Shown here piece after piece: positions 1-64,000 of a DNA stretch of 64,000 nucleotides. The position numbers were made by a program, and so were the translations under genes. Source of the DNA: Rhizobiales bacterium PAR1 (GTDB lineage Bacteria > Pseudomonadota > Alphaproteobacteria > Rhizobiales > Beijerinckiaceae); assembly GCA_002256205.1 (NCBI GenBank), contig NKIW01000003.1, forward strand, positions 248,001-312,000, in the 5' to 3' direction. Each line of letters opens with the position of its first letter. The stretch's first letter is position 1. Below the pieces are notes generated by a model. The model had not been told where the DNA came from. It was given only the letters and a program-made list of their open reading frames with translations, and made no database searches.

Positions 1-708
1 AATTTCCCCGAGAGCGAGACGACGGCACGTCCTGCCGCGACCCTGCGTCGTCCGCCCGCGAGCCAGTCGACGGCGGCGGATGATCTCGCGCGCGAACTCG
101 CGCTGATGGACTTCAATAATCAGGGCAAGGTCGTGCTGGTCTTCGGGCTGGAGCATGAGGTTCGCACGGGGCTGAGTGCGGTGCGCTTTGCCCGGCGCTT
201 TGCCGAGGATGGTGCAGCGATCATCCTTGATCTCGTCGGGCAGGGCTTTGTCGGGCGCAGCGGCAATCTTTATTCGCGGATGCTGCCGCCCGGTGCTCTG
301 GGGCTCAATGCCTATCTCGACCGTGTCGCCTCGCTGGGCGATGTCATCCATCGCGATTCCCGGTCGCGGCTTCATGTCGTGCCGGCGGGTGAGTCGCTTC
401 ATCACCGCATCGCCGGGACGGCAACGCGTGACGAACTGGCGACCCTCGTGGAAGCCTTGCGCCGCACCTATTCGCATGTCGTTGTTGACGCTGGCGCAAT
501 CGGCGGCGCGGGCGAGTTCTTCGCGGGCCTCGGCGATGCCATCGTGCTGCTGTCACGCCAGTCGGAAGACGATCATTTCCTGCGTCGTACGGTCGAGCGC
601 CTTGAGGGCTATCGCGACGCCCCGGTTTACGTGATGGCGGATGAAAGCGGCACGGAATATGCCGCCGCTAACGATGCCTATCCTTCGGACTTTGCGCGCA
701 ACGGGTAA
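1..708 (+). CDS. C-terminal part of an exopolysaccharide chain-length/BY-kinase-like protein (5' truncated)
   Basis: The reading frame is open from the first base of the window, so the start lies upstream; the first internal ATG (106) is not a natural domain start. The visible part has a P-loop NTPase-like fold of the ExoP/Wzc C-terminal type: a strand KVVLVFGLEH where the Walker A loop should be, a second strand AAIILDL, and a Walker B-like YSHVVVDAG about 130 residues later. The Walker A motif GxxxxGK[ST] is not present (GLEHEVRTGLSA instead), and there is no tyrosine-rich tail. This suggests a catalytically inactive regulatory domain of a polysaccharide export protein at the inner membrane. 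The two genes that follow also look polysaccharide-related. The family call is inferred from fold pattern and context. Confidence 0.6.
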   Translation, partial: NFPESETTARPAATLRRPPASQSTAADDLARELALMDFNNQGKVVLVFGLEHEVRTGLSAVRFARRFAEDGAAIILDLVGQGFVGRSGNLYSRMLPPGALGLNAYLDRVASLGDVIHRDSRSRLHVVPAGESLHHRIAGTATRDELATLVEALRRTYSHVVVDAGAIGGAGEFFAGLGDAIVLLSRQSEDDHFLRRTVERLEGYRDAPVYVMADESGTEYAAANDAYPSDFARNG

Positions 709-723
709 TTTCCGTGCGCGGTG

Positions 724-1899
724 CTAGCGCAACCTGCGCCGAAGTCGCTTGAGAAGGCCAAACGCGGCCTCGTTCTGCTTGAACTTACGTTTCAGCCCGC
801 GTTTTAGTCGCCACATCGCGGCAAGGATACGCCCGCGACCACTGACCGGCACGGCGATATCCGCAAGGGCGATTGTTTCAGGGCAATAATGCGCCTTGTA
901 GCGTGCCTCACCGACGCCGAGGTCGAATTGGTGCGCGCCCTCGCTACACAGAGTGCGGATCAAGGCGACCAGCAAGACCTCGCCGGGGCTATAGCGGGCG
1001 ACAGCGGCATCCGGATCATAAGCCGTGAACATGCCGGAGAAGCTTTCGGCTCCAAGCGCACCGCCCAGAACCGCCAGCAGCCGCTCGCCGGCGTGAAGCG
1101 TATAGAGCCGGATCGCCCGGGTGTCGCCAAGGGTTGCGGCCTCCAGAAAGGCGCGGATTTCCGGTTCAGCGAAAGGGTCAGTAATGCCGAGGGCGGCGAA
1201 TTGCCCGGCTTTCCAGCTGAAATACTGCGCCAGCACGGCGCGGATTTCGGTCTCCCGCGTCACCCAGCCGGTGCGCAGTTCGCCGAATGCGGCGAGCTTG
1301 GAACTCTTCTGGCGCAGCTTCTTGCGATCATCGCGATCCGACAGGCGGGCCAGCAGCGCTTCCGCATCGGGCATCAGCGTGAGACCGGCTGCCTCGCTTG
1401 GTGCCGGCTGATGGGGTAACTCAGCGAGGGGATTGGCGTGGCCCATCCATGTCAGCGGCGCTTCCTCGAACAGGAAAGCATCGAAACCGGCCTCTCGCCC
1501 GGCAGCGGTGAGGGCTGCGCGCAGCGCCTCCTGCGGCCAGTCGCTGGTTTCGCCCGCAAGAACCGGGAAGAAATAGCTCGCGTGCCCTTCGCCGATCTTC
1601 TCGCCGACATTGCCGCCCCAATGGCGGGATTTCCTGAGGGGGAGCAGCAGGGCATTGCCCTTCACATCCGAGATTTCAATCAGCCGGAAATCTGTCAGTG
1701 CCAGATGCGCAACCAGAAAGCTTTCCAGCCAGCGCGCGCTCTGGAACGGCGTCGCATGGCCGCGCGCTCGCGCAAGGATGTCCAGCGCCTCCGCACCCTC
1801 AAGAACGCGTGCTTTCAGCGCCGATCCGGTGTCGAAAAGGGCTGCGGCAAAACTCTGCGGGGCGATCAGTGCGGTCATGGCGAGGTTTATAGAGGTCAA
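724..1899 (-). CDS. GNAT/FemAB-like acetyltransferase (BioF2/CelD type)
   Basis: This 391-residue protein has the layout of the Acetyltransf_6 (BioF2-like, CelD/BcsL) family: an N-terminal half with W/F-rich strands, then a GNAT core around residues 170-330 with RKKLRQKSSKL, YFSWKAGQFAALG and the C-terminal ARYSPGEVLL and FDLGVGEARYK motifs that are typical of this group. Such proteins acylate sugars or peptides and are common in exopolysaccharide clusters. It runs convergently to the truncated polysaccharide gene, with 15 bp between stops, and divergently from the deacetylase. The C-terminus is strongly basic (WRLKRGLKRKFK, RRRLR), which could favour membrane contact. The acceptor is unknown. 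Confidence 0.75.
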   Translation of the reverse strand: MTSINLAMTALIAPQSFAAALFDTGSALKARVLEGAEALDILARARGHATPFQSARWLESFLVAHLALTDFRLIEISDVKGNALLLPLRKSRHWGGNVGEKIGEGHASYFFPVLAGETSDWPQEALRAALTAAGREAGFDAFLFEEAPLTWMGHANPLAELPHQPAPSEAAGLTLMPDAEALLARLSDRDDRKKLRQKSSKLAAFGELRTGWVTRETEIRAVLAQYFSWKAGQFAALGITDPFAEPEIRAFLEAATLGDTRAIRLYTLHAGERLLAVLGGALGAESFSGMFTAYDPDAAVARYSPGEVLLVALIRTLCSEGAHQFDLGVGEARYKAHYCPETIALADIAVPVSGRGRILAAMWRLKRGLKRKFKQNEAAFGLLKRLRRRLR

Positions 1900-1951
1900 A
1901 CCCCGAAAAAACCGATAATATCGCGCAAAGCACGAATCGCCGAGGGATCAT

Positions 1952-2977
1952 ATGCAGGGCCTGCGCTATCGCGTGATCCGCCTGATGCTCGAAACCATTG
2001 CCCGGTTGCGGTTGGATCATGCGCTGGCACCACGCTTTCGCGGGCGTGGCGTGATCCTGACCTTTCACCATGTCAGGCCTGATCCGTTATCGATCCTGCC
2101 GGAAAATGCTGGGCTTTCGATCACGCCGCAGTTCCTCGATGCCGTATTGAAGCTCCTCCGCCAGCTCGATTACGACATCTTGCCGCTCGGGCATGTCGCA
2201 TCGCGGCTCACCGCGCCGGAAACCACACGCCCTTTTGCTGTGCTGACCTTCGACGATGGTTATCGCGACAACCGCGATTATGCCGCGCCGATCTTGAGGC
2301 AATATGCGGCACCCTACACGATGTTCGTCTGCCCCGGCTTCGCCGAGCGGACGGCGCCGCTCTGGTGGCTTGATCTCGAAGCCGCGGTGATGCGCCTCGA
2401 CCGTGTGCGCGTCGCGCTTCCCGGTGGCGACTTCGTCGCCGAAACCGGGACGCCGGAGGCGAAAATCACCGGCTTGCGTGCGCTATACTGGCGCTTGCGG
2501 CAGGAGGACGAGGCCACCTTGCGTGTCGCCGTCAGCACGCTGGCGCGCGAGACTGGCATCGATCCCGAGGCACGCGTCGCCGAGCTGTGCATGGATTGGG
2601 ATGAATTGCGCGCCTTCTCCGACAATCTGCTCGTCAATATCGGCGCGCATACGCTCACGCATCCACGCCTCGCCAAGCTGGACGCAGATGCCGCGCGGCT
2701 GGAAATGGCGGGCAGTCGTGACCGCATCTTGCACGAAATGGGGATCGATGCGCGCCACTTTGCCTATCCCGTCGGCGATCCGACCTCCGCCGGGCCGCGC
2801 GATTTCGCGCTGGCGGGCGAGGTGGGGTTCGAGGCGGCGGTGACCACGGTGCCCGGCATTCTCAAGTCGCAGTCTGCGCCGCTCGCGCTCCCGCGCATTT
2901 CAGTCAATGGCCTTTATCAGGACCCGCGCTATCTCAAGGCGCTGATCTCGGGCGTGCCGTTTGCGTTGAAGAAATAG
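1952..2977 (+). CDS. polysaccharide deacetylase family protein (NodB homology)
   Basis: A 341-residue carbohydrate esterase 4-like protein. The NodB-type signatures are visible: LTFDDGYRDN near residue 90 (the catalytic and metal-binding Asp pair), HTLTHP near residue 230 (metal-binding His pair) and FAYPVGDP near residue 270. It would remove N- or O-acetyl groups from a polysaccharide. No clear signal peptide is seen. The N-terminus has an amphipathic LETIARLRLDHAL stretch like that of deacetylases tied to exopolysaccharide or cell-wall loci. It diverges from the acetyltransferase at 724-1899, so the pair may set the acetylation state of the same polymer (inference). Confidence 0.85.
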   Translation: MQGLRYRVIRLMLETIARLRLDHALAPRFRGRGVILTFHHVRPDPLSILPENAGLSITPQFLDAVLKLLRQLDYDILPLGHVASRLTAPETTRPFAVLTFDDGYRDNRDYAAPILRQYAAPYTMFVCPGFAERTAPLWWLDLEAAVMRLDRVRVALPGGDFVAETGTPEAKITGLRALYWRLRQEDEATLRVAVSTLARETGIDPEARVAELCMDWDELRAFSDNLLVNIGAHTLTHPRLAKLDADAARLEMAGSRDRILHEMGIDARHFAYPVGDPTSAGPRDFALAGEVGFEAAVTTVPGILKSQSAPLALPRISVNGLYQDPRYLKALISGVPFALKK

Positions 2978-3006
2978 CGCGCTCAGGCGTTGTTCTTCTC
3001 TATCCC

Positions 3007-3200
3007 GCGGATGAACAAACAGACGTTCAAGCGAAGTGGGAACCGTTTCGTGTGCAGAAAATCCGGGAATAGATCCCGGTTATCCGGCTTTTTTCTCCAT
3101 CCAGCGGATGAACAAACGGATTTTCAAGCGAAGTGGGAACCGGTTCGCGTGCAGAAAATCCGGGAATAGATCCCGGCTATCCGGCCTTTTTCTCCATCCA
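3007..3200. repeat. two tandem copies of a 97-bp repeat abutting a gene end
   Basis: Copy 1 is 3007-3103 and copy 2 is 3104-3200, with about seven differences. Each copy contains GCGAAGTGGGAACCGGTTCG-like sequence, then GTGCAGAAAA, then CCGGGAATAGATCCCGG, whose arms CCGGGA/TCCCGG can pair. Each copy ends with a match to the last ~24 bases of the DUF2842 gene, whose real 3' end occupies the end of copy 2. The first part resembles a motif that I recall as common in rhizobial intergenic regions. Confidence 0.85.
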
Positions 3201-3383
3201 GCGGATAATCGGCATCAGGGGCAAGGCCCACGCGAGGCCGGCGATTACATAGAACGCCATTTCGACGCCCTTGGAAGCATCGGTCAGGATGCGCGGCGCA
3301 ATCGCGACGATCACCATCACGTAGAAGATGACGAAGGCGATCATGGCGATCGTACCGATGAATTTCTTCAGCCGTGGGTTCAT
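3177..3383 (-). CDS. DUF2842 domain-containing small membrane protein
   Basis: A 68-residue protein with two predicted membrane helices (about residues 8-28 and 43-60) and the conserved ending PLMPIIRWME, which fits DUF2842, an alphaproteobacterial family of unknown function. I chose the ATG at 3383 (MNPRLKKFIG) over an upstream in-frame start because family members begin at this point. The gene diverges from ctaA with 114 bp between starts. Its last 24 bases are copied twice in the tandem repeat lying downstream. Confidence 0.8.
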   Translation of the reverse strand: MNPRLKKFIGTIAMIAFVIFYVMVIVAIAPRILTDASKGVEMAFYVIAGLAWALPLMPIIRWMEKKAG

Positions 3384-3497
3384 GGGGCGATCCTGTTCAG
3401 GCCACGCGACGTAAAACACCTTGTCGCGGGCGCGTCAGCGTGCATATCGACCAGATCACGCGGCAAAACAAGCCGTTGGAGCAGAAGGAAATCGAAC

Positions 3498-4532
3498 GTG
3501 GCGGCAATAGAAGCACTTCCGGTGGGTTTGCGCGCGGATGCTGCAACGGCGGTGCGGCGCTGGCTTCTCGTGCTCATCGGCCTTGTGCTGGTGATGGTCA
3601 CCGTTGGCGGGGCGACACGGCTCACCGGTTCGGGCCTCTCGATCACCGAATGGAAGCCCGTTCTCGGCGCGATTCCACCTCTGAATGCGGCGGATTGGGC
3701 GCGGGAATTCGCGCTCTACAAGGCTTCGCCGCAGTATGAACTGATGAATTCCGGTATGTCGCTCGGCGAATTCCAGTTCATCTACTGGTGGGAGTGGGGC
3801 CATCGCCAGCTCGGGCGCTTCATTGGCCTCGTGATGCTCGGCGGCTTTCTGTGGTTTTTCCTCCGTGGCGCGATCCGTGGCCGCTTTGCCGCCGCGATCT
3901 TTGGTCTCGGCCTGCTGCTCGGCCTTCAGGGCGCAATCGGCTGGATCATGGTGGCCTCTGGGCTCGAGAAGGGCATGGTGGCGGTCGCGCCCGTGAAACT
4001 CACGCTGCACCTCGTCTTTGCCTGCCTGTTCTTCATTGGCCTTGTGGTGACGGCAACACGGCTCGGCGCAAAGGATGCCATGGCCTCACCGGGACTGGCG
4101 CGCGCCGCCCGTTGGCTGGTCTTGGCCATTCTGGCGCAGATCGCGCTCGGCGGGCTGGTTGCTGGCTCGAAATCCGGCTTCACTTACAACACCTGGCCGC
4201 TGATGGATGGCGAATTCGTCCCCGGCGCAGAGAAGCTTTTCGTGGTGAAAGCCTTCTGGGAGAATTTCGTCGATAACCCGGCGCTGGTGCAGTTCAATCA
4301 TCGTATCGGAGCGTATCTGCTGCTGGCGCTGGTTGTCTGGCACGCCTTCGCTGCGCGCGGCACGTTCATCGCGCGAAGGGCATGGCATCTTGTGGGGCTG
4401 ATGGTTGCGCAGGCCGTGCTCGGTATCGTCACGCTCGTGCTGGTCGTGCCGCTCTGGGCGGGTCTTGCGCATCAGGCACTGGCGCTCATTGTGCTGGCCT
4501 ATGCGACGCGCCATGCCGTGATGGCGTGGTAG
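3498..4532 (+). CDS. ctaA: heme A synthase (COX15/CtaA family)
   Basis: This inner-membrane enzyme oxidises the C8 methyl group of heme O to make heme A for cytochrome c oxidase. The 344-residue product has eight hydrophobic segments. Family motifs are GGATRLTGSGLSITEWKP after the first helix, the His-bearing EWGHRQLGR and NHRIGAY, and LAHQALA near the end; the histidines are the heme ligands. The start is taken as GTG 3498, preceded by GAAGGA about seven bases upstream; longer in-frame openings have no family support. Length and motifs match the alphaproteobacterial COX15-like group. Confidence 0.93.
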   Translation: MAAIEALPVGLRADAATAVRRWLLVLIGLVLVMVTVGGATRLTGSGLSITEWKPVLGAIPPLNAADWAREFALYKASPQYELMNSGMSLGEFQFIYWWEWGHRQLGRFIGLVMLGGFLWFFLRGAIRGRFAAAIFGLGLLLGLQGAIGWIMVASGLEKGMVAVAPVKLTLHLVFACLFFIGLVVTATRLGAKDAMASPGLARAARWLVLAILAQIALGGLVAGSKSGFTYNTWPLMDGEFVPGAEKLFVVKAFWENFVDNPALVQFNHRIGAYLLLALVVWHAFAARGTFIARRAWHLVGLMVAQAVLGIVTLVLVVPLWAGLAHQALALIVLAYATRHAVMAW

Positions 4533-4565
4533 CGGCGGCGCATCTGCGCCGCCGAGCTTATGCGA
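4533..4565 (+). repeat. hairpin plus dispersed CCGAGCTTATGCGA element, copy A
   Basis: Directly after the ctaA stop, a 9-bp GC stem (4533-4541 with 4546-4554, loop ATCT) could end transcription, although no T-run follows. The last 14 bases, 4552-4565 (CCGAGCTTATGCGA), recur exactly at 16627-16640 and 25209-25222. In each case they follow a 4-bp stem with a 4-base loop and a 2-base spacer. Confidence 0.7.
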
Positions 4566-4574
4566 ACGAAGACA

Positions 4575-5864
4575 TCAAGCGCCCGCTTTGAGCGCCTGAT
4601 CGAGATCGGCAATCAGATCTTCCACATCCTCGATGCCGACTGAAAGGCGGACGACATCTGGACCCGCGCCCGAAGCGGTCTTCTGCTCGTCGGTGAGCTG
4701 GCGATGCGTGGTCGAGGCCGGGTGGATCACGAGGCTACGCGTATCACCCACGTTGGCGACGTGGCTGAAGAGCTTGAGGTTCGCCACCAGCGCGATGCCT
4801 GCCGCATTGCCGCCCTTGACGCCAAAGGTGAAGACCGCACCCGCGCCCTTGGGCGTGTAGCGCTTGGCAAGCGCGTGATACTTGTCATTCTCGAGGCCAG
4901 CGTAGGAAACCCAGCTCACCAGCGGGTGTTTCGCGAGGAACTTGGCCACCGCGAGCGCGTTATCCGAATGCTTCTGCATGCGGAGCGGCAGGGTTTCGAT
5001 GCCGGTGAGGATCTGGAAGGCGTTGAATGGCGAGAGCGCCGGGCCGAGATCGCGCAGGCCAAGCACGCGGCAAGCAATCGCGAAGGCGAAGTTGCCGAAG
5101 GTCTCTCCGAGGATCATTCCTGCATATTCCGGGCGCGGCGCCGTCAGCGAGGGATAGCGCTTGCCGGCCTTCAGCCAGTCAAACGATCCGCCGTCGACAA
5201 TCACGCCGCCGATGGAATTGCCATGGCCGCCGAGGAACTTGGTCGCCGAATGCACCACGATATCCGCGCCATGCTCGAATGGGCGGATGAGGTAAGGCGA
5301 GGCGAGGGTGTTATCGACGATCAGCGGAATGCCCGCCTTCTTCGCGACCTGTGCAATGCCGGCGATATCGAAGATCGCGCCGCCCGGATTGGCAATGGAT
5401 TCGATGAAGATCGCCTTGGTTTTCGGCGTGATCGCGCGCTCGAACGAGGCTGCATCGTCGGAATCAGCCCAGATCACGTTCCAGCCGAACTTCTTGTAGG
5501 CATGGTTGAACTGGTTGATCGAGCCGCCGTAGAGCTTCTTGGCGGCAACGAACTCGTCGCCCGGCTCAAGAAGCGTATGGAACACGAGATGCTCGGCCGC
5601 GTGGCCCGAGGCGACAGCCAGCGCAGCGGTGCCGCCTTCCAGTGCCGCGACGCGCTCTTCGAGCACCGAACAGGTCGGGTTGCCGAGGCGGGAATAGATA
5701 TTGCCGAAGGCCTGAAGCCCGAACAGCGAGGCCGCATGATCCACATCGTCGAACACGAAGGCAGTGGTCTGGTAGATCGGTGTCGCGCGCGCGCCGGTCG
5801 CGGGATCGGGCTGCGCGCCTGCGTGGATGGCCAGCGTCGAAAAGCCGGGAATGCGGTCGGTCAT
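4575..5864 (-). CDS. metY: O-acetylhomoserine aminocarboxypropyltransferase/cysteine synthase
   Basis: A PLP enzyme of the Cys/Met metabolism family that makes homocysteine from O-acetylhomoserine and sulfide (direct sulfhydrylation in methionine synthesis). The 429-residue product starts at ATG 5864 with a strong GGAGGAATT ribosome site. Visible features are STLAIHAG and YQTTAFVF near the N-terminus, YSRLGNPT near residue 65, and the PLP lysine in [12 protein letters not shown] near residue 215. Length is normal for MetY. A 10-bp perfect inverted repeat lies in the leader (5909-5943). The neighbour upstream in the same direction is a CoA-binding protein. Confidence 0.92.
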
Positions 5865-5908
5865 GGTCAATTCCTCCGTGATTTGGCCCGTTCTAAGCAG
5901 CGGAAATT

Positions 5909-5943
5909 CGTTCGTCAAGCCGGATTGTTCGGTTTGACGAACG
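5909..5943 (-). promoter_or_regulatory. long hairpin between the CoA-binding gene and metY
   Basis: The arms CGTTCGTCAA (5909-5918) and TTGACGAACG (5934-5943) are a perfect 10-bp inverted repeat, and inner bases extend the stem by four more pairs including one G-U. It lies 8 bp past the CoA-binding gene stop and 45 bp before the metY ATG. It lacks a T-run directly after the stem in either direction, so a metY leader element or an operator is as likely as a terminator. Confidence 0.6.
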
Positions 5944-5950
5944 CTTGTTT

Positions 5951-6478
5951 TCACTGCCTGCGGTCGATGGTGAGTTTCTGGAAGCCCTTGGTCGAGAGCG
6001 CCGGGCGCTTCGAGGAGAGGATGCGCGAATTCACGCCCTGCCACGAGATTTCGCCCGAAAGACGCCCGTATTCGATCTTGGGGCAGCGGTTCATGATCAC
6101 GGTGACGCCCTTGGCTTCCGCGAGCGCGGCGGCCTCGTCATTCCTCACGCCAAGCTGCATCCAGATCACCTTGGGCAGGGGATCGAGCGTCAGCGCATCC
6201 TCGACGATGGGGAGCGCGGCTTCCGAGTTCCGGAAGATCTCCACCATGTCGAGCTGCCCTTCGATATCGTGGATCGAGGCGACAAAGGGCTTGCCGAGCA
6301 GCATCGAGCCGACACGGCCCGGATTGACCGGAATGACATCATAGTTCCGCTCGGTGAGGTACTTGAACACGAAGTAGCTCGGCCGGGCCGGATTGTCGCT
6401 GGCGCCAACGAGGGCGATCCGCTTTGCGGACTTCAGGATCGAGCGGATGAGGTCATCGGGATAGGATTCGTGTGTCAT
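5951..6478 (-). CDS. CoA-binding domain protein (YccU family)
   Basis: A 175-residue single-domain Rossmann-fold protein of the CoA_binding_2 type. Characteristic pieces are KRIALVGASDNPARPSYFV near residue 20, DVIPVNPG near residue 50, VIWMQLGV and VIMNRCPKIEY near the C-terminus. The family binds CoA or nucleotides; its cellular role is not defined. ATG 6478 is chosen because family members begin a few residues before the first strand; an ATG at 6529 would add 17 unsupported residues. It lies upstream of metY in the same direction, separated by the hairpin. Confidence 0.85.
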   Translation of the reverse strand: MTHESYPDDLIRSILKSAKRIALVGASDNPARPSYFVFKYLTERNYDVIPVNPGRVGSMLLGKPFVASIHDIEGQLDMVEIFRNSEAALPIVEDALTLDPLPKVIWMQLGVRNDEAAALAEAKGVTVIMNRCPKIEYGRLSGEISWQGVNSRILSSKRPALSTKGFQKLTIDRRQ

Positions 6479-6736
6479 TGCCTGCCGGATTTTGTGGGCT
6501 TGTCCGTTGATGGTGTTGGTCAGGATCATTGAACCGCGTTGGCGACGGATGCCAGAAAAATTTATCTGAGTCTCGCGCCCGTCGGCGTGCTCCCCGTCAG
6601 GGTTACCCAAAACTCCGGATTCTCGATCCCGACACGGCAGGGTTGCTGACGATTTGTCGCGCTTCCCGTTTGGAGTGCACCAAACGTTTACCAGATTAGC
6701 ATCAAATAGAGGCCTATTTCAGAATGGAGAGCGGCT

Positions 6737-8419
6737 GTGTATGCGTTTGGCAACAAGTTATTTTTGTCCCTGCAGGGATCGATTGCCGGCATTGGCGTGC
6801 TTTGTCTTGTCCTGACCACGGTGATCTGGAAATCCGAAGCGTACCAGCAGGAGCTGAACGTCGCTGTCGAGAATACCATGAAAAAGCAGGCTCTGGTCGA
6901 AAAGGCCAACGGGCTTGTCTACGCCGTCGTGATGGAATCGCGCGGACTGTACATGGCGGAAGACAAGGCACGCGTCGAGCAGTTCGGCGGCGGCCTTGCC
7001 AAGCAGCTTGATGTTCTCAAGCAGATCACCAACGAGTGGCGTGCGCTGGTCGAGCCGGCGGAGAAGGCTGATTTCGAAGCCTTCGAGAAGCAGGCCGAAT
7101 CCTTTAGCAAACTGAGAACTGATCTTCTCGCTGCCGCGCGTGCGAATGGCGCGAAGGCGGCACGCGAGATTGGCGACAATGATGCGAACCGTCAGGCGCG
7201 AACAGCCTTCAACCGCACACTCGAAACGCTTTCCGCCCGGTACAAGGAGCGGATCAATGCTCTTGATGTGGAAAATGCGCAGAAGGCACTTTATCAGGCC
7301 TGGATCGAGCGTCTGATCCTGCTGGCGATTGGCGCGGTCATGCTGGCGCTGATGATCTGGACTTACAAGGTCATCGCCGGTCCCTTTGGCGATCTCGTGG
7401 TATCGATCCGTCAGATCACGGCAGGGGAAACAGCCGCTGTGGTCAAACACAGCCATCGCAAGGACGAACTCGGCGATTTCGCGCAGGCGATCGAAGGCCT
7501 TCGGAAGGGTGAGATTGAGCGAGCCCAGCATCAGGAAGCCGAACGTGCCGCGGTGCGGGCGCGCGGCGAACGCCAGCAACGTCTTGAACAGGCCATTGCC
7601 CGCTTCGAATCCACTGCAACAGCACGGGTGAATATCGTCGCCGGTACCTCGAGCGATCTACACCAGGCCGCCGCGACACTCTCGACCGGCGCCGAGGAAA
7701 CCGCCCGGCAGGCGGAAATCGTCACCGACGCCTCGAATGAACTCAACACCAACATCGAGACCCTGGCGACGGCCGGGCGTCAGCTTGCCGATGCGATTAC
7801 CGAAATCGCAGGACGGATCGATCAGGCGAGCACGGTGTCTCAGCGCGCCTCGCAGATGAACGAGGAAACCAGCGGCAAGTTCTCCGAGCTTGCCTCGGCC
7901 GTTTCGACCATTGGGCAGGTTGTGGACCTCATCAACCAGATCGCGGCGCAGACCAATCTGCTGGCGCTCAATGCCACCATCGAAGCCGCGCGCGCGGGCG
8001 ACGCAGGCAAGGGCTTTGCTGTTGTGGCCTCGGAAGTCAAACAACTTGCCAGCCAGACAACGCGGGCGACGGCAGAAATCGCCGCCAATGTCGCCCATGT
8101 CCAGAAGGTGACCGACGAATCCCTCGCGGCGGTTCAGAGCATCGGCCTCACCATTGAGGATATGCGCCGGATCGCAGGCGAGGTGGCTTCCGCCATCGAG
8201 CTTCAGAAGGTTGCGACCAGCGATATCGCGCAGAATGTTCAGGGTGCTTCGGAAGGGACCGTGCAGGTTTCCTCCAACATCATGGGTGTCTCTCAGGCGG
8301 CGGATGAAACGGGCCAATCCGCGATGAAGGTTCTGCAATCCGCAGCACGCCTCTCGGAAGAAGCCAGTGGCATCAAGCGCGAGGTCGAGAATTTCCTCGG
8401 CGAAATCCGCGCCGCTTAA
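6737..8419 (+). CDS. methyl-accepting chemotaxis protein
   Basis: A 560-residue membrane chemoreceptor that relays periplasmic signals to CheA/CheW. Layout: first membrane helix around residues 8-30, a helical ligand domain of about 160 residues, second helix around 195-215, then HAMP (to about 265) and a long cytoplasmic signalling domain. The hairpin tip reads [20 protein letters not shown] followed by [12 protein letters not shown], the universal MCP tip. The start is GTG 6737 with GGAG about eight bases upstream. The C-terminus shows no CheR-binding pentapeptide. Its stop overlaps the convergent enoyl-CoA hydratase gene by four bases. The ligand is unknown. Confidence 0.93.
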
Positions 8420-9240
8420 GCTTTCGCGGGCGGTCGGCGCTCGACAAAGGCGCCGATGCCCTCTTCAGCCTCGCGGATCAGCATGTTCTCGACCATGACG
8501 CCACTCGTATAGGCATAGGCCTCATCGAGCGGCATGTCCTTTTGCCGGTAGAAGGCTTCCTTGCCGATCTTGATTGTCGCGGCGGGTTTGGAGGCGATCA
8601 GCGTGGCCAGAGCGCGTGCCTCAGCTTCTGCCGCGCCCGCCGGCACGACCCGGTTCACGAGGCCGAAGCGATGCGCGGCTTCGGCATCGGTCATCTCGCC
8701 GGTCAGCAGCATTTCCATCGCATGCTTGTTGGTGACGTTGCGCGAGAGCGCGACCATCGGCGTCGAGCAGAAGAGCCCGATGTTAACGCCGGGCGTCGCG
8801 AATTGTGCCGCCGCTCCAGCGACCGCGAGATCGCAGGAGGCCACGAACTGGCAGCCCGCGGCCGTTGCCACGCCTTCCACCGCAGCGATAACCGGCTGCG
8901 GTATCGCCCGGATCTCCAGCATCATCGCCGCGCAAGCGCCCATGAGATCGGCGAAGAACGCACGCCCCTTGTCGGGGTTGGCACGCGCCGCCTGAATTTC
9001 CTTGAGATCATGCCCGGCCGAGAAGGCGGGGCCTTCACCGGTCACAATCACCACGCGGATCGCCTTTTCCTGCGCCGTGGTGCGAAAGGCTGCGTGTAGC
9101 TCCGAGATCATCGCCAGGGAAAGCGCATTGCGCCGCGCACCATTCGCCAGCGTGATCTGCCGGATCGCACCCTCGTCCGTGATGCGGATGAGGGAAGGGG
9201 CGGCGGCAACAACTGTATTTGACGTCGCAGGGTTTGACAT
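8416..9240 (-). CDS. enoyl-CoA hydratase/isomerase (crotonase) family protein
   Basis: A 274-residue crotonase-fold enzyme that probably hydrates or isomerises acyl-CoA in fatty-acid breakdown. Family blocks are [15 protein letters not shown] (about 35-50), [13 protein letters not shown] (70-83, oxyanion hole), a region [21 protein letters not shown] (about 120-140) and [10 protein letters not shown] (about 195). It lacks the first of the two catalytic Glu residues of true hydratases ([11 protein letters not shown]), so another crotonase reaction is possible. It diverges from the PaaI thioesterase, and its 3' end overlaps the chemoreceptor gene by four bases (TTAA). Confidence 0.85.
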
Positions 9241-9330
9241 GGCGAGCCTCAGTTGATCTCATTTACAGGAATCTAGCGGCCTCCGCGTCAAAGCGCGAGT
9301 GGCCCAGGCACATCATTTTGAAGGACCAGC

Positions 9331-9777
9331 ATGTCGTCTTCGTCCGTCCAGTCGCCCGCCCTCGAACTTGCCGAGATGATTGCCTTCGTTGATGCGGTGT
9401 TTCCCGAGATCAACCAGCCGGATCGCACCTTTACGATCGAGGCGGTGGGGCGCGGTACCTGCCAGCTACGAATGCTCTATCATCCCAAGCACCTCAGGCC
9501 CGGCGGCACGCTTTCGGGTCCCTCGATGATGGCGCTGGCGGATCTCGCGCTTTATGTCGCCGTGCTCTCTGTGATCGGGAAGGTGGAACTGGCGGTGACG
9601 ACCAATCTCTCGATCAATTTTCTCTCGAAACCCGCCAAGGCGGATCTCATCGCCGAATGCCGTCTCCTGAAAGCGGGCAAGCGCCTCTGCGTCGGCGAAG
9701 TCACGATCCATTCGGACGCCCATGACGAGCCCGTGGCGCATGTAACAGGCACTTATTCCGTGCCGCCGACGCGCTGA
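9331..9777 (+). CDS. PaaI-family hotdog thioesterase
   Basis: This 148-residue hotdog-fold protein resembles PaaI/YiiD-type acyl-CoA thioesterases. The active-site helix region reads RPGGTLSGPSMMALADLALYVAV (about 58-80), with conserved Gly and Asp, followed by NLSINFLSKPAKADL, the usual strand pattern. It probably hydrolyses an acyl- or aryl-CoA in the cytoplasm. It is divergent from the crotonase-family gene, a pairing often kept next to rplM in Hyphomicrobiales, so its role is likely housekeeping in acyl-CoA turnover. Confidence 0.85.
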   Translation: MSSSSVQSPALELAEMIAFVDAVFPEINQPDRTFTIEAVGRGTCQLRMLYHPKHLRPGGTLSGPSMMALADLALYVAVLSVIGKVELAVTTNLSINFLSKPAKADLIAECRLLKAGKRLCVGEVTIHSDAHDEPVAHVTGTYSVPPTR

Positions 9778-9783
9778 TGCGCC

Positions 9784-10548
9784 TCACTTTACAGGAATCG
9801 GATCGAGCCCGGTCTTGCGGATCGTAGCTGCAGCCTCTGGTCCTCCAAGGCAGGTAATCAGAGCGCGCGCAGCTTCGGGTTCCTTGGAGCCGGCTGCAAT
9901 GCCGGCAGCGAAGATGGTCACCTGCTGAACTTCTTCTGGGAGTGTACCAACAAAATCAAGTCCGGGAATCGAGATCAATTCGCTCACCTGTTGGAAGCCC
10001 AGTTCGGCTTCGCCTCGTGCGACAACCGATCCGACCCGCTCGCTGAAAATCTTCTTGGACTTCGCCATGATCTGACCGCCATCGTCGAGCTTGGGAAACA
10101 GCACCTCGGAAAGATAAACACCGCTTGCGCTGGCCGAATAGGCAATCGATTTGGCTTCGAGCAGGGCCTTCTTGAGAGCCGGAACGGTCGAGATATCCGG
10201 CTTCGGCGTGCCTGTGCGAACTGAAAGCCCGATAACCGAGCGCACGAGATCGACACGGCTGCCCTGCTTGGCCTTACCATCCTTGATCAAGGCATCCAGC
10301 GCCGGGGCTGCCAGAATGATGACATCGGCAGGTTCATTCCGTGCGAGGCGATTGGGGATGGCATCAGGAGCGCTGCCCATCGAGGCGCCATAGGCGCTCT
10401 CCACCTTATGCCCGATCCGGCTGGAGCAGCCATTGACGAGCTCCTTGTAAGCAGCCGTAAAAGCGCCAGAACTCATGACATAAACCTCTGCGAGGCCCGG
10501 CGAGGTCAGCTGCAGCAATGCGGCCAAACCAATGACTTTGCGAAGCAT
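9784..10548 (-). CDS. ModA-like periplasmic substrate-binding protein
   Basis: A 254-residue secreted protein with a signal peptide at residues 1-20 (hydrophobic LIGLAALLQL-like core ending before AEVYVMSSG). The mature part follows the molybdate-binding ModA pattern: SGAFTAAYKELV, then NEPADVIILA near residue 75, SASGVYLSEVLF near 140 and GEAELGFQQVSEL near 180. No permease or ATPase gene is adjacent, so this is an orphan member of the family and its ligand may not be molybdate. Such solitary proteins are common in Hyphomicrobiales. It is convergent with the thioesterase gene. Confidence 0.8.
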   Translation of the reverse strand: MLRKVIGLAALLQLTSPGLAEVYVMSSGAFTAAYKELVNGCSSRIGHKVESAYGASMGSAPDAIPNRLARNEPADVIILAAPALDALIKDGKAKQGSRVDLVRSVIGLSVRTGTPKPDISTVPALKKALLEAKSIAYSASASGVYLSEVLFPKLDDGGQIMAKSKKIFSERVGSVVARGEAELGFQQVSELISIPGLDFVGTLPEEVQQVTIFAAGIAAGSKEPEAARALITCLGGPEAAATIRKTGLDPIPVK

Positions 10549-10707
10549 CGTGTTTCCCCTCTATTTTATCGTGTTGCCGGCATTTTCCATGATCTGCGGC
10601 CAAATTCAACCATGTGGACGAAAGAATAATAGAGGTAAAATAATACCACATCACGTAATTAATTGAAATATATTGGAAAAAATGAAATATAGGGTTCCTA
10701 GAGGCCG

Positions 10708-10736
10708 TTGACCGTGTAATCTCAATCGCTTATAGC
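10708..10736 (+). promoter_or_regulatory. probable sigma-70 promoter of rplM-rpsI
   Basis: TTGACC (10708-10713) and TATAGC (10731-10736) are separated by 17 bp, close to the housekeeping -35/-10 consensus. They lie about 70 bp upstream of the rplM ATG and directly downstream of an AT-rich stretch (10620-10700) that could act as an UP-like element. Confidence 0.65.
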
Positions 10737-10746
10737 CTCACCCAGC

Positions 10747-10769
10747 GGCGGTGCTGAAGAAGCGCCGCC
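10747..10769 (+). promoter_or_regulatory. GC-rich hairpin in the rplM leader
   Basis: GGCGGTGCT (10747-10755) pairs with AGCGCCGCC (10761-10769), nine pairs with one G-U, around the loop GAAGA. It sits about 11 bases after the predicted -10 box and is followed by a T-rich stretch (TCTTCGTTTCGTTTT). This could be an autogenous L13 control site or an attenuator; the sequence alone does not decide. Confidence 0.5.
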
Positions 10770-10805
10770 TCTTCGTTTCGTTTTACTCCTTCTTCGAGGA
10801 TTTCC

Positions 10806-11291
10806 ATGAAGGCCCTGACCTCTGCCACGAAGTCGTTCGTGGCGAAGCCGGCCGAAGTCGAAAAGAAGTGGATCGTGATTGATGGCACCGGCCTCGTTGT
10901 GGGTCGTCTGGCTTCGATCATTGCCCTTCGGCTTCGCGGCAAACACAAGCCCGATTTCACCCCGCACGTCGATACCGGTGACAATGTCATCGTGATCAAC
11001 GCCGAGAAGGTGGTGTTCACTGGTCGCAAGCGCGAGCAGAAGAACTACTATCATCACACCGGCTTTATCGGCGGCATCAAGGAGCGTTCGGCCAAGTTCA
11101 TTCTCGATGGGCGCTTCCCGGAGCGTATCGTCGAGAAGGCGGTTGAACGCATGCTGCCGCGCGGTCCGCTCGGCAAGCAGCAGCTAGGCAACCTGCGCGT
11201 CTACAAGGGTGGCACTCACCCGCATGAGGCCCAGCAGCCGGCAGCGCTCGACGTTGCTTCTCTCAATTCCAAGAATACGAGGCTTGGTTGA
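10806..11291 (+). CDS. rplM: 50S ribosomal protein L13
   Basis: A structural protein of the large ribosomal subunit. The 161-residue product carries the L13 blocks [46 protein letters not shown] and [14 protein letters not shown] with the [13 protein letters not shown] ending. It is about 20 residues longer than the E. coli protein, with the extra N- and C-terminal residues usual in alphaproteobacteria. It is followed after 2 bp by rpsI, the standard L13-S9 operon. Confidence 0.98.
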
Positions 11292-11293
11292 TC

Positions 11294-11773
11294 ATGGCTG
11301 AGGTTCTCTCTTCCCTTTCGGATCTCGCCGGTTCGAAGGTCTCGACCCAGGCGGAAGCCCCGGTCCATGTCCAGAAGCTCGACAAGCACGGCCGCGCCTA
11401 TGCCACTGGCAAGCGTAAGGACGCGGTGGCGAAGGTCTGGATCAAGCCGGGTACCGGCAAGATCACCGTGAACGATCGCGCGCTCGAAGTGTACTTCGCG
11501 CGTCCGGTTCTGCGCATGATCCTTAACCAGCCGCTCGTTGCTGCTGGCCGCGTCGATCAGTACGACATCGTCTGCTCGTGCAACGGTGGTGGTCTCTCGG
11601 GTCAGGCCGGCGCAGTGCGCCATGGCATTTCCCGCGCGCTCACTTTCTTCGAGCCGGAATTGCGCGCTGTTCTCAAGCGTGGCGGCTTCCTGACGCGCGA
11701 CAGCCGTACCGTCGAGCGCAAGAAGTACGGCAAGGCGAAGGCCCGTCGTTCGTTCCAGTTCTCGAAGCGCTAA
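11294..11773 (+). CDS. rpsI: 30S ribosomal protein S9
   Basis: A small-subunit ribosomal protein whose C-terminal tail reaches the P-site tRNA. The 159-residue product has an N-terminal extension of about 30 residues typical of alphaproteobacteria, then [37 protein letters not shown], and the family-specific tail ending FQFSKR. ATG 11294 is used; an in-frame TTG at 11288 would overlap the rplM stop. A strong terminator follows at 11799. Confidence 0.98.
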
Positions 11774-11798
11774 GTTTCGCGACCTGCCAGACATTCAA

Positions 11799-11825
11799 AA
11801 GCCCCGGGAAGCCGGGGCTTTTTTG
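11799..11825 (+). terminator. rho-independent terminator after rpsI
   Basis: AAGCCCCGG (11799-11807) pairs with CCGGGGCTT (11812-11820) around GAAG, followed by a run of T. It is almost identical to the terminator at 12148-12173. Confidence 0.9.
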
Positions 11826-11888
11826 TTGACAATGTATTATTTCATGTTCAGATTTTCTATCTTATCGCTATATATTGAGGGGAATGAA

Positions 11889-12125
11889 TTGAAAAAGCTT
11901 GGTTTTCTTTTGCTGGCGGCTGCTGTATTCGGATTTGCTTGCCCGGCGAGCGCACAAAATGCGACATGCGCAAATTTGAAAAACCCTAAGCATCGCCAAG
12001 TTTGCAATTGTCATGCAGCAGCAGGTGGCATCATTGAGCAGGAGCCCGATGGGCGTGTTAAATGGCGAACACCCGGTGGGAATGGCAACATGTCGCTTCA
12101 GTCGTGCTTGTCTAAGATCCAGTGA
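11889..12125 (+). CDS. small secreted cysteine-containing protein, unknown function
   Basis: No family recognised. The 78-residue product begins at TTG 11889, preceded by GAGGGGA seven bases upstream; the only ATG nearby is out of frame. Residues 1-22 form a signal peptide (KK, hydrophobic LGFLLLAAAVFGFA core, ASAQ cleavage site). The mature 56 residues carry four cysteines (ATCANL, VCNCH, QSCL), so one or two disulfides are possible in the periplasm. Base composition is clearly more AT-rich than the flanking genes. It lies between two near-identical terminators, which suggests a separate origin or a cassette-like insertion (inference). Confidence 0.6.
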   Translation: MKKLGFLLLAAAVFGFACPASAQNATCANLKNPKHRQVCNCHAAAGGIIEQEPDGRVKWRTPGGNGNMSLQSCLSKIQ

Positions 12126-12147
12126 GCACAGATAGCGGTGCCGACCC

Positions 12148-12173
12148 AAGCCCCGGGAAACCGGGGCTTTTTG
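12148..12173 (+). terminator. rho-independent terminator, second copy
   Basis: AAGCCCCGG (12148-12156), loop GAAA, CCGGGGCTT (12161-12169) and a T-run ending in TTGTTG. It differs from the rpsI terminator only in the loop and the length of the T-run. It also faces the convergent gamma-glutamyltransferase gene. Confidence 0.88.
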
Positions 12174-12191
12174 TTGCCTGCCTCGAGGAAC

Positions 12192-13781
12192 TCACACCTC
12201 TTCTTCGCCCACCGCCTCGCTCCACGGATGCTCGATATCCGTCATGCCGGTATTCACGCTGTCCTTGCGCGAAACAGCGCTGGCAATCGTGAAAGGGTAG
12301 GGCGAGGGATTCGGTAGCGCGGTGGCGACGAGGTATTTGGCCTCCAGCGCCGCAAGAACATCCTCTCCAAGCCGCGCATCGGCAACGATGGCCTTGCCGG
12401 CAGAATGGTCGATGCGGGGCTTTTCGAAGGCCGCTTCAAGGTCCAGCCCGCGATCTTCCATCAACGCGAGAAGCTGGAACACGGCGGGGATGATCTTGCG
12501 TCCGCCCGCACCACCGATGGCGACGGTTTCTCCGCCGCCGGTCATGATCGCCGGGCAATAATTCGCCAGCGCGCGGGCGCCCGGCGCAATCGCACTCGGC
12601 GTGCCGGGGCGCGGATCGAACCAGTTCATGCCGTTGTTCATGGCGATGCCGGTGGTCGGCAGCACATAGCGCGCACCGAAAATCGAAAGCAGCGTCTGCG
12701 TCAGCGTGATCGTCATACCGTTCTTGTCGACGACAGAGAGATGCGTGGTCGAGGTCGGCGCGCGTTCCGCCATCACACTGAGATCGCCCGCGTGACCGAG
12801 CCGCGCGAAACGGTCCTTCCACGCAAATTCCATCGCATCGGCGTAGTTGACGAAGAGACTGGCATCATCCTTCGGTGCCTTCGAGGGCAGGTGCGAGAAG
12901 GCGGCATCGAGCGTCGGGCCGCCATTGAGTTCGGGCAGAACATAGATTTCGCGTCCGCCATGGCGGATGACATGCGGCGTTGCCGCGATGGGATTGCAGG
13001 CCTCAAGGTCGACGCGGCTGAGCGAACCGCCCGCAGCCTGAATATCGGCGACAATCTTCGCGCCGATTTCGCCGTGGTAAAAGGGCGCTATGCCTTCCCG
13101 CGCGATCTGCTCAAGCGTTGCCGCGAGCTTGGCGTTAGGCAGACGCGTGAGCGCGCCGGAGTTATGAAGCGGTTGTCCCGGCGGCACGCCACCCGGCAGG
13201 AACCACGCTTTTGAACCCGGATCGGCCAGCAAGTCTGCGAAGGCTGCGGCGATGCAAACCGTGGCATACCAATCAACCACGAGGCCCTCGGCGGCAAGCT
13301 TGGCCGCGGGTGTGACAAGATCGGCCCAAGGCATGGAACCGTAGGTATCATGCAGCGACTTGAGCCCGGCGAGGTAGCTCGGCGTCGCGACCGACATCGG
13401 CCCCTTGAGGTTGCGATCCTCTTTGACGGCGGGCCAGCCGAACATATCAGAGGCCTTGCCCTCGATGACCGGATAATCCGCAGGGTTGAGGTTTTTTGGT
13501 GAGACGCCGCCAAAGTCCCAGCCGCGCACCACGCCATCTTTCGCAACGAGCGCGATGCCAACACCGCCGATACCGCTCATCCAGGGCTCGACGACGCCCA
13601 TCGCAAGGCCGGTCGCGACGGCAGCATCCACCGCATTGCCGCCAGCCTTGAGCACCTCTGCGCCGATACTCGCTGCAACGCGGTTCTGACTGACGACGAT
13701 GCCGCCTTTAGAACGCAAGGCGGGCTTCGCCACGCTGCGACGGCGCGAAAACGAGGGGGAGTGAACGGAAACGCGTGTCAT
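12192..13781 (-). CDS. gamma-glutamyltransferase family protein
   Basis: An Ntn-hydrolase of the gamma-glutamyltranspeptidase family, about 529 residues. The autocatalytic cleavage site and nucleophile are in STTHLSVVDKNG (about residue 345); the cleaved Thr would start the small subunit. Other blocks are GGIVVSQNRVAASIGAEVL and GGNAVDAAVA at the N-terminus, and NNGMNWFDPRPG and GGAGGRKI in the small subunit. No secretion signal is evident, so it may be cytoplasmic, like many GGT-like proteins acting on gamma-glutamyl amides. Two starts are possible: ATG 13781 (AGG five bases upstream, chosen) or ATG 13829. Confidence 0.88.
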   Translation of the reverse strand: MTRVSVHSPSFSRRRSVAKPALRSKGGIVVSQNRVAASIGAEVLKAGGNAVDAAVATGLAMGVVEPWMSGIGGVGIALVAKDGVVRGWDFGGVSPKNLNPADYPVIEGKASDMFGWPAVKEDRNLKGPMSVATPSYLAGLKSLHDTYGSMPWADLVTPAAKLAAEGLVVDWYATVCIAAAFADLLADPGSKAWFLPGGVPPGQPLHNSGALTRLPNAKLAATLEQIAREGIAPFYHGEIGAKIVADIQAAGGSLSRVDLEACNPIAATPHVIRHGGREIYVLPELNGGPTLDAAFSHLPSKAPKDDASLFVNYADAMEFAWKDRFARLGHAGDLSVMAERAPTSTTHLSVVDKNGMTITLTQTLLSIFGARYVLPTTGIAMNNGMNWFDPRPGTPSAIAPGARALANYCPAIMTGGGETVAIGGAGGRKIIPAVFQLLALMEDRGLDLEAAFEKPRIDHSAGKAIVADARLGEDVLAALEAKYLVATALPNPSPYPFTIASAVSRKDSVNTGMTDIEHPWSEAVGEEEV

Positions 13782-13887
13782 CTTGGCCTGCCGGGATCGA
13801 TGGCGCGCGGCGAGGGCCGCGCTTGTCATGCCGTGATCATCAGCGGGCGGGAATGGAAAATCCAGCCGGAAATCGCGAGGTCAGAGC

Positions 13888-14643
13888 TCAATCCACTTTC
13901 GCAAGACGCGGGTTGGGCGTCAGCACCATGGTGAAGTGGCCGGCCAGCTGGCAGCCCAGCGGATAAACCTGCGGCGCGAAGGCCTTGAGCAGGTCCATCT
14001 CGTAAAGCGCGGTCGCTTCAACGCGGCACAAGACATATTTTGCCGCAGCGACGATATCCTCGCGATCAATGATGCCAAGTACGCGCCATTCCGGATGCGC
14101 ACGCAGCCACCGGTGAACGCTCTCGACGAGTTCCGGATAGCCCGGATGCAGCATGTCATCGAGCACGATGATCCCGCTTTCGTGCATCAGCGGCGCGGCA
14201 AGGTTGAGATCGTTGGTGATATTGGGATCGTCGTGCTGGCCGTCGATATGGAAGAAGCGGACCTTGCCGCCGCCCGCTGGCGCGACAACATCGGCGGGAG
14301 TCATATCCGCCGTGTTGCCCTTGATCGCGGTATACTCCGAGCGCTTCAGCCCATGCCGGGCGCAATTTTCGTGCAGATGATCGAGCACGGCCTCGCTCGG
14401 CCAGGTGAAGACATCGATGCCGATGGCGTGCTCACCCGGCTGAAGCCCCAGCGCGGCGGCAATAAAGAACCGCCCTTCGAAGGTGCCGATCTCGGCAACA
14501 TGGCCGACAATGCCCATCTCGGATTGCCGGCGGATGATATAACCGCAAACCGAAGCCGCAAAGCCGGAGGACATGCCGAGAACCTTCTCGTAGCCGTCCT
14601 GAAGGTAGGGATCGAGGCGAGCGTTGCCGGTGGGAAGATACAT
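13888..14643 (-). CDS. class I SAM-dependent methyltransferase
   Basis: A 251-residue protein with a Rossmann methyltransferase core. The SAM motif I is VGHVAEIGTFEGRFFIAAAL (about 40-60), followed by HAIGIDVF (motif II), FFHIDGQHDD (about 125-135) and IIVLDDMLHPGYPELVES, the arrangement of the Methyltransf_24 type. The acceptor cannot be predicted. ATG 14643 (MYLPTG) gives a normal length; longer openings have low-complexity N-termini. It is followed by the gamma-glutamyltransferase gene in the same direction. Confidence 0.8.
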   Translation of the reverse strand: MYLPTGNARLDPYLQDGYEKVLGMSSGFAASVCGYIIRRQSEMGIVGHVAEIGTFEGRFFIAAALGLQPGEHAIGIDVFTWPSEAVLDHLHENCARHGLKRSEYTAIKGNTADMTPADVVAPAGGGKVRFFHIDGQHDDPNITNDLNLAAPLMHESGIIVLDDMLHPGYPELVESVHRWLRAHPEWRVLGIIDREDIVAAAKYVLCRVEATALYEMDLLKAFAPQVYPLGCQLAGHFTMVLTPNPRLAKVD

Positions 14644-14707
14644 GAGGGAATCCACTGTGAAAGGAAAGCGAAGGAAGGTCGCGTATCGTGAGGTTTGGCC
14701 TGCTTCG

Positions 14708-15232
14708 TCAGCGCGGCAGTTCGATGCGGATTTCGACGACATCACGAACATGCCTGGGACCGGGGCGAAGGTCTGAAAAGGCCCGCAGGCTGAAATCACC
14801 CTCGCGTGCCGGGTTCGGTGCGCCGTTTTCCTCCGTGATGACCGTTACGCTCTCGCCGGCTGCCGCGTTGAAGAGCTCGCCCCAACTGAAGCTGGCGCGA
14901 TAGCCATCTTTGGCAATCACAAGGATGGTGGCCGCGCGCAGCCCATAGCGATCTAGCGTCTCAATGCCTTGCTTTTGCAGGAGCACGGGGAGGGATACCC
15001 CGCCGTAGCGGATTTCGAGGCGTTTGGTTTCGCCGTTGACGTTGATTTCGCGGGCGTCCTTGATCACGCGGATGCCTATTGCTGCAAGATCAGTTCGGGT
15101 GACATGCTTGGCATCCGGCCCGATGCCGAGGATGCGGAGTGGCTCGGCCAGTCCCGGCAGGTTTGCCAGGCTCAGCATCAGCACGGCGAGCGCGGCATTG
15201 AGCGGGATGCGGAAAGGGCACAGGAGCGGCAT
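14708..15232 (-). CDS. secreted protein with molybdopterin-oxidoreductase-like (SUOX) fold
   Basis: A 174-residue exported protein with a signal peptide at about residues 1-30 (ALAVLMLSLANLPGLAE). The mature part matches the short oxidoreductase molybdopterin-binding-like proteins: a KHVTRTDLAAIG strand, RYGGVSLPVLLQKQGIETL, then ATILVIAKDGYRASFSWGEL and a C-terminal VRDVVEIRIELP. These short members usually lack the molybdopterin cysteine, and none is visible here, so enzymatic activity is doubtful. It lies upstream of the methyltransferase gene. Confidence 0.65.
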   Translation of the reverse strand: MPLLCPFRIPLNAALAVLMLSLANLPGLAEPLRILGIGPDAKHVTRTDLAAIGIRVIKDAREINVNGETKRLEIRYGGVSLPVLLQKQGIETLDRYGLRAATILVIAKDGYRASFSWGELFNAAAGESVTVITEENGAPNPAREGDFSLRAFSDLRPGPRHVRDVVEIRIELPR

Positions 15233-15315
15233 CGGAAATCCTCAACGACGAACGAGGCGGGTTGCGGGAACCTTCCTGATATGAGAAGCCCGTTTTCAAA
15301 GCCGGAATCAAGCTC

Positions 15316-15603
15316 ATGCGCATCTTTATGCTCGCCCTGACCTTTGCGTTGGTGCTCCTGCCTACGCTGCTCATCCTTTTTGCGCCGAAGAAATCGATGT
15401 CTTCGCGTGCGATCTGGGCGCTTATCTCGTTCGTCTCGCCCGTCGCCACCTTCGGCATCGTGCGGTTGATCCCGATTTTGTCGAACAACAACCCGGAGTC
15501 GGCGCAATGGGAGCGCTTCTTCGGGCTCCTCCTGTCCGGCAGCGGATTCATCCTGCCGTGGATCATTTTCGCAGTCTTTCTGCACCGGACCGGCAAAACA
15601 TGA
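15316..15603 (+). CDS. small membrane protein of unknown function
   Basis: No family recognised. The 95-residue product has three hydrophobic segments (about 2-22, 34-54 and 68-88) joined by short loops (APKKSMSSR, NNNPESAQWER). Its TGA stop overlaps the ATG of the agmatinase gene (ATGA), so the two are probably translated together. This coupling is the only hint of function. Confidence 0.65.
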   Translation: MRIFMLALTFALVLLPTLLILFAPKKSMSSRAIWALISFVSPVATFGIVRLIPILSNNNPESAQWERFFGLLLSGSGFILPWIIFAVFLHRTGKT

Positions 15604-16562
15604 GCGGCAAACCGACCATCGACCACGCCTTCACCGGGGATGATCGCGGCGGCGCGCATGATCCGACCTATGCCGGCGCGCTCTCCTTCATGCGGCGGCG
15701 CTACACCAAGGTCGTCGCAGGGGCGGATGTCGCGGTCTGGGGTGTGCCGTTTGACGGCGCGACCTCAAATCGTCCCGGAACGCGCCTCGGCCCGCAGGCG
15801 ATCCGCCGCGCCAGCGTGATTTTCGACGGCGATCCGCAATATCCCTCACGCATCGATCCCTATGACGTGCTGCGCGTCGTGGATTACGGCGATTGCGCCC
15901 TGCCGCGTGGCGATCTCGCCGGTTGCCGCGAGGCGATCGCCACGGAGTCGGCGAAGCTCATCGATGCGGGCGTGCATCTCGTCACCATGGGCGGTGATCA
16001 CTTCATCACCTTGCCGCTTCTGCGTGCCCATGCCGCGAAATATGGCCCCATCGGCCTCGTGCAATTCGATGCGCATCAGGATACCTGGGATGATGGTCCG
16101 GGTGCGATCAGCCACGGCTCCTTCGTGCTCGAAGCGGTGCGTGAAGGATTGATCGATCCCGCGCGCTCGATTCAGGTCGGAATTCGCACGGTTTCGCCGC
16201 GCGATTGCGGCATCGAAATTCTCGACGCCTATCAGTGCCATGACATGGGGCCGGCGGCCGTTGCTGCGGCAGTCAAGGCGCGCACCGGGCAAAAGGGGCT
16301 TGCTGAGGGAGCGAGCTACCTGACCTTCGATATCGACGCGCTCGACCCCGCATATGCGCCCGGAACGGGAACGCCCGTGGCCGGTGGACTATCAAGTGCC
16401 TTCGCGCTGCGCACGCTCTGGGCCTTGCGCGATGTCGCGTTCTGCGGCATGGACGTTGTCGAAATGTCTCCGCCCTATGACCACGCGGATACAACGGCAA
16501 TTGCGGCGGCGACCATCATGCAGCACTACCTTCAGGCTCTGGCCCTTCGACGACGAGGATGA
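15600..16562 (+). CDS. speB: agmatinase/arginase-family ureohydrolase
   Basis: A dinuclear-manganese ureohydrolase of 320 residues that likely converts agmatine to putrescine and urea. Metal-binding motifs are all present: MGGDHF (about residue 130), QFDAHQD (about 152-158) and TFDIDALDPAYAPG (about 240-253). GVPFDGATSNRPGTRLGP near residue 45 is typical of agmatinases. The start ATG 15600 overlaps the preceding stop. Position between L13/S9 and argC matches Hyphomicrobiales gene order. Guanidinobutyrase or another guanidino substrate cannot be excluded. Confidence 0.88.
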   Translation: MSGKPTIDHAFTGDDRGGAHDPTYAGALSFMRRRYTKVVAGADVAVWGVPFDGATSNRPGTRLGPQAIRRASVIFDGDPQYPSRIDPYDVLRVVDYGDCALPRGDLAGCREAIATESAKLIDAGVHLVTMGGDHFITLPLLRAHAAKYGPIGLVQFDAHQDTWDDGPGAISHGSFVLEAVREGLIDPARSIQVGIRTVSPRDCGIEILDAYQCHDMGPAAVAAAVKARTGQKGLAEGASYLTFDIDALDPAYAPGTGTPVAGGLSSAFALRTLWALRDVAFCGMDVVEMSPPYDHADTTAIAAATIMQHYLQALALRRRG

Positions 16563-16612
16563 CCCAGCAGCTCTCTGGATTGACGGAACGTCAGGACAGG
16601 AGAGCGCTGCAA

Positions 16613-16640
16613 GCCCGAATGGGCGTCCGAGCTTATGCGA
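16613..16640 (+). repeat. hairpin plus dispersed CCGAGCTTATGCGA element, copy B
   Basis: GCCC (16613-16616), loop GAAT, GGGC (16621-16624), spacer GT, then CCGAGCTTATGCGA (16627-16640). It has the same geometry as copies at 4538-4565 and 25195-25222. It lies 50 bp past the agmatinase stop in the 225-bp gap before argC; the rest of that gap shows nothing recognisable. Confidence 0.7.
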
Positions 16641-16787
16641 GGGAATCCCGAGGAATACCTTTCATTAGAAAGGAAATTTCTGAGGGCCAGCAAGATGAGT
16701 CGGATAATTTCATCGTTTAGTCTTGAATCGGGTGGAAACTGGTTGGTCTGAGGATCACGTTTCACCCTGCCAGCCGGAGTGATATCC

Positions 16788-17762
16788 ATGTCGAATGCTG
16801 CTGCCCCGAAACTCAAGGGCGCCAAACCCACCGTTTTCATCGATGGCGAAGCCGGAACCACCGGCATCCAGATCCGCGACCTGCTCGCCAAAGAGCCGGG
16901 CATCGAAGTCAAGTCCATCGCCGCCGAGGCTCGCAAGGATGTGAATGCCAAGCGCGACATCATGGCTTCGGTGGATGTCGTGATCCTCTGCCTGCCGGAC
17001 GAGGCGGCAAAGGAGGCCGTGGCGCTTGGCGACACCCTCGGCACGGATCGGCCGCGGTTCATCGATGCCTCGACCGCGCATCGCGTCTCGCCGGGCTGGA
17101 CCTATGGTTTTCCTGAGCTCGCCAAGGGACACGCCGAAGCTGTGGCCTCGGCGGCGAATGTCGCTAATCCCGGCTGCTACCCGACGGGCGGCATTGCGCT
17201 GCTGCGCCCGCTTGTCGATGCCGGGTTGATGGCGCCGGATTACCCGGTCGCGGTGAACGCGGTCTCCGGCTACTCCGGCGGCGGAAAATCGATGATCGAG
17301 GCCTATGAGGCCCCGCAACCCGGCGTCCATGCGCCAGCCTTCGAGCTTTATGGCCTCACGCTTCACCACAAGCATCTGCCGGAACTGACGACCTATTCGC
17401 ACCTGACCCGGACTCCGATTTTCGTGCCCTCGGTCGGGAATTTCCGGCAAGGCATGCTGGTGTCGGTGCCTCTGCATCTCGATACACTCAAGCATGTCTC
17501 CAGTGCTGGCATGCTGCGCGATTGCCTCGCCGCGCATTTCGCCGGTCAGAAATACGTCCATGTCGAAACGGGGGCTGAAACCGTCGCTCTCAAGGGCAAG
17601 CTCGAACCTGAGGCACTCAACGGCACCAACAAGCTCGAACTTTTCGTGTTCTGGAACGACATGCGTGGGCAGGCGGTGCTCGTCGCGCGGCTCGATAACC
17701 TCGGCAAGGGGGCATCCGGCGCGGCGGTGCAGAATTTGAAGCTCATGGTCGGGATGGCCTGA
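16788..17762 (+). CDS. argC: N-acetyl-gamma-glutamyl-phosphate reductase
   Basis: The third enzyme of arginine synthesis, reducing N-acetylglutamyl phosphate to the semialdehyde with NADPH. The 324-residue product is the short (type 2) form. FIDGEAGTTGIQIRD near residue 20 is the nucleotide-binding loop, ANPGCYPTG carries the catalytic Cys130, and HHKHLPEL supplies the conserved His residues. ATG 16788 has GGAG eight bases upstream; a GTG at 16779 would remove that site. A bidirectional terminator follows. Confidence 0.95.
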   Translation: MSNAAAPKLKGAKPTVFIDGEAGTTGIQIRDLLAKEPGIEVKSIAAEARKDVNAKRDIMASVDVVILCLPDEAAKEAVALGDTLGTDRPRFIDASTAHRVSPGWTYGFPELAKGHAEAVASAANVANPGCYPTGGIALLRPLVDAGLMAPDYPVAVNAVSGYSGGGKSMIEAYEAPQPGVHAPAFELYGLTLHHKHLPELTTYSHLTRTPIFVPSVGNFRQGMLVSVPLHLDTLKHVSSAGMLRDCLAAHFAGQKYVHVETGAETVALKGKLEPEALNGTNKLELFVFWNDMRGQAVLVARLDNLGKGASGAAVQNLKLMVGMA

Positions 17763-17789
17763 GCTATCCTTCTTCGATCACGGCAATAA

Positions 17790-17814
17790 AAAAGCGGGCT
17801 TCTGGCCCGCTTTT
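17790..17814. terminator. bidirectional rho-independent terminator
   Basis: AAAAGCGGGC (17790-17799) and GCCCGCTTTT (17805-17814) around TTCTG, with A- and T-runs on either side. It serves the convergent argC and FAH-family genes. Confidence 0.92.
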
Positions 17815-17836
17815 TCGTATCGGATGGCCGCCTCGA

Positions 17837-18685
17837 TCAGGCGTGCCAAGCCGTAAACAGCTGCTTCTGCTCGCCAAGGCCGTCAATCCCGAGGCGGACG
17901 ATGTCGCCCGGCTTGAGATACATCGGCGGCTTCATGCCCATGCCGACGCCCGGCGGCGTGCCGGTGGTGATGACATCGCCAGGCTCCAGCATCATGAACT
18001 TCGAGATGTAGGAGACAACGAAGGCCGCTCCGAAAATCATCGTGGCGGTCGAGCCGTTCTGGACGCGCTTGCCGTTTACTTCGAGCCACATGCCGAGCTT
18101 CTGGACATCGGCGATCTCATCCGGCGTCACCAGCCACGGGCCGAGCGGGCCGAAGGTCGGGCAACCCTTACCCTTCATCCACTGGCCGGTGCCTTCGGTC
18201 TGATACGCGCGCTCCGAAACGTCATTGCAGACGCAGAAGCCGGCGATGACGCTCATTGCGTCCTTTTCCTCGACATAGGAGCAGCGCTCGCCAATGACGA
18301 TGGCCAACTCGACTTCCCAGTCGGTTTTGAGCGACCCCTTGGGGATCATCACGTCGTCGTTCGGGCCGACGATGCAGGAAGGCGCCTTGTTGAACAGGAT
18401 CGGCTCGACCGGGATCGCCGCGCCGGTCTCGGCCGCGTGATCCGCGTAGTTGAGGCCAACGGCGATGAAGTTGCCGACCTTGCTGACACAAGGACCGATA
18501 CGCGGACGACCGCGCACCAGCGGAAGCTTCTCGGGCTTGATCTTCGCAAGCTTGGCCAGCGATTTCTTCGACAGTGCCGCACCGGCAATATCGGGGATAT
18601 GCTCCGAAAGATCACGGATCTTGCCCTGGGCGTCGATCAAACCGGGCCTTTCCTTGCCTGCATGCCCGAACCGTACCAGTTTCAT
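17837..18685 (-). CDS. fumarylacetoacetate hydrolase family protein
   Basis: A 282-residue FAH-superfamily enzyme, probably a metal-dependent hydrolase, decarboxylase or isomerase of 2-oxo acid breakdown. The core has VGLNYADHAAETG (about 75-88), PILFNKAPSCIVGPND, DWEVELAIVIGERCSYV with the metal-binding Glu residues, and GDVITTGTPPGVGMG with the closing loop. An N-terminal domain of about 70 residues precedes it, as in the 2-hydroxyhepta-diene-dioate isomerase-like group. Exact substrate unclear. It stands alone in its direction. Confidence 0.88.
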   Translation of the reverse strand: MKLVRFGHAGKERPGLIDAQGKIRDLSEHIPDIAGAALSKKSLAKLAKIKPEKLPLVRGRPRIGPCVSKVGNFIAVGLNYADHAAETGAAIPVEPILFNKAPSCIVGPNDDVMIPKGSLKTDWEVELAIVIGERCSYVEEKDAMSVIAGFCVCNDVSERAYQTEGTGQWMKGKGCPTFGPLGPWLVTPDEIADVQKLGMWLEVNGKRVQNGSTATMIFGAAFVVSYISKFMMLEPGDVITTGTPPGVGMGMKPPMYLKPGDIVRLGIDGLGEQKQLFTAWHA

Positions 18686-19127
18686 GGTGTATCCCCGCCG
18701 TTTATTGTCATGATTGAATTAGCCCAATGTCTATAGAACGCCGTTAAACCGATCCTGGCAAGGTGGTCAACGGCCAGGTGTGAGGTTGAGACGCCCAAAG
18801 CGCCATGCGTCCTGTGGTTTGGGAGCAACACCTTTAACAAAATCTAAAGAGTGGGAGTATTTTGCACCATGCAAAGCCATGCCTGAACCCTGCAAAAACA
18901 CGCGATAAAGTTCACCCATAAACCAAGTTTCGCCGGGTGGCAGAAGATCGCCAGGCATTTTGACCGGCAATTTGCCGCATTTGACCGCACTTCGCCTATG
19001 CTCTGCTCAAAGGGCCGCGTCAAAAGTGCAGTTGCGTGGCGGAATTGTGTCTGCAAGATGAAGGCAGCGGGATTAACGGCACGTGAATCGATCAACCAGT
19101 GCCGGGTAAACAAACAGGGGTGCTTTT
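18686..19127 (+). other. 442-bp intergenic region, divergent promoters
   Basis: No gene is called here. The region is less GC-rich than its neighbours and separates the FAH-family gene from the fadL-type gene. A minus-strand opening (18767-18970) has an in-frame ATG but no ribosome site, signal or recognised family. Start sites for both flanking genes are expected here; no clear box pair was found. Confidence 0.4.
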
Positions 19128-20426
19128 ATGAAGGCTGTTCTTCGCAACGTGCTGGTGGCGACCACATCCATGATCGCGGTTGGCGGCATGGTGTCGGGCG
19201 CTCAGGCTGGTGGCTTTATCAACTCGTCGCAAAGCACGGTCTTAAACGGCATGGCCTATGCTGGCGCGGCGGCTGGTGGTTCGTCCTCTGCCGCCACGAT
19301 GTTCTACAACCCCGCGACGATGACCAGCTTTACCGGTCTGGTGATCGATTCGAATTACACTTTCGGTCTTCCGTCATCGAAGGCGACAGGTGCCTTCAGT
19401 GGCGCTCTTTCGGCCGGCCTCAACGCCGCGCTGCCCGGCGCCGCGAAGTATGACAAGGATTACTTCGTGCCGGCGACGTATATCGTCTACCAGATCAGCG
19501 ATAAGCTGTGGGGCGGTATTTCGATCAATTCGACCTACGGAAACCAAACCAAGGCCGATACGCTCTGGCGCGGCAGCCTCGCGGCAGCCTCGACCAAACT
19601 GCGTGTGATTACGGCTACTCCGTCGATCGCCTACAAGATCAACGAGCAATGGTCTATTGGCGCTGGTCTCCAGATTCAATATGCGTCCGCCCGCCAGATG
19701 GTCGCGTTCCCGTTTGCGCCGCTTCCCGTACCCGGCGCTGGTATCGAGAAGGCCGACGGCTGGGCTGTTGGCTTTACGCTGGGTGCTACCTATGTGCCGG
19801 TGCAAGGCACGCAGATCGGCTTGGGCATCCGCTCCCTCACCGAACAGAATGTTGAGGGGACAACGCGGTATGGCGGCGTTCAGAACGCCAGTTCTAAGGG
19901 TACGCTGAACCTCCCGAACCGCGTTAACCTATCGTTGCGCCAGACGATCAATCCGCAATTGGATGTTCTCGCCTCGGTTGAGTGGCAGAACTGGAGCCGC
20001 ATCGGGCACGCAAAGCTGAACAACCCAGCCAATGCAGCGTTGGCTGTTCTGCCGTTTGGCTATGACGATGGCTGGTTCTTCTCGCTGGGCGCTGAATACA
20101 AGGCTACTGATAAGCTCAAGCTGCGCGCTGGTGTTGGATACGAGATTTCGCCGGTAAACAGTCAGGTTCGTCGCCTTTCGCTGCCCGATAGCGATCGCAT
20201 CTGGGCATCGATTGGTGGTAGCTATCAGGTAACGGAGCGCATGACACTGAACGCTTCTTATTCGTACCTCCATTTCCAGAAGGCGAATATCACGCAAGTG
20301 ATTGTGCCCGGAGCGCTCACCTTCAATGGTGTCTCCAAGCAAAATGCGCATCTTCTTTCGGTGGGCCTGACCTCGAAGTGGGGTGACGCGCCGAAGAAGG
20401 AAGAACCGCTGGTCAAGAAGTTCTGA
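19128..20426 (+). CDS. OmpP1/FadL-family outer membrane transporter
   Basis: A 432-residue beta-barrel protein for uptake of long-chain fatty acids or other hydrophobic compounds. Residues 1-27 are a signal peptide ending at AQAGGF. The mature N-terminus has the FadL hatch motif pattern SSAATMFYNPATMT (about 50-63). Repeated alternating strands follow (for example WGGISINSTYG and WSIGAGLQIQY), and the last strand ends in KKF, giving the C-terminal Phe used for outer membrane assembly. A terminator follows at 20459. Adjacent PHA synthase suggests a link to carbon storage from fatty acids (inference). Confidence 0.88.
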   Translation: MKAVLRNVLVATTSMIAVGGMVSGAQAGGFINSSQSTVLNGMAYAGAAAGGSSSAATMFYNPATMTSFTGLVIDSNYTFGLPSSKATGAFSGALSAGLNAALPGAAKYDKDYFVPATYIVYQISDKLWGGISINSTYGNQTKADTLWRGSLAAASTKLRVITATPSIAYKINEQWSIGAGLQIQYASARQMVAFPFAPLPVPGAGIEKADGWAVGFTLGATYVPVQGTQIGLGIRSLTEQNVEGTTRYGGVQNASSKGTLNLPNRVNLSLRQTINPQLDVLASVEWQNWSRIGHAKLNNPANAALAVLPFGYDDGWFFSLGAEYKATDKLKLRAGVGYEISPVNSQVRRLSLPDSDRIWASIGGSYQVTERMTLNASYSYLHFQKANITQVIVPGALTFNGVSKQNAHLLSVGLTSKWGDAPKKEEPLVKKF

Positions 20427-20458
20427 TCGGCGCGTCGCACATCACGATCCTGCTTCAG

Positions 20459-20481
20459 GGGCCGGGAAACCGGCCCTTTTT
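20459..20481 (+). terminator. rho-independent terminator after the fadL-type gene
   Basis: GGGCCGG (20459-20465), loop GAAA, CCGGCCC (20470-20476) and five T. Confidence 0.88.
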
Positions 20482-20583
20482 GCTGTCCGGAGCACAGTCC
20501 TTCCCACCGCTTGGTCTCGCGCGTCGGTGCGAAAGGTGCCCGGCTGAGGAAGGGGATCGGCACACTCAAAAAGGAGGGCACCC

Positions 20584-20612
20584 AAAAAAACGGCCTCCGG
20601 GAGGAGGCCGTT
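20584..20612 (-). terminator. rho-independent terminator after phaC
   Basis: AACGGCCTCC (20589-20598) pairs with GGAGGCCGTT (20603-20612); the A-run at 20584-20590 becomes a T-run on the minus strand. It lies 30 bp past the phaC stop. Confidence 0.9.
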
Positions 20613-20642
20613 ATCTGTTGCGTGGCAGAGCGGTGCCGAAAC

Positions 20643-22688
20643 TCAGGATTTGATCTTCACATAGGTGCCGGGCGCATCGCACAGCGGCTTGAGCTTTCCG
20701 CCGCCAGGCTCGCGGGCGGGAACGAGCTTGTCGCCCTTGGTCAGCCATTCCATCCAGTGCGGCCACCAGGTGCCGGGATGTTCGGTCGTGGACTTCACCC
20801 AGTCCTCGAATTCGCCCGCAACCGGCCCGCCGGTCCAGAACTGGTATTTCGGCTTGGCCACAGGATTGACCACACCCGCGATATGCCCGCTACCGGCCAT
20901 GACATAGGTCACCGGCCCGCCGAAGAACTTGGAGCCGACGAACACCGATTTCGCCGGTGCAATGTGATCTTCCTTTGCAGCAAGATTATAGACCGGAATC
21001 TTGACCTTCGAGAGGTCGAGCGTGCGGTCGCCGACCACCATCCTGCCTTGGGAGAGCGTGTTGTTGAGGTAGCAGTTGCGCAGGTAGAAGCTGTGGTTCG
21101 CCTCCGCCATGCGAGTGGAATCCGAATTCCAGAACAGAAGGTCGAACGGCGCCGGCTTCTTGCCCTTGAGGTAGTTGTTGACCATGTACGACCAGATCAG
21201 ATCGTTCGGCCTGAGCATATTGAAGGCTCCGGCCATTTTCTCGCCCGGCAGATAGCCGAACTTGGCCATAAGCTCCTCGACGCCCTTGATCTGGTTTTCG
21301 TCCACGAAGGTGAGGAGATCGCCCGCATAGGTGAAATCCACCTGCGTGGTGAAGAAGGTGGCGGATTTGATCCGCTCCGGGCGCTTGCCTTGTGCGATAT
21401 AGGCGAGCGTGACCGCCAGCAGCGTGCCGCCGACGCAATAGCCGATCGTGTTGACCGACTTTTCACCCGTCGCCACTTCGATCTGCTCGATGGCGGTGAG
21501 GATGCCCTTCTTCATGTAGGCTTCGAAGTCATAAGTCCGATGCCGTGAGTCCGGGTTGATCCAGGCGATGACGAACACCGTCTGCCCCTGGCTCACAGCC
21601 CAGCGGATGAAGGATTTTTCCGGGTTAAGATCAAGAATATAGAACTTGTTGATCCAGGGCGGCACGATCAGCAGCGGGGTTTTGTACACCTCCGGTGTCG
21701 ACGGCGTATACTGGATCAGCTCGAACAGCTCATTGCGGAACACCACCTTGCCGGGGGTAATCGCAAGATTGACGCCGACCTCGAACTTGGTGTTGTCGGT
21801 CTGGCGGATCTTGAGCTCGCCCTTGCCGGCCTCAACATCCTCCGCCAGCATCTTCATGCCGCGTGCGATATTTTCGCCCTGCTCCTCGACGGTGGCGCGC
21901 AGGAGCTCCGGATTGGTCATGACGAAATTCGATGGTGAAAGTGCACCAGCCAACTGGCGGACATAGAAAGACGCCTTGCGCTTGGTGTGCTCGTCCAGCC
22001 CTTCTGCGCGATCCACAAGATCCTGCGCCCAGTGCTGGCCAATGAAATACGCCTGCTTGAGGAAGTTGAAGTAGGGGTTGTCGTTCCACTCGGCATCGGC
22101 AAAGCGCGGATCGCGTGCCGGCATCGGCGCGACGGGCTCGGGCTTCTCGCCGCCCACCTGCTTGATCGCGGAACTCCACAGGTTGATCAGATCGAGCGAA
22201 ATATCCTTCTGCGCCGAAACGAAGCGGGCCGGGTCTTTCACCCAGTATTCCGCCACCGCGCCGAAAGTCTTCGCCATATCGGCGCTTTCATCCTGAACGA
22301 GCGACGCCTTCTCACCGGTTTCCATCGCCTTGAGCATGGCCGCGCCGGCCTTGCCGGATTCGGTGAGGATTTCGGTGGAAACGGCGGTCAGCTTCTCGAC
22401 ATCGGGCATGGGGATGGCGGCCAGCCCTTCTGCGTGCGGGGCGGGCTCGGGCTTTCTGGCCTCGGCAGCAGGAGCCGCAGGCTTGGGAGCAGCCTTCGGC
22501 ACCTCCGAAGTAACCGGGGCGGGTTTGACCGGTGCCGGGGCAGGGGCAACCGGCGACTTTGCCGCCTTGTCGAGCGTCTTCACGGCTTTTTTGCCCGGCT
22601 CGCTTTTCTTGACCAGATCCTTGTTCTTGGTCAGATCTTTGCCCTTGGTTGCGCCGGTTGCCGACGCCTTGTCCTTGCGCTTGCTCAT
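20643..22688 (-). CDS. phaC: class I poly(3-hydroxyalkanoate) synthase with long basic N-terminal tail
   Basis: This enzyme polymerises hydroxyacyl-CoA into storage polyester at the granule surface. The 681-residue product has the PhaC lipase-box variant GYCVGG with catalytic Cys418, Asp in AAKEDHIAP (about 575) and His in GSGHIAG (about 602). The N-terminal PhaC domain spans about 145-320. About 90 residues precede the usual start region: a Lys-rich stretch (1-45) then Ala/Pro-rich repeats (46-85). This makes the protein longer than the usual ~600 residues and could be a DNA- or granule-contacting tail (inference). ATG 22688 is the natural first start. Confidence 0.94.
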   Translation of the reverse strand: MSKRKDKASATGATKGKDLTKNKDLVKKSEPGKKAVKTLDKAAKSPVAPAPAPVKPAPVTSEVPKAAPKPAAPAAEARKPEPAPHAEGLAAIPMPDVEKLTAVSTEILTESGKAGAAMLKAMETGEKASLVQDESADMAKTFGAVAEYWVKDPARFVSAQKDISLDLINLWSSAIKQVGGEKPEPVAPMPARDPRFADAEWNDNPYFNFLKQAYFIGQHWAQDLVDRAEGLDEHTKRKASFYVRQLAGALSPSNFVMTNPELLRATVEEQGENIARGMKMLAEDVEAGKGELKIRQTDNTKFEVGVNLAITPGKVVFRNELFELIQYTPSTPEVYKTPLLIVPPWINKFYILDLNPEKSFIRWAVSQGQTVFVIAWINPDSRHRTYDFEAYMKKGILTAIEQIEVATGEKSVNTIGYCVGGTLLAVTLAYIAQGKRPERIKSATFFTTQVDFTYAGDLLTFVDENQIKGVEELMAKFGYLPGEKMAGAFNMLRPNDLIWSYMVNNYLKGKKPAPFDLLFWNSDSTRMAEANHSFYLRNCYLNNTLSQGRMVVGDRTLDLSKVKIPVYNLAAKEDHIAPAKSVFVGSKFFGGPVTYVMAGSGHIAGVVNPVAKPKYQFWTGGPVAGEFEDWVKSTTEHPGTWWPHWMEWLTKGDKLVPAREPGGGKLKPLCDAPGTYVKIKS

Positions 22689-22923
22689 GCTGCCCTCGCG
22701 TTGCCGCGTCTCCCCGATCGTGCGCCACTGTTAGGACCGCGACGCTTCCGAGTTCTGTCATAGCGTTCTGAGCGGCGACGACTAGCGCGACTTTGGAAGA
22801 CCACGCAGCACCTTCGCGCAGAGCTGATGACGAACTCTTTTGACGACTGTGCCTTTTTCCGCCCCATTAGCAAAGGATAAAGGTGCCTTCGGTGATTCTC
22901 GACGGCAGCATCAGAGGTTTGAA

Positions 22924-23331
22924 ATGCAACGTTTTCATGTCCCCGCGCGCGGTTCCGGGATGCTTTTCGCCGTCATTGTCGCGGCCTTCGCAGCCGGCTG
23001 CGCCACAGACGGTGAAGGCACGGCAGGCTCCGCGCCGCTCACGGTCGCGGGAGCGCGTCTTCCGGGGGTGACGACGACGGCGCAGGAGCCCGCTGAATTT
23101 GTGCGCTCCAGCCGGACCGCAGCGCCGACGACATTCATCCCCGTCGGGGTGACGCCGCCGCCGCGCGCGGAACCCAAGCGCAATGCTGATGCCGTCAAGA
23201 AGCTGGAGGAGCAGCTTGATGCGCAGCGCAACCGCAGTCGCGCCTATGCCGCCCGCCCGAAGCCCAAGTCGCAATACGACGGCAAGATCCCGCCAAGGCC
23301 GGCACCCGCTCCGGCACCGGCGGCGGAATAG
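22924..23331 (+). CDS. small lipoprotein, unknown function
   Basis: No family recognised. The 135-residue product starts at ATG 22924 (AGAGG upstream), with a lipoprotein signal ending in FAAGC, so Cys28 would be acylated and the protein anchored in the envelope. The mature part is of low complexity: a Thr/Pro-rich segment, a short charged helix (NADAVKKLEEQLDAQRNR, about 87-104) and a Pro/Ala tail. It is followed after 9 bp by another exported protein gene, so the two likely form an operon. Confidence 0.65.
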   Translation: MQRFHVPARGSGMLFAVIVAAFAAGCATDGEGTAGSAPLTVAGARLPGVTTTAQEPAEFVRSSRTAAPTTFIPVGVTPPPRAEPKRNADAVKKLEEQLDAQRNRSRAYAARPKPKSQYDGKIPPRPAPAPAPAAE

Positions 23332-23340
23332 GGCTGCCCC

Positions 23341-23766
23341 ATGCAGCGGACCACGCGCATCCTGCCGATTGCGGTTATGCTCTTGATGCCTGCGCTGGCC
23401 GCGGCGCAGGAGACCTTCAAGCTCGACCCGCAAAGCGATTATCGCCACCGGGGAGAAGACTGGCCGACCGTGAAATGCACGCGCTACCGGCAGGCGTGGC
23501 AAGAGGCCACGACACGGCAGGGGATGAGGGGGCTCGGCGCGGAATTTCTTGAAAATCACCGGCTGTTTCTCGAGTCGAACTGCCTTGAGAACCGCCGCGT
23601 CTGCCCGGTTTCGCCCGAGGAATTCAATCTCGCGAATACACTCATCCTTCTCGGGATGAACCGGGGCATGTCGGGCACCTTCTTCCCGTTTTCCTGCAAG
23701 AAGGACGGCGAAGGCGGCAAGATGATCGCTCCGCAAGGCAGCGCAACGCCCGGAACGACCAATTAA
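23341..23766 (+). CDS. secreted protein of unknown function
   Basis: No family recognised. The 141-residue product has a clear signal peptide (residues 1-22, MQRTTRILPIAVMLLMPALA then AAQ). The mature part has four cysteines (VKCTRY, SNCLEN, RVCPVS, FSCKK), consistent with two disulfides in the periplasm, and a conserved-looking LNLANTLILLGMNRG-type helix. It probably shares a transcript with the lipoprotein gene just upstream. Confidence 0.65.
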   Translation: MQRTTRILPIAVMLLMPALAAAQETFKLDPQSDYRHRGEDWPTVKCTRYRQAWQEATTRQGMRGLGAEFLENHRLFLESNCLENRRVCPVSPEEFNLANTLILLGMNRGMSGTFFPFSCKKDGEGGKMIAPQGSATPGTTN

Positions 23767-23948
23767 CGAGCCGGGCGTAAACTCGAATCGCGTTTTTGTG
23801 CTAGACTTGTTTTACACCCTGCGTCATGCGCAGAGGCGCCGGTTCCCCAACCGGTATTTCACCGGCTCGCAGGATGGTCCAGGAAAATACGGACCAGGAG
23901 ATTCCTGAGAGCCAACACCAACCTCTGGAAGAGATGAAAGCCAGAACG

Positions 23949-25169
23949 ATGAACGAGTTCCACCGCATCCGCCGATTGCCGCCCTATGTTTTCGAACAGG
24001 TCAACAAGATCAAGGCGCAGGCGCGAGCTAACGGGGCAGATATCATCGATCTGGGGATGGGGAACCCGGATCTGCCGGCACCCAAGCACGTCATCGAGAA
24101 GCTGGTTGAAACGGCTGGCAAGCCGCGCACCGACCGCTATTCCGCCTCGAAGGGCATCGGCGGACTTCGCCGCGCGCAGGCGAATTATTACGAACGTCGC
24201 TTCGGCGTGAAGCTCAACCCGGATACGCAGGTTGTCGCCACTCTCGGCTCGAAGGAAGGCTTCGCCAATATGGCGCAGGCGATCTGCGGTCCCGGCGATG
24301 TCGTGATCGTGCCGAACCCGAGCTACCCGATCCACGCCTTCGGTTTCCTGATGGCCGGCGGCGTGATCCGCTCCGTTCCGGCTGAGCCGACCCCGGCGAT
24401 GTTCCCGGCGCTTGAGCGTGCGGTGGCGCATTCGGTCCCCAAGCCGATCGCGCTGGTGGTCTGCTACCCGTCGAACCCGACGGCCTATACGGCAGACCTC
24501 GACTTCTACAAGGACCTCGTCGCCTTCGCGAAGAAGCATGATCTGATCCTGCTCTCGGACCTTGCTTACGCCGAGGTCTATTTCGACGAGACCAAGCCGC
24601 CGCCCTCCGTGCTTCAGGTGCCGGGCGCGATGGATGTCACGGTCGAGTTCACCTCGATGTCGAAGACCTTCTCGATGGCTGGCTGGCGCATGGGGTTTGC
24701 TGTCGGCAATGAGCGTCTCATCGGCGCGCTGGCACGGGTGAAGTCCTACCTCGACTACGGCGCCTATACGCCGATTCAGGTTGCAGCGACCGCCGCGCTC
24801 AACGGCCCGGATGACTGCATCCGCGAGATGCGCGCGACCTACAAGGGCCGCCGCGACGCGCTTGTCGAGAGCTTCGGCAAGGCAGGCTGGGAGATTCCGG
24901 TGCCGGAGGCGACGATGTTCGCCTGGGTGCAGATCCCGGAAAAATTCAAGGCGATGGGCTCGGTCGAGTTCGCGAAATTGCTCGTTGAGAAGGCCGATGT
25001 CGCGGTCGCGCCGGGCCTTGGTTTCGGCGAATATGGTGACGATTACGTCCGTCTCGCGGTGGTCGAAAACGAGCAGCGCATCCGCCAAGCTGCCCGCAAT
25101 ATCAAGAAGTTCTTCGATACGGCGGATTCAACGCTTCATAACGTGATCCCTATGCCGAAGGCGGGGTAA
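23949..25169 (+). CDS. AlaC-type class I aminotransferase
   Basis: A 406-residue PLP aminotransferase of the AlaC/LL-diaminopimelate aminotransferase-like group, which most often makes alanine from pyruvate or serves in branched amino acid metabolism. Markers are FHRIRRLPPYVFEQVN at the start, DLGMGNPD, NPSYPIHAFG, YPSNPTA, and the PLP-lysine motif SMSKTFSMAGWRMGF (about 235-250). ATG 23949 matches the family start; ATG 23934 is the alternative. The 180-base leader contains a CCGGTT/AACCGG hairpin at 23839-23854. The 3' side carries repeat element C and a terminator. Confidence 0.9.
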   Translation: MNEFHRIRRLPPYVFEQVNKIKAQARANGADIIDLGMGNPDLPAPKHVIEKLVETAGKPRTDRYSASKGIGGLRRAQANYYERRFGVKLNPDTQVVATLGSKEGFANMAQAICGPGDVVIVPNPSYPIHAFGFLMAGGVIRSVPAEPTPAMFPALERAVAHSVPKPIALVVCYPSNPTAYTADLDFYKDLVAFAKKHDLILLSDLAYAEVYFDETKPPPSVLQVPGAMDVTVEFTSMSKTFSMAGWRMGFAVGNERLIGALARVKSYLDYGAYTPIQVAATAALNGPDDCIREMRATYKGRRDALVESFGKAGWEIPVPEATMFAWVQIPEKFKAMGSVEFAKLLVEKADVAVAPGLGFGEYGDDYVRLAVVENEQRIRQAARNIKKFFDTADSTLHNVIPMPKAG

Positions 25170-25170
25170 T

Positions 25171-25222
25171 CCAAAGGCCTCCGGCCTTTGGCAAGCGCGA
25201 CTGCGCGCCCGAGCTTATGCGA
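25171..25222 (+). repeat. 8-bp hairpin and dispersed CCGAGCTTATGCGA element, copy C
   Basis: CCAAAGGC/GCCTTTGG (25171-25191, loop CTCCG) directly follows the aminotransferase stop. After it come GCGC (25195-25198), loop GACT, GCGC (25203-25206), spacer GC and CCGAGCTTATGCGA (25209-25222), the third copy of the dispersed element. Confidence 0.72.
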
Positions 25223-25299
25223 GGAACTCCCTGAATTTGCTCGCGCAAATGAAGGGAAAGAAGGAAACCCTATCCTTAAACCTGAATCAGAACATGAAG

Positions 25300-25324
25300 A
25301 GGCGGGGGCAACCCCGCCTTTTTT
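25300..25324 (+). terminator. rho-independent terminator
   Basis: GGCGGGG (25301-25307), loop GCAA, CCCCGCC (25312-25318) and six T. It ends the aminotransferase transcript and abuts the stop of the convergent small gene. Confidence 0.88.
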
Positions 25325-25325
25325 G

Positions 25326-25481
25326 TTAAAGCGCTGCCTTCACCACAGCCGAGCAATGCGTCTGCTGGAGGCTGGCGGAGAAGCCCTTGCACGGCACCGG
25401 CGCGGCTTGAACCGGCATCGCAGCGCGGACGAGAAGGAAGAGGCCGGCGAGGGCGGAGAGGAAGGGGATGAACTTCTTCAT
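25326..25481 (-). CDS. 51-residue secreted protein, unknown function
   Basis: A short gene with good translation signals: ATG 25481 is preceded by AGGAG. The product starts MKKFIPFLSALAGLFLLVRA, a textbook signal peptide, with a likely cut after QAA near residue 26. The mature part is only about 25 residues and has two cysteines (PCKG and HCSA), which may form one disulfide. No family recognised. It is convergent with the aminotransferase gene and shares its terminator region. Confidence 0.55.
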   Translation of the reverse strand: MKKFIPFLSALAGLFLLVRAAMPVQAAPVPCKGFSASLQQTHCSAVVKAAL

Positions 25482-25672
25482 GTCGGGCTCCTGTGGTTCG
25501 GCGTTGTCCCGTTATCGCTATTTGCCCGCCCGCTGGCGGTGCGCTGGCGCACAGGGGGCGAAGTCCAGCGCGCGCGATATTTTTGTTCCCGACAGGTGAC
25601 ATTCATCCGCCCCGTGCATACCTCGATAGCGCCCGCGCGACGTTCCGCGCATTTCCTTCTCAAGGGTTCTCC

Positions 25673-26767
25673 ATGTCCGACGCTGCCAAGACCGATACCG
25701 ACCTCCTGCGCGCCCAAGCGCATCTGCCGTCGATCCAGTTCGACAAGGCCGCCGTGGATCGCGCCGCGAAGGAGCTGAACATTGAGGACCGTGGCGGCAT
25801 CGTCACCTATGGCGATCGCGCGCAGCGGCAGGTCTCGGATTTCGCGGATCGCATCCTCGCCGAGACGCGCAACAAGGAGATGGGTAAAACCGGCGAACTC
25901 CTCTCCGATATTCTCGCCAAGGCGAAGGGGCTCGACCCCGCGACAATCGGCAAGCTCAACTGGTTCCAGAAGCTGTTCTCCTCGGTCGAGGCGCGGGTGC
26001 GCCGTTTCAAGGAGCGCTTCGAGGATGTCGCGGGGCAGGTGGACCGCGTTACCATCGAACTCGACAAGCACAAGGAAGGGCTTCGTCGTGACATCGCGAT
26101 GCTCGATGAACTCCACGATCAGACCAAGGAGGCCATCGCCGAGCTCGACATCTACATCGAGGCGGGCAAGCAATATGGCGAAGAGTTCAAGAAGGGCCGG
26201 CTTGCCGAACTGAAAGCCGCTGCCGATGCGCAGGCAGGCACCTCCGAGGGCCTGATGAGCGCGCAGAGCTATCAGGATGCCCTTCAGGCGCTCGACCGGC
26301 TGGAAAAGCGCGTGATGTATCTGATGCAGGCGCGTCAGATCGGCATCCAGCAGCTGCCGCAGATCCGCATCGTACAGGCGGGCGACGAGACCCTGATCGA
26401 GAACCTTCAGGCGACGACGCAGCTCACGATTCCGGTCTGGAAGCAGAAGATGATCCTGCTCCTCGGCCTCAGCCGTCAGAATTCCGCGCTTGAGATGCAG
26501 AAGACCGTGACCGACGCCACCAACGAGATGCTCAAGCAGGCCTCGGAAATGATGAAAACGCAGGCGATCGAGATCGAGCGTCAGAGCCAGCGCGGCATCA
26601 TCGATATCGCGACGCTGGAGAAGACCAACCGCGATCTCATCGACACCATCTCCGGCGTGCTCAGGGTGCAGAACGAGGGCCGCGCCAAACGTGCCGAGAT
26701 CGAGCGCAAGCTCGGCGAGATGACCACGGAGCTGAAAAAGCAGCTCACGGCGCTGCCGGCGCCCTAA
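25673..26767 (+). CDS. TelA-family toxic anion resistance protein
   Basis: A 364-residue soluble, highly helical protein of the TelA/KlaA family, named from tellurite resistance but of uncertain mechanism. Family blocks are LNWFQKLFSSVEARVRRFKERF (near 100, amphipathic), DEGL-like coiled coil RRDIAMLDELHDQTKEAI, QLPQIRIVQAGDETLIENLQ (about 220) and WKQKMILLLGLSRQ (about 255). ATG 25673 is used because upstream in-frame sequence is not family-like. It shares a four-base 3' overlap with the convergent MarR gene. Confidence 0.88.
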   Translation: MSDAAKTDTDLLRAQAHLPSIQFDKAAVDRAAKELNIEDRGGIVTYGDRAQRQVSDFADRILAETRNKEMGKTGELLSDILAKAKGLDPATIGKLNWFQKLFSSVEARVRRFKERFEDVAGQVDRVTIELDKHKEGLRRDIAMLDELHDQTKEAIAELDIYIEAGKQYGEEFKKGRLAELKAAADAQAGTSEGLMSAQSYQDALQALDRLEKRVMYLMQARQIGIQQLPQIRIVQAGDETLIENLQATTQLTIPVWKQKMILLLGLSRQNSALEMQKTVTDATNEMLKQASEMMKTQAIEIERQSQRGIIDIATLEKTNRDLIDTISGVLRVQNEGRAKRAEIERKLGEMTTELKKQLTALPAP

Positions 26768-27228
26768 GGCGCGTTTCCGCCTTCAGCAAGGGCACGAAGA
26801 CCCGTCCGGAGTTGATCCGGGCGGTCCCCACCCAATTCCGCATCGAGCGCGGCATGCTCGGAACGCCAGACGGGTAACGCGGCGAGCAGCAAGGCGCGCC
26901 CGGCATCCGTAATCTGAAGCCGGCGGTTCCGGCGATCCTTTTCATCCGTCTCGCTTGTTACCAGCGAACGCCGCTCAAGAGATTTGAGCGCGGCGGTCAG
27001 CGTCGTGCGATCCATCGCCAGAAAAATTGCAAGCTGCCCGACAGTTGGCGATCTCGGCCCGTTTAATGCCATCATCAGCGAAAACTGACCGTTGGTCAGG
27101 CCGAACGGTTGGAACGCGCGGTCGAAGCGGCGCGCCAGAACGCGGGCAGCACGCTGGACGGCAAGGCACAGGCAGGTGTCGCGTACCTCATGAACCGTCT
27201 CGAGCGGAATGTGATTTGACAGGGTCAT
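26764..27228 (-). CDS. MarR-family transcriptional regulator
   Basis: A 154-residue winged-helix repressor. The DNA-binding region is PTVGQLAIFLAMDRTTLTAALKSLERRSLV (about 60-90) with the wing DEKDRRNRRLQITDAG (about 95-110), typical of MarR. It is divergent from the DUF1428 gene; a 20-bp palindrome lies one base upstream of its own start codon, so it probably represses itself and the DUF1428/GyrI-like/GST genes in response to a small toxic compound (inference). Confidence 0.9.
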   Translation of the reverse strand: MTLSNHIPLETVHEVRDTCLCLAVQRAARVLARRFDRAFQPFGLTNGQFSLMMALNGPRSPTVGQLAIFLAMDRTTLTAALKSLERRSLVTSETDEKDRRNRRLQITDAGRALLLAALPVWRSEHAALDAELGGDRPDQLRTGLRALAEGGNAP

Positions 27229-27229
27229 A

Positions 27230-27249
27230 TTGAGTTGATATCAACTTAA
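27230..27249. promoter_or_regulatory. probable MarR operator
   Basis: TTGAGTTGATATCAACTTAA holds a perfect 14-bp palindrome (AGTTGATATCAACT, 27233-27246) with one mismatched pair in the extension. It sits between the divergent marR and DUF1428 starts. Confidence 0.75.
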
Positions 27250-27293
27250 TTACATTGCGTCGTTGATGATAGTCAATTCAAGGGGTTTGCGAC

Positions 27294-27644
27294 ATGTTTA
27301 TCAGCGGATGGGTTGTGCCTGTGCCGACGGACAAGCGCGAGGAATTCAAGAAGTGGGCCGAGGTTTCTGTGGCGTTCTTCAAGGAGAACGGCGCGATTGA
27401 CGCGGTCAATGGCTGGGGTGATTACGTGCCGGACGGGCAGCTCACGTCCCTCCCGATGGCCGTGAAACTTCAGCCCGGCGAGACGGTCGTTTTCGGCTGG
27501 ATTGTCTGGCCGGACAAGGAAACGAATGATCGGACCATGCAGGCCATGATGGTCGACCCGCGTTTCGGGCCGGAACAGAACCCCATGCCCGCAGACGGAA
27601 AGCGGATCATTTTCGGCGGTTTTTCACTGTTGAACCGGATGTAA
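27294..27644 (+). CDS. DUF1428 domain-containing protein
   Basis: A 116-residue ferredoxin-like-fold protein of DUF1428. Conserved features are the N-terminal GWVVPVP, the WGDYVPDG segment (about 41-48), VVFGWIVWPDK (about 65-75) and the end KRIIFGGFSLL. The function is unknown; the family belongs to the dimeric alpha/beta barrel group. It is divergent from a MarR regulator across a strong palindrome, so it is probably inducible. Confidence 0.88.
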   Translation: MFISGWVVPVPTDKREEFKKWAEVSVAFFKENGAIDAVNGWGDYVPDGQLTSLPMAVKLQPGETVVFGWIVWPDKETNDRTMQAMMVDPRFGPEQNPMPADGKRIIFGGFSLLNRM

Positions 27645-27735
27645 TCCCGGCACGCCGCAGTTTCAGCAGAGGGTTGGACGGCAACGTTCGGCTCCGTGTC
27701 GCCACCGGAAGCCAGCTTCATACGGGACAAATGCC

Positions 27736-28200
27736 ATGATTGCTCCACCAGAGATCATCCAGTCCAACGCCGTGGAAGCGGCTGTCATTTCCATCACCTG
27801 CAAGCGGGAGGATATGCCGAAGGTGTTCGGCCCCGCCGTGCAGGAGCTGTTTGGCATGCTCGGTGCGCAAGGGATCGAGAGCATCGGCGCGGTCTTCGCG
27901 CATCATCTCACCATGCCGCCGGGCATGTTCAATTTCGAACTGGGTGTGGTGGTGACATTACCCGTGAAGCCGATGGGGCGGGTTGTGCCGGGCGGATTGC
28001 CGGTCGGGCGCGTGGCGCGCACGGTCTACACTGGGCCTTACGAAGGCCTGCACGGCGCCTGGGGCGAATTTGATGCCTGGCTGCAAGCAGGCCAACATCA
28101 GAGGGCCGGGGGCCTCTGGGAGGTTTATGTCCACGGACCAGACAAGACGCCGAACCCGGCGGAATGGCGCACCGAACTCAACCGCCCGCTGGCTGGCTGA
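27736..28200 (+). CDS. GyrI-like small-molecule-binding protein
   Basis: A 154-residue stand-alone GyrI-like (AraC effector-binding-like) domain. Typical pieces are VISITCKREDMPKVFGPAVQELF near the N-terminus, FNFELGVVV (about 67-75), GRVARTVYTGPYEGLHGAW (about 92-110) and WEVYVHGPDKTPNPAEWRTEL near the end, the conserved Tyr-Gly-Pro and Pro-x-x-W motifs. It probably binds or hydrolyses a hydrophobic compound. It lies in a small xenobiotic-response group between MarR and GST. Confidence 0.82.
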   Translation: MIAPPEIIQSNAVEAAVISITCKREDMPKVFGPAVQELFGMLGAQGIESIGAVFAHHLTMPPGMFNFELGVVVTLPVKPMGRVVPGGLPVGRVARTVYTGPYEGLHGAWGEFDAWLQAGQHQRAGGLWEVYVHGPDKTPNPAEWRTELNRPLAG

Positions 28201-28229
28201 ATCACACCTCACGCTACGGAACCCAAGTT

Positions 28230-28895
28230 ATGCCTCTCAAAAATGACGCTCCGATCCAGATTTCCGCTTTTTCATGGCTGCCGCCCTTCGCTCATGGCGT
28301 AGCCCGCGATATCCGCGTGCGCTGGGCGCTGGAGGAGGCCGGTCTCGACTATCGGACCCGCCTTGTTGATCCGCGCCAGCCCAAAACCGAGGACTATCTT
28401 GCCGAACACCCGTTCGGGCAGGTGCCGAGTTATCGCGATTCCGAAGGAACGATGTTCGAGTCGGGCGCCATTGTGCTGCATATCGCGCAGAATTGCCCGG
28501 CCCTGCTGCCCGAAGAATCACAAGCCCGCAAGCGGGCGACCATCTGGGTCTTTGCTGCACTCAATACGCTTGAGCCGGCGATTTTTCCTCTCGTCGATCT
28601 CGAGATTTTCCACGCCAATGCCAGTTGGGCCGCAGAACGACGCCCGGCGTTTCGTGAAAGAGCCTTGTCGCGTCTGGCTGTGCTTGAAAGGACGTTGGGG
28701 AACAAGCACTGGCTCGAAGGCCAGTTCACCGTCGCGGATTTGATGATGGTGCATGTCCTCCGCTTCCTCCGTCCCACCAATGTTATCGGCGAGTTTCCAC
28801 GCCTCGTTGCCTATCAGGCGCGTGGCGAGGCTCGCCCCGCTTTCCAGCGCGCCTTGGCCGATCATCTCGCGGCACTGTCGGCGGCGGCTTCTTGA
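28230..28895 (+). CDS. glutathione S-transferase family protein
   Basis: A 221-residue GST. The N-terminal thioredoxin-like domain (about 8-90) contains the glutathione-contact pattern FGQVPSYRDSEGTMFESGAI (cis-Pro and Glu-Ser). The helical C-terminal domain has the N-capping box FTVADLMMVHVLRF (about 168-181). ATG 28230 is chosen since the overlapping upstream ATG 28164 lies inside the GyrI-like gene. Likely detoxification; the substrate is unknown. Confidence 0.9.
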   Translation: MPLKNDAPIQISAFSWLPPFAHGVARDIRVRWALEEAGLDYRTRLVDPRQPKTEDYLAEHPFGQVPSYRDSEGTMFESGAIVLHIAQNCPALLPEESQARKRATIWVFAALNTLEPAIFPLVDLEIFHANASWAAERRPAFRERALSRLAVLERTLGNKHWLEGQFTVADLMMVHVLRFLRPTNVIGEFPRLVAYQARGEARPAFQRALADHLAALSAAAS

Positions 28896-28987
28896 CGCCG
28901 ATTTTGCATGGTTGGGGATGACTCGGTGTCGCGCGCCCGCTAGAACCCCTGCATATTTTGCGGGATTCGACGGCGGAGGAGATCACC

Positions 28988-30289
28988 ATGTCAGACGCAC
29001 TCAAGATCGGCATTGCCGGGCTGGGCACGGTCGGGGCCGCGACCATCAAGATCCTGACCGCTGCGCATAACGAACTGGCCGCGCGCGCCGGTCGTGCCAT
29101 CGAGATCGTTGCGGTCTCGGCGCGGTCCAAGGGGAAGGATCGCGGTGTCGATCTTGGTGCTTACCGCTGGTACGACGATCCCGCCGATATGGCGAAGGAT
29201 CCGGAGGTCCAGCTGGTTGTCGAGTTGATGGGCGGCTCGGAAGGCTCGGCCAAGTCCGCTATCGAAGCGGCACTCACGCTCGGCAAGCCGGTGGTGACCG
29301 CCAACAAGGCACTGCTCGCGGCGCATGGCCCGGCACTCGCAGGCCTCGCGGAAAAGCATGGCACCACCATCGCGTTCGAGGCCGCGGCGGCGGGCGGCAT
29401 TCCGGTCATCAAGGCGCTGCGCGAAGCGCTGGTCGGCAACAAGGTCACGCGCGTTTCGGGCATCCTCAACGGCACCTGCAATTACATCCTCTCGCGCATG
29501 GAAGCGGAAGGGCTCGATTTCGCCGCCTGTCTCAAGGCCGCACAGGAATTGGGTTACGCCGAGGCCGATCCAACCTTCGACGTTGAGGGCTATGACACCG
29601 CCCACAAGCTCGCGCTGCTCACGGCGCTCGCCTTTGGCACCGAAGTCGATGGCGATGCGGTGTATGTCGAGGGTATTTCGGGCGTCACCCCGCTTGATCT
29701 CGCGATGGCCGAGGAACTTGGCTTCCGCATCAAGCTGCTGGGCGTCGCCGAGCGTACAGCGCAGGGCATCGAGCAGCGCGTCCACCCGACCTTCGTGGCG
29801 CGCACCGGCCAGCTCGCCAACGTGATGGGCGTGACGAACGCGGTTTCCATCGAGGCCGAGCCGGTGGGCATCGTTACCCTCGTTGGTCCCGGCGCCGGTG
29901 GCGGCGCGACAGCTTCCGCGGTGGTAGGGGATATTGTTGATATCGCGCGCGGCAATCTCGTCGCGACCTTCGGGCGTCCTTCGGGCGAGTTGGAGAAGCC
30001 GATCCGCGCACCGATGCAGCGCCATGAGGGCGGCTATTATATCCGCCTCTCCGTGCTCGACCGGCCCGGCGCGGCAGCGATGATCGCGACCCGCATGGCC
30101 GAACGGGGCATCAGCCTCGAGTCGATCCTCCAGAAGGGGCGCGATGCCCGCCGCAACGCCAACGGCTCGGTGCCGGTAATCCTGATCACCTATGCAACGA
30201 CGGAACTCCTGATCCGCAACGCCGTCGCGGCAATCGCCGAGGGCGGCGTGCTCGACGGTCCGCCGCAGGTCATCCGCATCGAACGATAA
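28988..30289 (+). CDS. hom: homoserine dehydrogenase
   Basis: Reduces aspartate semialdehyde to homoserine, the branch to threonine and methionine. The 433-residue product has the NAD(P) loop IGIAGLGTVGAATIK at the start, VELMGGSEG, TANKALLAAHG (about 105-115), GILNGTCNYILSRM (about 160-173), EADPTFDVEGYDTAHKLALL with catalytic Asp/Lys, and a C-terminal ACT domain (YYIRLSVLDRPGAAAMIA, about 353 on) for feedback by threonine. ATG 28988 follows GGAGGAG. It is upstream of glpX and recJ, a common Hyphomicrobiales order. Confidence 0.95.
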   Translation: MSDALKIGIAGLGTVGAATIKILTAAHNELAARAGRAIEIVAVSARSKGKDRGVDLGAYRWYDDPADMAKDPEVQLVVELMGGSEGSAKSAIEAALTLGKPVVTANKALLAAHGPALAGLAEKHGTTIAFEAAAAGGIPVIKALREALVGNKVTRVSGILNGTCNYILSRMEAEGLDFAACLKAAQELGYAEADPTFDVEGYDTAHKLALLTALAFGTEVDGDAVYVEGISGVTPLDLAMAEELGFRIKLLGVAERTAQGIEQRVHPTFVARTGQLANVMGVTNAVSIEAEPVGIVTLVGPGAGGGATASAVVGDIVDIARGNLVATFGRPSGELEKPIRAPMQRHEGGYYIRLSVLDRPGAAAMIATRMAERGISLESILQKGRDARRNANGSVPVILITYATTELLIRNAVAAIAEGGVLDGPPQVIRIER

Positions 30290-30410
30290 AATCGAGTTGA
30301 TCGAGATTAAGGCAGTTTGCACGGGGATGCGTGACGAAACCTTCGCATCCTGCTAGAAGCCGCGCCAACCGTATCTCCGAGCGCCAACAACAACACGTGG
30401 AAGAACACCC

Positions 30411-31403
30411 ATGACCGACCTGATCGTCACCGAAGACAAGATCATCGAACGCATTCTGACGATGGAACTCGTGCGCGTGACGGAACGCGCGGCGGTCGCC
30501 TCGGCGCGCCTGCGTGGCCACGGCAACGAGAAGGCGGCAGATCAGGCGGCGGTCGACGCGATGCGCCGCGAACTCAATCGCCTGCCGATCGACGGCACTA
30601 TCGTTATCGGCGAAGGCGAGCGCGATGAAGCCCCGATGCTGTTCATCGGCGAAAAGGTCGGCACCACCAAGGGCCCGAAGGTCGATATCGCGGTGGACCC
30701 GCTCGAAGGCACGACCCTTTGCGCGAAGGATATGCCGGGCTCGATCGCCGTGATGGCGATGGCGCAGGCTGGCACGCTCCTCTACGCGCCGGACGTTTAC
30801 ATGGACAAGATCGCCATCGGTCCGGGCTACCCGAAGGGTGTTGTTGATCTCGACAATACCCCGGAAGAGAACATCGCGGCGCTGGCCAAGGCCAAGGGCT
30901 GCAAGCCGAATGAAATCACCGCGCTGGTGATGGATCGCCCGCGCCACGCGGAACTGATCTCGCGCCTCCGCGCCATTGGCTGCTCGATCCGCCTCATCAC
31001 GGATGGTGACGTTGTGGGCGTCATCCAGTGTGCCGAGCCTTCCACCGGCATCGATATCTACCTCGGCATCGGCGGCGCGCCGGAAGGCGTGCTCGCGGCA
31101 GGTGCGCTGCGTTGCGTGGGCGGCCAGATGCAGGGTCGGCTCATCCTCGATACGCCCGAGAAGGTGGCGCGCGCCGCGACCATGGGCATCAAGGATCCGA
31201 AAAAGAAGTATGAGCTCAATGAGCTCGCCTCGGGCGATGTCGTCGTGGCCGCGACCGGCGTCACCGATGGCTCGCTGCTCAGCGGCGTGAAGTTCCGTGG
31301 CGACGTGATCGAGACCGAAACCATCGTCTATCGTTCGCTGACCGGCACGGTGCGCCGCATCGCCGGTGAGCACCGCGAACTCTCGAAGTTCCACATCGAT
31401 TGA
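30411..31403 (+). CDS. glpX: class II fructose-1,6-bisphosphatase
   Basis: A gluconeogenic phosphatase removing the 1-phosphate of fructose-1,6-bisphosphate. The 330-residue product has GEGERDEAPMLFIGEKVG (about 66-83), the lithium-sensitive-phosphatase motif VDPLEGTTLCA (about 96-106), DRPRHAELISRLRAIGCSIRLI and DGDVVG, GIGGAPEGVLAAGAL (about 222-236), all typical of GlpX. It follows hom after 121 bp that include a GGATGCG/CGCATCC inverted pair. Confidence 0.95.
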   Translation: MTDLIVTEDKIIERILTMELVRVTERAAVASARLRGHGNEKAADQAAVDAMRRELNRLPIDGTIVIGEGERDEAPMLFIGEKVGTTKGPKVDIAVDPLEGTTLCAKDMPGSIAVMAMAQAGTLLYAPDVYMDKIAIGPGYPKGVVDLDNTPEENIAALAKAKGCKPNEITALVMDRPRHAELISRLRAIGCSIRLITDGDVVGVIQCAEPSTGIDIYLGIGGAPEGVLAAGALRCVGGQMQGRLILDTPEKVARAATMGIKDPKKKYELNELASGDVVVAATGVTDGSLLSGVKFRGDVIETETIVYRSLTGTVRRIAGEHRELSKFHID

Positions 31404-31431
31404 GAACTTCGGTCTGGACGAAGCGACATCG

Positions 31432-31479
31432 TGGCGTCACGTTCGGAGAAGAGGGGTTCTCCAACCGAAAGTGACGCCA
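31432..31479 (+). promoter_or_regulatory. nested inverted repeat covering the GNAT start region
   Basis: TGGCGTCAC (31432-31440) pairs with GTGACGCCA (31471-31479), whose last base is the A of the GNAT start codon. Inside, GGAGAA (31445-31450) pairs with TTCTCC (31457-31462) around GAGGGG. The structure may control translation of the next gene or serve as a weak terminator for glpX. Confidence 0.55.
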
Positions 31480-31922
31480 TGACTATTTCCATCCGTCCGC
31501 TCACCGCCGCCGACCGCGCGGCGTGGGAGCCGCTCTGGCAGGGCTATCTGACCTTCTACAAGGCGGCGCTGACGCCGGAGGTCACCGAGACCACCTGGCA
31601 GCGCTTCCTCGATCCCGCCGAGCCGATGTTCGTGCGTGGCGCCTTTGAGGGCGAGATATTGCTCGGCATCGTGCAATGTGTTCTCCATCGCACCTCATGG
31701 AGCCAGAAGCCTATCTGCTACCTGCAAGACCTCTTCACCGTGCCGGAAGCGCGCGGCAAAGGCGTGGGCCGCAAGCTGATCGAGCATATCTATGCGGAAG
31801 CTGAGAAGAACGGCTGGTTCCGCGTCTATTGGCAGACACATGAGACAAACGCCGAGGCGCAGGTGCTCTACAACAAGCTAGCGGATCGTTCCGGGTTCAT
31901 TGTGTACCGGAAGAATATGTGA
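31479..31922 (+). CDS. GNAT-family N-acetyltransferase
   Basis: A 147-residue acetyltransferase. The acetyl-CoA loop lies in YLQDLFTVPEARGKGVGRKLIEHIY (about 78-102, R/Q-x-x-G-x-G/A form RGKGVG), and the C-terminal TNAEAQVLYNKLADRSGFIVYRK matches the usual motif B. The substrate is unknown. The start codon is at the foot of an inverted repeat and lacks a good ribosome site; a GTG at 31431 in the same frame is the alternative. Its stop overlaps the probable recJ GTG start. Confidence 0.88.
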   Translation: MTISIRPLTAADRAAWEPLWQGYLTFYKAALTPEVTETTWQRFLDPAEPMFVRGAFEGEILLGIVQCVLHRTSWSQKPICYLQDLFTVPEARGKGVGRKLIEHIYAEAEKNGWFRVYWQTHETNAEAQVLYNKLADRSGFIVYRKNM

Positions 31923-33706
31923 CGCAGGTGATGAGTACCGCCTACCTCGGGGTCTCCCGCTCGGCGCTGAACCGGCGCTGGGCGGACAGGCTGGATGATC
32001 GCACTGCGCGCGAAGCGCAGGCGATTGCCGGGACGGAAGGTATTTCCGAGGTGCTGGCGCGCATCATCGCGAGCCGGGGTGCGGATGTGCATTCGGCGGC
32101 GGCTTTCCTCGCGCCCAAACTGCGCGACGCGATGCCGGACCCCTCCGTGCTGATCGACATGGATCGCGCCGCCGCCCGCCTCGCCAAAGCCGTGGAGATG
32201 CGCGAAACGGTCGCGATCTTCGGCGATTATGATGTCGATGGCGCTTGTTCCGCCGCGCTCCTCGGCGAATATCTCACCGGCTTCGGTCTCACCCCCATCA
32301 TCCATATCCCCGACCGGATCACGGAAGGTTATGGTCCGAACAGCGAGGCCATCCGCCTTTTGCGCGAAAAGGGTGCGAGCCTCCTCGTTTGCGTCGATTG
32401 CGGCACCTCGGGGCATGAACCGCTGGCGGAGGCCAAACGCCTCGGCATGGATGTCCTGGTCCTCGACCATCATCAGGCACCTGAAGTCCTGCCCTCGGTT
32501 GACGCGCTGGTGAACCCCAACCGGCTCGATGATCTGTCCGGTCTTGGCCATCTCTGCGCCGCGGGTGTGACATTCCTCGCATTGGTGGCGTTGAGCCGCG
32601 AACTGCGTGCAAAGGGTAAATCTGTTCCGGACCTGATCCCCGCGCTGGATCTCGTCGCGCTGGCGACCGTGGCGGATGTGGTGCCGCTCACCGGGCTCAA
32701 CCGCGCCTTTGTCGCGCAGGGCCTGAAGGTGATGCGCAATCGCCAGCGCATCGGCCTCGTGGCGCTGGCGGATGTCGCGCGGCTCGATGCCGAGCCGGAA
32801 GCCTGGCACCTCGGCTTCCTGCTCGGCCCGCGCATTAACGCAGGTGGGCGCATTGGCGATGCCGCGCTCGGTGCACGCCTCCTGATGACGCAAAACCCGG
32901 ACGAGGCGCGGGATATCGCGGCACGGCTCGATCTTCTCAACCGCGAACGACAGGCCGTGGAGGAGGGTATGCTCGCCGAGGCCGAGGAAGAGGCCTTGCG
33001 CCTCGCAGGGATGGATGAGGCCGGTCACGCCGTGCTGGTGGTCGCTGGGGCACGCTGGCACCCCGGTATCGTTGGCATTGTTGCCGGGCGCATCAAGGAG
33101 CGCTTCCAGCGCCCAGCCTTCGCCATTGCGCATGGGGAAGGGGAGTTTGCCACCGGCTCCGGCCGTTCGATCGCTGGCGTTGATCTCGGCGCTGCAGTGC
33201 GCGCGGCAGTCGAGGCCGGCATCCTTGTCAAGGGCGGCGGTCACGCCATGGCGGCGGGCGTCACACTCGCGCCGGAAAGGATTGCCGATTTCGCGGCTTT
33301 TCTTGAGGCACGCCTCGCGCCTGCTGTCGCGGCCTCGCGCGAAGCCGATAGCCTGATGATCGATGCCGCGCTGACCGCCGAAAGCCTGACGCCGGATTTC
33401 GTGGCGGACCTTGCGCGCGCAGGCCCCTTCGGGCAAGGCAACCCGGAGCCGGTGATTGTGCTGCCCGCGCATAAGCTGATTGATGTCCGCGAGATCAAGG
33501 CCACGCACCTCAAGCTGACCTTCCTCAGCCCCGGCGGCGGGCGTATAGAGGCCATGGCCTTCCGCGCGGGCGGGCGTCCGCTGGGCGATGCCTTGGTCAA
33601 GGCGCGTGGACACACCGTGCATCTCGCGGCAACAGCAGGGCGCGATACCTGGGGCGGCAAGCCGCGCGTCTCGCTGCGAGTGCTTGATATCGCACTGGTG
33701 CGCTAA
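31919..33706 (+). CDS. recJ: single-stranded-DNA-specific exonuclease RecJ
   Basis: A 5'-3' exonuclease of recombination and mismatch repair. The 595-residue product has the DHH phosphoesterase motifs: IFGDYDVDGACSAALL (about 101-116), CVDCGTSG, LVLDHHQAPEVLP (about 180-192), then the DHHA1 motif GGGHAMAAG (about 440-448) and a C-terminal OB-like domain. GTG 31919 has GGAAG seven bases upstream and overlaps the GNAT stop; ATG 31931 is possible. The 3' end overlaps the convergent EamA gene by four bases (CTAA). Confidence 0.95.
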   Translation: MTQVMSTAYLGVSRSALNRRWADRLDDRTAREAQAIAGTEGISEVLARIIASRGADVHSAAAFLAPKLRDAMPDPSVLIDMDRAAARLAKAVEMRETVAIFGDYDVDGACSAALLGEYLTGFGLTPIIHIPDRITEGYGPNSEAIRLLREKGASLLVCVDCGTSGHEPLAEAKRLGMDVLVLDHHQAPEVLPSVDALVNPNRLDDLSGLGHLCAAGVTFLALVALSRELRAKGKSVPDLIPALDLVALATVADVVPLTGLNRAFVAQGLKVMRNRQRIGLVALADVARLDAEPEAWHLGFLLGPRINAGGRIGDAALGARLLMTQNPDEARDIAARLDLLNRERQAVEEGMLAEAEEEALRLAGMDEAGHAVLVVAGARWHPGIVGIVAGRIKERFQRPAFAIAHGEGEFATGSGRSIAGVDLGAAVRAAVEAGILVKGGGHAMAAGVTLAPERIADFAAFLEARLAPAVAASREADSLMIDAALTAESLTPDFVADLARAGPFGQGNPEPVIVLPAHKLIDVREIKATHLKLTFLSPGGGRIEAMAFRAGGRPLGDALVKARGHTVHLAATAGRDTWGGKPRVSLRVLDIALVR

Positions 33707-34662
33707 CCCGCGCTGTTAGCCTTTTCCCTCGCCCGCACTTGCTCGCGGATGAAAATATACATCCCCGCCGCAACGATGATCCCCGCGCCGACAAACACAT
33801 GCGGCTTTGGCCAATCGCCAAAGAAGAGATAGCCGAGCACGACAGCCCAAACGATCAGTGAATACTGGTAAGGCACGACCACTGCAGCAGGCGCATAGCG
33901 CAGCGAGCGGTTGACACCCATATGCGCGAGATTGCCGACGATGCCGAGCAGGCTCAGCGCGAGAAAGTCGCGCAGGGTCAACGGCGCCCATTGCATCCAC
34001 GCGAAGGCGAGCCCGAAAGCCAGCGCACTCAACACCTGCCACGTCACCAGTGTCACCTCGTTGGTGCCGGCAAGCCGGCGCGTCAGGGTGTTCGCGCCGG
34101 CGAAGATCAGTGAGCCGGAAATCGCGATCAGGGCCGGCCAGCCCATCCCCGCGCCGGTGGGGCGCACGGCGATGACCACACCGATGAAGCCGATGAAAAT
34201 CGCGCTCCAGCGCCGCCAGCCGACCTGCTCCTTAAGGAAGATCACCGCGAGAATCGTCACGAAAATCGGCGAGGCAAGATAGAACGCCACCGTATCCGCG
34301 AGCGGCAGATACACCACCGCCCAGTAGAACAGAGCCACTTCCGCCGTCGAGCAGATCGCCCGCACGATATGCAGGCCGATTCGATCCGGCGTGAGGATCG
34401 TTTTCAGCCCAACGCGGTGGATCGCGGGCGCCAGCATTAAAAGACCGGCAAACGAGCGGATCAGCAGCAATTGGGCCACGCCATAGGTCGCGACCAGCCA
34501 TTTCCCCATGACATCGTTGAGGGAGAACGCAAACATCGCGAGGAGCATCAAGCCAATTCCGGCAAGGATGCGGTCCTGACTGGGAGAAAGCGGCTGCAAG
34601 AGGCTGTTCCTTGACGGGGCTGGCGCCATCGGCGCTTCAGGATCGGGGTCTTCCGAGAGCAT
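33703..34662 (-). CDS. EamA/DMT-family transporter
   Basis: A 319-residue inner-membrane protein with ten predicted helices in two EamA repeats (about 33-165 and 175-305), such as LLAMFAFSLNDVMGKWLVA and GVVIAVRPTGAGMGW at the repeat boundary. Members export metabolites or amino acids; the substrate cannot be inferred. It differs from the three EamA proteins of the amidase block, lying just outside that block and next to the tRNA. It overlaps recJ by four bases. Confidence 0.87.
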   Translation of the reverse strand: MLSEDPDPEAPMAPAPSRNSLLQPLSPSQDRILAGIGLMLLAMFAFSLNDVMGKWLVATYGVAQLLLIRSFAGLLMLAPAIHRVGLKTILTPDRIGLHIVRAICSTAEVALFYWAVVYLPLADTVAFYLASPIFVTILAVIFLKEQVGWRRWSAIFIGFIGVVIAVRPTGAGMGWPALIAISGSLIFAGANTLTRRLAGTNEVTLVTWQVLSALAFGLAFAWMQWAPLTLRDFLALSLLGIVGNLAHMGVNRSLRYAPAAVVVPYQYSLIVWAVVLGYLFFGDWPKPHVFVGAGIIVAAGMYIFIREQVRAREKANSAG

Positions 34663-34786
34663 GAAGCGACTGGGCTCGCAAGGGTGATTAAGCCTCTGCG
34701 ACGAAATTCCGTTGGCGAAGGCGAAAAATCGTCATCCGGGAGCTTGCCCCCCAGAGCGAAGCTCGCTAAGAGCGTGCTTCTCGCGG

Positions 34787-34861
34787 GCGCCCTTCGTCTA
34801 TCGGTTAGGACGACAGCCTTTCACGTTGTAAAGACGGGTTCGACTCCCGTAGGGCGCGCCA
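34787..34861 (+). tRNA. tRNA-Glu (UUC)
   Basis: A 75-base cloverleaf: acceptor GCGCCCT/AGGGCGC, D-arm GTC...GAC, anticodon stem ACAGC/GTTGT with loop CTTTCAC (anticodon TTC), T-arm ACGGG-TTCGACT-CCCGT, and encoded CCA at 34859-34861. No second copy of its 3' end is seen in the window, so no attachment site is demonstrated. Confidence 0.93.
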
Positions 34862-35167
34862 CGAGATTTTCAGCACATCCAATCTGAGTGCTGTTTCGCT
34901 TCACCAAACTTGAAACCAGCTGAAATGCATTCGCCCCTACGACGGGACGAGAGCATCCACGTAAGAGAATGGAACGCGAAATTAGGGTTGGGGAGGGGTT
35001 AGACTCCACAAATTTCCCAAAGTATCAAAACCGAGGACACTGCGCCGGCTGCCATTTCGTGCGGAATAGTACCTTTCCGAGGTGGGTAAACACTCGGACA
35101 GTGGCAGGCTCGATCTTGTTGTCGCGTCGAGCGGTTCGACCGGCAGCAGGCCAGATAGCACTCTCTT
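34862..35167. other. 306-bp gene-free stretch between tRNA-Glu and the amidase block
   Basis: No coding region supported. Open frames here cross the tRNA or run antisense to the amidase. A short GTCGA-GCGGT-TCGAC inverted repeat lies near the 3' end of the first amidase gene. No integrase fragment or direct repeat was found. Confidence 0.5.
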
Positions 35168-36562
35168 CTAGGCCAGCGATGGGCGAACCGAGCGCCAGCT
35201 GGTTACAGCTTCATAGGCCGCGCCAAGCTGGAATAATGTTGGTTCGTCGAACGCATTCCCGACAAGCTGGAACGCCAGCGGCAAGCCGCTTCCTTCCTCA
35301 TACCCCGCGCAAACGGTCATAGCCGGTTGCCCCGTGACGTTGAATGGCATGGTAATTGACGGCTTTTGGTACATCAGCCATTTCGGCACCTTGTCGATCT
35401 CGGGCGCGGGGAAGGGCGAGCTTGCAGTGAAGAGGCAATCAACACCGAGCATCGCATCCGCCACGGCAACGCAGAGTTCGCGCCGCTGACGCATCGCCTG
35501 AACATAGTCGCCACCGGTGAGGAGTCCGCCCATCATGATCCGGTCACGGCCGATTTCACCGTAAAGTTCGGGAGTTGCCTGCAAGTCCTTCTCATGAATC
35601 GAGAAGGCCTCGGAGGACATGATGATCAGCCCTGTTGCGGCAAAGTCCATCAGCGGCGGCAGCGTGATCTCCTTGACGATGCAGCCGAGCGATTTGAAGA
35701 CATCAATTGCAGTCTCCATCGCCGCGACAACGCTCGGCGCAGCCACGTGATCCTCCTCATAGAAGTGGCGGATGATGCCGATTGTCTTGCCCTTCACTGA
35801 GGCGCCAATCTGGCCTGTATAATCCTTGACGACGACGTTCGCCGCTGCCGGATCGAGCGCATCATAGCCCGCCATGCCCTGAAGCATGATGGCCGCATCT
35901 TCCACCGTCCAGCACATTGGCCCGGCGTGATCGAGCGTTTGCGAGAGCGGCAGAATCCCGCGCCGCGAGAGGAGGCCGTAGGTCGGTTTGATGCCTGCGA
36001 GACCGCAGAGCGAGGAGGGCGAGCGGATCGAGCCGCCGGTATCCGACCCCGTCGCACCAAGCACCATACCCGCCGCGACTGCTGCGCCGGAACCGGACGA
36101 GGAACCGCCGGTCATGCGCGTTGGGTCCCACGGATTGCGCGCGGGCGGCGAGAGAATGTCAAAACTCGGCCCGCCAATCGCGAATTCGAAGGTACCGAGC
36201 TTGCCGGTGATCACGGCGCCGGATTCCCGCAATTTTGCGACCGTGAAGGCATCTTCGGTCGGAATGCGGTCTTTCAACAGACGCGAATGTCCCGTCGTGC
36301 GCGTTCCGGCGGTATCGTAGATGTCCTTGAGGCCGACAGGAATCCCGTGCATCGGACTGCGGACTTTCCCCGCCATGACCTCGGATTCCGCGACCTTCGC
36401 CGCCTTGAGCGCGAGGTCCGGTGTAAAGGTGACATAGGCGTTGAGCGTCGGTTCGAGCTTCTCGGTCTTGGCGATGCAGGCCGAGACCAGCTCGACCGGC
36501 GAGAGCTTCTTCTTCGAGATCAGTTTGGCGGCATCGGCGATGGTCAGCAGGGTCGGGTCCAT
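35168..36562 (-). CDS. amidase-signature enzyme, amidase 1
   Basis: A 464-residue amidase-signature (GatA/AtzE-like) hydrolase cleaving a carbon-nitrogen bond. The Ser-cisSer-Lys triad is intact: Lys79 in PVGLKDIYDT, cis-Ser in GGSSSGSG (152-159) and nucleophile Ser178 in GSDTGGSIR. It is the last gene of a minus-strand unit (binding protein - amidase 3 - small - amidase 2 - small - amidase 1), starting 3 bp after the small gene at 36566. The C-terminus (PFNVTGQPAMTV, AFQLVGNAFDEPTLFQLG) fits amidases acting on small organic amides. Substrate unknown; cytoplasmic. Confidence 0.9.
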   Translation of the reverse strand: MDPTLLTIADAAKLISKKKLSPVELVSACIAKTEKLEPTLNAYVTFTPDLALKAAKVAESEVMAGKVRSPMHGIPVGLKDIYDTAGTRTTGHSRLLKDRIPTEDAFTVAKLRESGAVITGKLGTFEFAIGGPSFDILSPPARNPWDPTRMTGGSSSGSGAAVAAGMVLGATGSDTGGSIRSPSSLCGLAGIKPTYGLLSRRGILPLSQTLDHAGPMCWTVEDAAIMLQGMAGYDALDPAAANVVVKDYTGQIGASVKGKTIGIIRHFYEEDHVAAPSVVAAMETAIDVFKSLGCIVKEITLPPLMDFAATGLIIMSSEAFSIHEKDLQATPELYGEIGRDRIMMGGLLTGGDYVQAMRQRRELCVAVADAMLGVDCLFTASSPFPAPEIDKVPKWLMYQKPSITMPFNVTGQPAMTVCAGYEEGSGLPLAFQLVGNAFDEPTLFQLGAAYEAVTSWRSVRPSLA

Positions 36563-36565
36563 CGC

Positions 36566-36754
36566 TCAGCGCTCCGCCGGCTTGAAGATATGGGCGGGCT
36601 CGGCGTCGTAGCCGCGCGGCTTGCGGACGCGCTCGCGCATCGCCTGCAGATAGCCGTAGGCGATGCGGAGTTCATCAAACTGCGGCGGTGTCAGCGTGAG
36701 GCCGGCACGGTCAATCAGGGCCTGAAAGGCTTCCTTGGAAATGGCTTCGCTCAT
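36566..36754 (-). CDS. GatC/AtzG-like small amidase subunit 1
   Basis: A 62-residue helical protein just upstream of amidase 1 (3-bp gap) and 21 bp after amidase 2. It ends in KPRGYDAEPAHIFKPAER. The E-P-A-x-[IMV]-[FY] ending is the hallmark of AtzG/DUF4089-type proteins, which wrap around the amidase partner as GatC does around GatA. Two predicted helices precede it (AFQALIDRAG and FDELRIAYGYLQAMRERV). I infer that it stabilises amidase 1. The ATG has AGGACAT upstream. Confidence 0.72.
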   Translation of the reverse strand: MSEAISKEAFQALIDRAGLTLTPPQFDELRIAYGYLQAMRERVRKPRGYDAEPAHIFKPAER

Positions 36755-36775
36755 GGGGTATGTCCTTTCTGGCGG

Positions 36776-38203
36776 TTATTCGGCGGCAATCGACGAGGGC
36801 ATCGCCCATTGCGCCGGGCGGGTATCGCGGAAGGCGGTGGCTTTCTCGAATGCGCTGCCGAGACGCAGCACGAGATCATCCTGAAACGGCCGCCCGATCA
36901 ATTGCATGTTGAGCGGCAGGCCTGAGGCCGTGAATCCGGGGCAGATCGAGAGCGCGGGCGAGCCTGTGACGTTAAAGGGCCGGGTGAACGAGGGCCGCGC
37001 CCGGCTCAGCATGTTGCCAAGTTCACCGAGCTTGGGCGCAGGCGTCGGCATGGTCGGTGTAACGAGAATATCAACCGTCTCGAACACCTTGGCGATCTGT
37101 GCGATCAGCACGCCGCGCTCGCGAAGGGCATTGACGTAATCCGAGGCGCGGATGAACGCGCCCATCATGATCCGTTGGCGCGCGAGTTCGCCGTAAAGCT
37201 CTGGCGATGCTTTCAACGTCTCCTCATGGAAGGCGAAAGCTTCCGAACGCGAGATCAGCGCCGCGACATCGGCATAGGCCGAGAGCGGGGCGATGGTGAC
37301 GTCAATAATCTCGCATCCAAGATCCTTGAAGGTCGCGAGCGACGCTTCGATGCCGGCCTTGATCTCGGGATCAATCTCGGCATCCTTTTCAAAAAAGTGC
37401 CGGACGACGCCGATTTTCAGGCCTTTGACGTCCTTTTTTACAGAGGCCGCGAAATCCGCCTTGGTGACATCCGCACTGCCGGGATCGATGGGGTCGTATT
37501 TGGCAAGCACGTCCATCATCAGCGCGCAGTCTTCGCTGGTCCAGCACATCGGGCCACCGTGATCGAGGCTGAACGACAGCGGGAGAATGCCGCGCCGGCT
37601 GACGTAGCCATAGGTTGGCTTCAGCCCGGCGATGCCGCACCATGCCGCCGGACCGCGGATCGAGCCGCCGGTATCGGTGCCCATTGTGCCCATCGCGAGG
37701 CTGGCGCCAATCGCTGCGCCTGAACCGGAGGAAGACCCGGCAGGATCATGCGCCGGGTTCCATGGATTTTTGGCGGGCGGCCAGGGCAGATCGAAGGATG
37801 TGCCACCGATCGCAAATTCCCAGGTCGAGAGCTTGCCAAGCAAGATCGTTCCCGCCTCCGCCAGAAGCGCAGTCGTGACCGCGTCTTCCGCCGGAACGTG
37901 ATCCTTGTAGAGCGCGGAATGGCCGGTCGTGGCGATGCCCTTGGTGTTGTAGATATCCTTGAGCGCAATCGGCACGCCATGGAGCGGCCCCTTGTACTCG
38001 CCCTTCATGATCGCCGCTTCCGCCTTGCGAGCGGAGGCCATCGCGGCTTCCGGCAGAACCTTGATGAAGGCATTGAGCGCACCATCAAAGGCCTCGATCC
38101 GTTTGAGATAGGTCGCGGTGAGTTCAACCGGCGAGAGCTTCTTGGCCGCGATCAGCGGTGCGGCTTCGGCGATGGTGAGATCGTGAATGTTGGTCTTGGA
38201 CAT
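36776..38203 (-). CDS. amidase-signature enzyme, amidase 2
   Basis: A 475-residue amidase. Triad: Lys82 in PIALKDIYNT, cis-Ser in AGSSSGSG (156-163), nucleophile Ser181 in GTDTGGSIRGP. The glycine normally preceding the serine-rich loop is replaced by Ala (PAGSSSG). It starts at ATG 38203, seven bases after the small gene at 38211. Its own 3' end is 21 bp from the next small gene, so two small-amidase pairs run in tandem. It is close in sequence to amidases 1 and 3, suggesting local duplication. Substrate unknown. Confidence 0.9.
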   Translation of the reverse strand: MSKTNIHDLTIAEAAPLIAAKKLSPVELTATYLKRIEAFDGALNAFIKVLPEAAMASARKAEAAIMKGEYKGPLHGVPIALKDIYNTKGIATTGHSALYKDHVPAEDAVTTALLAEAGTILLGKLSTWEFAIGGTSFDLPWPPAKNPWNPAHDPAGSSSGSGAAIGASLAMGTMGTDTGGSIRGPAAWCGIAGLKPTYGYVSRRGILPLSFSLDHGGPMCWTSEDCALMMDVLAKYDPIDPGSADVTKADFAASVKKDVKGLKIGVVRHFFEKDAEIDPEIKAGIEASLATFKDLGCEIIDVTIAPLSAYADVAALISRSEAFAFHEETLKASPELYGELARQRIMMGAFIRASDYVNALRERGVLIAQIAKVFETVDILVTPTMPTPAPKLGELGNMLSRARPSFTRPFNVTGSPALSICPGFTASGLPLNMQLIGRPFQDDLVLRLGSAFEKATAFRDTRPAQWAMPSSIAAE

Positions 38204-38210
38204 GGCGCCC

Positions 38211-38408
38211 TCACTTTTTCCAGAGGCGGAGCGCGTGAACCGGCTCCTCAAGGTAGGATCGCGGCTTGCAGATGTTCTTCGCTGCGGTCTGGAGATCTGC
38301 CACGGCGCCCTTGAGCGATTCCAGCGTCTCGGGACCGGCCTTGAGGCCATATTCGGCGAGTTTCATGTCGATCGTGATCGGGCTTTGCGGGGTGGACTCG
38401 GCACTCAT
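38211..38408 (-). CDS. GatC/AtzG-like small amidase subunit 2
   Basis: A 65-residue protein paired with amidase 2. It starts at ATG 38408 with AGGAG upstream. The C-terminus ICKPRSYLEEPVHALRLWKK aligns with the KPRGYDAEPAHIF end of the 36566 protein (KPR-x-Y-x-x-EP-x-H). The N-terminal half is one amphipathic helix (LAEYGLKAGPETLESLKGAV). Two cysteine- or metal-type motifs are absent. I infer that it is the non-catalytic partner of amidase 2. Confidence 0.68.
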   Translation of the reverse strand: MSAESTPQSPITIDMKLAEYGLKAGPETLESLKGAVADLQTAAKNICKPRSYLEEPVHALRLWKK

Positions 38409-38446
38409 CGGGGTCTCCTTTGTGCAGGGGATGACGGGGGAGCGGG

Positions 38447-39865
38447 TCAGGCAGCGAGGGCCTTGAGGCCGGCATCGAGGTCGGGGCGGCGCGAGCGCCA
38501 TGTCGTCGTGGCTTCATAAGCCTGTGCGACGCGGTAGACCGTCGCTTCCTCGAAGGCGTGTCCCGCGATCTGCACCGCAAGCGGCAGGCCCGAGGCGGAA
38601 TAGCCGCAGCACATCGACAGCGAGGGCATGCCAGTGACATTGAATGGGAAGGTCAGCGGCGGCTTGGTGTAGAGGCCGAACTTCGGCATTTCCTTGATCT
38701 TCGGCGCAGGTGTGGCCGCCGAGGCGCAGATGATCACGTCATAGGTGCGCATCACTTTGGCCACGGTCGCGACCAGTTCGCCGCGCATTTTCATCGCGTG
38801 GACATAGTCGGAAGCGTGGACAAACCCGGCGAGGAACAGCCTGTCACGCAGGATTTCACCATACTTCTCCGGACGCTGGCGGATATTCGGCTCGTGGATC
38901 GCAAAGGCCTCCGAGGAGAGGATCATGTTGCCGCAGGAGGCAAAATCCATCAGCGGCGGCAGCGTCACTTCCTCGACGATGGCGCCGAGACTTTTCAGCG
39001 TTTCCGCGACATGAGCGACGCCCTTCATCACCTCGTCGCTCGCGCCGGCCTCTGCGCCGAGTGACGGAAGATACGCCACGCGCAGACCCTTCACACCGCC
39101 ATGAATTCCAGCGCTGGCGCTGACATAGGGGCGATCTGCCGAGGCGGGATCGAGCGGGTCATGCCCGGCAAGCACATCGAGTAGCAGGGCATTATCCTCA
39201 ACCGTCCACGTCATCGGCCCGATATGGTCGAGCGATTGCGAGAGCGGCAGCACACCGCGTCGGCTGACGAGCCCGTAGGTCGGCTTCAGCCCGACAATGC
39301 CGCAAAACGCTGCCGGCAGACGGATCGAGCCGCCGGTATCGGTCCCGAGCGCCGCCGGCATGAAGCCCGCTGCCACTGCCGCACCGGAGCCGGAGGACGA
39401 GCCTCCGGAAAAATGCTCGCGGTTCCAGGGGTTGCGGGCGGGCGGGAAGGGGAGATCGAAGCTTGGCCCGCCCATCGCGAATTCATGCGTCGAGAGCTTG
39501 CCGAGAATAATTGCCCCGGCCTCCTTCAGCTTGGCAGTGACAACGGCGTCCTCCTTCACCCAGTTGTCGATCAACTGATGCGAATGCGCGGTGGTCCGAT
39601 AGCCCGCGAGGTCGATGATATCCTTGAGCCCTACGGGAATCCCGTGGAGAGGCCCGCGCGAGAGGCCGTTCATGACCTCGCTTTCGGCCTTGCGCGCCGC
39701 TTTCAGAGCAAGCTCCGCCGTGACTTCGATGAAGGCATTCGTCACGCCGTCATATTGGTCGACGCGGTCGAGCAGGGTCTGCGTCAGCTCGACCGGGGAG
39801 AGCGCTTTGGAGGCAATCGCCTTGGAGAGCGCGGTGATCGTCATGAAAGGGAGCGGCTCTGCCAT
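38447..39865 (-). CDS. amidase-signature enzyme, amidase 3
   Basis: A 472-residue amidase with the full triad: Lys81 in PVGLKDIIDL, GGSSSGSG (154-161) and Ser180 in GTDTGGSIRLP. It is the only one of the six without its own small subunit gene directly upstream; the binding-protein gene ends 71 bp upstream, and small subunit 2 starts 38 bp downstream. It may act alone or share a partner made by a neighbour. ATG 39865 is used; ATG 39895 would add ten unconserved residues. Confidence 0.9.
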   Translation of the reverse strand: MAEPLPFMTITALSKAIASKALSPVELTQTLLDRVDQYDGVTNAFIEVTAELALKAARKAESEVMNGLSRGPLHGIPVGLKDIIDLAGYRTTAHSHQLIDNWVKEDAVVTAKLKEAGAIILGKLSTHEFAMGGPSFDLPFPPARNPWNREHFSGGSSSGSGAAVAAGFMPAALGTDTGGSIRLPAAFCGIVGLKPTYGLVSRRGVLPLSQSLDHIGPMTWTVEDNALLLDVLAGHDPLDPASADRPYVSASAGIHGGVKGLRVAYLPSLGAEAGASDEVMKGVAHVAETLKSLGAIVEEVTLPPLMDFASCGNMILSSEAFAIHEPNIRQRPEKYGEILRDRLFLAGFVHASDYVHAMKMRGELVATVAKVMRTYDVIICASAATPAPKIKEMPKFGLYTKPPLTFPFNVTGMPSLSMCCGYSASGLPLAVQIAGHAFEEATVYRVAQAYEATTTWRSRRPDLDAGLKALAA

Positions 39866-39936
39866 GGTGGCCTCGCGATGGGAAAGAGGGGACAAAGGTG
39901 GGGAAGGCCGGGCGCAGCGCGCTCGGCCGACAGCCG

Positions 39937-41547
39937 CTAGTCGAGTTTGATGGTGACGATGTCCTGCATCCAGCTCTGTGCCGGCACAAAGCCCTTCACC
40001 TTGGGGGACATCGCGCGCGGGTTAAGATCGTGGACGATGAACAGGCGTCCCGCGTCCTCGTTGACCATCTCGTGCAGGCGCGTGAAGAGCTGGAGCTGCT
40101 TTTCAGGCTCGAAGGTCTTCAGCGCCTCTTCCGAGAGGCGGTCGAATTCCTTGTTGTCGTACCAGCCCCAGTTAAAGCCGTTTGGACCGCGCTTGGGGGT
40201 CGAGAAGTGGTTGATGAGGCCCGAAACAGGATCAATCGAGCTCAGCGAGATATTCATCGCATCAAGCGTCGGGGATTTTTCCCAGCCCTTGAAGAAGGCG
40301 TCGAGAATGGCATTCCAATCCATGATCTCGAATTTGACCTTGAATCCGGCAGCCTCCAGTTGCGACTTTACCAGCTCGTTCATCGAGAGCGGTTGCATCT
40401 GCCCAGAGCCCGAGGTCGAAATCCCGACCGTGATCGCGCAAGGGTAGCAGCCCGCTTCTTTCAGCAGGGCGGTCGCTTTCTTGGGGTCGTATTCGTATTT
40501 GACCGGCTTGCCGTAGATCGATTGCGAGGGCGTGAAGGTCGCATAGCTCTCGACCGCAACGCCGCCGAGCATATCGACCACTTCCTTGCGATCGACGGCG
40601 TAGTTCGCGGCACGGCGGATGCGGAGATCCTTGAACGGGCCGCGCTGGAAGTTGAACTGGTAGTGCCAGTTATGCGGATATTGCAGCAACGTGACGGTCA
40701 TTCCACCGGATTTCAGGCGCGGAATGGTGTCGGGCGAGGGCGCCTCAATGAAATCGACCTGCCCGGAGAGTAGCGCCGCCGCGCGCGTTGTCGCTTCCGG
40801 CATCGGCAAGAGCACGAGGCGATCATGCTTCGGGATGCGCGCAGGGTTCCAGTAGGTTGCGTTCTTGACGAGCTCGAGTCGTTCGTGCGGAACCACGGAG
40901 GCGAATTTGTACGGCCCCGAGCCGGCAGGCGCTTTGGCGTATTCCTTGTAATCGTAGTTCACCTTCTCGAGCGCGCACTTCGAGATCATGAACATGGTCG
41001 CCATGTTGTAGGGAAAAATGGATTCAATCACCTTGGTGCGCACGGCGATCGTGTAGTCATCAATCTTCTCGACGCTGGCGATATTCGAGGTGCGCGAGCG
41101 GTTGCGGGCGAAGTGGATCGTGTTGAACTGCGGAGCCTTGTCATCCATGATTCGCGCCATGCCCCACACGGCAGCATCGGCATTCCATGGGCAGCCATCA
41201 TGGAATTTCACGTCCCGACGCAGCTCGAAAATCCAGCGGGTATGGTCCTTCTCATCGACGTACCATTTGGTCGCAAGGCCGGGAGCCAGAGGCGCTTCGC
41301 GGTCGGAACGGGTCAAATCCCAGTTGATGATCGAGTCATAGAGCGAAAAGCCGACAAAACGCTGTCCTTCTGCGCCCTGATCGGGGTGGCCGGTCCAGTC
41401 CGGCAAATCGCCGGCAGTCATCGCCACGCGCAGGGTGGTCTGCGCCGAAGCGTCTGAATTGCCTGTCAGTCCGAGGCTCAGGAAACCGAGAAGCCCCGCT
41501 GCGAACCCGCGCCGCCAACGATGCCCGATGGAAAACGATCCTTGCAT
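39937..41547 (-). CDS. peptide-type ABC transporter substrate-binding protein 1
   Basis: A 536-residue periplasmic binding protein of the SBP_bac_5 (DppA/OppA) family. The signal peptide spans about 1-36 (FAAGLLGFLSLGLTGNSDASA). The mature N-terminus is TLRVAMTAGDLPDWTG; GSGPYKF, RNA-like AANYAVDRKEVVDMLGG and the C-terminal DLNPRAMSPKVKGF follow the family. It is clearly paralogous to the protein at 49731. Cysteines in DGCPW, SKCALE and GCYPC are conserved between the two. No permease genes are adjacent, so it may use the importer encoded at 51.4-55.5 kb. Confidence 0.92.
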   Translation of the reverse strand: MQGSFSIGHRWRRGFAAGLLGFLSLGLTGNSDASAQTTLRVAMTAGDLPDWTGHPDQGAEGQRFVGFSLYDSIINWDLTRSDREAPLAPGLATKWYVDEKDHTRWIFELRRDVKFHDGCPWNADAAVWGMARIMDDKAPQFNTIHFARNRSRTSNIASVEKIDDYTIAVRTKVIESIFPYNMATMFMISKCALEKVNYDYKEYAKAPAGSGPYKFASVVPHERLELVKNATYWNPARIPKHDRLVLLPMPEATTRAAALLSGQVDFIEAPSPDTIPRLKSGGMTVTLLQYPHNWHYQFNFQRGPFKDLRIRRAANYAVDRKEVVDMLGGVAVESYATFTPSQSIYGKPVKYEYDPKKATALLKEAGCYPCAITVGISTSGSGQMQPLSMNELVKSQLEAAGFKVKFEIMDWNAILDAFFKGWEKSPTLDAMNISLSSIDPVSGLINHFSTPKRGPNGFNWGWYDNKEFDRLSEEALKTFEPEKQLQLFTRLHEMVNEDAGRLFIVHDLNPRAMSPKVKGFVPAQSWMQDIVTIKLD

Positions 41548-41624
41548 GCCACTCTCCCCTGATACGACGTTGAAGCGAGTGCCTCATCGGCCTCGACATC
41601 AGGGTGGCAGCAACCATCGTGCCA

Positions 41625-41638
41625 AATTGCATCCAATT
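41625..41638. promoter_or_regulatory. ATTG-N4-CAAT palindrome, site 1
   Basis: AATTGCATCCAATT, arms AATTG and CAATT with a 4-base centre, 78 bp upstream of the binding-protein 1 start. It is the exact reverse complement of site 2. Confidence 0.7.
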
Positions 41639-41780
41639 AGAAATATGAGAACTATTTGTGTGTCGCAACAGGGTATGACTTGCGAATGGATGGCCTGAAT
41701 CACGGAAATTTCGACAATTTCGATGCGAATTGCGATAATCGGGGACTGTTGCGCTGCACAATAATCTGAACGCTTGGTTA

Positions 41781-41794
41781 AATTGGATGCAATT
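41781..41794. promoter_or_regulatory. ATTG-N4-CAAT palindrome, site 2
   Basis: AATTGGATGCAATT, the inverted copy of site 1, on the amidase 4 side of the 429-bp divergent region 41548-41976. The remainder of that region is AT-rich and holds no gene. Confidence 0.7.
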
Positions 41795-41976
41795 AACGAT
41801 GAAATTTAGCATCACAAGTTCGCTTGCTGCGGATCGTGAGGAAGTCATGGGTGACGAAAATTACTGACAAAATAGCCGGACGAACGTTCACTCTCTACGC
41901 GGTGCAGTTTGGCGCAGAGATTGCACACAATATCTCTGAGGGCATTGATGCCCGCTTGGCAGGATCGGAGAGGCTT

Positions 41977-42180
41977 ATGACCCGCAAACTGAGCGAACTC
42001 GTGGAGGAACAGGCGTTCACATGGTCCGGGGTGAAGCCGCCGAATATGCCCGGTGTCCGGCTCGCGGAGGCGCTTGAAAGCAGCATCTCCGGGTTTGAGG
42101 CTCTTCGCGGTCTGCTCGCGTTTGAGGATGAGCCTTCGAGCTTTGAGGCTGCGCTGCAGGCCACCAAGGAGGTCTGCTGA
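41977..42180 (+). CDS. GatC/AtzG-like small amidase subunit 4
   Basis: A 67-residue protein whose TGA overlaps the amidase 4 ATG by one base (TGATG). ATG 41977 has GGAGAGG upstream; a longer opening from 41824 is less likely. The C-terminal half GFEALRGLLAFEDEPSSFEAAL carries the DEP-x-x-F pattern seen in GatC/AtzG-type subunits, but the rest differs from the other small proteins here, in line with amidase 4 being the most divergent amidase. Role as partner is inferred from position and this motif. Confidence 0.6.
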   Translation: MTRKLSELVEEQAFTWSGVKPPNMPGVRLAEALESSISGFEALRGLLAFEDEPSSFEAALQATKEVC

Positions 42181-43616
42181 TGAACAAGCCGCTCCCATCC
42201 TCCGGCGTCCTCGCGCTCTCGATGACCGATGTCGCTGCCGCCATCCGCAAGGGCGATGTGACTGCCGTGGAGGCAACGAAAGCCTCGCTCGATGCCTTTG
42301 CAGCGCATGACAAAGCCATCAACTCGGCGATCTGGCTCGAACGCGAGACCGCGCTCGAAACTGCCGAAGCCTATGACAAGCTGCAAAAGACCGGCAAAAT
42401 CCTCGGCCCGCTCCATGGCGTGCCGCTGGCCCATAAGGATATGTATTACAAGACCGGGAAGCTCTCGACCTGCGGTTCCGCGATCCGCAAGGATTTCAAG
42501 CCCACCTACACTGCGACCGTGATTGAACGGTTGGAGGCTGCAGGTTCCGTGACGCTCGGCGGCCTCAATATGGCGGAATTCGCGCAGAATCCTACCGGGC
42601 ATAACCGCCATTTTGGCCATTGTCGCAACCCTTGGGGCACGGATTATTGCACCGGCGGTTCGTCGTCCGGCTCGGGCGCGGCGGTGGCGGCGCGCTTTGT
42701 TTTCGGTGCTCTGGGCTCCGATACCGGCGGTTCGGTCCGTCTGCCAGCGTCGATTTGTGGTGTCACCGGCATCAAGGGCACGCAAACCCGTGTCTCGCGC
42801 TATGGCGTGATGCCGCTTTCGTTCTCGGCCGACAATGTCGGTCCATTGTGCAAGACGGCGAAGGATTGCGCCGCCTTCATGCAGGTGATTTCCGGCCACG
42901 ACCCGAAGGATCCGACCTCGGCGAGTGAACCGGTGCCGGATTATCTCGCGATGCTTGATGGCGACATCAGGGGTATGCTGATCGGCGTTCCGACCAACTA
43001 CTTCTTTGACGATATCGACGATGAAGTGATGGCGGCCTTCACCGAGGTCTGCAAGATACTCGAAGCGCGTGGCGCGATCATTCTGCCGGTGACAATCCCC
43101 AATATGGACGCCATTGCGACCTATGGCGGCATCGTTTCCCGTGTTGAGGGCGGCACAATCCATGCGCAATGGATGCGCGAGCGGCCGCAGGATTACGCGG
43201 TTCACCTCAGCGCGCGGCTCTACGGCAGCTATGGCATCCCGGCGGTCTATTACATTGAGGGGCTGGCGAAGCGTGGCCCGCTGCTGAAGGCGCTGGCGGC
43301 AGAAGTATTTGAGAAATGCCGCGTCTTCATCACGCCGACGTTGCGCACCAAAGTGCCGACGCTGCTCGCGACCGATATCGACGCCGGTACACCCGGTGCT
43401 GAGAAGGCCTTCATGGATGTCTCGCTCAACACCAGGCCCATCAATTATATGGGTCTGCCCTCTGTTTCCGTGCCGTGTGGATTTGATTCCAACGGCCTGC
43501 CGATCGGCTTCCAGATTCAGGGTCGCCCGTTTGCCGAAGGGCTGGTGCTGAAGGTTGCTGATGCCTACCAGCGCGAGACTGATTGGCACTTGAGAAAGCC
43601 GCCGATCTCGGCGTGA
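42180..43616 (+). CDS. amidase-signature enzyme, amidase 4
   Basis: A 478-residue amidase, the most divergent of the six. Triad: Lys86 in PLAHKDMYY, GGSSSGSG (159-166) and Ser185 in GSDTGGSVRLP. The loop before the serine region is unusual (NPTGHNRHFGHCRNPWGTDYC) with two cysteines, and the later GIKGTQTRVSRYG replaces the common GLKPTYGLVSRRG. This points to a different substrate pocket. It is transcribed divergently from binding protein 1 and ends at a shared terminator. Confidence 0.9.
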   Translation: MNKPLPSSGVLALSMTDVAAAIRKGDVTAVEATKASLDAFAAHDKAINSAIWLERETALETAEAYDKLQKTGKILGPLHGVPLAHKDMYYKTGKLSTCGSAIRKDFKPTYTATVIERLEAAGSVTLGGLNMAEFAQNPTGHNRHFGHCRNPWGTDYCTGGSSSGSGAAVAARFVFGALGSDTGGSVRLPASICGVTGIKGTQTRVSRYGVMPLSFSADNVGPLCKTAKDCAAFMQVISGHDPKDPTSASEPVPDYLAMLDGDIRGMLIGVPTNYFFDDIDDEVMAAFTEVCKILEARGAIILPVTIPNMDAIATYGGIVSRVEGGTIHAQWMRERPQDYAVHLSARLYGSYGIPAVYYIEGLAKRGPLLKALAAEVFEKCRVFITPTLRTKVPTLLATDIDAGTPGAEKAFMDVSLNTRPINYMGLPSVSVPCGFDSNGLPIGFQIQGRPFAEGLVLKVADAYQRETDWHLRKPPISA

Positions 43617-43629
43617 TGCACCAATACAA

Positions 43630-43650
43630 AAGCCGGGCATCGCCCGGCTT
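43630..43650. terminator. terminator between convergent amidase 4 and AKR genes
   Basis: AAGCCGGGC (43630-43638), loop ATC, GCCCGGCTT (43642-43650). A-rich and T/A-rich flanks allow use in both directions. Confidence 0.8.
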
Positions 43651-43673
43651 ATTTATGCGCCCGTGCTGGGGTT

Positions 43674-44612
43674 CTATTTGACGAGGCTGTCGATTTCCGC
43701 GAGGTCATCGGCAGTGAGAACCCATTCCGTCGCTTTCACATTGGCCTCGATCTGCTCCGGCTTGGTCGCGCCGGCAATCACGGAGGAGACGACGGGCTGC
43801 GCGGCCAGCCACGAAAACGCGAGTTCCACCATGGATTTTCCGCGCTTTTCGCAGAAATCCATGAGCTTTTCGGTTTTCGCCCAGTTGGCATCGGTCAGGT
43901 AGCGGTCCGCGAGTCGTTGGGTATTGGTGAGGCGGGCATCCGCGGGCATCGCAGCGTTGCGCTTGTATTTTCCGGTCAGCAGTCCGAAAGCGAGGGGGAA
44001 ATAGGGCAGGAGGCCAAGACCATAGGCCTGCGCGGCGGGGATCAGCTCCTTCTCCGCGTCGCGTACAAGAAGGCTGTATTCATCCTGTGCCGAAACAAAG
44101 CCCGCGAGATGATGCTCTCTGGCGGTCCATTGCGCGCCGGCAACCTGCCACGAGGGCATGTTCGAGCAGCCGAAATAGCGAATCTTGCCCTGCTGGACGA
44201 GATCGTCGAGCGCGCGCAGCGTTTCCTCGATGGGCGTGCGCGGATCGGCGCGATGAAACTGGTAGAGGTCGATGTAATCGGTCTTGAGACGCCGGAGGCT
44301 GTCTTCCACCGCCTGCATGATATAGCGCCGCGATCCACCGCATTTCTCGCCGCTATCGTCCATATCCATGCCGAACTTCGAGGCGAGGACGATATCCTTC
44401 CGACGCGGGCCGAGCACCTCGCCGAGCATCGTTTCCGATCCGCCGCGATTGCCATAGACATCAGCGGTATCGAACAGCGTGATGCCGCAATCAAGCGCCT
44501 TGTGCACGACCGCGCGTGTCGCCTCAAGGTCGATCCGCATGCCGAAATTGTTGCAGCCGAGCCCGACCACCGAAACACGGAGGCCCGAACGGCCGAGATT
44601 GCGGATTTTCAT
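43674..44612 (-). CDS. aldo/keto reductase
   Basis: A 312-residue NADPH-dependent oxidoreductase with a TIM barrel. The catalytic tetrad is visible: Asp and Tyr in FDTADVYGNRGG (about 48-59), Lys in LASKFGMD (about 77-84) and His in LYQFHRADP (about 122-130). GLGCNNFGMRID near the start is typical of the YajO/PdxI-like subgroup. It is the last gene of the six-gene minus-strand unit starting at 49115, so it may reduce an aldehyde or ketone released by the amidases (inference). Confidence 0.9.
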   Translation of the reverse strand: MKIRNLGRSGLRVSVVGLGCNNFGMRIDLEATRAVVHKALDCGITLFDTADVYGNRGGSETMLGEVLGPRRKDIVLASKFGMDMDDSGEKCGGSRRYIMQAVEDSLRRLKTDYIDLYQFHRADPRTPIEETLRALDDLVQQGKIRYFGCSNMPSWQVAGAQWTAREHHLAGFVSAQDEYSLLVRDAEKELIPAAQAYGLGLLPYFPLAFGLLTGKYKRNAAMPADARLTNTQRLADRYLTDANWAKTEKLMDFCEKRGKSMVELAFSWLAAQPVVSSVIAGATKPEQIEANVKATEWVLTADDLAEIDSLVK

Positions 44613-44630
44613 GGCAGTCCTCTCGAAATG

Positions 44631-45410
44631 TCAGCGAATGGAGGGGCGACGTTGGCCGCCATCGACATGGATATCAGCGCCATTGATCCACGAAGCCTTG
44701 GGGGAGGCAAGGAAGGTGATTGCATCCGCGACCTCGGTGTCGGTCCCAAGCCGCTGCCAGGGGAAGTCATTAGCCTCGAAAGCCGCGAAATCTTCCGGGC
44801 GTTCGGCGCGCGTCCGTTCCCAGCCGCCGCCGGGAAAAAGGATCGAGCCGGGCGAGACCGTGTTGACGCGGATGCGCTCTGGCCCCAGTTCCCACGCCAG
44901 CGAGCGCGCTGACTGGATCAGTGCGGCCTTCGCGGCGGCGTATTGCGCGCCGCGTGTTGCTGGCGCGCGCCCGGAAATCGAGGCGATGAAGATCGCGCTG
45001 CCCTGACCCGAGGCTGTGAGCGCAGGCCTTGCCGCCTGAAGCGCCGAAACTGCATGAACCACGTTGAAGCGAAAGGTCTTTTCCCAATCCGCTTCCGTGG
45101 CTTCGGCGTGCTCGCGCGCGCCAAACGAGCCGCCGGCATTGGCGATCAGGATATCGAGCCCACCCAGCGCCGAAATGGCCGTTTCGACGGCCCGCGTAGA
45201 GGCGCCTTCCTCGGTGAAGTCCGCGGGGATGGTGATCACTTCGGCACCGAGTGCCGCGATTTCCGCTGCCGTTCTGGCGAGTTGCTCCGGCCCGCGCGCG
45301 GCAATGGCGATCCGGGCGCCTTCTTTTGCCAGCGCCAGCGCTGTGGCGCGCCCGATGCCGCGCGAACCGCCGGTGATGAGCGCACACTTGCCTTTGAGAT
45401 CGAGATCCAT
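44631..45410 (-). CDS. short-chain dehydrogenase/reductase
   Basis: A 259-residue classical SDR: cofactor loop TGGSRGIGRA (14-23), NAG in LIANAGGSFG (about 90), catalytic Ser in FIASISGRAP (about 143) and YxxxK in YAAAKAAL (about 156-160). The Arg-rich ARGPEQLARTA after the second strand suggests NADP(H) preference. It sits 3 bp after the acetamidase-family gene, so the two are translationally coupled. Substrate unknown; probably handles a hydroxy or oxo product of the pathway. Confidence 0.9.
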   Translation of the reverse strand: MDLDLKGKCALITGGSRGIGRATALALAKEGARIAIAARGPEQLARTAAEIAALGAEVITIPADFTEEGASTRAVETAISALGGLDILIANAGGSFGAREHAEATEADWEKTFRFNVVHAVSALQAARPALTASGQGSAIFIASISGRAPATRGAQYAAAKAALIQSARSLAWELGPERIRVNTVSPGSILFPGGGWERTRAERPEDFAAFEANDFPWQRLGTDTEVADAITFLASPKASWINGADIHVDGGQRRPSIR

Positions 45411-45413
45411 GTC

Positions 45414-46361
45414 TTATCCTTGCGTCAACAGACGCTTTTCGATGACGCAATGGATGCCCTTTGAGCCATTGACGGTCTGCGTCACGCGCAAGTCTGCAGC
45501 AAGCGAGCAAAGCGTATAGGCATCCTCTCGGGAAAGGCCGCGCACTTCGCCGAGCAGCACGATCATGTCGCGCAGCGCCATCACCGCGCAGCGATCAAGG
45601 TCCGGGTCCATGCCCATCGTGATGTAATGCGTCGGTGTTTCGGCGCGCGGATAGGTGAATTTCAGGTCCTTGCGCAGGATGAAGGTGAAGGTGCCTTGCA
45701 GCGCGGTCTCGATCGCGGTGACGCAAACCTCGCCGTCACCCTGCGCGCCATGGCCATCGCCGCAAGAGAAGCGCCCGCCCGGTACGAAACAGGGCAGGAA
45801 GATCGTCGCGCCCGCGACCAATTCCTTGTTGTCGAGATTGCCGCCAAAGGCGCGCGGCACCAGCGAGGTCACACGGCCCCAGGCGACGGGTGGAGAGGTG
45901 CCCATCACGCCGAAAAACGGTTTCAGCTCCAGTTCGATTCCGAATGGCAGTTGCGCGGTTTTCGCGTTGAGATCCATCGGGATATGCATGATCCGGGTCT
46001 CGTGGAAATCATCCTGCAAGGTGCCTGCCAGCGGGCGAATGACGTTGTAACCCCAATTGGTTCTGGGTGTGACATCGAGGATTTTCACCTCCAGCACATC
46101 GCCGATCTCCGCACCTTCCACCGCCACCGGGCCGGTGAGGATATGGCCCGGCAGAGTTTTCGGCGCATTGGCGTGGATGTCCGCGATTTCTGGCAGCACA
46201 TTCAGCCCTGTGCCCGGTGCGGGCTGGATTTCCGGCGGGCCGGTCACGGTATCGATGGTGACGGTGTCGCCGCTCTTTACCGTGAGCACGGGAGGTAGAG
46301 CGGCATCGAAGAAGCCCCAATGGCAGGTTTCCGCGCTCGCTTTGAGATAATGATGCGTCAT
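45414..46361 (-). CDS. acetamidase/formamidase family protein
   Basis: A 315-residue metal-dependent amidohydrolase of the FmdA_AmdA family. Characteristic blocks are LTVKSGDTVTIDTVTG (about 25-40), GPVAVEGAEIGDVLEVKILDV (about 80-100), HIPMDLNAK, GGNLDNKELVAGATIFLPCF (about 180-199) and GDGHGAQGDGEVC (about 208-220), the zinc-binding and acidic core. It releases ammonia from small amides such as formamide or acetamide. It sits between an EamA transporter and an SDR in the amidase 5 unit and provides a final deamidation step (inference). Confidence 0.9.
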   Translation of the reverse strand: MTHHYLKASAETCHWGFFDAALPPVLTVKSGDTVTIDTVTGPPEIQPAPGTGLNVLPEIADIHANAPKTLPGHILTGPVAVEGAEIGDVLEVKILDVTPRTNWGYNVIRPLAGTLQDDFHETRIMHIPMDLNAKTAQLPFGIELELKPFFGVMGTSPPVAWGRVTSLVPRAFGGNLDNKELVAGATIFLPCFVPGGRFSCGDGHGAQGDGEVCVTAIETALQGTFTFILRKDLKFTYPRAETPTHYITMGMDPDLDRCAVMALRDMIVLLGEVRGLSREDAYTLCSLAADLRVTQTVNGSKGIHCVIEKRLLTQG

Positions 46362-46382
46362 ATCAGGGCCTTCGGATGCTGT

Positions 46383-47465
46383 TTATGCGAGGGGTTGTTC
46401 GACAACCGGCTTTTTTAAAACCGATTTCGAAGTGCGGGAATTCGCTGTGACGGTGAGGATCGTGCCGGTGAGAACCAGCGCGGCGCCGAGAATGGTGATC
46501 AGGCCCGGCACTTCAGCAAAAACGAGGTAGCCACTGGCCGCGGCGAGCAGCAGGCGCACGAAATCGAGCGGGGCTAGCGCCGAGGCTTCCCCGATCTGGT
46601 AGGCGCGGGTGATGAGCCATTGGCCTGCGGTGCCGACAACGCCGAGGGAAATCAGCCAGAGCCATTCTGTCGGGGAGGGCGGAACCCAGTACAGGTAAGC
46701 AGGCACGGACATAGCGGAAACCAGCACCGCGCCCTGCCAGAACATGATGGTTTCGGTGCGCTCGGTATTGCTCAGAATGCGTACCGTGATCGTGATTCCA
46801 GCCCCAAAAGCCGAGCCGATGATCGCATAAAGCGCATAGATGTTCATGCCGCTCGTGGAGGGGCGGAGCATCACCAGCACGCCGGCAAAACCGATCGCCA
46901 TGGCGATCCACCGGCGGAGATCCACGGTTTCGCCGAGGATGACAATGGCGGCGAGCGTCACGAACAGGACTTGCGAGAAGCCAAGCGCTGTCGCCTCCGC
47001 CATTGGCATGTGGATGATGGCACTGAAGCCGCCGCCCATCGCGCCAAGCGAGAACGACCCGCGCAGGATTTGCAGAAACGGGCGTTTGGTTCGCATGGCT
47101 GTGATGACGCGGCCGCGCACGACAATCATCATCATCGCGAGAACGATCACCTGCCGGACCAGCAGGATCTCCGCGAGCGGAAGGCCTGCGCCGACCAGCT
47201 TGATGAGCGTGGTCATGAACGCGAAGAACGCAAAGGCGCTGACCATCAGGATCGATCCGCGCAGGTTCGAGGAGGCCGCAAGCCACCAGATCGAGAACCG
47301 TGCGCTGGCCGCCTGTCTTATGGCCACCGGATGAGCGGGCGGTTGAGGCGTCATGACAGGTTCTTCCATAACGCCTGAAACCGCAGCCGGCAGGCTTTCG
47401 CAGATACTGAAGGCGCCACCTTCAAAATCCGCTTCGGCGCGTCCACTCTCGAGATGGTCCCGCAT
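46383..47465 (-). CDS. EamA/DMT-family transporter in the amidase 5 unit
   Basis: A 360-residue membrane protein with ten helices in two EamA repeats; the boundary motif GFAGVLVMLRPSTSG is near residue 195. It has an unusually long cytoplasmic N-terminus of about 60 residues before the first helix (SSNLRGSILMVSAFAFFAF). The start ATG 47465 lies 22 bp after the amidase 5 stop with AGGA upstream; ATG at MTPQPP would shorten the tail. Probably moves a pathway metabolite; direction unknown. Confidence 0.85.
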   Translation of the reverse strand: MRDHLESGRAEADFEGGAFSICESLPAAVSGVMEEPVMTPQPPAHPVAIRQAASARFSIWWLAASSNLRGSILMVSAFAFFAFMTTLIKLVGAGLPLAEILLVRQVIVLAMMMIVVRGRVITAMRTKRPFLQILRGSFSLGAMGGGFSAIIHMPMAEATALGFSQVLFVTLAAIVILGETVDLRRWIAMAIGFAGVLVMLRPSTSGMNIYALYAIIGSAFGAGITITVRILSNTERTETIMFWQGAVLVSAMSVPAYLYWVPPSPTEWLWLISLGVVGTAGQWLITRAYQIGEASALAPLDFVRLLLAAASGYLVFAEVPGLITILGAALVLTGTILTVTANSRTSKSVLKKPVVEQPLA

Positions 47466-47487
47466 GGTCCTGTCCGCCCCGTGCCAG

Positions 47488-48903
47488 TCACGCCGCCTTC
47501 CGGAAGTCCATCTTGGGTCGAATAGCGGTCAGTGCCAAGGCTTTCTCGATGGCTGCGCCAATTCTCAACACCATCGGCTCATCGAAGGGCCGCCCGACGA
47601 TCTGCACCGAAAGCGGTAGGCCGGATTTCGAGAAGCCTGCCGGTTGCGAGAGCGCTGGATTGCCCGTGACATTGAACGGCATCGTTTGGATCGGCCAGTT
47701 CGGCGGAAATCCGCTCGACATTTCATCAAAGCGCGGAGCTGGAGCGAGCGTCGAGGCGCACAGGATCGCGTCGTAGTCCTTGAGCAGCTTGTGGTTCACC
47801 GCCACCGAGAGTTCTCGCCGAAGGCGCAGCGCCTGAGTCAGATCTGCGGCGCTGGTCATCGCGCCGAGCACCATCCGCGTGAAGGTGAGGCGGCCGAAAT
47901 CGAGCGGGCGCGTCTGGAAATCCTGCTCGTGGATCGCAAAGGCCTCCGAAAACATCACGACCCGGCCGACGGCGTTGAAAAGCTCGTAATCCGGCAACGT
48001 GACCTCCTCGACAATCGCACCGCCCTTGGTCAGGAGGCTTGCCACATTGTCGATGGCGTCGAGTGTTTCCTGGCTGACGCCTTCTGCCTTGGCGAAGAAA
48101 TGGCGCGGCATCGCGATCTTGACTCCGTGAACACCCCAATCGAGCGCACGGCGGAACTCGGGCTTCGGCACATTCTCGCTGGCGGGATCAAGCGGATCAT
48201 GGCCGGTGATGACCTCCATCGTGATGGCGGTATCTTCCACGGTCCAGGAGAGTGGGCCGCAATGATCGAGCGTGTAGGAAAGCGGGAAAACGCCGCGGCG
48301 CGAGACAAGCCCGTAGGTTGGCTTCAGGCCGACCGTACCGCAATAGGCGGCGGGTCCCCGGATCGAGCCGCCGGTATCCGAGCCCATCGCCATGCGGCAA
48401 AGCCCGGCTGCGACCGCCGCACCCGAACCTGAGGAAGACCCGCCGGGGATATGATCCCGGTTCCAGGGGTTGCGCGCGGGCGGGAAGGGGAGATCAAAAC
48501 TCGGGCCACCCAGCGCGAATTCATGCGTTGCAAGCTTGCCGAGCAGCACACCGCCGCCTGCCGCCAGCTTGGCAGCGACCACGGCATCCGCTTCAGGCAC
48601 ATTATCGACGCGAAGTTTCGAATGGCAGGTCGAGGTAATGCCCGCAGTATCGTAAATGTCCTTGAGACCATAGGGAATGCCCTGCATCGGCCCCTTATCG
48701 ATGCCGGCCTTGAAATCTGCATCGGCCTGAGCCGCATCACTCAGTGCGCGTTCGCGCGTGATCTTGATGAAGCTGTCGATCCCGGAATCAAGCGCATCGA
48801 TTCGGGCGAGCGCGTCTTCGGTCAGTTTGGTGGCGGTCAGCGAGCCTGCGCGCAAAGCGGCGCCAGCTTCGGCGATGGAAAACTCGTGGAGCGGTTTGGC
48901 CAT
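47488..48903 (-). CDS. amidase-signature enzyme, amidase 5
   Basis: A 471-residue amidase with an intact triad: Lys81 in PYGLKDIYDT, GGSSSGSG (154-161) and Ser180 in GSDTGGSIRGP. It starts 2 bp after the small subunit gene at 48906 and is followed by EamA, acetamidase, SDR and AKR genes in one direction. Its N-terminal helix region (MAKPLHEFSIAEAGAALRAG) differs from the others, but the core is close to amidases 1-3. Substrate unknown. Confidence 0.9.
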   Translation of the reverse strand: MAKPLHEFSIAEAGAALRAGSLTATKLTEDALARIDALDSGIDSFIKITRERALSDAAQADADFKAGIDKGPMQGIPYGLKDIYDTAGITSTCHSKLRVDNVPEADAVVAAKLAAGGGVLLGKLATHEFALGGPSFDLPFPPARNPWNRDHIPGGSSSGSGAAVAAGLCRMAMGSDTGGSIRGPAAYCGTVGLKPTYGLVSRRGVFPLSYTLDHCGPLSWTVEDTAITMEVITGHDPLDPASENVPKPEFRRALDWGVHGVKIAMPRHFFAKAEGVSQETLDAIDNVASLLTKGGAIVEEVTLPDYELFNAVGRVVMFSEAFAIHEQDFQTRPLDFGRLTFTRMVLGAMTSAADLTQALRLRRELSVAVNHKLLKDYDAILCASTLAPAPRFDEMSSGFPPNWPIQTMPFNVTGNPALSQPAGFSKSGLPLSVQIVGRPFDEPMVLRIGAAIEKALALTAIRPKMDFRKAA

Positions 48904-48905
48904 GG

Positions 48906-49115
48906 TCAGACGCCCTTCATCAGCAAGGAAAGCGAATAGGTGTTCGAGGGCTCGGATGCCGCTGTACGCGGCTGGCGCAGCAGCGCGGTCATGCGCTTCA
49001 GGTCTTTGTAACCGGCGAAAACGGCCTCAACCCGATCTTCGGGGATGACGACGCCCGCGCGCTTGGCGAGGACCTCGAACTCAAGACGCAGATCAGTATC
49101 CGCTGACTGTGACAT
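48906..49115 (-). CDS. GatC/AtzG-like small amidase subunit 5
   Basis: A 69-residue protein 2 bp upstream of amidase 5. The C-terminal LRQPRTAASEPSNTYSLSLLMKGV keeps the PR-x(4)-EP core seen in the other small proteins, with S-N-T-Y in place of A-H-I-F. The N-terminal half is helical (LRLEFEVLAKRAGVVIPEDRVEAVFAG), with the GVVI-P-x-x-x-V pattern of AtzG/DUF4089. It is the first gene of its unit, downstream of the 49197 palindrome. Partner role inferred. Confidence 0.68.
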   Translation of the reverse strand: MSQSADTDLRLEFEVLAKRAGVVIPEDRVEAVFAGYKDLKRMTALLRQPRTAASEPSNTYSLSLLMKGV

Positions 49116-49196
49116 CTCATCCTCCGTTGCATGTCAGGCGATTGAGCCGGTGATGCTGAGCAAGCAAGGGGGATGCCATAATCCTGATAATTCCAG

Positions 49197-49210
49197 AATT
49201 GAATACAATT
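49197..49210. promoter_or_regulatory. ATTG-N4-CAAT palindrome, site 3
   Basis: AATTGAATACAATT with perfect AATTG/CAATT arms, 82 bp upstream of the small subunit 5 start. Confidence 0.7.
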
Positions 49211-49630
49211 TAGGAAAGTCCACCATCTGTGTGTGCTTGTGCGTTCGGCAGCGCGTCTTGGAGGCGGTCGCGCATTTCATTCTCGACCCAATTTCATGTG
49301 GAACGGTCTTTTAGCAGAGTCAGCTCCTCGCCTTGGCGATGAAGGGCTGGTGGAGCGACTTCAGGGCGATATGGCAATTTTGTGAGCAAATCCGCTGAAA
49401 TCCGACCATATTAACTTCTGTGGGTTACAGAATGAACACATTGCCCAAATTTGTGTGCAATGCTGCGCTGCAATAAGGCAGGTCGGGCCATTTCCCTCCG
49501 GCGTTCACGATTCAATTGGCGTCACCTCTGAAAAATCACCGAATTTTATCGAATTCAGGCTGCTGCAAATGCCCGGAATAGCAGCGTATTCCCGGATCGC
49601 GGAACTTCAATGATTATGGTGGTTGTTAAG

Positions 49631-49642
49631 ATTGGACACAAT
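49631..49642. promoter_or_regulatory. ATTG-N4-CAAT palindrome, site 4
   Basis: ATTGGACACAAT, 88 bp upstream of the binding-protein 2 start. Confidence 0.68.
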
Positions 49643-49730
49643 AAAGCGAATTTGGCTCGGCTTGGCATATCGATTGCTTTTCCCTGTTCAGGAGCCGGAT
49701 CACCCGGCATGCAGGGAAATGAGGTAGGCG

Positions 49731-51329
49731 ATGAAAGGTCTGTTCCGAACGACGAAAGCCGCGTGTCTCGCATTCGTAACGCTGGGAGCCACGCTGGGGC
49801 TGACGCCTGCAAAGGCCGAGAGCACCCTGAGGGTTGCCATGACCGCAGGCGATATTCCCGATGTCACGGGCCAGCCGGATCAGGGCTTCGAAGGCTACCG
49901 CTTCGTCGGTTACACGCTCTATGACTCGCTGATCCTGTGGGACCTGTCGAAATCCGACAAAGAAGCCTCGCTGATGCCGGGCCTTGCAACCAAGTGGTAC
50001 ATCGACCCCGCCAATTCCAAACGCTGGATCTTCGAGCTGCGCGACAACGTCGCCTTCCATGATGGCTGCAAGTTTGACGCGGAAACCGTGGTCTGGAACG
50101 TCAAGCGCCTGACGGACGAGAAGGTCTCGTATTTCAATCCCAAGCAATACGCGGCGATGCGTACGCGCACGGTCAACATCGACCACGCGGAAGTCGTGGA
50201 CCCGCTCAAGGTCGCGATCCTCACCAAGGAGCCGGATTCGCTCTTCTACATCCAGATGAGCTTCTGGATGATGATCTCGAAGTGTCAGTTTGAGAAGGCG
50301 GGCTCCTATGAGGCCTACGCCAAGATGCCTTCCGGCACCGGCCCCTACAAATTCGACAAGATGGTGCCGCGTGAAAGGCTCGAACTGGTCCAGAATACCA
50401 AATATTGGAACCCCGCCCGCGTACCCAAGCACGAGCGGCTCGTACTGCTTCCCATGCCAGAAGCCACGACCCGCGCGGCGGCTTTGCTCTCAGGACAGGT
50501 GGATTTCATCGAGGCGCCGTCGCCCGATACCATTCCGCGCCTGAAATCCTCGGGCATGACCGTCATCACGCTGCCTTATCCGCATAACTGGCACTACCAG
50601 TTCAACTTCGTCGAAGGGCCGTTCAAAGATCTAAAGGTTCGTCAGGCGGCGAATTATGCGATGAACCGCGACGAGATGGTCGAAATGCTCGGCGGTCTTG
50701 CGCAGCCCGGTTACGCCACCGTGCCGCCGTCTTCGCCCTATTTCGGCAAGCCGGTCACCTACAAATACGACATGGCCAAAGCGACAGCGCTCCTCAAGGA
50801 AGCCAAGTGCTACCCCTGTGAGGTCACGCTGGCGATTTCAACCTCCGGCTCCGGCCAGATGCAGCCGCTGCCGATGAATGAACTCGTGAAAGCGCAGATG
50901 GAAGCTGTCGGCTTCAAGGTCAAGCTCGAGGTAATGGACTGGAACGCGCTCCTCGATGTCACCTTCAAGGGACGCGAGAAATTCCCGAACTATCACGCCG
51001 TCAATGTCAGCCGCGCTACGCAGGACCCGTTCTCCGGCATCTTCCGCTTCGCGATGAAGAAGCAGAATGCGCCCGCCGGTGGCAACTGGGGGCACTACTA
51101 CAGCGCCGAAATCGAGAAGCTGATCGTCGATATCTATAACGAGTTCGACGAGGTGAAGCGCGACGCGATGATCATCAGGGTTCACGAGGTGATGAACGCG
51201 GATGCGGCGATGCTTTTCGTCACCCACGATCTCAACCCGCGCGCGCTTTCGCCCAAGCTCAAGGGCTTCGTACAGGCACAGAGCTGGTTTCAGGATCTGA
51301 CACCGATCACCGTCGGCACCACGAATTGA
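49731..51329 (+). CDS. peptide-type ABC transporter substrate-binding protein 2
   Basis: A 532-residue periplasmic binding protein (SBP_bac_5), first gene of the importer unit. Signal peptide about 1-30 (AACLAFVTLGATLGLTPAKAE). The mature part starts TLRVAMTAGDIPDVTGQPDQG and is strongly similar to binding protein 1 throughout, including ISTSGSGQMQPL and VLLPMPEATTRAAALLSGQV-like segments. Cys pairs in DGCKF, SKCQFE and KCYPCEV match those of its paralog. It would capture the imported amide compound for the permeases encoded next. Confidence 0.94.
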   Translation: MKGLFRTTKAACLAFVTLGATLGLTPAKAESTLRVAMTAGDIPDVTGQPDQGFEGYRFVGYTLYDSLILWDLSKSDKEASLMPGLATKWYIDPANSKRWIFELRDNVAFHDGCKFDAETVVWNVKRLTDEKVSYFNPKQYAAMRTRTVNIDHAEVVDPLKVAILTKEPDSLFYIQMSFWMMISKCQFEKAGSYEAYAKMPSGTGPYKFDKMVPRERLELVQNTKYWNPARVPKHERLVLLPMPEATTRAAALLSGQVDFIEAPSPDTIPRLKSSGMTVITLPYPHNWHYQFNFVEGPFKDLKVRQAANYAMNRDEMVEMLGGLAQPGYATVPPSSPYFGKPVTYKYDMAKATALLKEAKCYPCEVTLAISTSGSGQMQPLPMNELVKAQMEAVGFKVKLEVMDWNALLDVTFKGREKFPNYHAVNVSRATQDPFSGIFRFAMKKQNAPAGGNWGHYYSAEIEKLIVDIYNEFDEVKRDAMIIRVHEVMNADAAMLFVTHDLNPRALSPKLKGFVQAQSWFQDLTPITVGTTN

Positions 51330-51399
51330 GCGACGCCGGGGGCCGGATTCGCCCGGCCTCCAGACCCCCGTTTTCAACGCGAACCCTGCGGAGGGGACC

Positions 51400-52356
51400 A
51401 TGTGGCACTACATCGCCCGGCGTATACTCTATGCCATTCCGATTGGCATCGGCGTCACGGTTTTCTGCTTTGCCCTCGTGTTTCTGGCGCCCGGCAACCC
51501 GGTCCAGATGCTGCTGCCGGCGGATGCCTCGCAGGAAACCATCGACCTCATCATGAAGACCTACGGCTTCGATAAGCCCTTGCCGCTACAATACCTGACA
51601 TGGCTGGAGCGCGCGATTGTCGGCGATCTCGGCATGTCGATCCAGACCAACCGTCCTGTGCTGGATGAAGTGCTGAAAGCGCTGTCGAATACGATCTTCC
51701 TCTCGGCTGGCGCGGTGATGCTGGCTTTCACCATCGCCTTCATCTTTGGCACCACAGCCGCCTACTACCGCGGCTCGCTGATTGATCGGGGCGTCACCGC
51801 GCTCTCGATTATCGGTGTCAGCGTTCCGAGCTACTGGCTCGGCATTGTGCTGGTGATCATTTTCGCGGTGGACCTTAACTGGTTGCCCGCGACCGGTATG
51901 GGACCGAAGGGGTCCGAGACCTTCAACATCTTCTCGTGGGATCACTTCAAGTACATCATCATGCCGGTGATCACGATGTCGATGGTACCGGTGGGCATCA
52001 TCACCCGCACCACGCGCTCGGCGGTGGCGGAGGTCCTCGGCAATGACTTCGTCAACACGTTGCGCGCCAAAGGCCTCAGTGAATTCGCGGTAATCCGCCA
52101 CGCGATCAAGAACGCAATGCCGCAGATCCTGGCCGTGATGGGCCTGCAATTCGGCTACCTCATGGGCGGCTCCATTCTGGTCGAGACCATCTTCAACTGG
52201 CCGGGCTCGGGGTTCCTGCTTTCCAAGGCGATCCTGACGCGGGATATCCCGGTTTTGCAGGGCGCGATCCTGATCCTGGCCCTCTGCTTCGTTTTCACCA
52301 ACCTCGTTGTCGATCTGGTCCAGACCTCGGTCGACCCCCGCATCAAGCGCGCCTGA
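51400..52356 (+). CDS. ABC transporter permease, DppB type
   Basis: A 318-residue inner-membrane permease with six helices. The N-terminus MWHYIARRILYAIPIGIGVTVFCF-type segment, the FGFDKPLPLQYLTWLERAIVGDLG periplasmic part and the EAA loop RAKGLSEFAVIRHAIKNAMPQ (about 222-242) are typical of the BPD_transp_1 dipeptide/oligopeptide group. It pairs with the DppC-type permease 10 bp downstream to form the channel of the importer. Confidence 0.94.
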   Translation: MWHYIARRILYAIPIGIGVTVFCFALVFLAPGNPVQMLLPADASQETIDLIMKTYGFDKPLPLQYLTWLERAIVGDLGMSIQTNRPVLDEVLKALSNTIFLSAGAVMLAFTIAFIFGTTAAYYRGSLIDRGVTALSIIGVSVPSYWLGIVLVIIFAVDLNWLPATGMGPKGSETFNIFSWDHFKYIIMPVITMSMVPVGIITRTTRSAVAEVLGNDFVNTLRAKGLSEFAVIRHAIKNAMPQILAVMGLQFGYLMGGSILVETIFNWPGSGFLLSKAILTRDIPVLQGAILILALCFVFTNLVVDLVQTSVDPRIKRA

Positions 52357-52366
52357 GGAGAGAGTC

Positions 52367-53275
52367 ATGACCGACATGTCCATTGGCAATGCCAGCCTGC
52401 TGCGTCTCGCGGAAGAAGAGGCGCCCGCTACCAAGGTTCGCTCTTACTGGCAGATGGTGGGTTATCGCCTGCGCTATGACTACGTGACGCTGTTCTTCGC
52501 GGCGCTGATCATCGCCATCGTACTGATGTCGATCTTCGCACCGTGGATCGCGCCGAAAGACCCTTACAAGACCTCGATGGCCTTCCGTTTGAAGCCGATC
52601 GCATTCCGGGATTTCTGGCTTGGAACGGACGAACTCGGCCGCGATATCCTCTCGCGCCTGATCTACGGCGGCCGCATGTCGCTGCTGATGGGCCTCGTAC
52701 CGGTGGTTATCGCGACCTTCATCGGCGGCACGCTTGGAGTGATCGCCGGTTTTATCGGCGGCAGCGTCAACATGATGATCATGCGGACGATGGACGTTTT
52801 CTACGCCTTCCCTTCGATCCTGCTTGCGGTGGCGATTTCCGGCGCGATGGGGGGAGGGATGGTCAATGGCATGGTGGCGCTGACGCTGGTGTTCATCCCG
52901 CCGCTGTGTCGCATTGCAGAAACCGCGACGACGCAGGTGCGCAACCTCGATTTTGTTGAGGCAGCACGGGCGTCCGGCGGCTCAACGCTCTCGATTGTCG
53001 GAACGCATATCCTCGGCAATGTCCTCGGTCCGATCTTCATCTACGCCTCGGGCCTTGTCTCGGTGTCGATCCTGATCGCGTCGGGCCTCTCCTTCCTCGG
53101 CCTTGGTGTCGAGCCGCCAAACCCGGATTGGGGGCTGATGCTCTCGACCCTTCGGCAGTCGATCTACGTCAACCCAATCGTCTGTGCGCTTCCGGGCGCA
53201 ATGATTTTTATCACCTCGCTGTCCTTCAATCTGGTGAGCGATGGGCTCCGCCAGGCGATGGACGTCAGGATGTAA
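52367..53275 (+). CDS. ABC transporter permease, DppC type
   Basis: The second permease, 302 residues. It has the OppC N-terminal helix (YDYVTLFFAALIIAIVLMSIFAP), the FWLGTDELGRDILSRLIYGGR signature (about 83-103) and the EAA loop DFVEAARASGGSTLSIVGTHILGN (about 190-213). Six membrane helices are predicted. ATG 52367 is preceded by GAGGAGAG; the longer frame from 52307 overlaps the first permease gene and is not family-like. Confidence 0.94.
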   Translation: MTDMSIGNASLLRLAEEEAPATKVRSYWQMVGYRLRYDYVTLFFAALIIAIVLMSIFAPWIAPKDPYKTSMAFRLKPIAFRDFWLGTDELGRDILSRLIYGGRMSLLMGLVPVVIATFIGGTLGVIAGFIGGSVNMMIMRTMDVFYAFPSILLAVAISGAMGGGMVNGMVALTLVFIPPLCRIAETATTQVRNLDFVEAARASGGSTLSIVGTHILGNVLGPIFIYASGLVSVSILIASGLSFLGLGVEPPNPDWGLMLSTLRQSIYVNPIVCALPGAMIFITSLSFNLVSDGLRQAMDVRM

Positions 53276-53291
53276 TCCGATGGAGGCTCCC

Positions 53292-54431
53292 ATGGACCCG
53301 ATCGAAACCCGCCCCGTTCCGCAACTCACGACCGTGCCGACTGGCGATCCACGGGATCGTGGCGGCCCGGCCCAGCCGCTACTGATCGTCAACAACCTGC
53401 AAAAGCATTTCCCGATCCGGGGAGGGGTGCTCAACCGCGTCGTCGGCAAGGTGCGGGCCGTGGATGATGTCTCCTTCAACGTGATGAAGGGCGAAACCCT
53501 TGGTGTTGTTGGCGAATCCGGCTGCGGAAAATCAACCCTTGCCCGGCTCCTGATGCATCTCATCGACTATGATGCGGGCGAGGTGATCTTCGACGGTGAA
53601 GCCGTCGGCGCCATGCGCGGCATCTCGATGAAGGACTTCCGCAAAGCCATGCAGATGGTGTTTCAGGACAGTTTCTCTTCACTCAATCCGCGTCTGCCGA
53701 TCGAGGATTCTATTGCCTACGGACCGATTGTGCATGGCGTGGCCAAGGCCGAAGCCAAGGCGACGGCGCGCGAACTCCTCGCCAAGGTCGGGCTCCGGCC
53801 GGACCTTTTCGCCCAGCGCTACCCGCATGAACTCTCCGGCGGGCAGAAGCAGCGTGTGAACATCGCGCGCGCACTGGCCCTTCAACCGCGCCTGCTGATC
53901 CTCGATGAAGCGGTCTCGGCGCTTGATAAATCGGTCGAGGCGCAGGTGCTCAACCTGCTGCGGCACCTCAAACGGCACTTCAACCTGACCTACGTCTTCA
54001 TCAGCCATGATCTCGATGTTGTGCAATACATCTCCGACCGCGTGCTGGTGATGTATCTCGGCGAGGTCGTTGAAATCGGCCCGGTGGATGCGATTTATTC
54101 CGCGCCGAAACACCCCTATACCCGCGCATTGCTCGCTTCGCGCCTCTCGTTCGACCCGGAGGATCGCGTTGAGGAGCCGCCGTTGACCGGCGACCCCCCT
54201 AACCCGATTGCGCCGCCTTCCGGTTGCCGCTTCCGCACCCGCTGCCCGATGGCGGAGGGGATTTGCGCGGAGAAAGTACCCCCCCTTGGCAAATGGATCG
54301 ACCAATTGAGCCATCTCGCAGCCTGCCATGTCGAGGACCCCGGGTCTGGGCACACCATGGCCGGCAAAACCGCACTGTCCCGTCCATCCCCGGCGCCCAA
54401 ACATGCGCCAAAAGCCAAGCTGAGCGCGTGA
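53292..54431 (+). CDS. ABC transporter ATP-binding protein, OppF/DppF type
   Basis: A 379-residue ATPase energising the importer. Walker A is GESGCGKSTLARLL (about 80-93), signature LSGGQKQRVNIARAL, Walker B LLILDEAVSALDKSVEAQ and the H-loop ISHDLDVVQY. The C-terminal oligopeptide extension has CRFRTRCPMAEGICAEKVPPL with cysteines typical of the iron-sulfur-like motif in this family. The start at ATG 53292 has GGAGG five bases upstream; ATG 53280 would swallow it. A Pro/Ala/Lys tail is present. Confidence 0.93.
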   Translation: MDPIETRPVPQLTTVPTGDPRDRGGPAQPLLIVNNLQKHFPIRGGVLNRVVGKVRAVDDVSFNVMKGETLGVVGESGCGKSTLARLLMHLIDYDAGEVIFDGEAVGAMRGISMKDFRKAMQMVFQDSFSSLNPRLPIEDSIAYGPIVHGVAKAEAKATARELLAKVGLRPDLFAQRYPHELSGGQKQRVNIARALALQPRLLILDEAVSALDKSVEAQVLNLLRHLKRHFNLTYVFISHDLDVVQYISDRVLVMYLGEVVEIGPVDAIYSAPKHPYTRALLASRLSFDPEDRVEEPPLTGDPPNPIAPPSGCRFRTRCPMAEGICAEKVPPLGKWIDQLSHLAACHVEDPGSGHTMAGKTALSRPSPAPKHAPKAKLSA

Positions 54432-54441
54432 GGATCGGAAC

Positions 54442-55473
54442 ATGACCAAGATCTCTCCTGTCTCGACCCTTTCCGCTGCGCCTGTTAGCGCGCTTCAGCC
54501 GCTGGTAGAGGTTGAGAACCTCACCGTGAAGTTCGTCAGCCGCGAGGCCACGGTGAACGCCGTGAACGGCGTCTCCTTCGTCATCAATCCGGGCGAGGTG
54601 CTCTGCATCATCGGCGAATCCGGCTCGGGCAAATCCGTGACGATGCGCGCGTTGATGCGCCTTCTCCCCATGAACAAGACGCGGATCGGTGGGCATATGC
54701 GCGTCGGCGAACATGAGATCCTCAAGCTGACCGATCGCCAGCTTTCGACCATCCGTGGCTCGACGATCTCGATGATCTTTCAGGAGCCGATGACCGCGCT
54801 GGATCCGGTTTACACCATCGGTCACCAGATCGCCGAAACCGTGGTGCGGCATGAAGGCTGCTCCTATGCCGACGGCATGAAACGGGCGCTGGAACTTCTC
54901 GAATTTGTGAAGGTTCCTTCCGCCGAGCGACGCCTCAAGGCATTCCCGCATGAGCTTTCCGGCGGCCTGCGGCAGCGCGCGATGATCGCAATGGCGCTGT
55001 CCTGTCGGCCCTCGCTGCTGCTGGCGGACGAGCCAACCACGGCGCTTGATGCCACCGTGCAGATTCAGGTGCTGGTGCTGCTCCGCAAGCTTCAGGTCGA
55101 TATGGGCATGAGCATGATTTTTGTTACCCACGATCTCGGCGTAGCGGCGCAGATCGCGGATCGCGTCGCGGTGATGTATGCCGGGCGGATCATCGAAAGT
55201 GGCCCAGTGAAGGACGTGCTGATGAACCCGCAGCACCCCTATACCCGCGGTATGCTGGCCTCGTCGGTCCACAGTGCGACACGCGGCGAGGATATCGAGG
55301 CAATCCCCGGTTCACCCCCGGATATGCGCCGTCTCTCGTCTGGCTGCGCCTTCGCACCGCGTTGCGCCTACGCCGACGATGCTTGCCGCGCCGCCATTCC
55401 GCCCGAAACCGTGCCCGGCCCCGGCCGAACGGTCTGTTGCTTCAAGGCCGGCGCGACCGCGCTCGCCTCCTGA
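54442..55473 (+). CDS. ABC transporter ATP-binding protein, OppD/DppD type
   Basis: A 343-residue second ATPase. Walker A GESGSGKSVTMRALMRLLP (about 54-72), signature LSGGLRQRAMIAMAL (about 172-186), Walker B LLLADEPTTALDATVQIQ and H-loop VTHDLGVAAQ. The C-terminal segment GCAFAPRCAYADDACRAAIPPE is the oligo_HPY cysteine motif. It starts 10 bp after the first ATPase gene. Together with the two permeases and two possible binding proteins this makes a full five-part importer. Confidence 0.93.
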   Translation: MTKISPVSTLSAAPVSALQPLVEVENLTVKFVSREATVNAVNGVSFVINPGEVLCIIGESGSGKSVTMRALMRLLPMNKTRIGGHMRVGEHEILKLTDRQLSTIRGSTISMIFQEPMTALDPVYTIGHQIAETVVRHEGCSYADGMKRALELLEFVKVPSAERRLKAFPHELSGGLRQRAMIAMALSCRPSLLLADEPTTALDATVQIQVLVLLRKLQVDMGMSMIFVTHDLGVAAQIADRVAVMYAGRIIESGPVKDVLMNPQHPYTRGMLASSVHSATRGEDIEAIPGSPPDMRRLSSGCAFAPRCAYADDACRAAIPPETVPGPGRTVCCFKAGATALAS

Positions 55474-55496
55474 CACCTGATTTGCGGAGAAACCCC

Positions 55497-56207
55497 ATGC
55501 ATAAGATCACCATTCCCCAGCGTGTCATCGACAGTGTCATCGCCCGGCGCGGCAAGGAGCATGTCTATGCCGATCTCGATCCGGCGAAGACCGCGCTGAT
55601 CGTTGTTGACCTCCAGAACGGCTTCATGGTCGAGGGCATCGCCCATGCGCTTTGCGAGACGGCGGTGGAGATCGTCCCCAACGTCAACCGCATCGCCGGC
55701 GCCGTGCGCCGCACCGGCGGCAAGGTGTTCTGGATCCGTAACACGCACGACGCTGAATGCCTGACCTCGTGGTCGCATTTCCACGAGGATCTGACCCGGC
55801 CGGAGCGCCGCGCCAAGCGCGTGGAATCGATGTCCGAGGGTAAGCTCGGTCATCAGCTTCACCCGGATCTGGTGGTGATGCCGGAGGATGAAACCGTGCT
55901 CAAGAAGCGCTTTTCGGCCTTCATTCAGGGCTCATCCGACCTTGAACAGCGCCTTCGTGCGCAAGGTTTCGATACCATCATCATCACCGGCACGGTGACC
56001 AACGTCTGCTGCGAATCCACCGCGCGTGACGGCATGATGCTGAATTTCCGCACCATCATGGTAACGGATGGCAATGCGGCGGCCAACGATGAGGAACACA
56101 ACGCCTCGCTCATTGCCTTCTATCTGACCTTCGGCGACATCATGGATACCGACATGCTGGTCGCGTGCCTCGAGCACAACGCCGCGCAAAAAATCGCCGC
56201 CGAATAG
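55497..56207 (+). CDS. isochorismatase-family cysteine hydrolase 1
   Basis: A 236-residue cysteine hydrolase of the isochorismatase superfamily, which includes N-carbamoyl and ureide amidohydrolases. The catalytic triad is visible: Asp in LIVVDLQNGFM (about 37-47), Lys in VLKKRFSAF (about 133-141) and Cys in VTNVCCESTARDGMM (about 170-184). It begins with MHKITIP, like its paralog at 60147-60854. It lies after the ATPase gene and 14 bp before the asparaginase-family gene, so it likely hydrolyses an imported or partly processed amide. Confidence 0.9.
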   Translation: MHKITIPQRVIDSVIARRGKEHVYADLDPAKTALIVVDLQNGFMVEGIAHALCETAVEIVPNVNRIAGAVRRTGGKVFWIRNTHDAECLTSWSHFHEDLTRPERRAKRVESMSEGKLGHQLHPDLVVMPEDETVLKKRFSAFIQGSSDLEQRLRAQGFDTIIITGTVTNVCCESTARDGMMLNFRTIMVTDGNAAANDEEHNASLIAFYLTFGDIMDTDMLVACLEHNAAQKIAAE

Positions 56208-56221
56208 CGCTCGGAGATTCC

Positions 56222-57223
56222 ATGTTCGTTAAACCTAAGGTCGCCGTCATCGGGACCGGCGGCACGATCTGTTCGATCGGCACCGGTCCCTTCGATATTC
56301 TCGATTACGGAGCAAACGAGAAAATGCTCCACGCGGATGCGCTCGTGGCGTTGTTCCCCGAGGTGCAGGAAATCGCCGAGGTGATCCCGGTGCCTTTCAA
56401 GGCGGTGCCGAGCCCCGATATCTTCTTTCCCGAGTGGAAGGAGCTGGTGCTGATCTGCGATCGGCTCGTCGCGGAGTACAAGGATCTCGCAGGCATCGTG
56501 ATCCTGCATGGTACTGCCTCGCTGGAGGAAACGGCGTATTTCCTCTCGCTGACGGTCAAGGTGGATATTCCGGTGGTTGTCGTGGGCTCGCAACGACCGG
56601 CCTCCGCGCTCTCATCCGATGCCGGCATGAACCTCGCGAATGCGATCCGTACGGCGGCTTCACCTGAGGCGTACGGCATGGGTGTGCTCGCGCTTCTCAA
56701 CGATGAAATCCATGCGGCGCGCGAGGTCACCAAGACCTCGACCTTCCGCCTCCAGACCTTTCGCTCGCCGGATTTCGGCGTGCTCGGTCATGCCGATGGC
56801 GATAAAATCGTGTTCTACCGCAAGCCGATCCGCAAAGTGGGGCCTGAGACCGAGTTCGATATCCGCACGCTGGAGGCTCTGCCGCGCGTGGATATTGTGT
56901 ACGCCTATACGGGGGCAGATGGGACCGCGCCGCGCGCTTTTATGGCCGCAGGCGCGAAGGGGTTGATCTCGGCAGGTTTCGCGCCGGGCTTTGCGGGGAA
57001 GGGCGATTTCGAGGTGCTGAAAAAGGCAGTTCAGGCCGGCATCGTGGTGATGCAATCGACGCGCGCCGGCTCTGGCCGCACCTTCAAGGGCAAGCGGTTG
57101 CGCGAAGCCGGCTTCCTGATTGCGGACAATCTCAACCCGCAGAAGGCGCGATTATTACTCGCGCTGGCGTTGACGGTGACAACGAAACCGGAAGAGATTG
57201 AGCGTATTTTCCTCACCTACTGA
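56222..57223 (+). CDS. asparaginase-family amidohydrolase with altered substrate motif
   Basis: A 333-residue protein of the L-asparaginase I/II superfamily. The nucleophile loop GTGGTICS has Thr15 and Thr12, the general-base region is VILHGTASLEET (93-104) and Lys171 is in REVTKTST. In true asparaginases the motif reads H-G-T-D-T; here Asp is replaced by Ala99 and Thr by Ser100. The lost Asp normally contacts the alpha-amino group of the substrate, so this enzyme probably hydrolyses a side-chain amide lacking that group (inference). No signal peptide; cytoplasmic. Confidence 0.88.
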   Translation: MFVKPKVAVIGTGGTICSIGTGPFDILDYGANEKMLHADALVALFPEVQEIAEVIPVPFKAVPSPDIFFPEWKELVLICDRLVAEYKDLAGIVILHGTASLEETAYFLSLTVKVDIPVVVVGSQRPASALSSDAGMNLANAIRTAASPEAYGMGVLALLNDEIHAAREVTKTSTFRLQTFRSPDFGVLGHADGDKIVFYRKPIRKVGPETEFDIRTLEALPRVDIVYAYTGADGTAPRAFMAAGAKGLISAGFAPGFAGKGDFEVLKKAVQAGIVVMQSTRAGSGRTFKGKRLREAGFLIADNLNPQKARLLLALALTVTTKPEEIERIFLTY

Positions 57224-57245
57224 CCCCGAAAAGGATGCCCGCCTG

Positions 57246-58169
57246 ATGGCTCTTGCCGCCGAACCGCAGCTGATCGGAACGCATGATCCGCGCAAGGGCA
57301 TCTTGTTCATGGTGGGCGGGCTTGCACTTTTCTCCATCCTCAATGGGGCAGTCAAAGCGCAGGCTGGCCTTTTTCCACTCAACCAGATCATCTTTTTCAG
57401 GAATGGCTTTGGCCTGCTGGCCCTGCTGTTACTTGTCAGGATGATGGGCGGGACTGCGCTCCTTGCCACTAAGCGCCCGCTAGCGCAGCTCTGGCAATCG
57501 ACGACCTTCACAGCAATCCTGCTTCTGATGTTCTTCGCCTATCGGCACATGCCGCTGGCGGATGCTACAGCGATCTCCTTCTTCCAGCCGCTGATTGCGA
57601 CTGTTCTGGGCGCCTTCATCCTAAGGGAGCGGCCCAGCCTGGCGAGTTGGGTCGCGGTCTTCATCGGACTTGGCGGCGTGATGCTGATGGTGCAGCCTTC
57701 CGGGCAAGGCATGGGTGAAATGAGCCGGCTCGGCGCGATGGCAGCGCTTGCTGCAACGCTGCTCTCCGCGCTCTCGTTGATCCAGCAGCGGTCTCTTTCG
57801 CGAACGGACGAAACGCTGACCATCGTTTTCTACACGATGCTCTATTCCACGCTGACGATGACGCCGACCCTCTTCTGGTCGTGGACCCAACCTACGTTTC
57901 CGCAGCTCGCCGGGCTCGTCGCGATGGGGCTCGCCTCGGGCTTTTGCCAATATCTGACAACGCGCGCGCTCTATTTCGCGCCGGTCGCGACCATCGCGCC
58001 AATCAATTACACCAAAATGATCTGGGCCGTGCTGATCGGCTATGTCTGGTTCGGTGATGTTCCGACGATTTGGGTGCTCGCGGGCTCGGGAATTGTTATT
58101 CTTGCCGCGTTGATCGTGATGCGGAAGCCGGCGGTAGCGCCTGCCGTGCCCCTCGGAGATGCTCCCTGA
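57246..58169 (+). CDS. EamA/DMT-family transporter in the importer unit
   Basis: A 307-residue protein with ten predicted helices in two EamA repeats; LATKRPLAQLWQS and MPLADATAISFFQPLIATVLG mark repeat 1, and LARPSLASW-type RERPSLASWVAVFIGLGGV the boundary. ATG 57246 is preceded by AAGGA. Its TGA overlaps the ATG of the AbrB-family gene (TGATG). It is one of three EamA genes inside the amidase block, each in a different unit. Confidence 0.87.
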   Translation: MALAAEPQLIGTHDPRKGILFMVGGLALFSILNGAVKAQAGLFPLNQIIFFRNGFGLLALLLLVRMMGGTALLATKRPLAQLWQSTTFTAILLLMFFAYRHMPLADATAISFFQPLIATVLGAFILRERPSLASWVAVFIGLGGVMLMVQPSGQGMGEMSRLGAMAALAATLLSALSLIQQRSLSRTDETLTIVFYTMLYSTLTMTPTLFWSWTQPTFPQLAGLVAMGLASGFCQYLTTRALYFAPVATIAPINYTKMIWAVLIGYVWFGDVPTIWVLAGSGIVILAALIVMRKPAVAPAVPLGDAP

Positions 58170-59281
58170 TGCGCGCCCTCTGGCACCAGACCCGAAACGG
58201 CATTGCGGCGCTCAAGCCGGGGAGCTTCCCTTGGGGACGTTTTGCGCTCGCGATGCTGATCGGCATCGCGGGAGGCTGGGGTTTTGCCTCGCTGCGCTTG
58301 CCACTGCCTTGGATGCTCGGGCCGATGAGCGCTTGTACGCTCGCTGCGGTTCTCGGTTTGCCCGTCGCAGCACCACCCGTCATCCGTCCGCCGATGACAC
58401 TGGTGATCGGCGTCCTGCTCGGCACCGCTTTCAAGCCGGATTTCTTTCACCAGTTTCCGCAATGGCTGCCGGCGTTGGCGGGTCTGGTGGTCTTCATGGC
58501 CGTCAGCGCGCTCGCCTGTGTCACCTTTTTTCGCCGCGTTGGCGGGTTTGACCGCACCACGGCGTATTTCGCCGGCATGCCCGGCGGGCTAGTCGAGATG
58601 GTGACTGTCGGCGAGGAGCGGGGTGGCGACGGGCGCATGATCGCACTGGTGCATTCTGCGCGCATCTTGCTCGTCGTGATGACGCTGCCCTTCGCTATTC
58701 AGATGATGGCGGGAATCCAGCTTGGCGGGCGTCGTCCGGCCGGGATTTCCATCGTTGATACGCCGCTTGTATCCGATCTCTGGTTGGTGGGATGCGGGAT
58801 TGTCGGCCTCTTTGTCGGCCAACTTTTGCGGATGCCAGCAAAATTCCTGCTGGGTCCGATGCTGGTGACGGCAGTGGTGCATATCGCCGGGCTGGCGACG
58901 TTTTCGCCACCCTCCGAGGTCATTATCATGGCGCAACTTGTCCTCGGTGTGACCATAGGCTGCCGGTTTGTCGGTACGCCGCCGCGCGAAATCGGCCGTA
59001 TTCTCGGCCTTTCGGTGGGATCAACGATCATTCTGCTGTTCTTCACCGTGATCTTTGCGCTGCTGATCAGCCGGATGACTGACTTCGGCGTCGTGCCGCT
59101 GATGCTGGCCTATGCCGCAGGCGGGCTTGCCGAGATGAGCCTGATCGCGCTCGCCCTTCATGTCGAGGTAGCCTTCGTAGCAGCGCACCATATTGTACGC
59201 ATTTTTCTCGTGATGGTTGGTGCTGGGCCGTTATTTGGCGTCTTTCTTGGCGATGATACGGGCGCTGAAGCGTCGGATTAA
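58169..59281 (+). CDS. AbrB-family (ammonia monooxygenase-like) membrane protein
   Basis: A 370-residue integral membrane protein of the family historically labelled AbrB or putative ammonia monooxygenase (PF05145 type). It has two repeats, each with a GPM motif: LPLPWMLGPMSACTLAAVLG (about 45-64) and PAKFLLGPMLVTAVVHIAG (about 225-243), and about ten helices, plus GMPGGLVEMVTVGEERGGD and AYAAGGLAEMSLIALAL. The function is likely transport, not oxidation. It is translationally coupled to the EamA gene upstream and followed by the regulator. Confidence 0.85.
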   Translation: MRALWHQTRNGIAALKPGSFPWGRFALAMLIGIAGGWGFASLRLPLPWMLGPMSACTLAAVLGLPVAAPPVIRPPMTLVIGVLLGTAFKPDFFHQFPQWLPALAGLVVFMAVSALACVTFFRRVGGFDRTTAYFAGMPGGLVEMVTVGEERGGDGRMIALVHSARILLVVMTLPFAIQMMAGIQLGGRRPAGISIVDTPLVSDLWLVGCGIVGLFVGQLLRMPAKFLLGPMLVTAVVHIAGLATFSPPSEVIIMAQLVLGVTIGCRFVGTPPREIGRILGLSVGSTIILLFFTVIFALLISRMTDFGVVPLMLAYAAGGLAEMSLIALALHVEVAFVAAHHIVRIFLVMVGAGPLFGVFLGDDTGAEASD

Positions 59282-59365
59282 GCCCTGCAACGCCGGATAT
59301 GTACCAGGTTGGCGCTGTTTTCGGCTTTGAAACGAAAGCAATCCATTTTTTCCCACCAACGAAGG

Positions 59366-59377
59366 ATTGCATCCAAC
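59366..59377. promoter_or_regulatory. ATTG-N4-CAA(C) palindrome, site 5
   Basis: ATTGCATCCAAC shares the ATTGCATCCAA core of site 1 with one changed end base. It lies 52 bp upstream of the GntR start, fitting autoregulation. Confidence 0.6.
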
Positions 59378-59429
59378 CTACGACGCAGATAGGAACAGGC
59401 AAGCAAGAAGACCAGAGAGGGGAAACACC

Positions 59430-60134
59430 TTGGCGACCAGAGGATTGACCGTCACGCGCGCCGTGCGCGAAGCTATTCTCAATGGCGATTATCCGGGTGG
59501 CGGGCGGATGAATGAGGTCGAGTTGGCGACAACGCTCGGCGTTTCGCGAACACCGATCCGTGCCGCACTCTCGACACTCGCGGCGGAGGGGCTGCTCTCC
59601 TACACGCCGAACAGCGGTTACGTCGTCAAGAGTTATACCTCGCAGGATATCTCCGGGATCTATGACGTGCGTTCGACGCTGGAAGGGCTTGGCACCCGGC
59701 TTGCCGCCGAGCGTGGTCTTTCGGATGCCGCCCGCGGCCAACTCCACAAGATTGTACAGGACGGCGCGGAGCTTGTTGCCGGTGGCGTGTGGAATGATGC
59801 GGTTGCCGAGGCCTGGGAGCAGGTCAACAACAGTTTTCATCGTGTGATGATGGAAGCAGCGGCAAACCCGCATCTGCTGTTCCTGATGCAGAAATCGCGC
59901 GAAATCCCGCTTCTGAACCAGCTCAAGTTCCGCTGGCATGATTTTGATGTCATGGCGCGTTCGCAGGAAGATCACGCGACGATTTTCGAGGCCGTGACCC
60001 TGCGGCAGGTGCATCGCGCCGAAGCGCTGGCCTGCGAACACGTGTTCAAGTCAGGCGCGCGTATCGTCGAGCATTGGCGCAAGACCGAGGTGGCAAAGCG
60101 CCCCTCAGGTGCGCGCTCGAAAGTGGCGGCCTGA
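59430..60134 (+). CDS. GntR-family (FCD subfamily) transcriptional regulator
   Basis: A 234-residue regulator with an N-terminal winged helix (ATRGLTVTRAVREAIL, then MNEVELATTLGVSRTPIRAAL and GLLSYTPNSGYVVKSYT, about 1-70) and an all-helical FCD effector domain (about 80-215) with YDVRSTLEGLGTRLAAERG and NNSFHRVMMEAAANPHL, the metal/ligand-binding region. TTG 59430 has AGAGGGG seven bases upstream; no suitable ATG exists. I infer that it controls the whole amidase block, since a palindrome of the GntR type recurs before its units and before its own gene. Confidence 0.88.
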   Translation: MATRGLTVTRAVREAILNGDYPGGGRMNEVELATTLGVSRTPIRAALSTLAAEGLLSYTPNSGYVVKSYTSQDISGIYDVRSTLEGLGTRLAAERGLSDAARGQLHKIVQDGAELVAGGVWNDAVAEAWEQVNNSFHRVMMEAAANPHLLFLMQKSREIPLLNQLKFRWHDFDVMARSQEDHATIFEAVTLRQVHRAEALACEHVFKSGARIVEHWRKTEVAKRPSGARSKVAA

Positions 60135-60146
60135 GGGGTGGGCCGG

Positions 60147-60854
60147 CTATTCCGCTGCCATAGGCATGGCGCTGCCGGCTGCGATCGTGTCGATAACCTC
60201 TTCGGTGGATTGCACATCGGCAAACAGCGCGAGCATGTTACCAAGCGTGCCGTTATGCTCTTCGTCGGTGCGGCAGGCATTCCCGTCCGAAACAAAAACC
60301 ACCTTGTAATTCATCATCATCGCGTCGCGTGCCGTGGATTCACAACACACGTTTGTGGCCGTCCCGGTGATGATCAGGGTATCGATGCCCGCCTTCTTGA
60401 GCAGGGCATCAAGGTCCGATGAGCCGGGCACAAAGGCGCCGAAACGTTGCTTTTCAACCTTCCAGTCCTCCGGCTTGACTATGAGTTCCGGGTAGATCGC
60501 ATGGCCGAATGAGCCGCGTTCGAAGGCAGCGATCATGCGTTCCTTGATGGCCCCATGCAGGAAGTTGTCGAACCAGGTCGTCCATTCGGCCTTGGTTTCC
60601 TCGGTGACCGTGTTCTGGATGTAGACCACCTGACCACCCGCAGCGCGCAGGGCCTCGCCGATCTTGTTGACGTTGGGGACGATCTCCCGCGCATTGCCGA
60701 TCTCAGCTGGCTGCCCAGGCGCCATGAAGCCATTCTGAAGATCGACAACGACCAGGGCTGTCTTTGATGGCACGACGCTCTCGAACAGGCGAACCTTGCC
60801 GCGCCGCTCAATGACACGGGCGAGAACGAAATCGGGAATCGCAATCTTGTGCAT
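60147..60854 (-). CDS. isochorismatase-family cysteine hydrolase 2
   Basis: A 235-residue paralog of the 55497 protein, beginning MHKIAIPDFVLARVIERRGK. Triad: Asp in LVVVDLQNGFM (about 38-48), Lys in VEKQRFGAFVPG (about 128) and Cys in TATNVCCESTARDAMM (about 165-180). The segment between the first and second blocks differs most from its paralog, so substrate preference may differ. ATG 60854 has AGGAG upstream. It is transcribed toward the GntR gene, divergent from the EamA gene. Confidence 0.9.
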   Translation of the reverse strand: MHKIAIPDFVLARVIERRGKVRLFESVVPSKTALVVVDLQNGFMAPGQPAEIGNAREIVPNVNKIGEALRAAGGQVVYIQNTVTEETKAEWTTWFDNFLHGAIKERMIAAFERGSFGHAIYPELIVKPEDWKVEKQRFGAFVPGSSDLDALLKKAGIDTLIITGTATNVCCESTARDAMMMNYKVVFVSDGNACRTDEEHNGTLGNMLALFADVQSTEEVIDTIAAGSAMPMAAE

Positions 60855-60910
60855 ATCGGGCTCCTGTTGGTGGAATACCGGCATGAGCCCGACATTGGGC
60901 GATATGCCAT

Positions 60911-60924
60911 GGATGTATCCAATT
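60911..60924. promoter_or_regulatory. degenerate palindrome, site 6
   Basis: GGATGTATCCAATT matches ten of fourteen positions of site 1, with an intact CCAATT arm. It lies 57 bp upstream of hydrolase 2 and 99 bp upstream of the EamA gene. Confidence 0.45.
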
Positions 60925-61023
60925 CAGGCATCTCAGCAATCTGCGCGCCAAGCCTTTGCCGATCCAAGAGCGCCTATTGCGCTTCGGCCTGATCCTTGCG
61001 TCATTCGGGGGAAAGGAGCGTCC

Positions 61024-61896
61024 ATGGATACGCATACAATCCGAAAAGGCATTCTCTGGATGCTGGCCAGCGCAGCCTTTCTGGCGCTCGGCAATTCCAT
61101 CGTGCGGACAATTGCCCGCGAACTGCATCCTTTTCAAATCAGTTTTCTCACAAATGGGCTGGTTCTGGTGATCGTTTGGCCATCGCTCGCGACAAGAAGT
61201 AAGCAGGATGGGCGTGCAGAGCGGATAAAATTGTACGCAATAACGGCGATGATTGGCGGCGTGACCAATCTGACGTGGTTTTATGCCCTGGCGCATGTCC
61301 CTTTGGCCGAGGCGACCGCGATTACCTTTGCCGCGCCTATTCTTGTGACGGCTCTGGCGGGTCTGGTCCTCGGTGAAGTTGTTTCGCTCCATCGCTGGAT
61401 TTCAGTTGTCGCCGGTTTTTTCGGCGTTATGATTATCGTTAGGCCCGGATTTGCTCAAATTGACGCCGGTATTGTCACAGTGCTGATCTCCACAGTTGGC
61501 ATGGCCTCAACCTATCTCCTGTCGAAGCGGATCATGCGGGTCGATACCGCAAGACGCGCAGCCGCGATGATGACTGCGATCCCGGTGGTCACGGGAAGCG
61601 TCCCGGCACTCCTTGTCTGGAAAGGCCCATCTCTGGATACAATGATGTGGGTCTTGTTCATGGCAGTTGCCATGTACTGCGGGCGCCTTGCCATGCTGCA
61701 TGCGCTCAAGTCTGCTCCGGCGACGACCGTCATGCCGTTTGATTTTGCCCGATTGCCCTTTGTTGCGGCCATTGCCTTCGTCGCCTACGACGAAAAGCCT
61801 GATCTTTATGCTCTGGCAGGCGCGCTTATCATTCTCGGCGCAACCTTGTCCATCTACCGACAGGAGCAGGGTAGCAGTCGCAGAGATGTGGCATGA
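61024..61896 (+). CDS. EamA/DMT-family transporter upstream of amidase 6
   Basis: A 290-residue protein of ten helices in two EamA repeats; FFGVMIIVRPGFAQIDAG (about 140-157) marks the boundary, and YALAHVPLAEATAITFAAPILVTALAG is the repeat 1 core. The start ATG 61024 has AAAGGAG upstream. It diverges from hydrolase 2 and precedes the small subunit 6 gene by 91 bp that contain a separate operator-like site. Substrate unknown. Confidence 0.87.
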   Translation: MDTHTIRKGILWMLASAAFLALGNSIVRTIARELHPFQISFLTNGLVLVIVWPSLATRSKQDGRAERIKLYAITAMIGGVTNLTWFYALAHVPLAEATAITFAAPILVTALAGLVLGEVVSLHRWISVVAGFFGVMIIVRPGFAQIDAGIVTVLISTVGMASTYLLSKRIMRVDTARRAAAMMTAIPVVTGSVPALLVWKGPSLDTMMWVLFMAVAMYCGRLAMLHALKSAPATTVMPFDFARLPFVAAIAFVAYDEKPDLYALAGALIILGATLSIYRQEQGSSRRDVA

Positions 61897-61902
61897 GGGT
61901 TG

Positions 61903-61916
61903 CTTTGTATTCAATT
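61903..61916. promoter_or_regulatory. ATTG-N4-CAAT-like palindrome, site 7
   Basis: CTTTGTATTCAATT keeps the TTG-N4-CAATT frame, 71 bp upstream of the small subunit 6 start, suggesting an own promoter for the last amidase unit. Confidence 0.5.
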
Positions 61917-61987
61917 GGCGCGTAGGAGGCGGATTGCCTTCGCAACCGGACAGTTGGCGCCAGTGTCCTTCAAGGAGTTCGCCGGTC

Positions 61988-62218
61988 ATGTCCCATACCA
62001 CGCCAACCGTTTCCACGGCGGTCTCGAAAGAGGAGATCGCCGTCTTCATTAAGCGGGCAGGGTTCACGCTCTCCCAGCCCGAGATCGACGCCTATTACGA
62101 AGCCTATGGCTACATCGAGCAGATGGCGGCGCTGATCCGCGCCCCGGCGCCGAACCGCATGAGCTACATGGTCGAACCCGCGCATATGTTCAGCTTTCCG
62201 GTGGAGGGAACGAAATGA
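61988..62218 (+). CDS. GatC/AtzG-like small amidase subunit 6
   Basis: A 76-residue protein overlapping the amidase 6 start by four bases (ATGA). ATG 61988 has AAGGAG nine bases upstream. The C-terminus RAPAPNRMSYMVEPAHMFSF carries the EPAH[IM]F motif shared with the 36566 protein, and AGFTLSQPEIDAYYEAYGYIEQM parallels the AGLTLTPPQFDELRIAYGYLQAM segment of the latter. This pair is the clearest evidence that the small proteins form one family. Confidence 0.75.
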   Translation: MSHTTPTVSTAVSKEEIAVFIKRAGFTLSQPEIDAYYEAYGYIEQMAALIRAPAPNRMSYMVEPAHMFSFPVEGTK

Positions 62219-63624
62219 GCAAGGACATGCTGACCATTGCTGAAGCCTCTGGCCTGATCGCTGCTGGCAAGCTCTCGCCGGTGGAACTGACCGAGGCGTG
62301 CCTTGCGCGGGTCGAGACGCATGATCACGCCATCCATGCCTTTGTGACCGTAACAAAGGAGCGCGCGCTGGCCGATGCGAAACGCGCCGAGGCCGAAATC
62401 AAAGCCTCGGGTCCGAAATCGCCGCTGCATGGCATCCCGATCGGCCTCAAGGATATCATTGATACGAAAGGCATTCTCACGGCATGCCAGTCGTTCCACA
62501 ATCTCAACAACATCCCCGGTTCCGACGCGACATGCGCCGAAGCGCTCGCCAAGGCCGGCACGGTGCTCATGGGCAAGCTCACGACGCACGAGTTTGCCGA
62601 TGGCGGTCCCTCCTTTGACAATCCATGGCCTCCTTCGCGCAATCCGTGGAATACCGCGCATTTCACCGCAGGCTCTTCCAGCGGCACGGGGGCTGCCATT
62701 CCGGCGGGGATGATCCTCGGCGGGCTGGGTACTGATACCGGAGGGTCTATCCGTGGTCCGGCCGCGCTTTGCGGTATTGTCGGGATCAAGCCCACCTACG
62801 GACTGGTGAGCCGCGCCGGTGTTGCACCCGCTGCCTATTCGCTCGATCATATCGGCCCGATGGCTTGGACGACCGAGGATTGCGCGCTGATGCTTCAGGC
62901 GCTTGCGGGCTATGATCCCAAGGATCCCGCCAGCGCTAATCGACCCGTGCCGGATTACTTGGCAAGCCTCAAGACCGGCGCCAAAGGTCTCAGGATCGGG
63001 GTGCTGCGGCGCTGGCATGAGGAGGATCGCAAGGTCGCGCCTGCCGTGCAGGCCGGGATCGATAATGCGATTAAGGTCTATGAGAGCCTCGGCGCCGAGA
63101 TCCAAGAGGTCAACGTCTCCTCGCTCAAGCATTATGCGGCGGCGGGCTTCTTTATCTCGACCGCTGAACGTGCCGCCGCATACGAGGCGATGATGCTCGA
63201 TAGCCCTGAGAAATTCGGGGCGCGCTACCGGGATCGCCTGATCTTCGGCTCGTTTGTTACCTCGATGGACTATGTTCAGGCGATGCGGCGGCGGCGTGAG
63301 TTGCTGGCAGAAATGTCAGGCATTCTCGCGGGGGTGGATGTCGTGTTGACCGCAGGCAATCCGGATGAAGCACCGCTGATCGATAAGGTGCCGCGCTGGG
63401 ATAACCTCGACAAGCCGAACTTCACCATGCCGTTCAATCTCACGGGGATGCCCGCGATCTGTGTTCCCTCAGGTTTTGGGCCACAAGCGCTGCCGGTCTC
63501 GATCCAGCTCGCCGCCAAGCCTTTCGATGAAGCGACGCTGTTTCGCGCAGCGCATGCCTTTGAAGAGGCAACCAGCTTCCGTGATGTGAGGCCGGTGCTG
63601 GCGGCTGTTCAGGCTGCTGCCTGA
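62215..63624 (+). CDS. amidase-signature enzyme, amidase 6
   Basis: A 469-residue amidase. Triad: Lys79 in PIGLKDIIDT, AGSSSGTG (152-159) and Ser178 in GTDTGGSIRGP. The serine loop shows Ala for Gly before SSSG, as in amidase 2, and Thr for Ser (SGTGAAIPAG). SRAGVAPAAYSLDHIGPM replaces the common RRGVLPLSQSLDH. It is translationally coupled to its small subunit and closes the block. Substrate unknown; cytoplasmic. Confidence 0.9.
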   Translation: MSKDMLTIAEASGLIAAGKLSPVELTEACLARVETHDHAIHAFVTVTKERALADAKRAEAEIKASGPKSPLHGIPIGLKDIIDTKGILTACQSFHNLNNIPGSDATCAEALAKAGTVLMGKLTTHEFADGGPSFDNPWPPSRNPWNTAHFTAGSSSGTGAAIPAGMILGGLGTDTGGSIRGPAALCGIVGIKPTYGLVSRAGVAPAAYSLDHIGPMAWTTEDCALMLQALAGYDPKDPASANRPVPDYLASLKTGAKGLRIGVLRRWHEEDRKVAPAVQAGIDNAIKVYESLGAEIQEVNVSSLKHYAAAGFFISTAERAAAYEAMMLDSPEKFGARYRDRLIFGSFVTSMDYVQAMRRRRELLAEMSGILAGVDVVLTAGNPDEAPLIDKVPRWDNLDKPNFTMPFNLTGMPAICVPSGFGPQALPVSIQLAAKPFDEATLFRAAHAFEEATSFRDVRPVLAAVQAAA

Positions 63625-64000
63625 AGGGTGGGCATCGTTCCTGATTGGCGGTCGGTCCGCGAGGCACTGTCACAAAAGATCGGCTTACCTCGCCGGGAAT
63701 GCCATAGCAGCAGTCGACGACCTGCTTGACTGCTGCTCTCTTGGACTCCGGGGTGACCCGCTCTTGCTCACATGCTGCATCCTACGCTCAAAGGATAGGC
63801 GGTGGCATCCATCGCGCTTGGGACAGCACATTCTGCTTCGGAATGCGTTCTGAAAAAGCAGGTTACGACCACGCGAAGGCGCGATCACCGAAGCATTGGG
63901 ACCGGTTAATCAGGGCCCAATTTCGCGCAAGCGGCTTATCTTGATGAGCCGAGCCGCCACAGCTCAAGGAAGAGGGGAGCGGTTGACCACCCTCTATACC
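63625..64000. other. 376-bp terminal stretch without a supported gene
   Basis: No open frame here is convincing. GGCACTGTCACAAAA begins at 63664 and loosely resembles the ends of IS6-type insertion sequences. A minus-strand frame with internal stops contains VTPESKRAAVKQVV, which loosely resembles IS3-type transposase. These may be decayed insertion sequence remnants; both matches are weak. Confidence 0.3.

What the first reader, a model, noticed from the sequence alone, without database searches (positions are those of the whole stretch)
35168..63624. Six amidases, five coupled to small GatC/AtzG-like subunits, in one 28-kb block
Seen: six amidase-signature proteins with intact Ser-cisSer-Lys triads. 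Five are preceded by 62-76 residue proteins with gaps of -4, -1, 2, 3 and 7 bp. The small proteins end in variants of PR-x-Y-x-x-EPAH[IM]F. Known: GatC with GatA, and AtzG (DUF4089) with AtzE, are obligate small subunits of amidases. Inference: this is an array of heterodimeric or heterotetrameric amidases, each with its own dedicated small chaperone-like subunit, for breaking down an unidentified amide compound. I know of no described pathway with this composition.
Basis: partly seen in the sequence, partly recalled or inferred. Interest (0 to 1): 0.88.

Follow-up and report, generated by a model that had tools for sequence, protein, structure and literature searches.

The report
Amidase array with GatC-like partner proteins
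This bacterium carries one block of six amide-cutting enzymes, five of them encoded next to a tiny partner protein that is usually left unnamed and is distantly related to known helper subunits of such enzymes, which points to a scattered but broad family of two-part amidases that databases largely overlook.

Summary
In detail: six intact amidase-signature genes, five directly preceded by a 62-76 residue gene. A profile started from four small proteins, run over all ORFs of 35+ residues in 93 sources, gave 91 hits: upstream of, downstream of, between, or fused to amidases, none elsewhere. In held-out plasmids 19 of 19 records have it; it is listed as 'hypothetical' in 12, 'AtzG-like' in 1, not listed in 6. 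Pfam does not recognise the window copies, but profile-profile comparison links the family to AtzG (95%, E 2e-8) and weakly to GatC. The fold's seven best PDB matches are chains from GatCA(B) or AtzEG entries, at non-significant E-values. S4 belongs to a second, remote type. All but one of the block's genes recur in G804, another genus of the family, and parts in Bosea, Prosthecomicrobium and Bradyrhizobium. Occurrence is sparse: 9 of 99 family genomes, 4 of 398 in a phylum sample. Most likely: heteromeric amidases releasing ammonia from imported amides; complex and substrate untested. New variant of a known kind.

The parts
35168..36562 (-). A1, amidase-signature protein, 464 aa
   Evidence: PF01425 E 1.1e-98; residues intact
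36566..36754 (-). S1, 62-aa GatC/AtzG-like small protein before A1 (gap 3 bp)
   Evidence: seed of the family profile; 71% and 66% identical matches in L041 and L186; model pLDDT 90
36776..38203 (-). A2, amidase, 475 aa
   Evidence: PF01425 E 1.3e-107
38211..38408 (-). S2, 65-aa small protein between A3 and A2 (7 bp before A2)
   Evidence: family seed; nearest small proteins are those found with A2-type amidases
38447..39865 (-). A3, amidase, 472 aa, without a small gene of its own
   Evidence: PF01425 E 3.3e-116; no small gene seen between it and the upstream binding protein here, in L041 or in L186
39937..41547 (-). solute-binding protein of a peptide-type ABC importer (SBP_bac_5)
   Evidence: Pfam
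41977..42180 (+). S4, 67-aa small protein of a second type (stop overlaps A4 start by 1 bp)
   Evidence: similar small frames before A4-like amidases in other genomes
42180..43616 (+). A4, amidase, 478 aa, 31-37% identical to the other five
   Evidence: PF01425 E 7.9e-100
43674..44612 (-). aldo/keto reductase
   Evidence: Pfam; no match in the syntenic loci tested
44631..45410 (-). short-chain dehydrogenase
   Evidence: Pfam
45414..46361 (-). acetamidase/formamidase-family protein
   Evidence: PF03069
46383..47465 (-). EamA transporter (start codon uncertain)
   Evidence: Pfam
47488..48903 (-). A5, amidase, 471 aa
   Evidence: PF01425 E 6.1e-104
48906..49115 (-). S5, 69-aa small protein before A5 (gap 2 bp)
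   Evidence: family seed; S5-A5 pairs in L089, L084, L185 and Prosthecomicrobium-type loci
49731..55473 (+). peptide-type ABC importer: binding protein, two permeases, two ATPases
   Evidence: Pfam for four of the five genes; second permease by position and conservation only
55497..56207 (+). isochorismatase-family hydrolase
   Evidence: PF00857; nearest solved relative RutB, E 1.4e-19
56222..57223 (+). asparaginase-family protein
   Evidence: PF00710 and PF17763
57198..59281 (+). EamA transporter and AbrB-family protein (two genes, start codons uncertain)
   Evidence: Pfam
59367..60134 (+). GntR-FCD regulator
   Evidence: Pfam
60147..60854 (-). second isochorismatase-family hydrolase
   Evidence: PF00857; nearest solved relative 3hb7, E 2.7e-24
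61021..61896 (+). EamA transporter (start codon uncertain)
   Evidence: Pfam
61988..62218 (+). S6, 76-aa small protein before A6 (overlap 4 bp)
   Evidence: family seed
62215..63624 (+). A6, amidase, 469 aa
   Evidence: PF01425 E 1.7e-102

Best explanation
The block encodes an amide-nitrogen catabolic system. A peptide-type ABC importer, with a second binding protein, brings in amide-bearing compounds. Amidases A1, A2, A4, A5 and A6 each work as a complex with a small, non-catalytic helical subunit of the GatC/AtzG kind, which probably packs on the amidase and is needed for its folding or solubility, as AtzG is for AtzE; the amidases hydrolyse amides with the Ser-cisSer-Lys residues and release ammonia. 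Two isochorismatase-type hydrolases, an asparaginase-type and an acetamidase/formamidase-type protein take further amide bonds, and a GntR protein regulates. Shown here: gene pairing, intact residues, conservation, fusions, remote homology to AtzG. Inferred: the physical complex, its stoichiometry, the need for the subunit, the substrate and the catabolic purpose. For S4 the inference is weaker.
For: Of 91 profile hits 59 lie upstream of an amidase, 7 between two, 9 downstream, 16 are fused to the C-terminus, 0 elsewhere. 85 of 93 close-relative amidases have a small gene or domain, against 3 of 21 lower-scoring amidases in the same loci; 40 of 61 upstream genes overlap the amidase start by 4 bp with the start codons chosen by my script. 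19 of 19 held-out plasmid records have it, 17 upstream and 2 downstream, E 2e-17 to 6e-4; next best ORF, inside an amidase, E 0.013. Profile homology to AtzG 95%, E 1.9e-8; trimmed score 36 against at most 12.3 in 60 column-permuted controls, GatC 19 against at most 7.9. The seven best PDB fold matches of the S1 model are small chains of GatCA(B) or AtzEG entries. A natural fusion is modelled at pTM 0.94 with small-domain helices at pLDDT 92-96. Small and amidase distances correlate, r 0.59 against at most 0.13 in 1000 permutations, 85 pairs. AtzG is non-catalytic, an obligate heterotetramer partner of AtzE, which is insoluble without it (PMC6219798, passages). The block recurs nearly whole in G804.
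Against: No pair from the window was modelled as a complex and no contacts could be measured. Pfam and NCBIfam do not recognise the small proteins. The Foldseek E-values for S1 are not significant (0.18-1.4). A profile search of PDB sequences showed no AtzG or GatC in the 60 rows listed of 129; calmodulins led, best E 0.0009. AtzG and GatC profiles did not match each other (score 2.5), and the GatC link has only 8% hhalign probability. The S4 family does not match AtzG above controls (6.8 against at most 7.1). A3 has no small gene. In A2's clade 4 of 11 leaves (L021_65, L035, L036, L049) had none found, one of them at the edge of its stretch. The unfiltered nearest-partner test was null (72 of 176, 77 expected). 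The family is sparse: 9 of 99 family genomes and 4 of 398 in a phylum sample, own genome included, with few candidates scored per genome. Substrate and growth role are untested.
Confidence: 0.77

Rival explanations
1. The small proteins are independent regulators, leader peptides or toxin-like proteins that merely share operons with amidases.
For: They are short, divergent and unrecognised by Pfam; the best NCBIfam hit of S6 is a RiPP leader family at E 0.014, below its cut-off.
Against: 16 fusions to amidase C-termini and 0 of 91 hits away from amidases, occurrence on either side of the amidase, and profile homology to AtzG.
Confidence: 0.07
2. The amidases act on a tRNA-linked substrate, as duplicated GatCA units, and not on free amides.
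For: GatA is the nearest solved relative of A1 (E 4e-69) and among the best NCBIfam models for all six.
Against: All six score below the GatA cut-off; the genome has its own gatC-gatA elsewhere; no GatB-like protein appeared among the block genes scanned with Pfam, though no dedicated search was run; neighbours are importers and other amide hydrolases.
Confidence: 0.04
3. The block is a cyanuric acid, biuret or triuret pathway of the AtzE/BiuH/TrtA type.
For: AtzE-like amidases with small partner genes, and two isochorismatase-family hydrolases.
Against: AtzE, allophanate hydrolase and BiuH models score far below cut-off; in the PDB the isochorismatases match RutB and other proteins better than biuret hydrolases; no DUF3225 (AtzH) protein appeared among the block genes scanned. 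TrtA was not searched for by name.
Confidence: 0.06

Closest known systems
AtzG-AtzE, 1-carboxybiuret hydrolase of Pseudomonas sp. ADP (PDB 6C62, 6C6G)
   Same: Small gene directly before the amidase; small helical protein with a C-terminal E-P-like motif; profile homology; nitrogen-catabolic setting.
   Different: Window small proteins are not recognised by PF13318; the amidases fall below AtzE cut-offs and outside the AtzE group of the tree; five pairs stand in one block; fusions and downstream order occur in the family.
GatC-GatA of the GatCAB amidotransferase
   Same: Amidase plus small helical subunit encoded upstream; most of the best fold matches of S1 are GatC entries.
   Different: PF02686 hits only one place in the genome, beside gatA on contig C8; profile link weak; small proteins about 20-35 residues shorter than the GatCs seen; no GatB seen among the block genes scanned.
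Amidase-signature enzymes known as single proteins (peptide amidase, malonamidase E2, nylon cyclic-dimer hydrolase)
   Same: Same fold and residues.
   Different: That these work without a small subunit is recalled, not tested. The genome's nine other amidases besides GatA lie outside the tree half that holds GatA, AtzE and the block's six.

Membership tests
Amidase signature family (PF01425) | Pfam match over cut-off and Ser-cisSer-Lys residues | tested here: met
   all six
AtzG-like (PF13318) | Pfam match over cut-off | tested here: not met
   0 of 5 window proteins; no match over cut-off in the genome; 4 of 82 relatives weakly, best E 0.0071
AtzG-like (PF13318) | homology at profile level | tested here: met
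   hhalign 95%, E 1.9e-8 for the S1/S2/S5/S6 family, above permuted controls; not for the S4 family
AtzG-like (PF13318) | partner amidase is AtzE | tested here: not met
   all six below NCBIfam AtzE cut-offs; outside the AtzE group
AtzG-like (PF13318) | obligate physical complex with the amidase | not testable with these tools
   only a single-chain model of a natural fusion
GatC (PF02686) | Pfam match over cut-off | tested here: not met
   one match in the genome, on contig C8 beside gatA; no GatC match for the five window proteins
GatC (PF02686) | homology at profile or fold level | tested here: inconclusive
   score 19 against at most 7.9 in permutations but probability 8%; top Foldseek hits at E 0.18 or worse
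GatCAB amidotransferase | GatB subunit encoded nearby | not tested
   no dedicated search; none appeared among the block genes scanned

The most novel reading that the evidence does not exclude
The array is a set of matched two-part amidases that together dismantle one multi-amide natural compound, each enzyme made specific by its own small subunit, with S2 shared by A3 and A2 in a mixed complex; and the small subunits are two further branches of an ancient GatC-type module that was reused for catabolic amidases in groups from cyanobacteria and Chloroflexi to proteobacteria, as separate genes or by fusion.
Probability: 0.17. Interest if true: 0.78.

Novelty: new variant of a known kind. Interest (0 to 1): 0.55.

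Why it matters
If right, a number of proteins annotated simply as 'amidase' are half of a two-part enzyme. Expressing them without the neighbouring small gene, which the plasmid records mostly call hypothetical or do not list, may give insoluble or inactive protein, so screens of amidases for biocatalysis or degradation would miss them. The family also offers an evolutionary bridge between GatC and AtzG that can be tested directly.

Tried and rejected
Direct Pfam and NCBIfam scans of the five small proteins gave no significant family. A profile search of PDB sequences gave calmodulins, best E 0.0009, judged chance because only short helical pieces match. An island inserted at the tRNA-Glu at 34787-34861 was tested: no exact repeat of 14-30 bp of it or its 3' flank within C18:228001-350000, and none of the 12 integrase matches of the genome lies on that contig; dropped. 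GC content does not set the block apart. The unfiltered nearest-partner test was null; with an orthology filter chosen afterwards 28 of 33 agreed, 14.5 expected, all five misses involving L020, where the S2-type gene lies one amidase further on.

Literature: the listings showed nothing on this family or block; one search listed 15 of 7,259 matches, and the library holds open-licence papers only. PMC6219798 and PMC12283126 were read in passages found by search. The AtzEG structure paper is not held; its title is known from the PDB and paper listings.

Counts with caveats; 4 of the 11 'downstream' cases are genes between two amidases (L020, L041, L065, L089), and L089's A4-like amidase has an S4-type frame upstream. 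Of the 8 'none', seen by eye: L074 has a divergent small frame upstream; L090 ends at its contig end; L021_65 is cut by the edge of the fetched stretch; L058 has a divergent C-terminal tail; L075_9991 follows a fused gene; L035, L036 and L049 have none seen. Of the 3 partnered among 21 low scorers, one is the broken A1 relative in Bosea L041 and two are L075 fusions. 74 of the 80 loci have at least one hit. Alignment A3 used 82 of the 91 hits. One search left out L041_6546, L089_8266 and short pieces, and kept L020_8209 with what is probably the wrong partner. S4 set: 15 of 29 other loci, plus L089 and the window; left out were near-duplicates (L145, L148, L160, L161), doubtful frames (L153, L156, L158, L162, L163, L165) and loci with none seen (L143, L154, L155, L166). 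GatC: 27 of 30 loci gave a sequence. AtzG: 13 of 14 loci.
Full report
What is there. The block 35168-63624 holds six amidase-signature genes (A1-A6). All six pass the PF01425 cut-off and keep the Lys and Ser residues of the triad. A1, A2, A3, A5 and A6 are 44-55% identical to each other and A4 31-37% to them. Five small genes precede A1, A2, A4, A5 and A6 at +3, +7, -1, +2 and -4 bp (coordinates). A3 has none seen. Between them lie a peptide-type ABC importer and a second binding protein, two isochorismatase-family hydrolases, an asparaginase-family protein, an acetamidase/formamidase-family protein, a short-chain dehydrogenase, an aldo/keto reductase, three EamA transporters, an AbrB-family protein and a GntR regulator.

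Is the pairing real. A profile started from S1, S2, S5 and S6 and iterated over all ORFs of 35 residues or more in 93 sources (these 80, 12 stretches of the own genome, the window) gave 91 hits at E 1e-3: 59 upstream of an amidase, 7 between two, 9 downstream, 16 fused to the amidase C-terminus, none elsewhere. Position was not used in building the profile, but the loci were chosen because they hold amidases. Of 93 close-relative amidases 85 have such a gene or domain; of 21 lower-scoring ones 3 do. In 40 of 61 upstream cases the overlap is 4 bp.

Held-out test. Searches with A1 and A5 listed 12 and 11 plasmid records, 19 distinct. All 19 stretches were scanned over 2593 ORFs. All 19 have a match beside the amidase, 17 directly upstream and 2 (both Aminobacter) directly downstream, E 2e-17 to 6e-4, 18 of them 3.4e-7 or better; the next best ORF, inside an amidase, has E 0.013. 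Some records are near-copies (Planktothrix, Shinella, Aminobacter in pairs). They include a cyanobacterium and beta- and gammaproteobacteria. The gene is listed as 'hypothetical protein' in 12, as 'AtzG-like protein' in 1 (Roseomonas marmotae), is not listed although neighbours are in 3, and 3 stretches list no features; the PLSDB gene table is incomplete, so not listed does not mean unannotated at NCBI.

What the small proteins are. Pfam and NCBIfam give nothing significant; 4 of 82 relatives match AtzG-like PF13318 weakly, best E 0.0071. Profile-profile comparison with 13 AtzG-family sequences gives 95% and E 1.9e-8; in a trimmed version 83%, score 36 against at most 12.3 for 60 permuted controls, and for GatC score 19 against at most 7.9 but 8% probability. 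AtzG and GatC did not match each other directly. The S1 model (pLDDT 90, two helices and a tail) has as its seven best PDB matches small chains of GatCA(B) or AtzEG entries, among 350,542 chains, at E 0.18 to 1.4. S4 belongs to a second type seen before A4-like amidases in other genomes of the order; its family of 17 matches the main small family (score 25, 33%, against at most 8.5 in 40 permutations) and GatC less (15 against 8.8), and not AtzG.

What the amidases are. In a midpoint-rooted tree of 138 sequences, A1, A2, A3, A5 and A6 fall in a group of 74 leaves without GatA or AtzE; the six, GatA and AtzE lie together in a group of 118 (support 0.92), and the genome's nine other amidases lie outside it (the middle of the printed tree was cut). 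Deep supports inside are low. NCBIfam places the six nearest GatA, AtzE or PRK06169, all under cut-off. Two L075 fusions lie outside the 118-leaf group, so the small domain is not confined to it. The natural fusion L045 was modelled at pLDDT 94.9 and pTM 0.94, nearest GatA and AtzE structures.

Do partners match. Distances of 85 small-amidase pairs correlate at 0.59, against at most 0.13 in 1000 permutations; shared ancestry contributes to this. Between loci holding several pairs the unfiltered nearest-partner test was null (72 of 176, 77 expected); with an orthology filter chosen afterwards 28 of 33 agreed against 14.5 expected. S2-type genes tend to go with A2-type amidases whether before or behind them, but 4 of 11 leaves of that clade had no small gene found.

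The block elsewhere. G804, another genus of the same family, gives matches to 27 of the 28 block genes tested, all but the aldo/keto reductase: amidases 75-84% identical, small proteins 46-68%, the others 53-84%. Bosea L041 and three genomes of one genus (G293's contig has the length of the Prosthecomicrobium hirschii record) hold large parts, and Bradyrhizobium L089 the importer with S4-A4-S5-A5. Three other genomes of the window's own genus show no hit; in all 9 of 99 family genomes and 4 of 398 genomes of a phylum sample have one, own genome included. The occurrence is patchy; the counts are lower bounds because only 16 or 64 candidates per genome were scored.

How it probably works. AtzG is non-catalytic, obligate and needed for AtzE solubility (PMC6219798, passages). 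By homology and by the fusions I infer that S1, S2, S5 and S6, and more tentatively S4, do the same for their amidases. The neighbouring genes suggest uptake of amide compounds and stepwise release of ammonia. The substrate is unknown; biuret-type chemistry is not supported by the hydrolase matches.

Novelty. Heteromeric amidases with a GatC-like subunit are known, and AtzG-AtzE gene pairs in varied nitrogen-related contexts are described (PMC6219798). What I did not find described, within the searches listed, is this separate and mostly unnamed small-subunit family, its fusions, the second (S4) type, and an array of five pairs.

Noticed in passing
window 34787-34861: A tRNA-Glu gene lies just left of the block, but no repeat of it was found within the 122 kb tested and no integrase match lies on the contig.
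   Followed up: yes
L075 5666-9988: Two amidases outside the main tree group also carry the small domain fused at the C-terminus, in tandem.
   Followed up: partly
L187 5762-5983 and L197 2184-2483: Two Planktothrix agardhii plasmids have the small gene directly before their amidase; the gene table of one lists it as hypothetical, that of the other does not list it.
   Followed up: partly
L041 9764-11332: The A1 relative in the Bosea MAG appears split over two reading frames; assembly error or pseudogene not decided.
   Followed up: no
L035, L036, L049: A2-type amidases with no small gene seen nearby, so some members may use a distant subunit or none.
   Followed up: partly
L192 5792-10274 and L203 2280-6386: Rhizobium tumorigenes and R. 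rhododendri plasmids: one small gene followed by three amidases, in L192 next to a peptide-type ABC importer, a smaller array of similar make-up.
   Followed up: no
L086: A small gene with one amidase is followed by two more amidases, with a third on the other strand, all three without recognisable partners.
   Followed up: partly
G000 C18:332231-333493: A seventh amidase gene lies about 20 kb beyond the window on the same contig, without a small gene seen and in the other half of the tree.
   Followed up: partly
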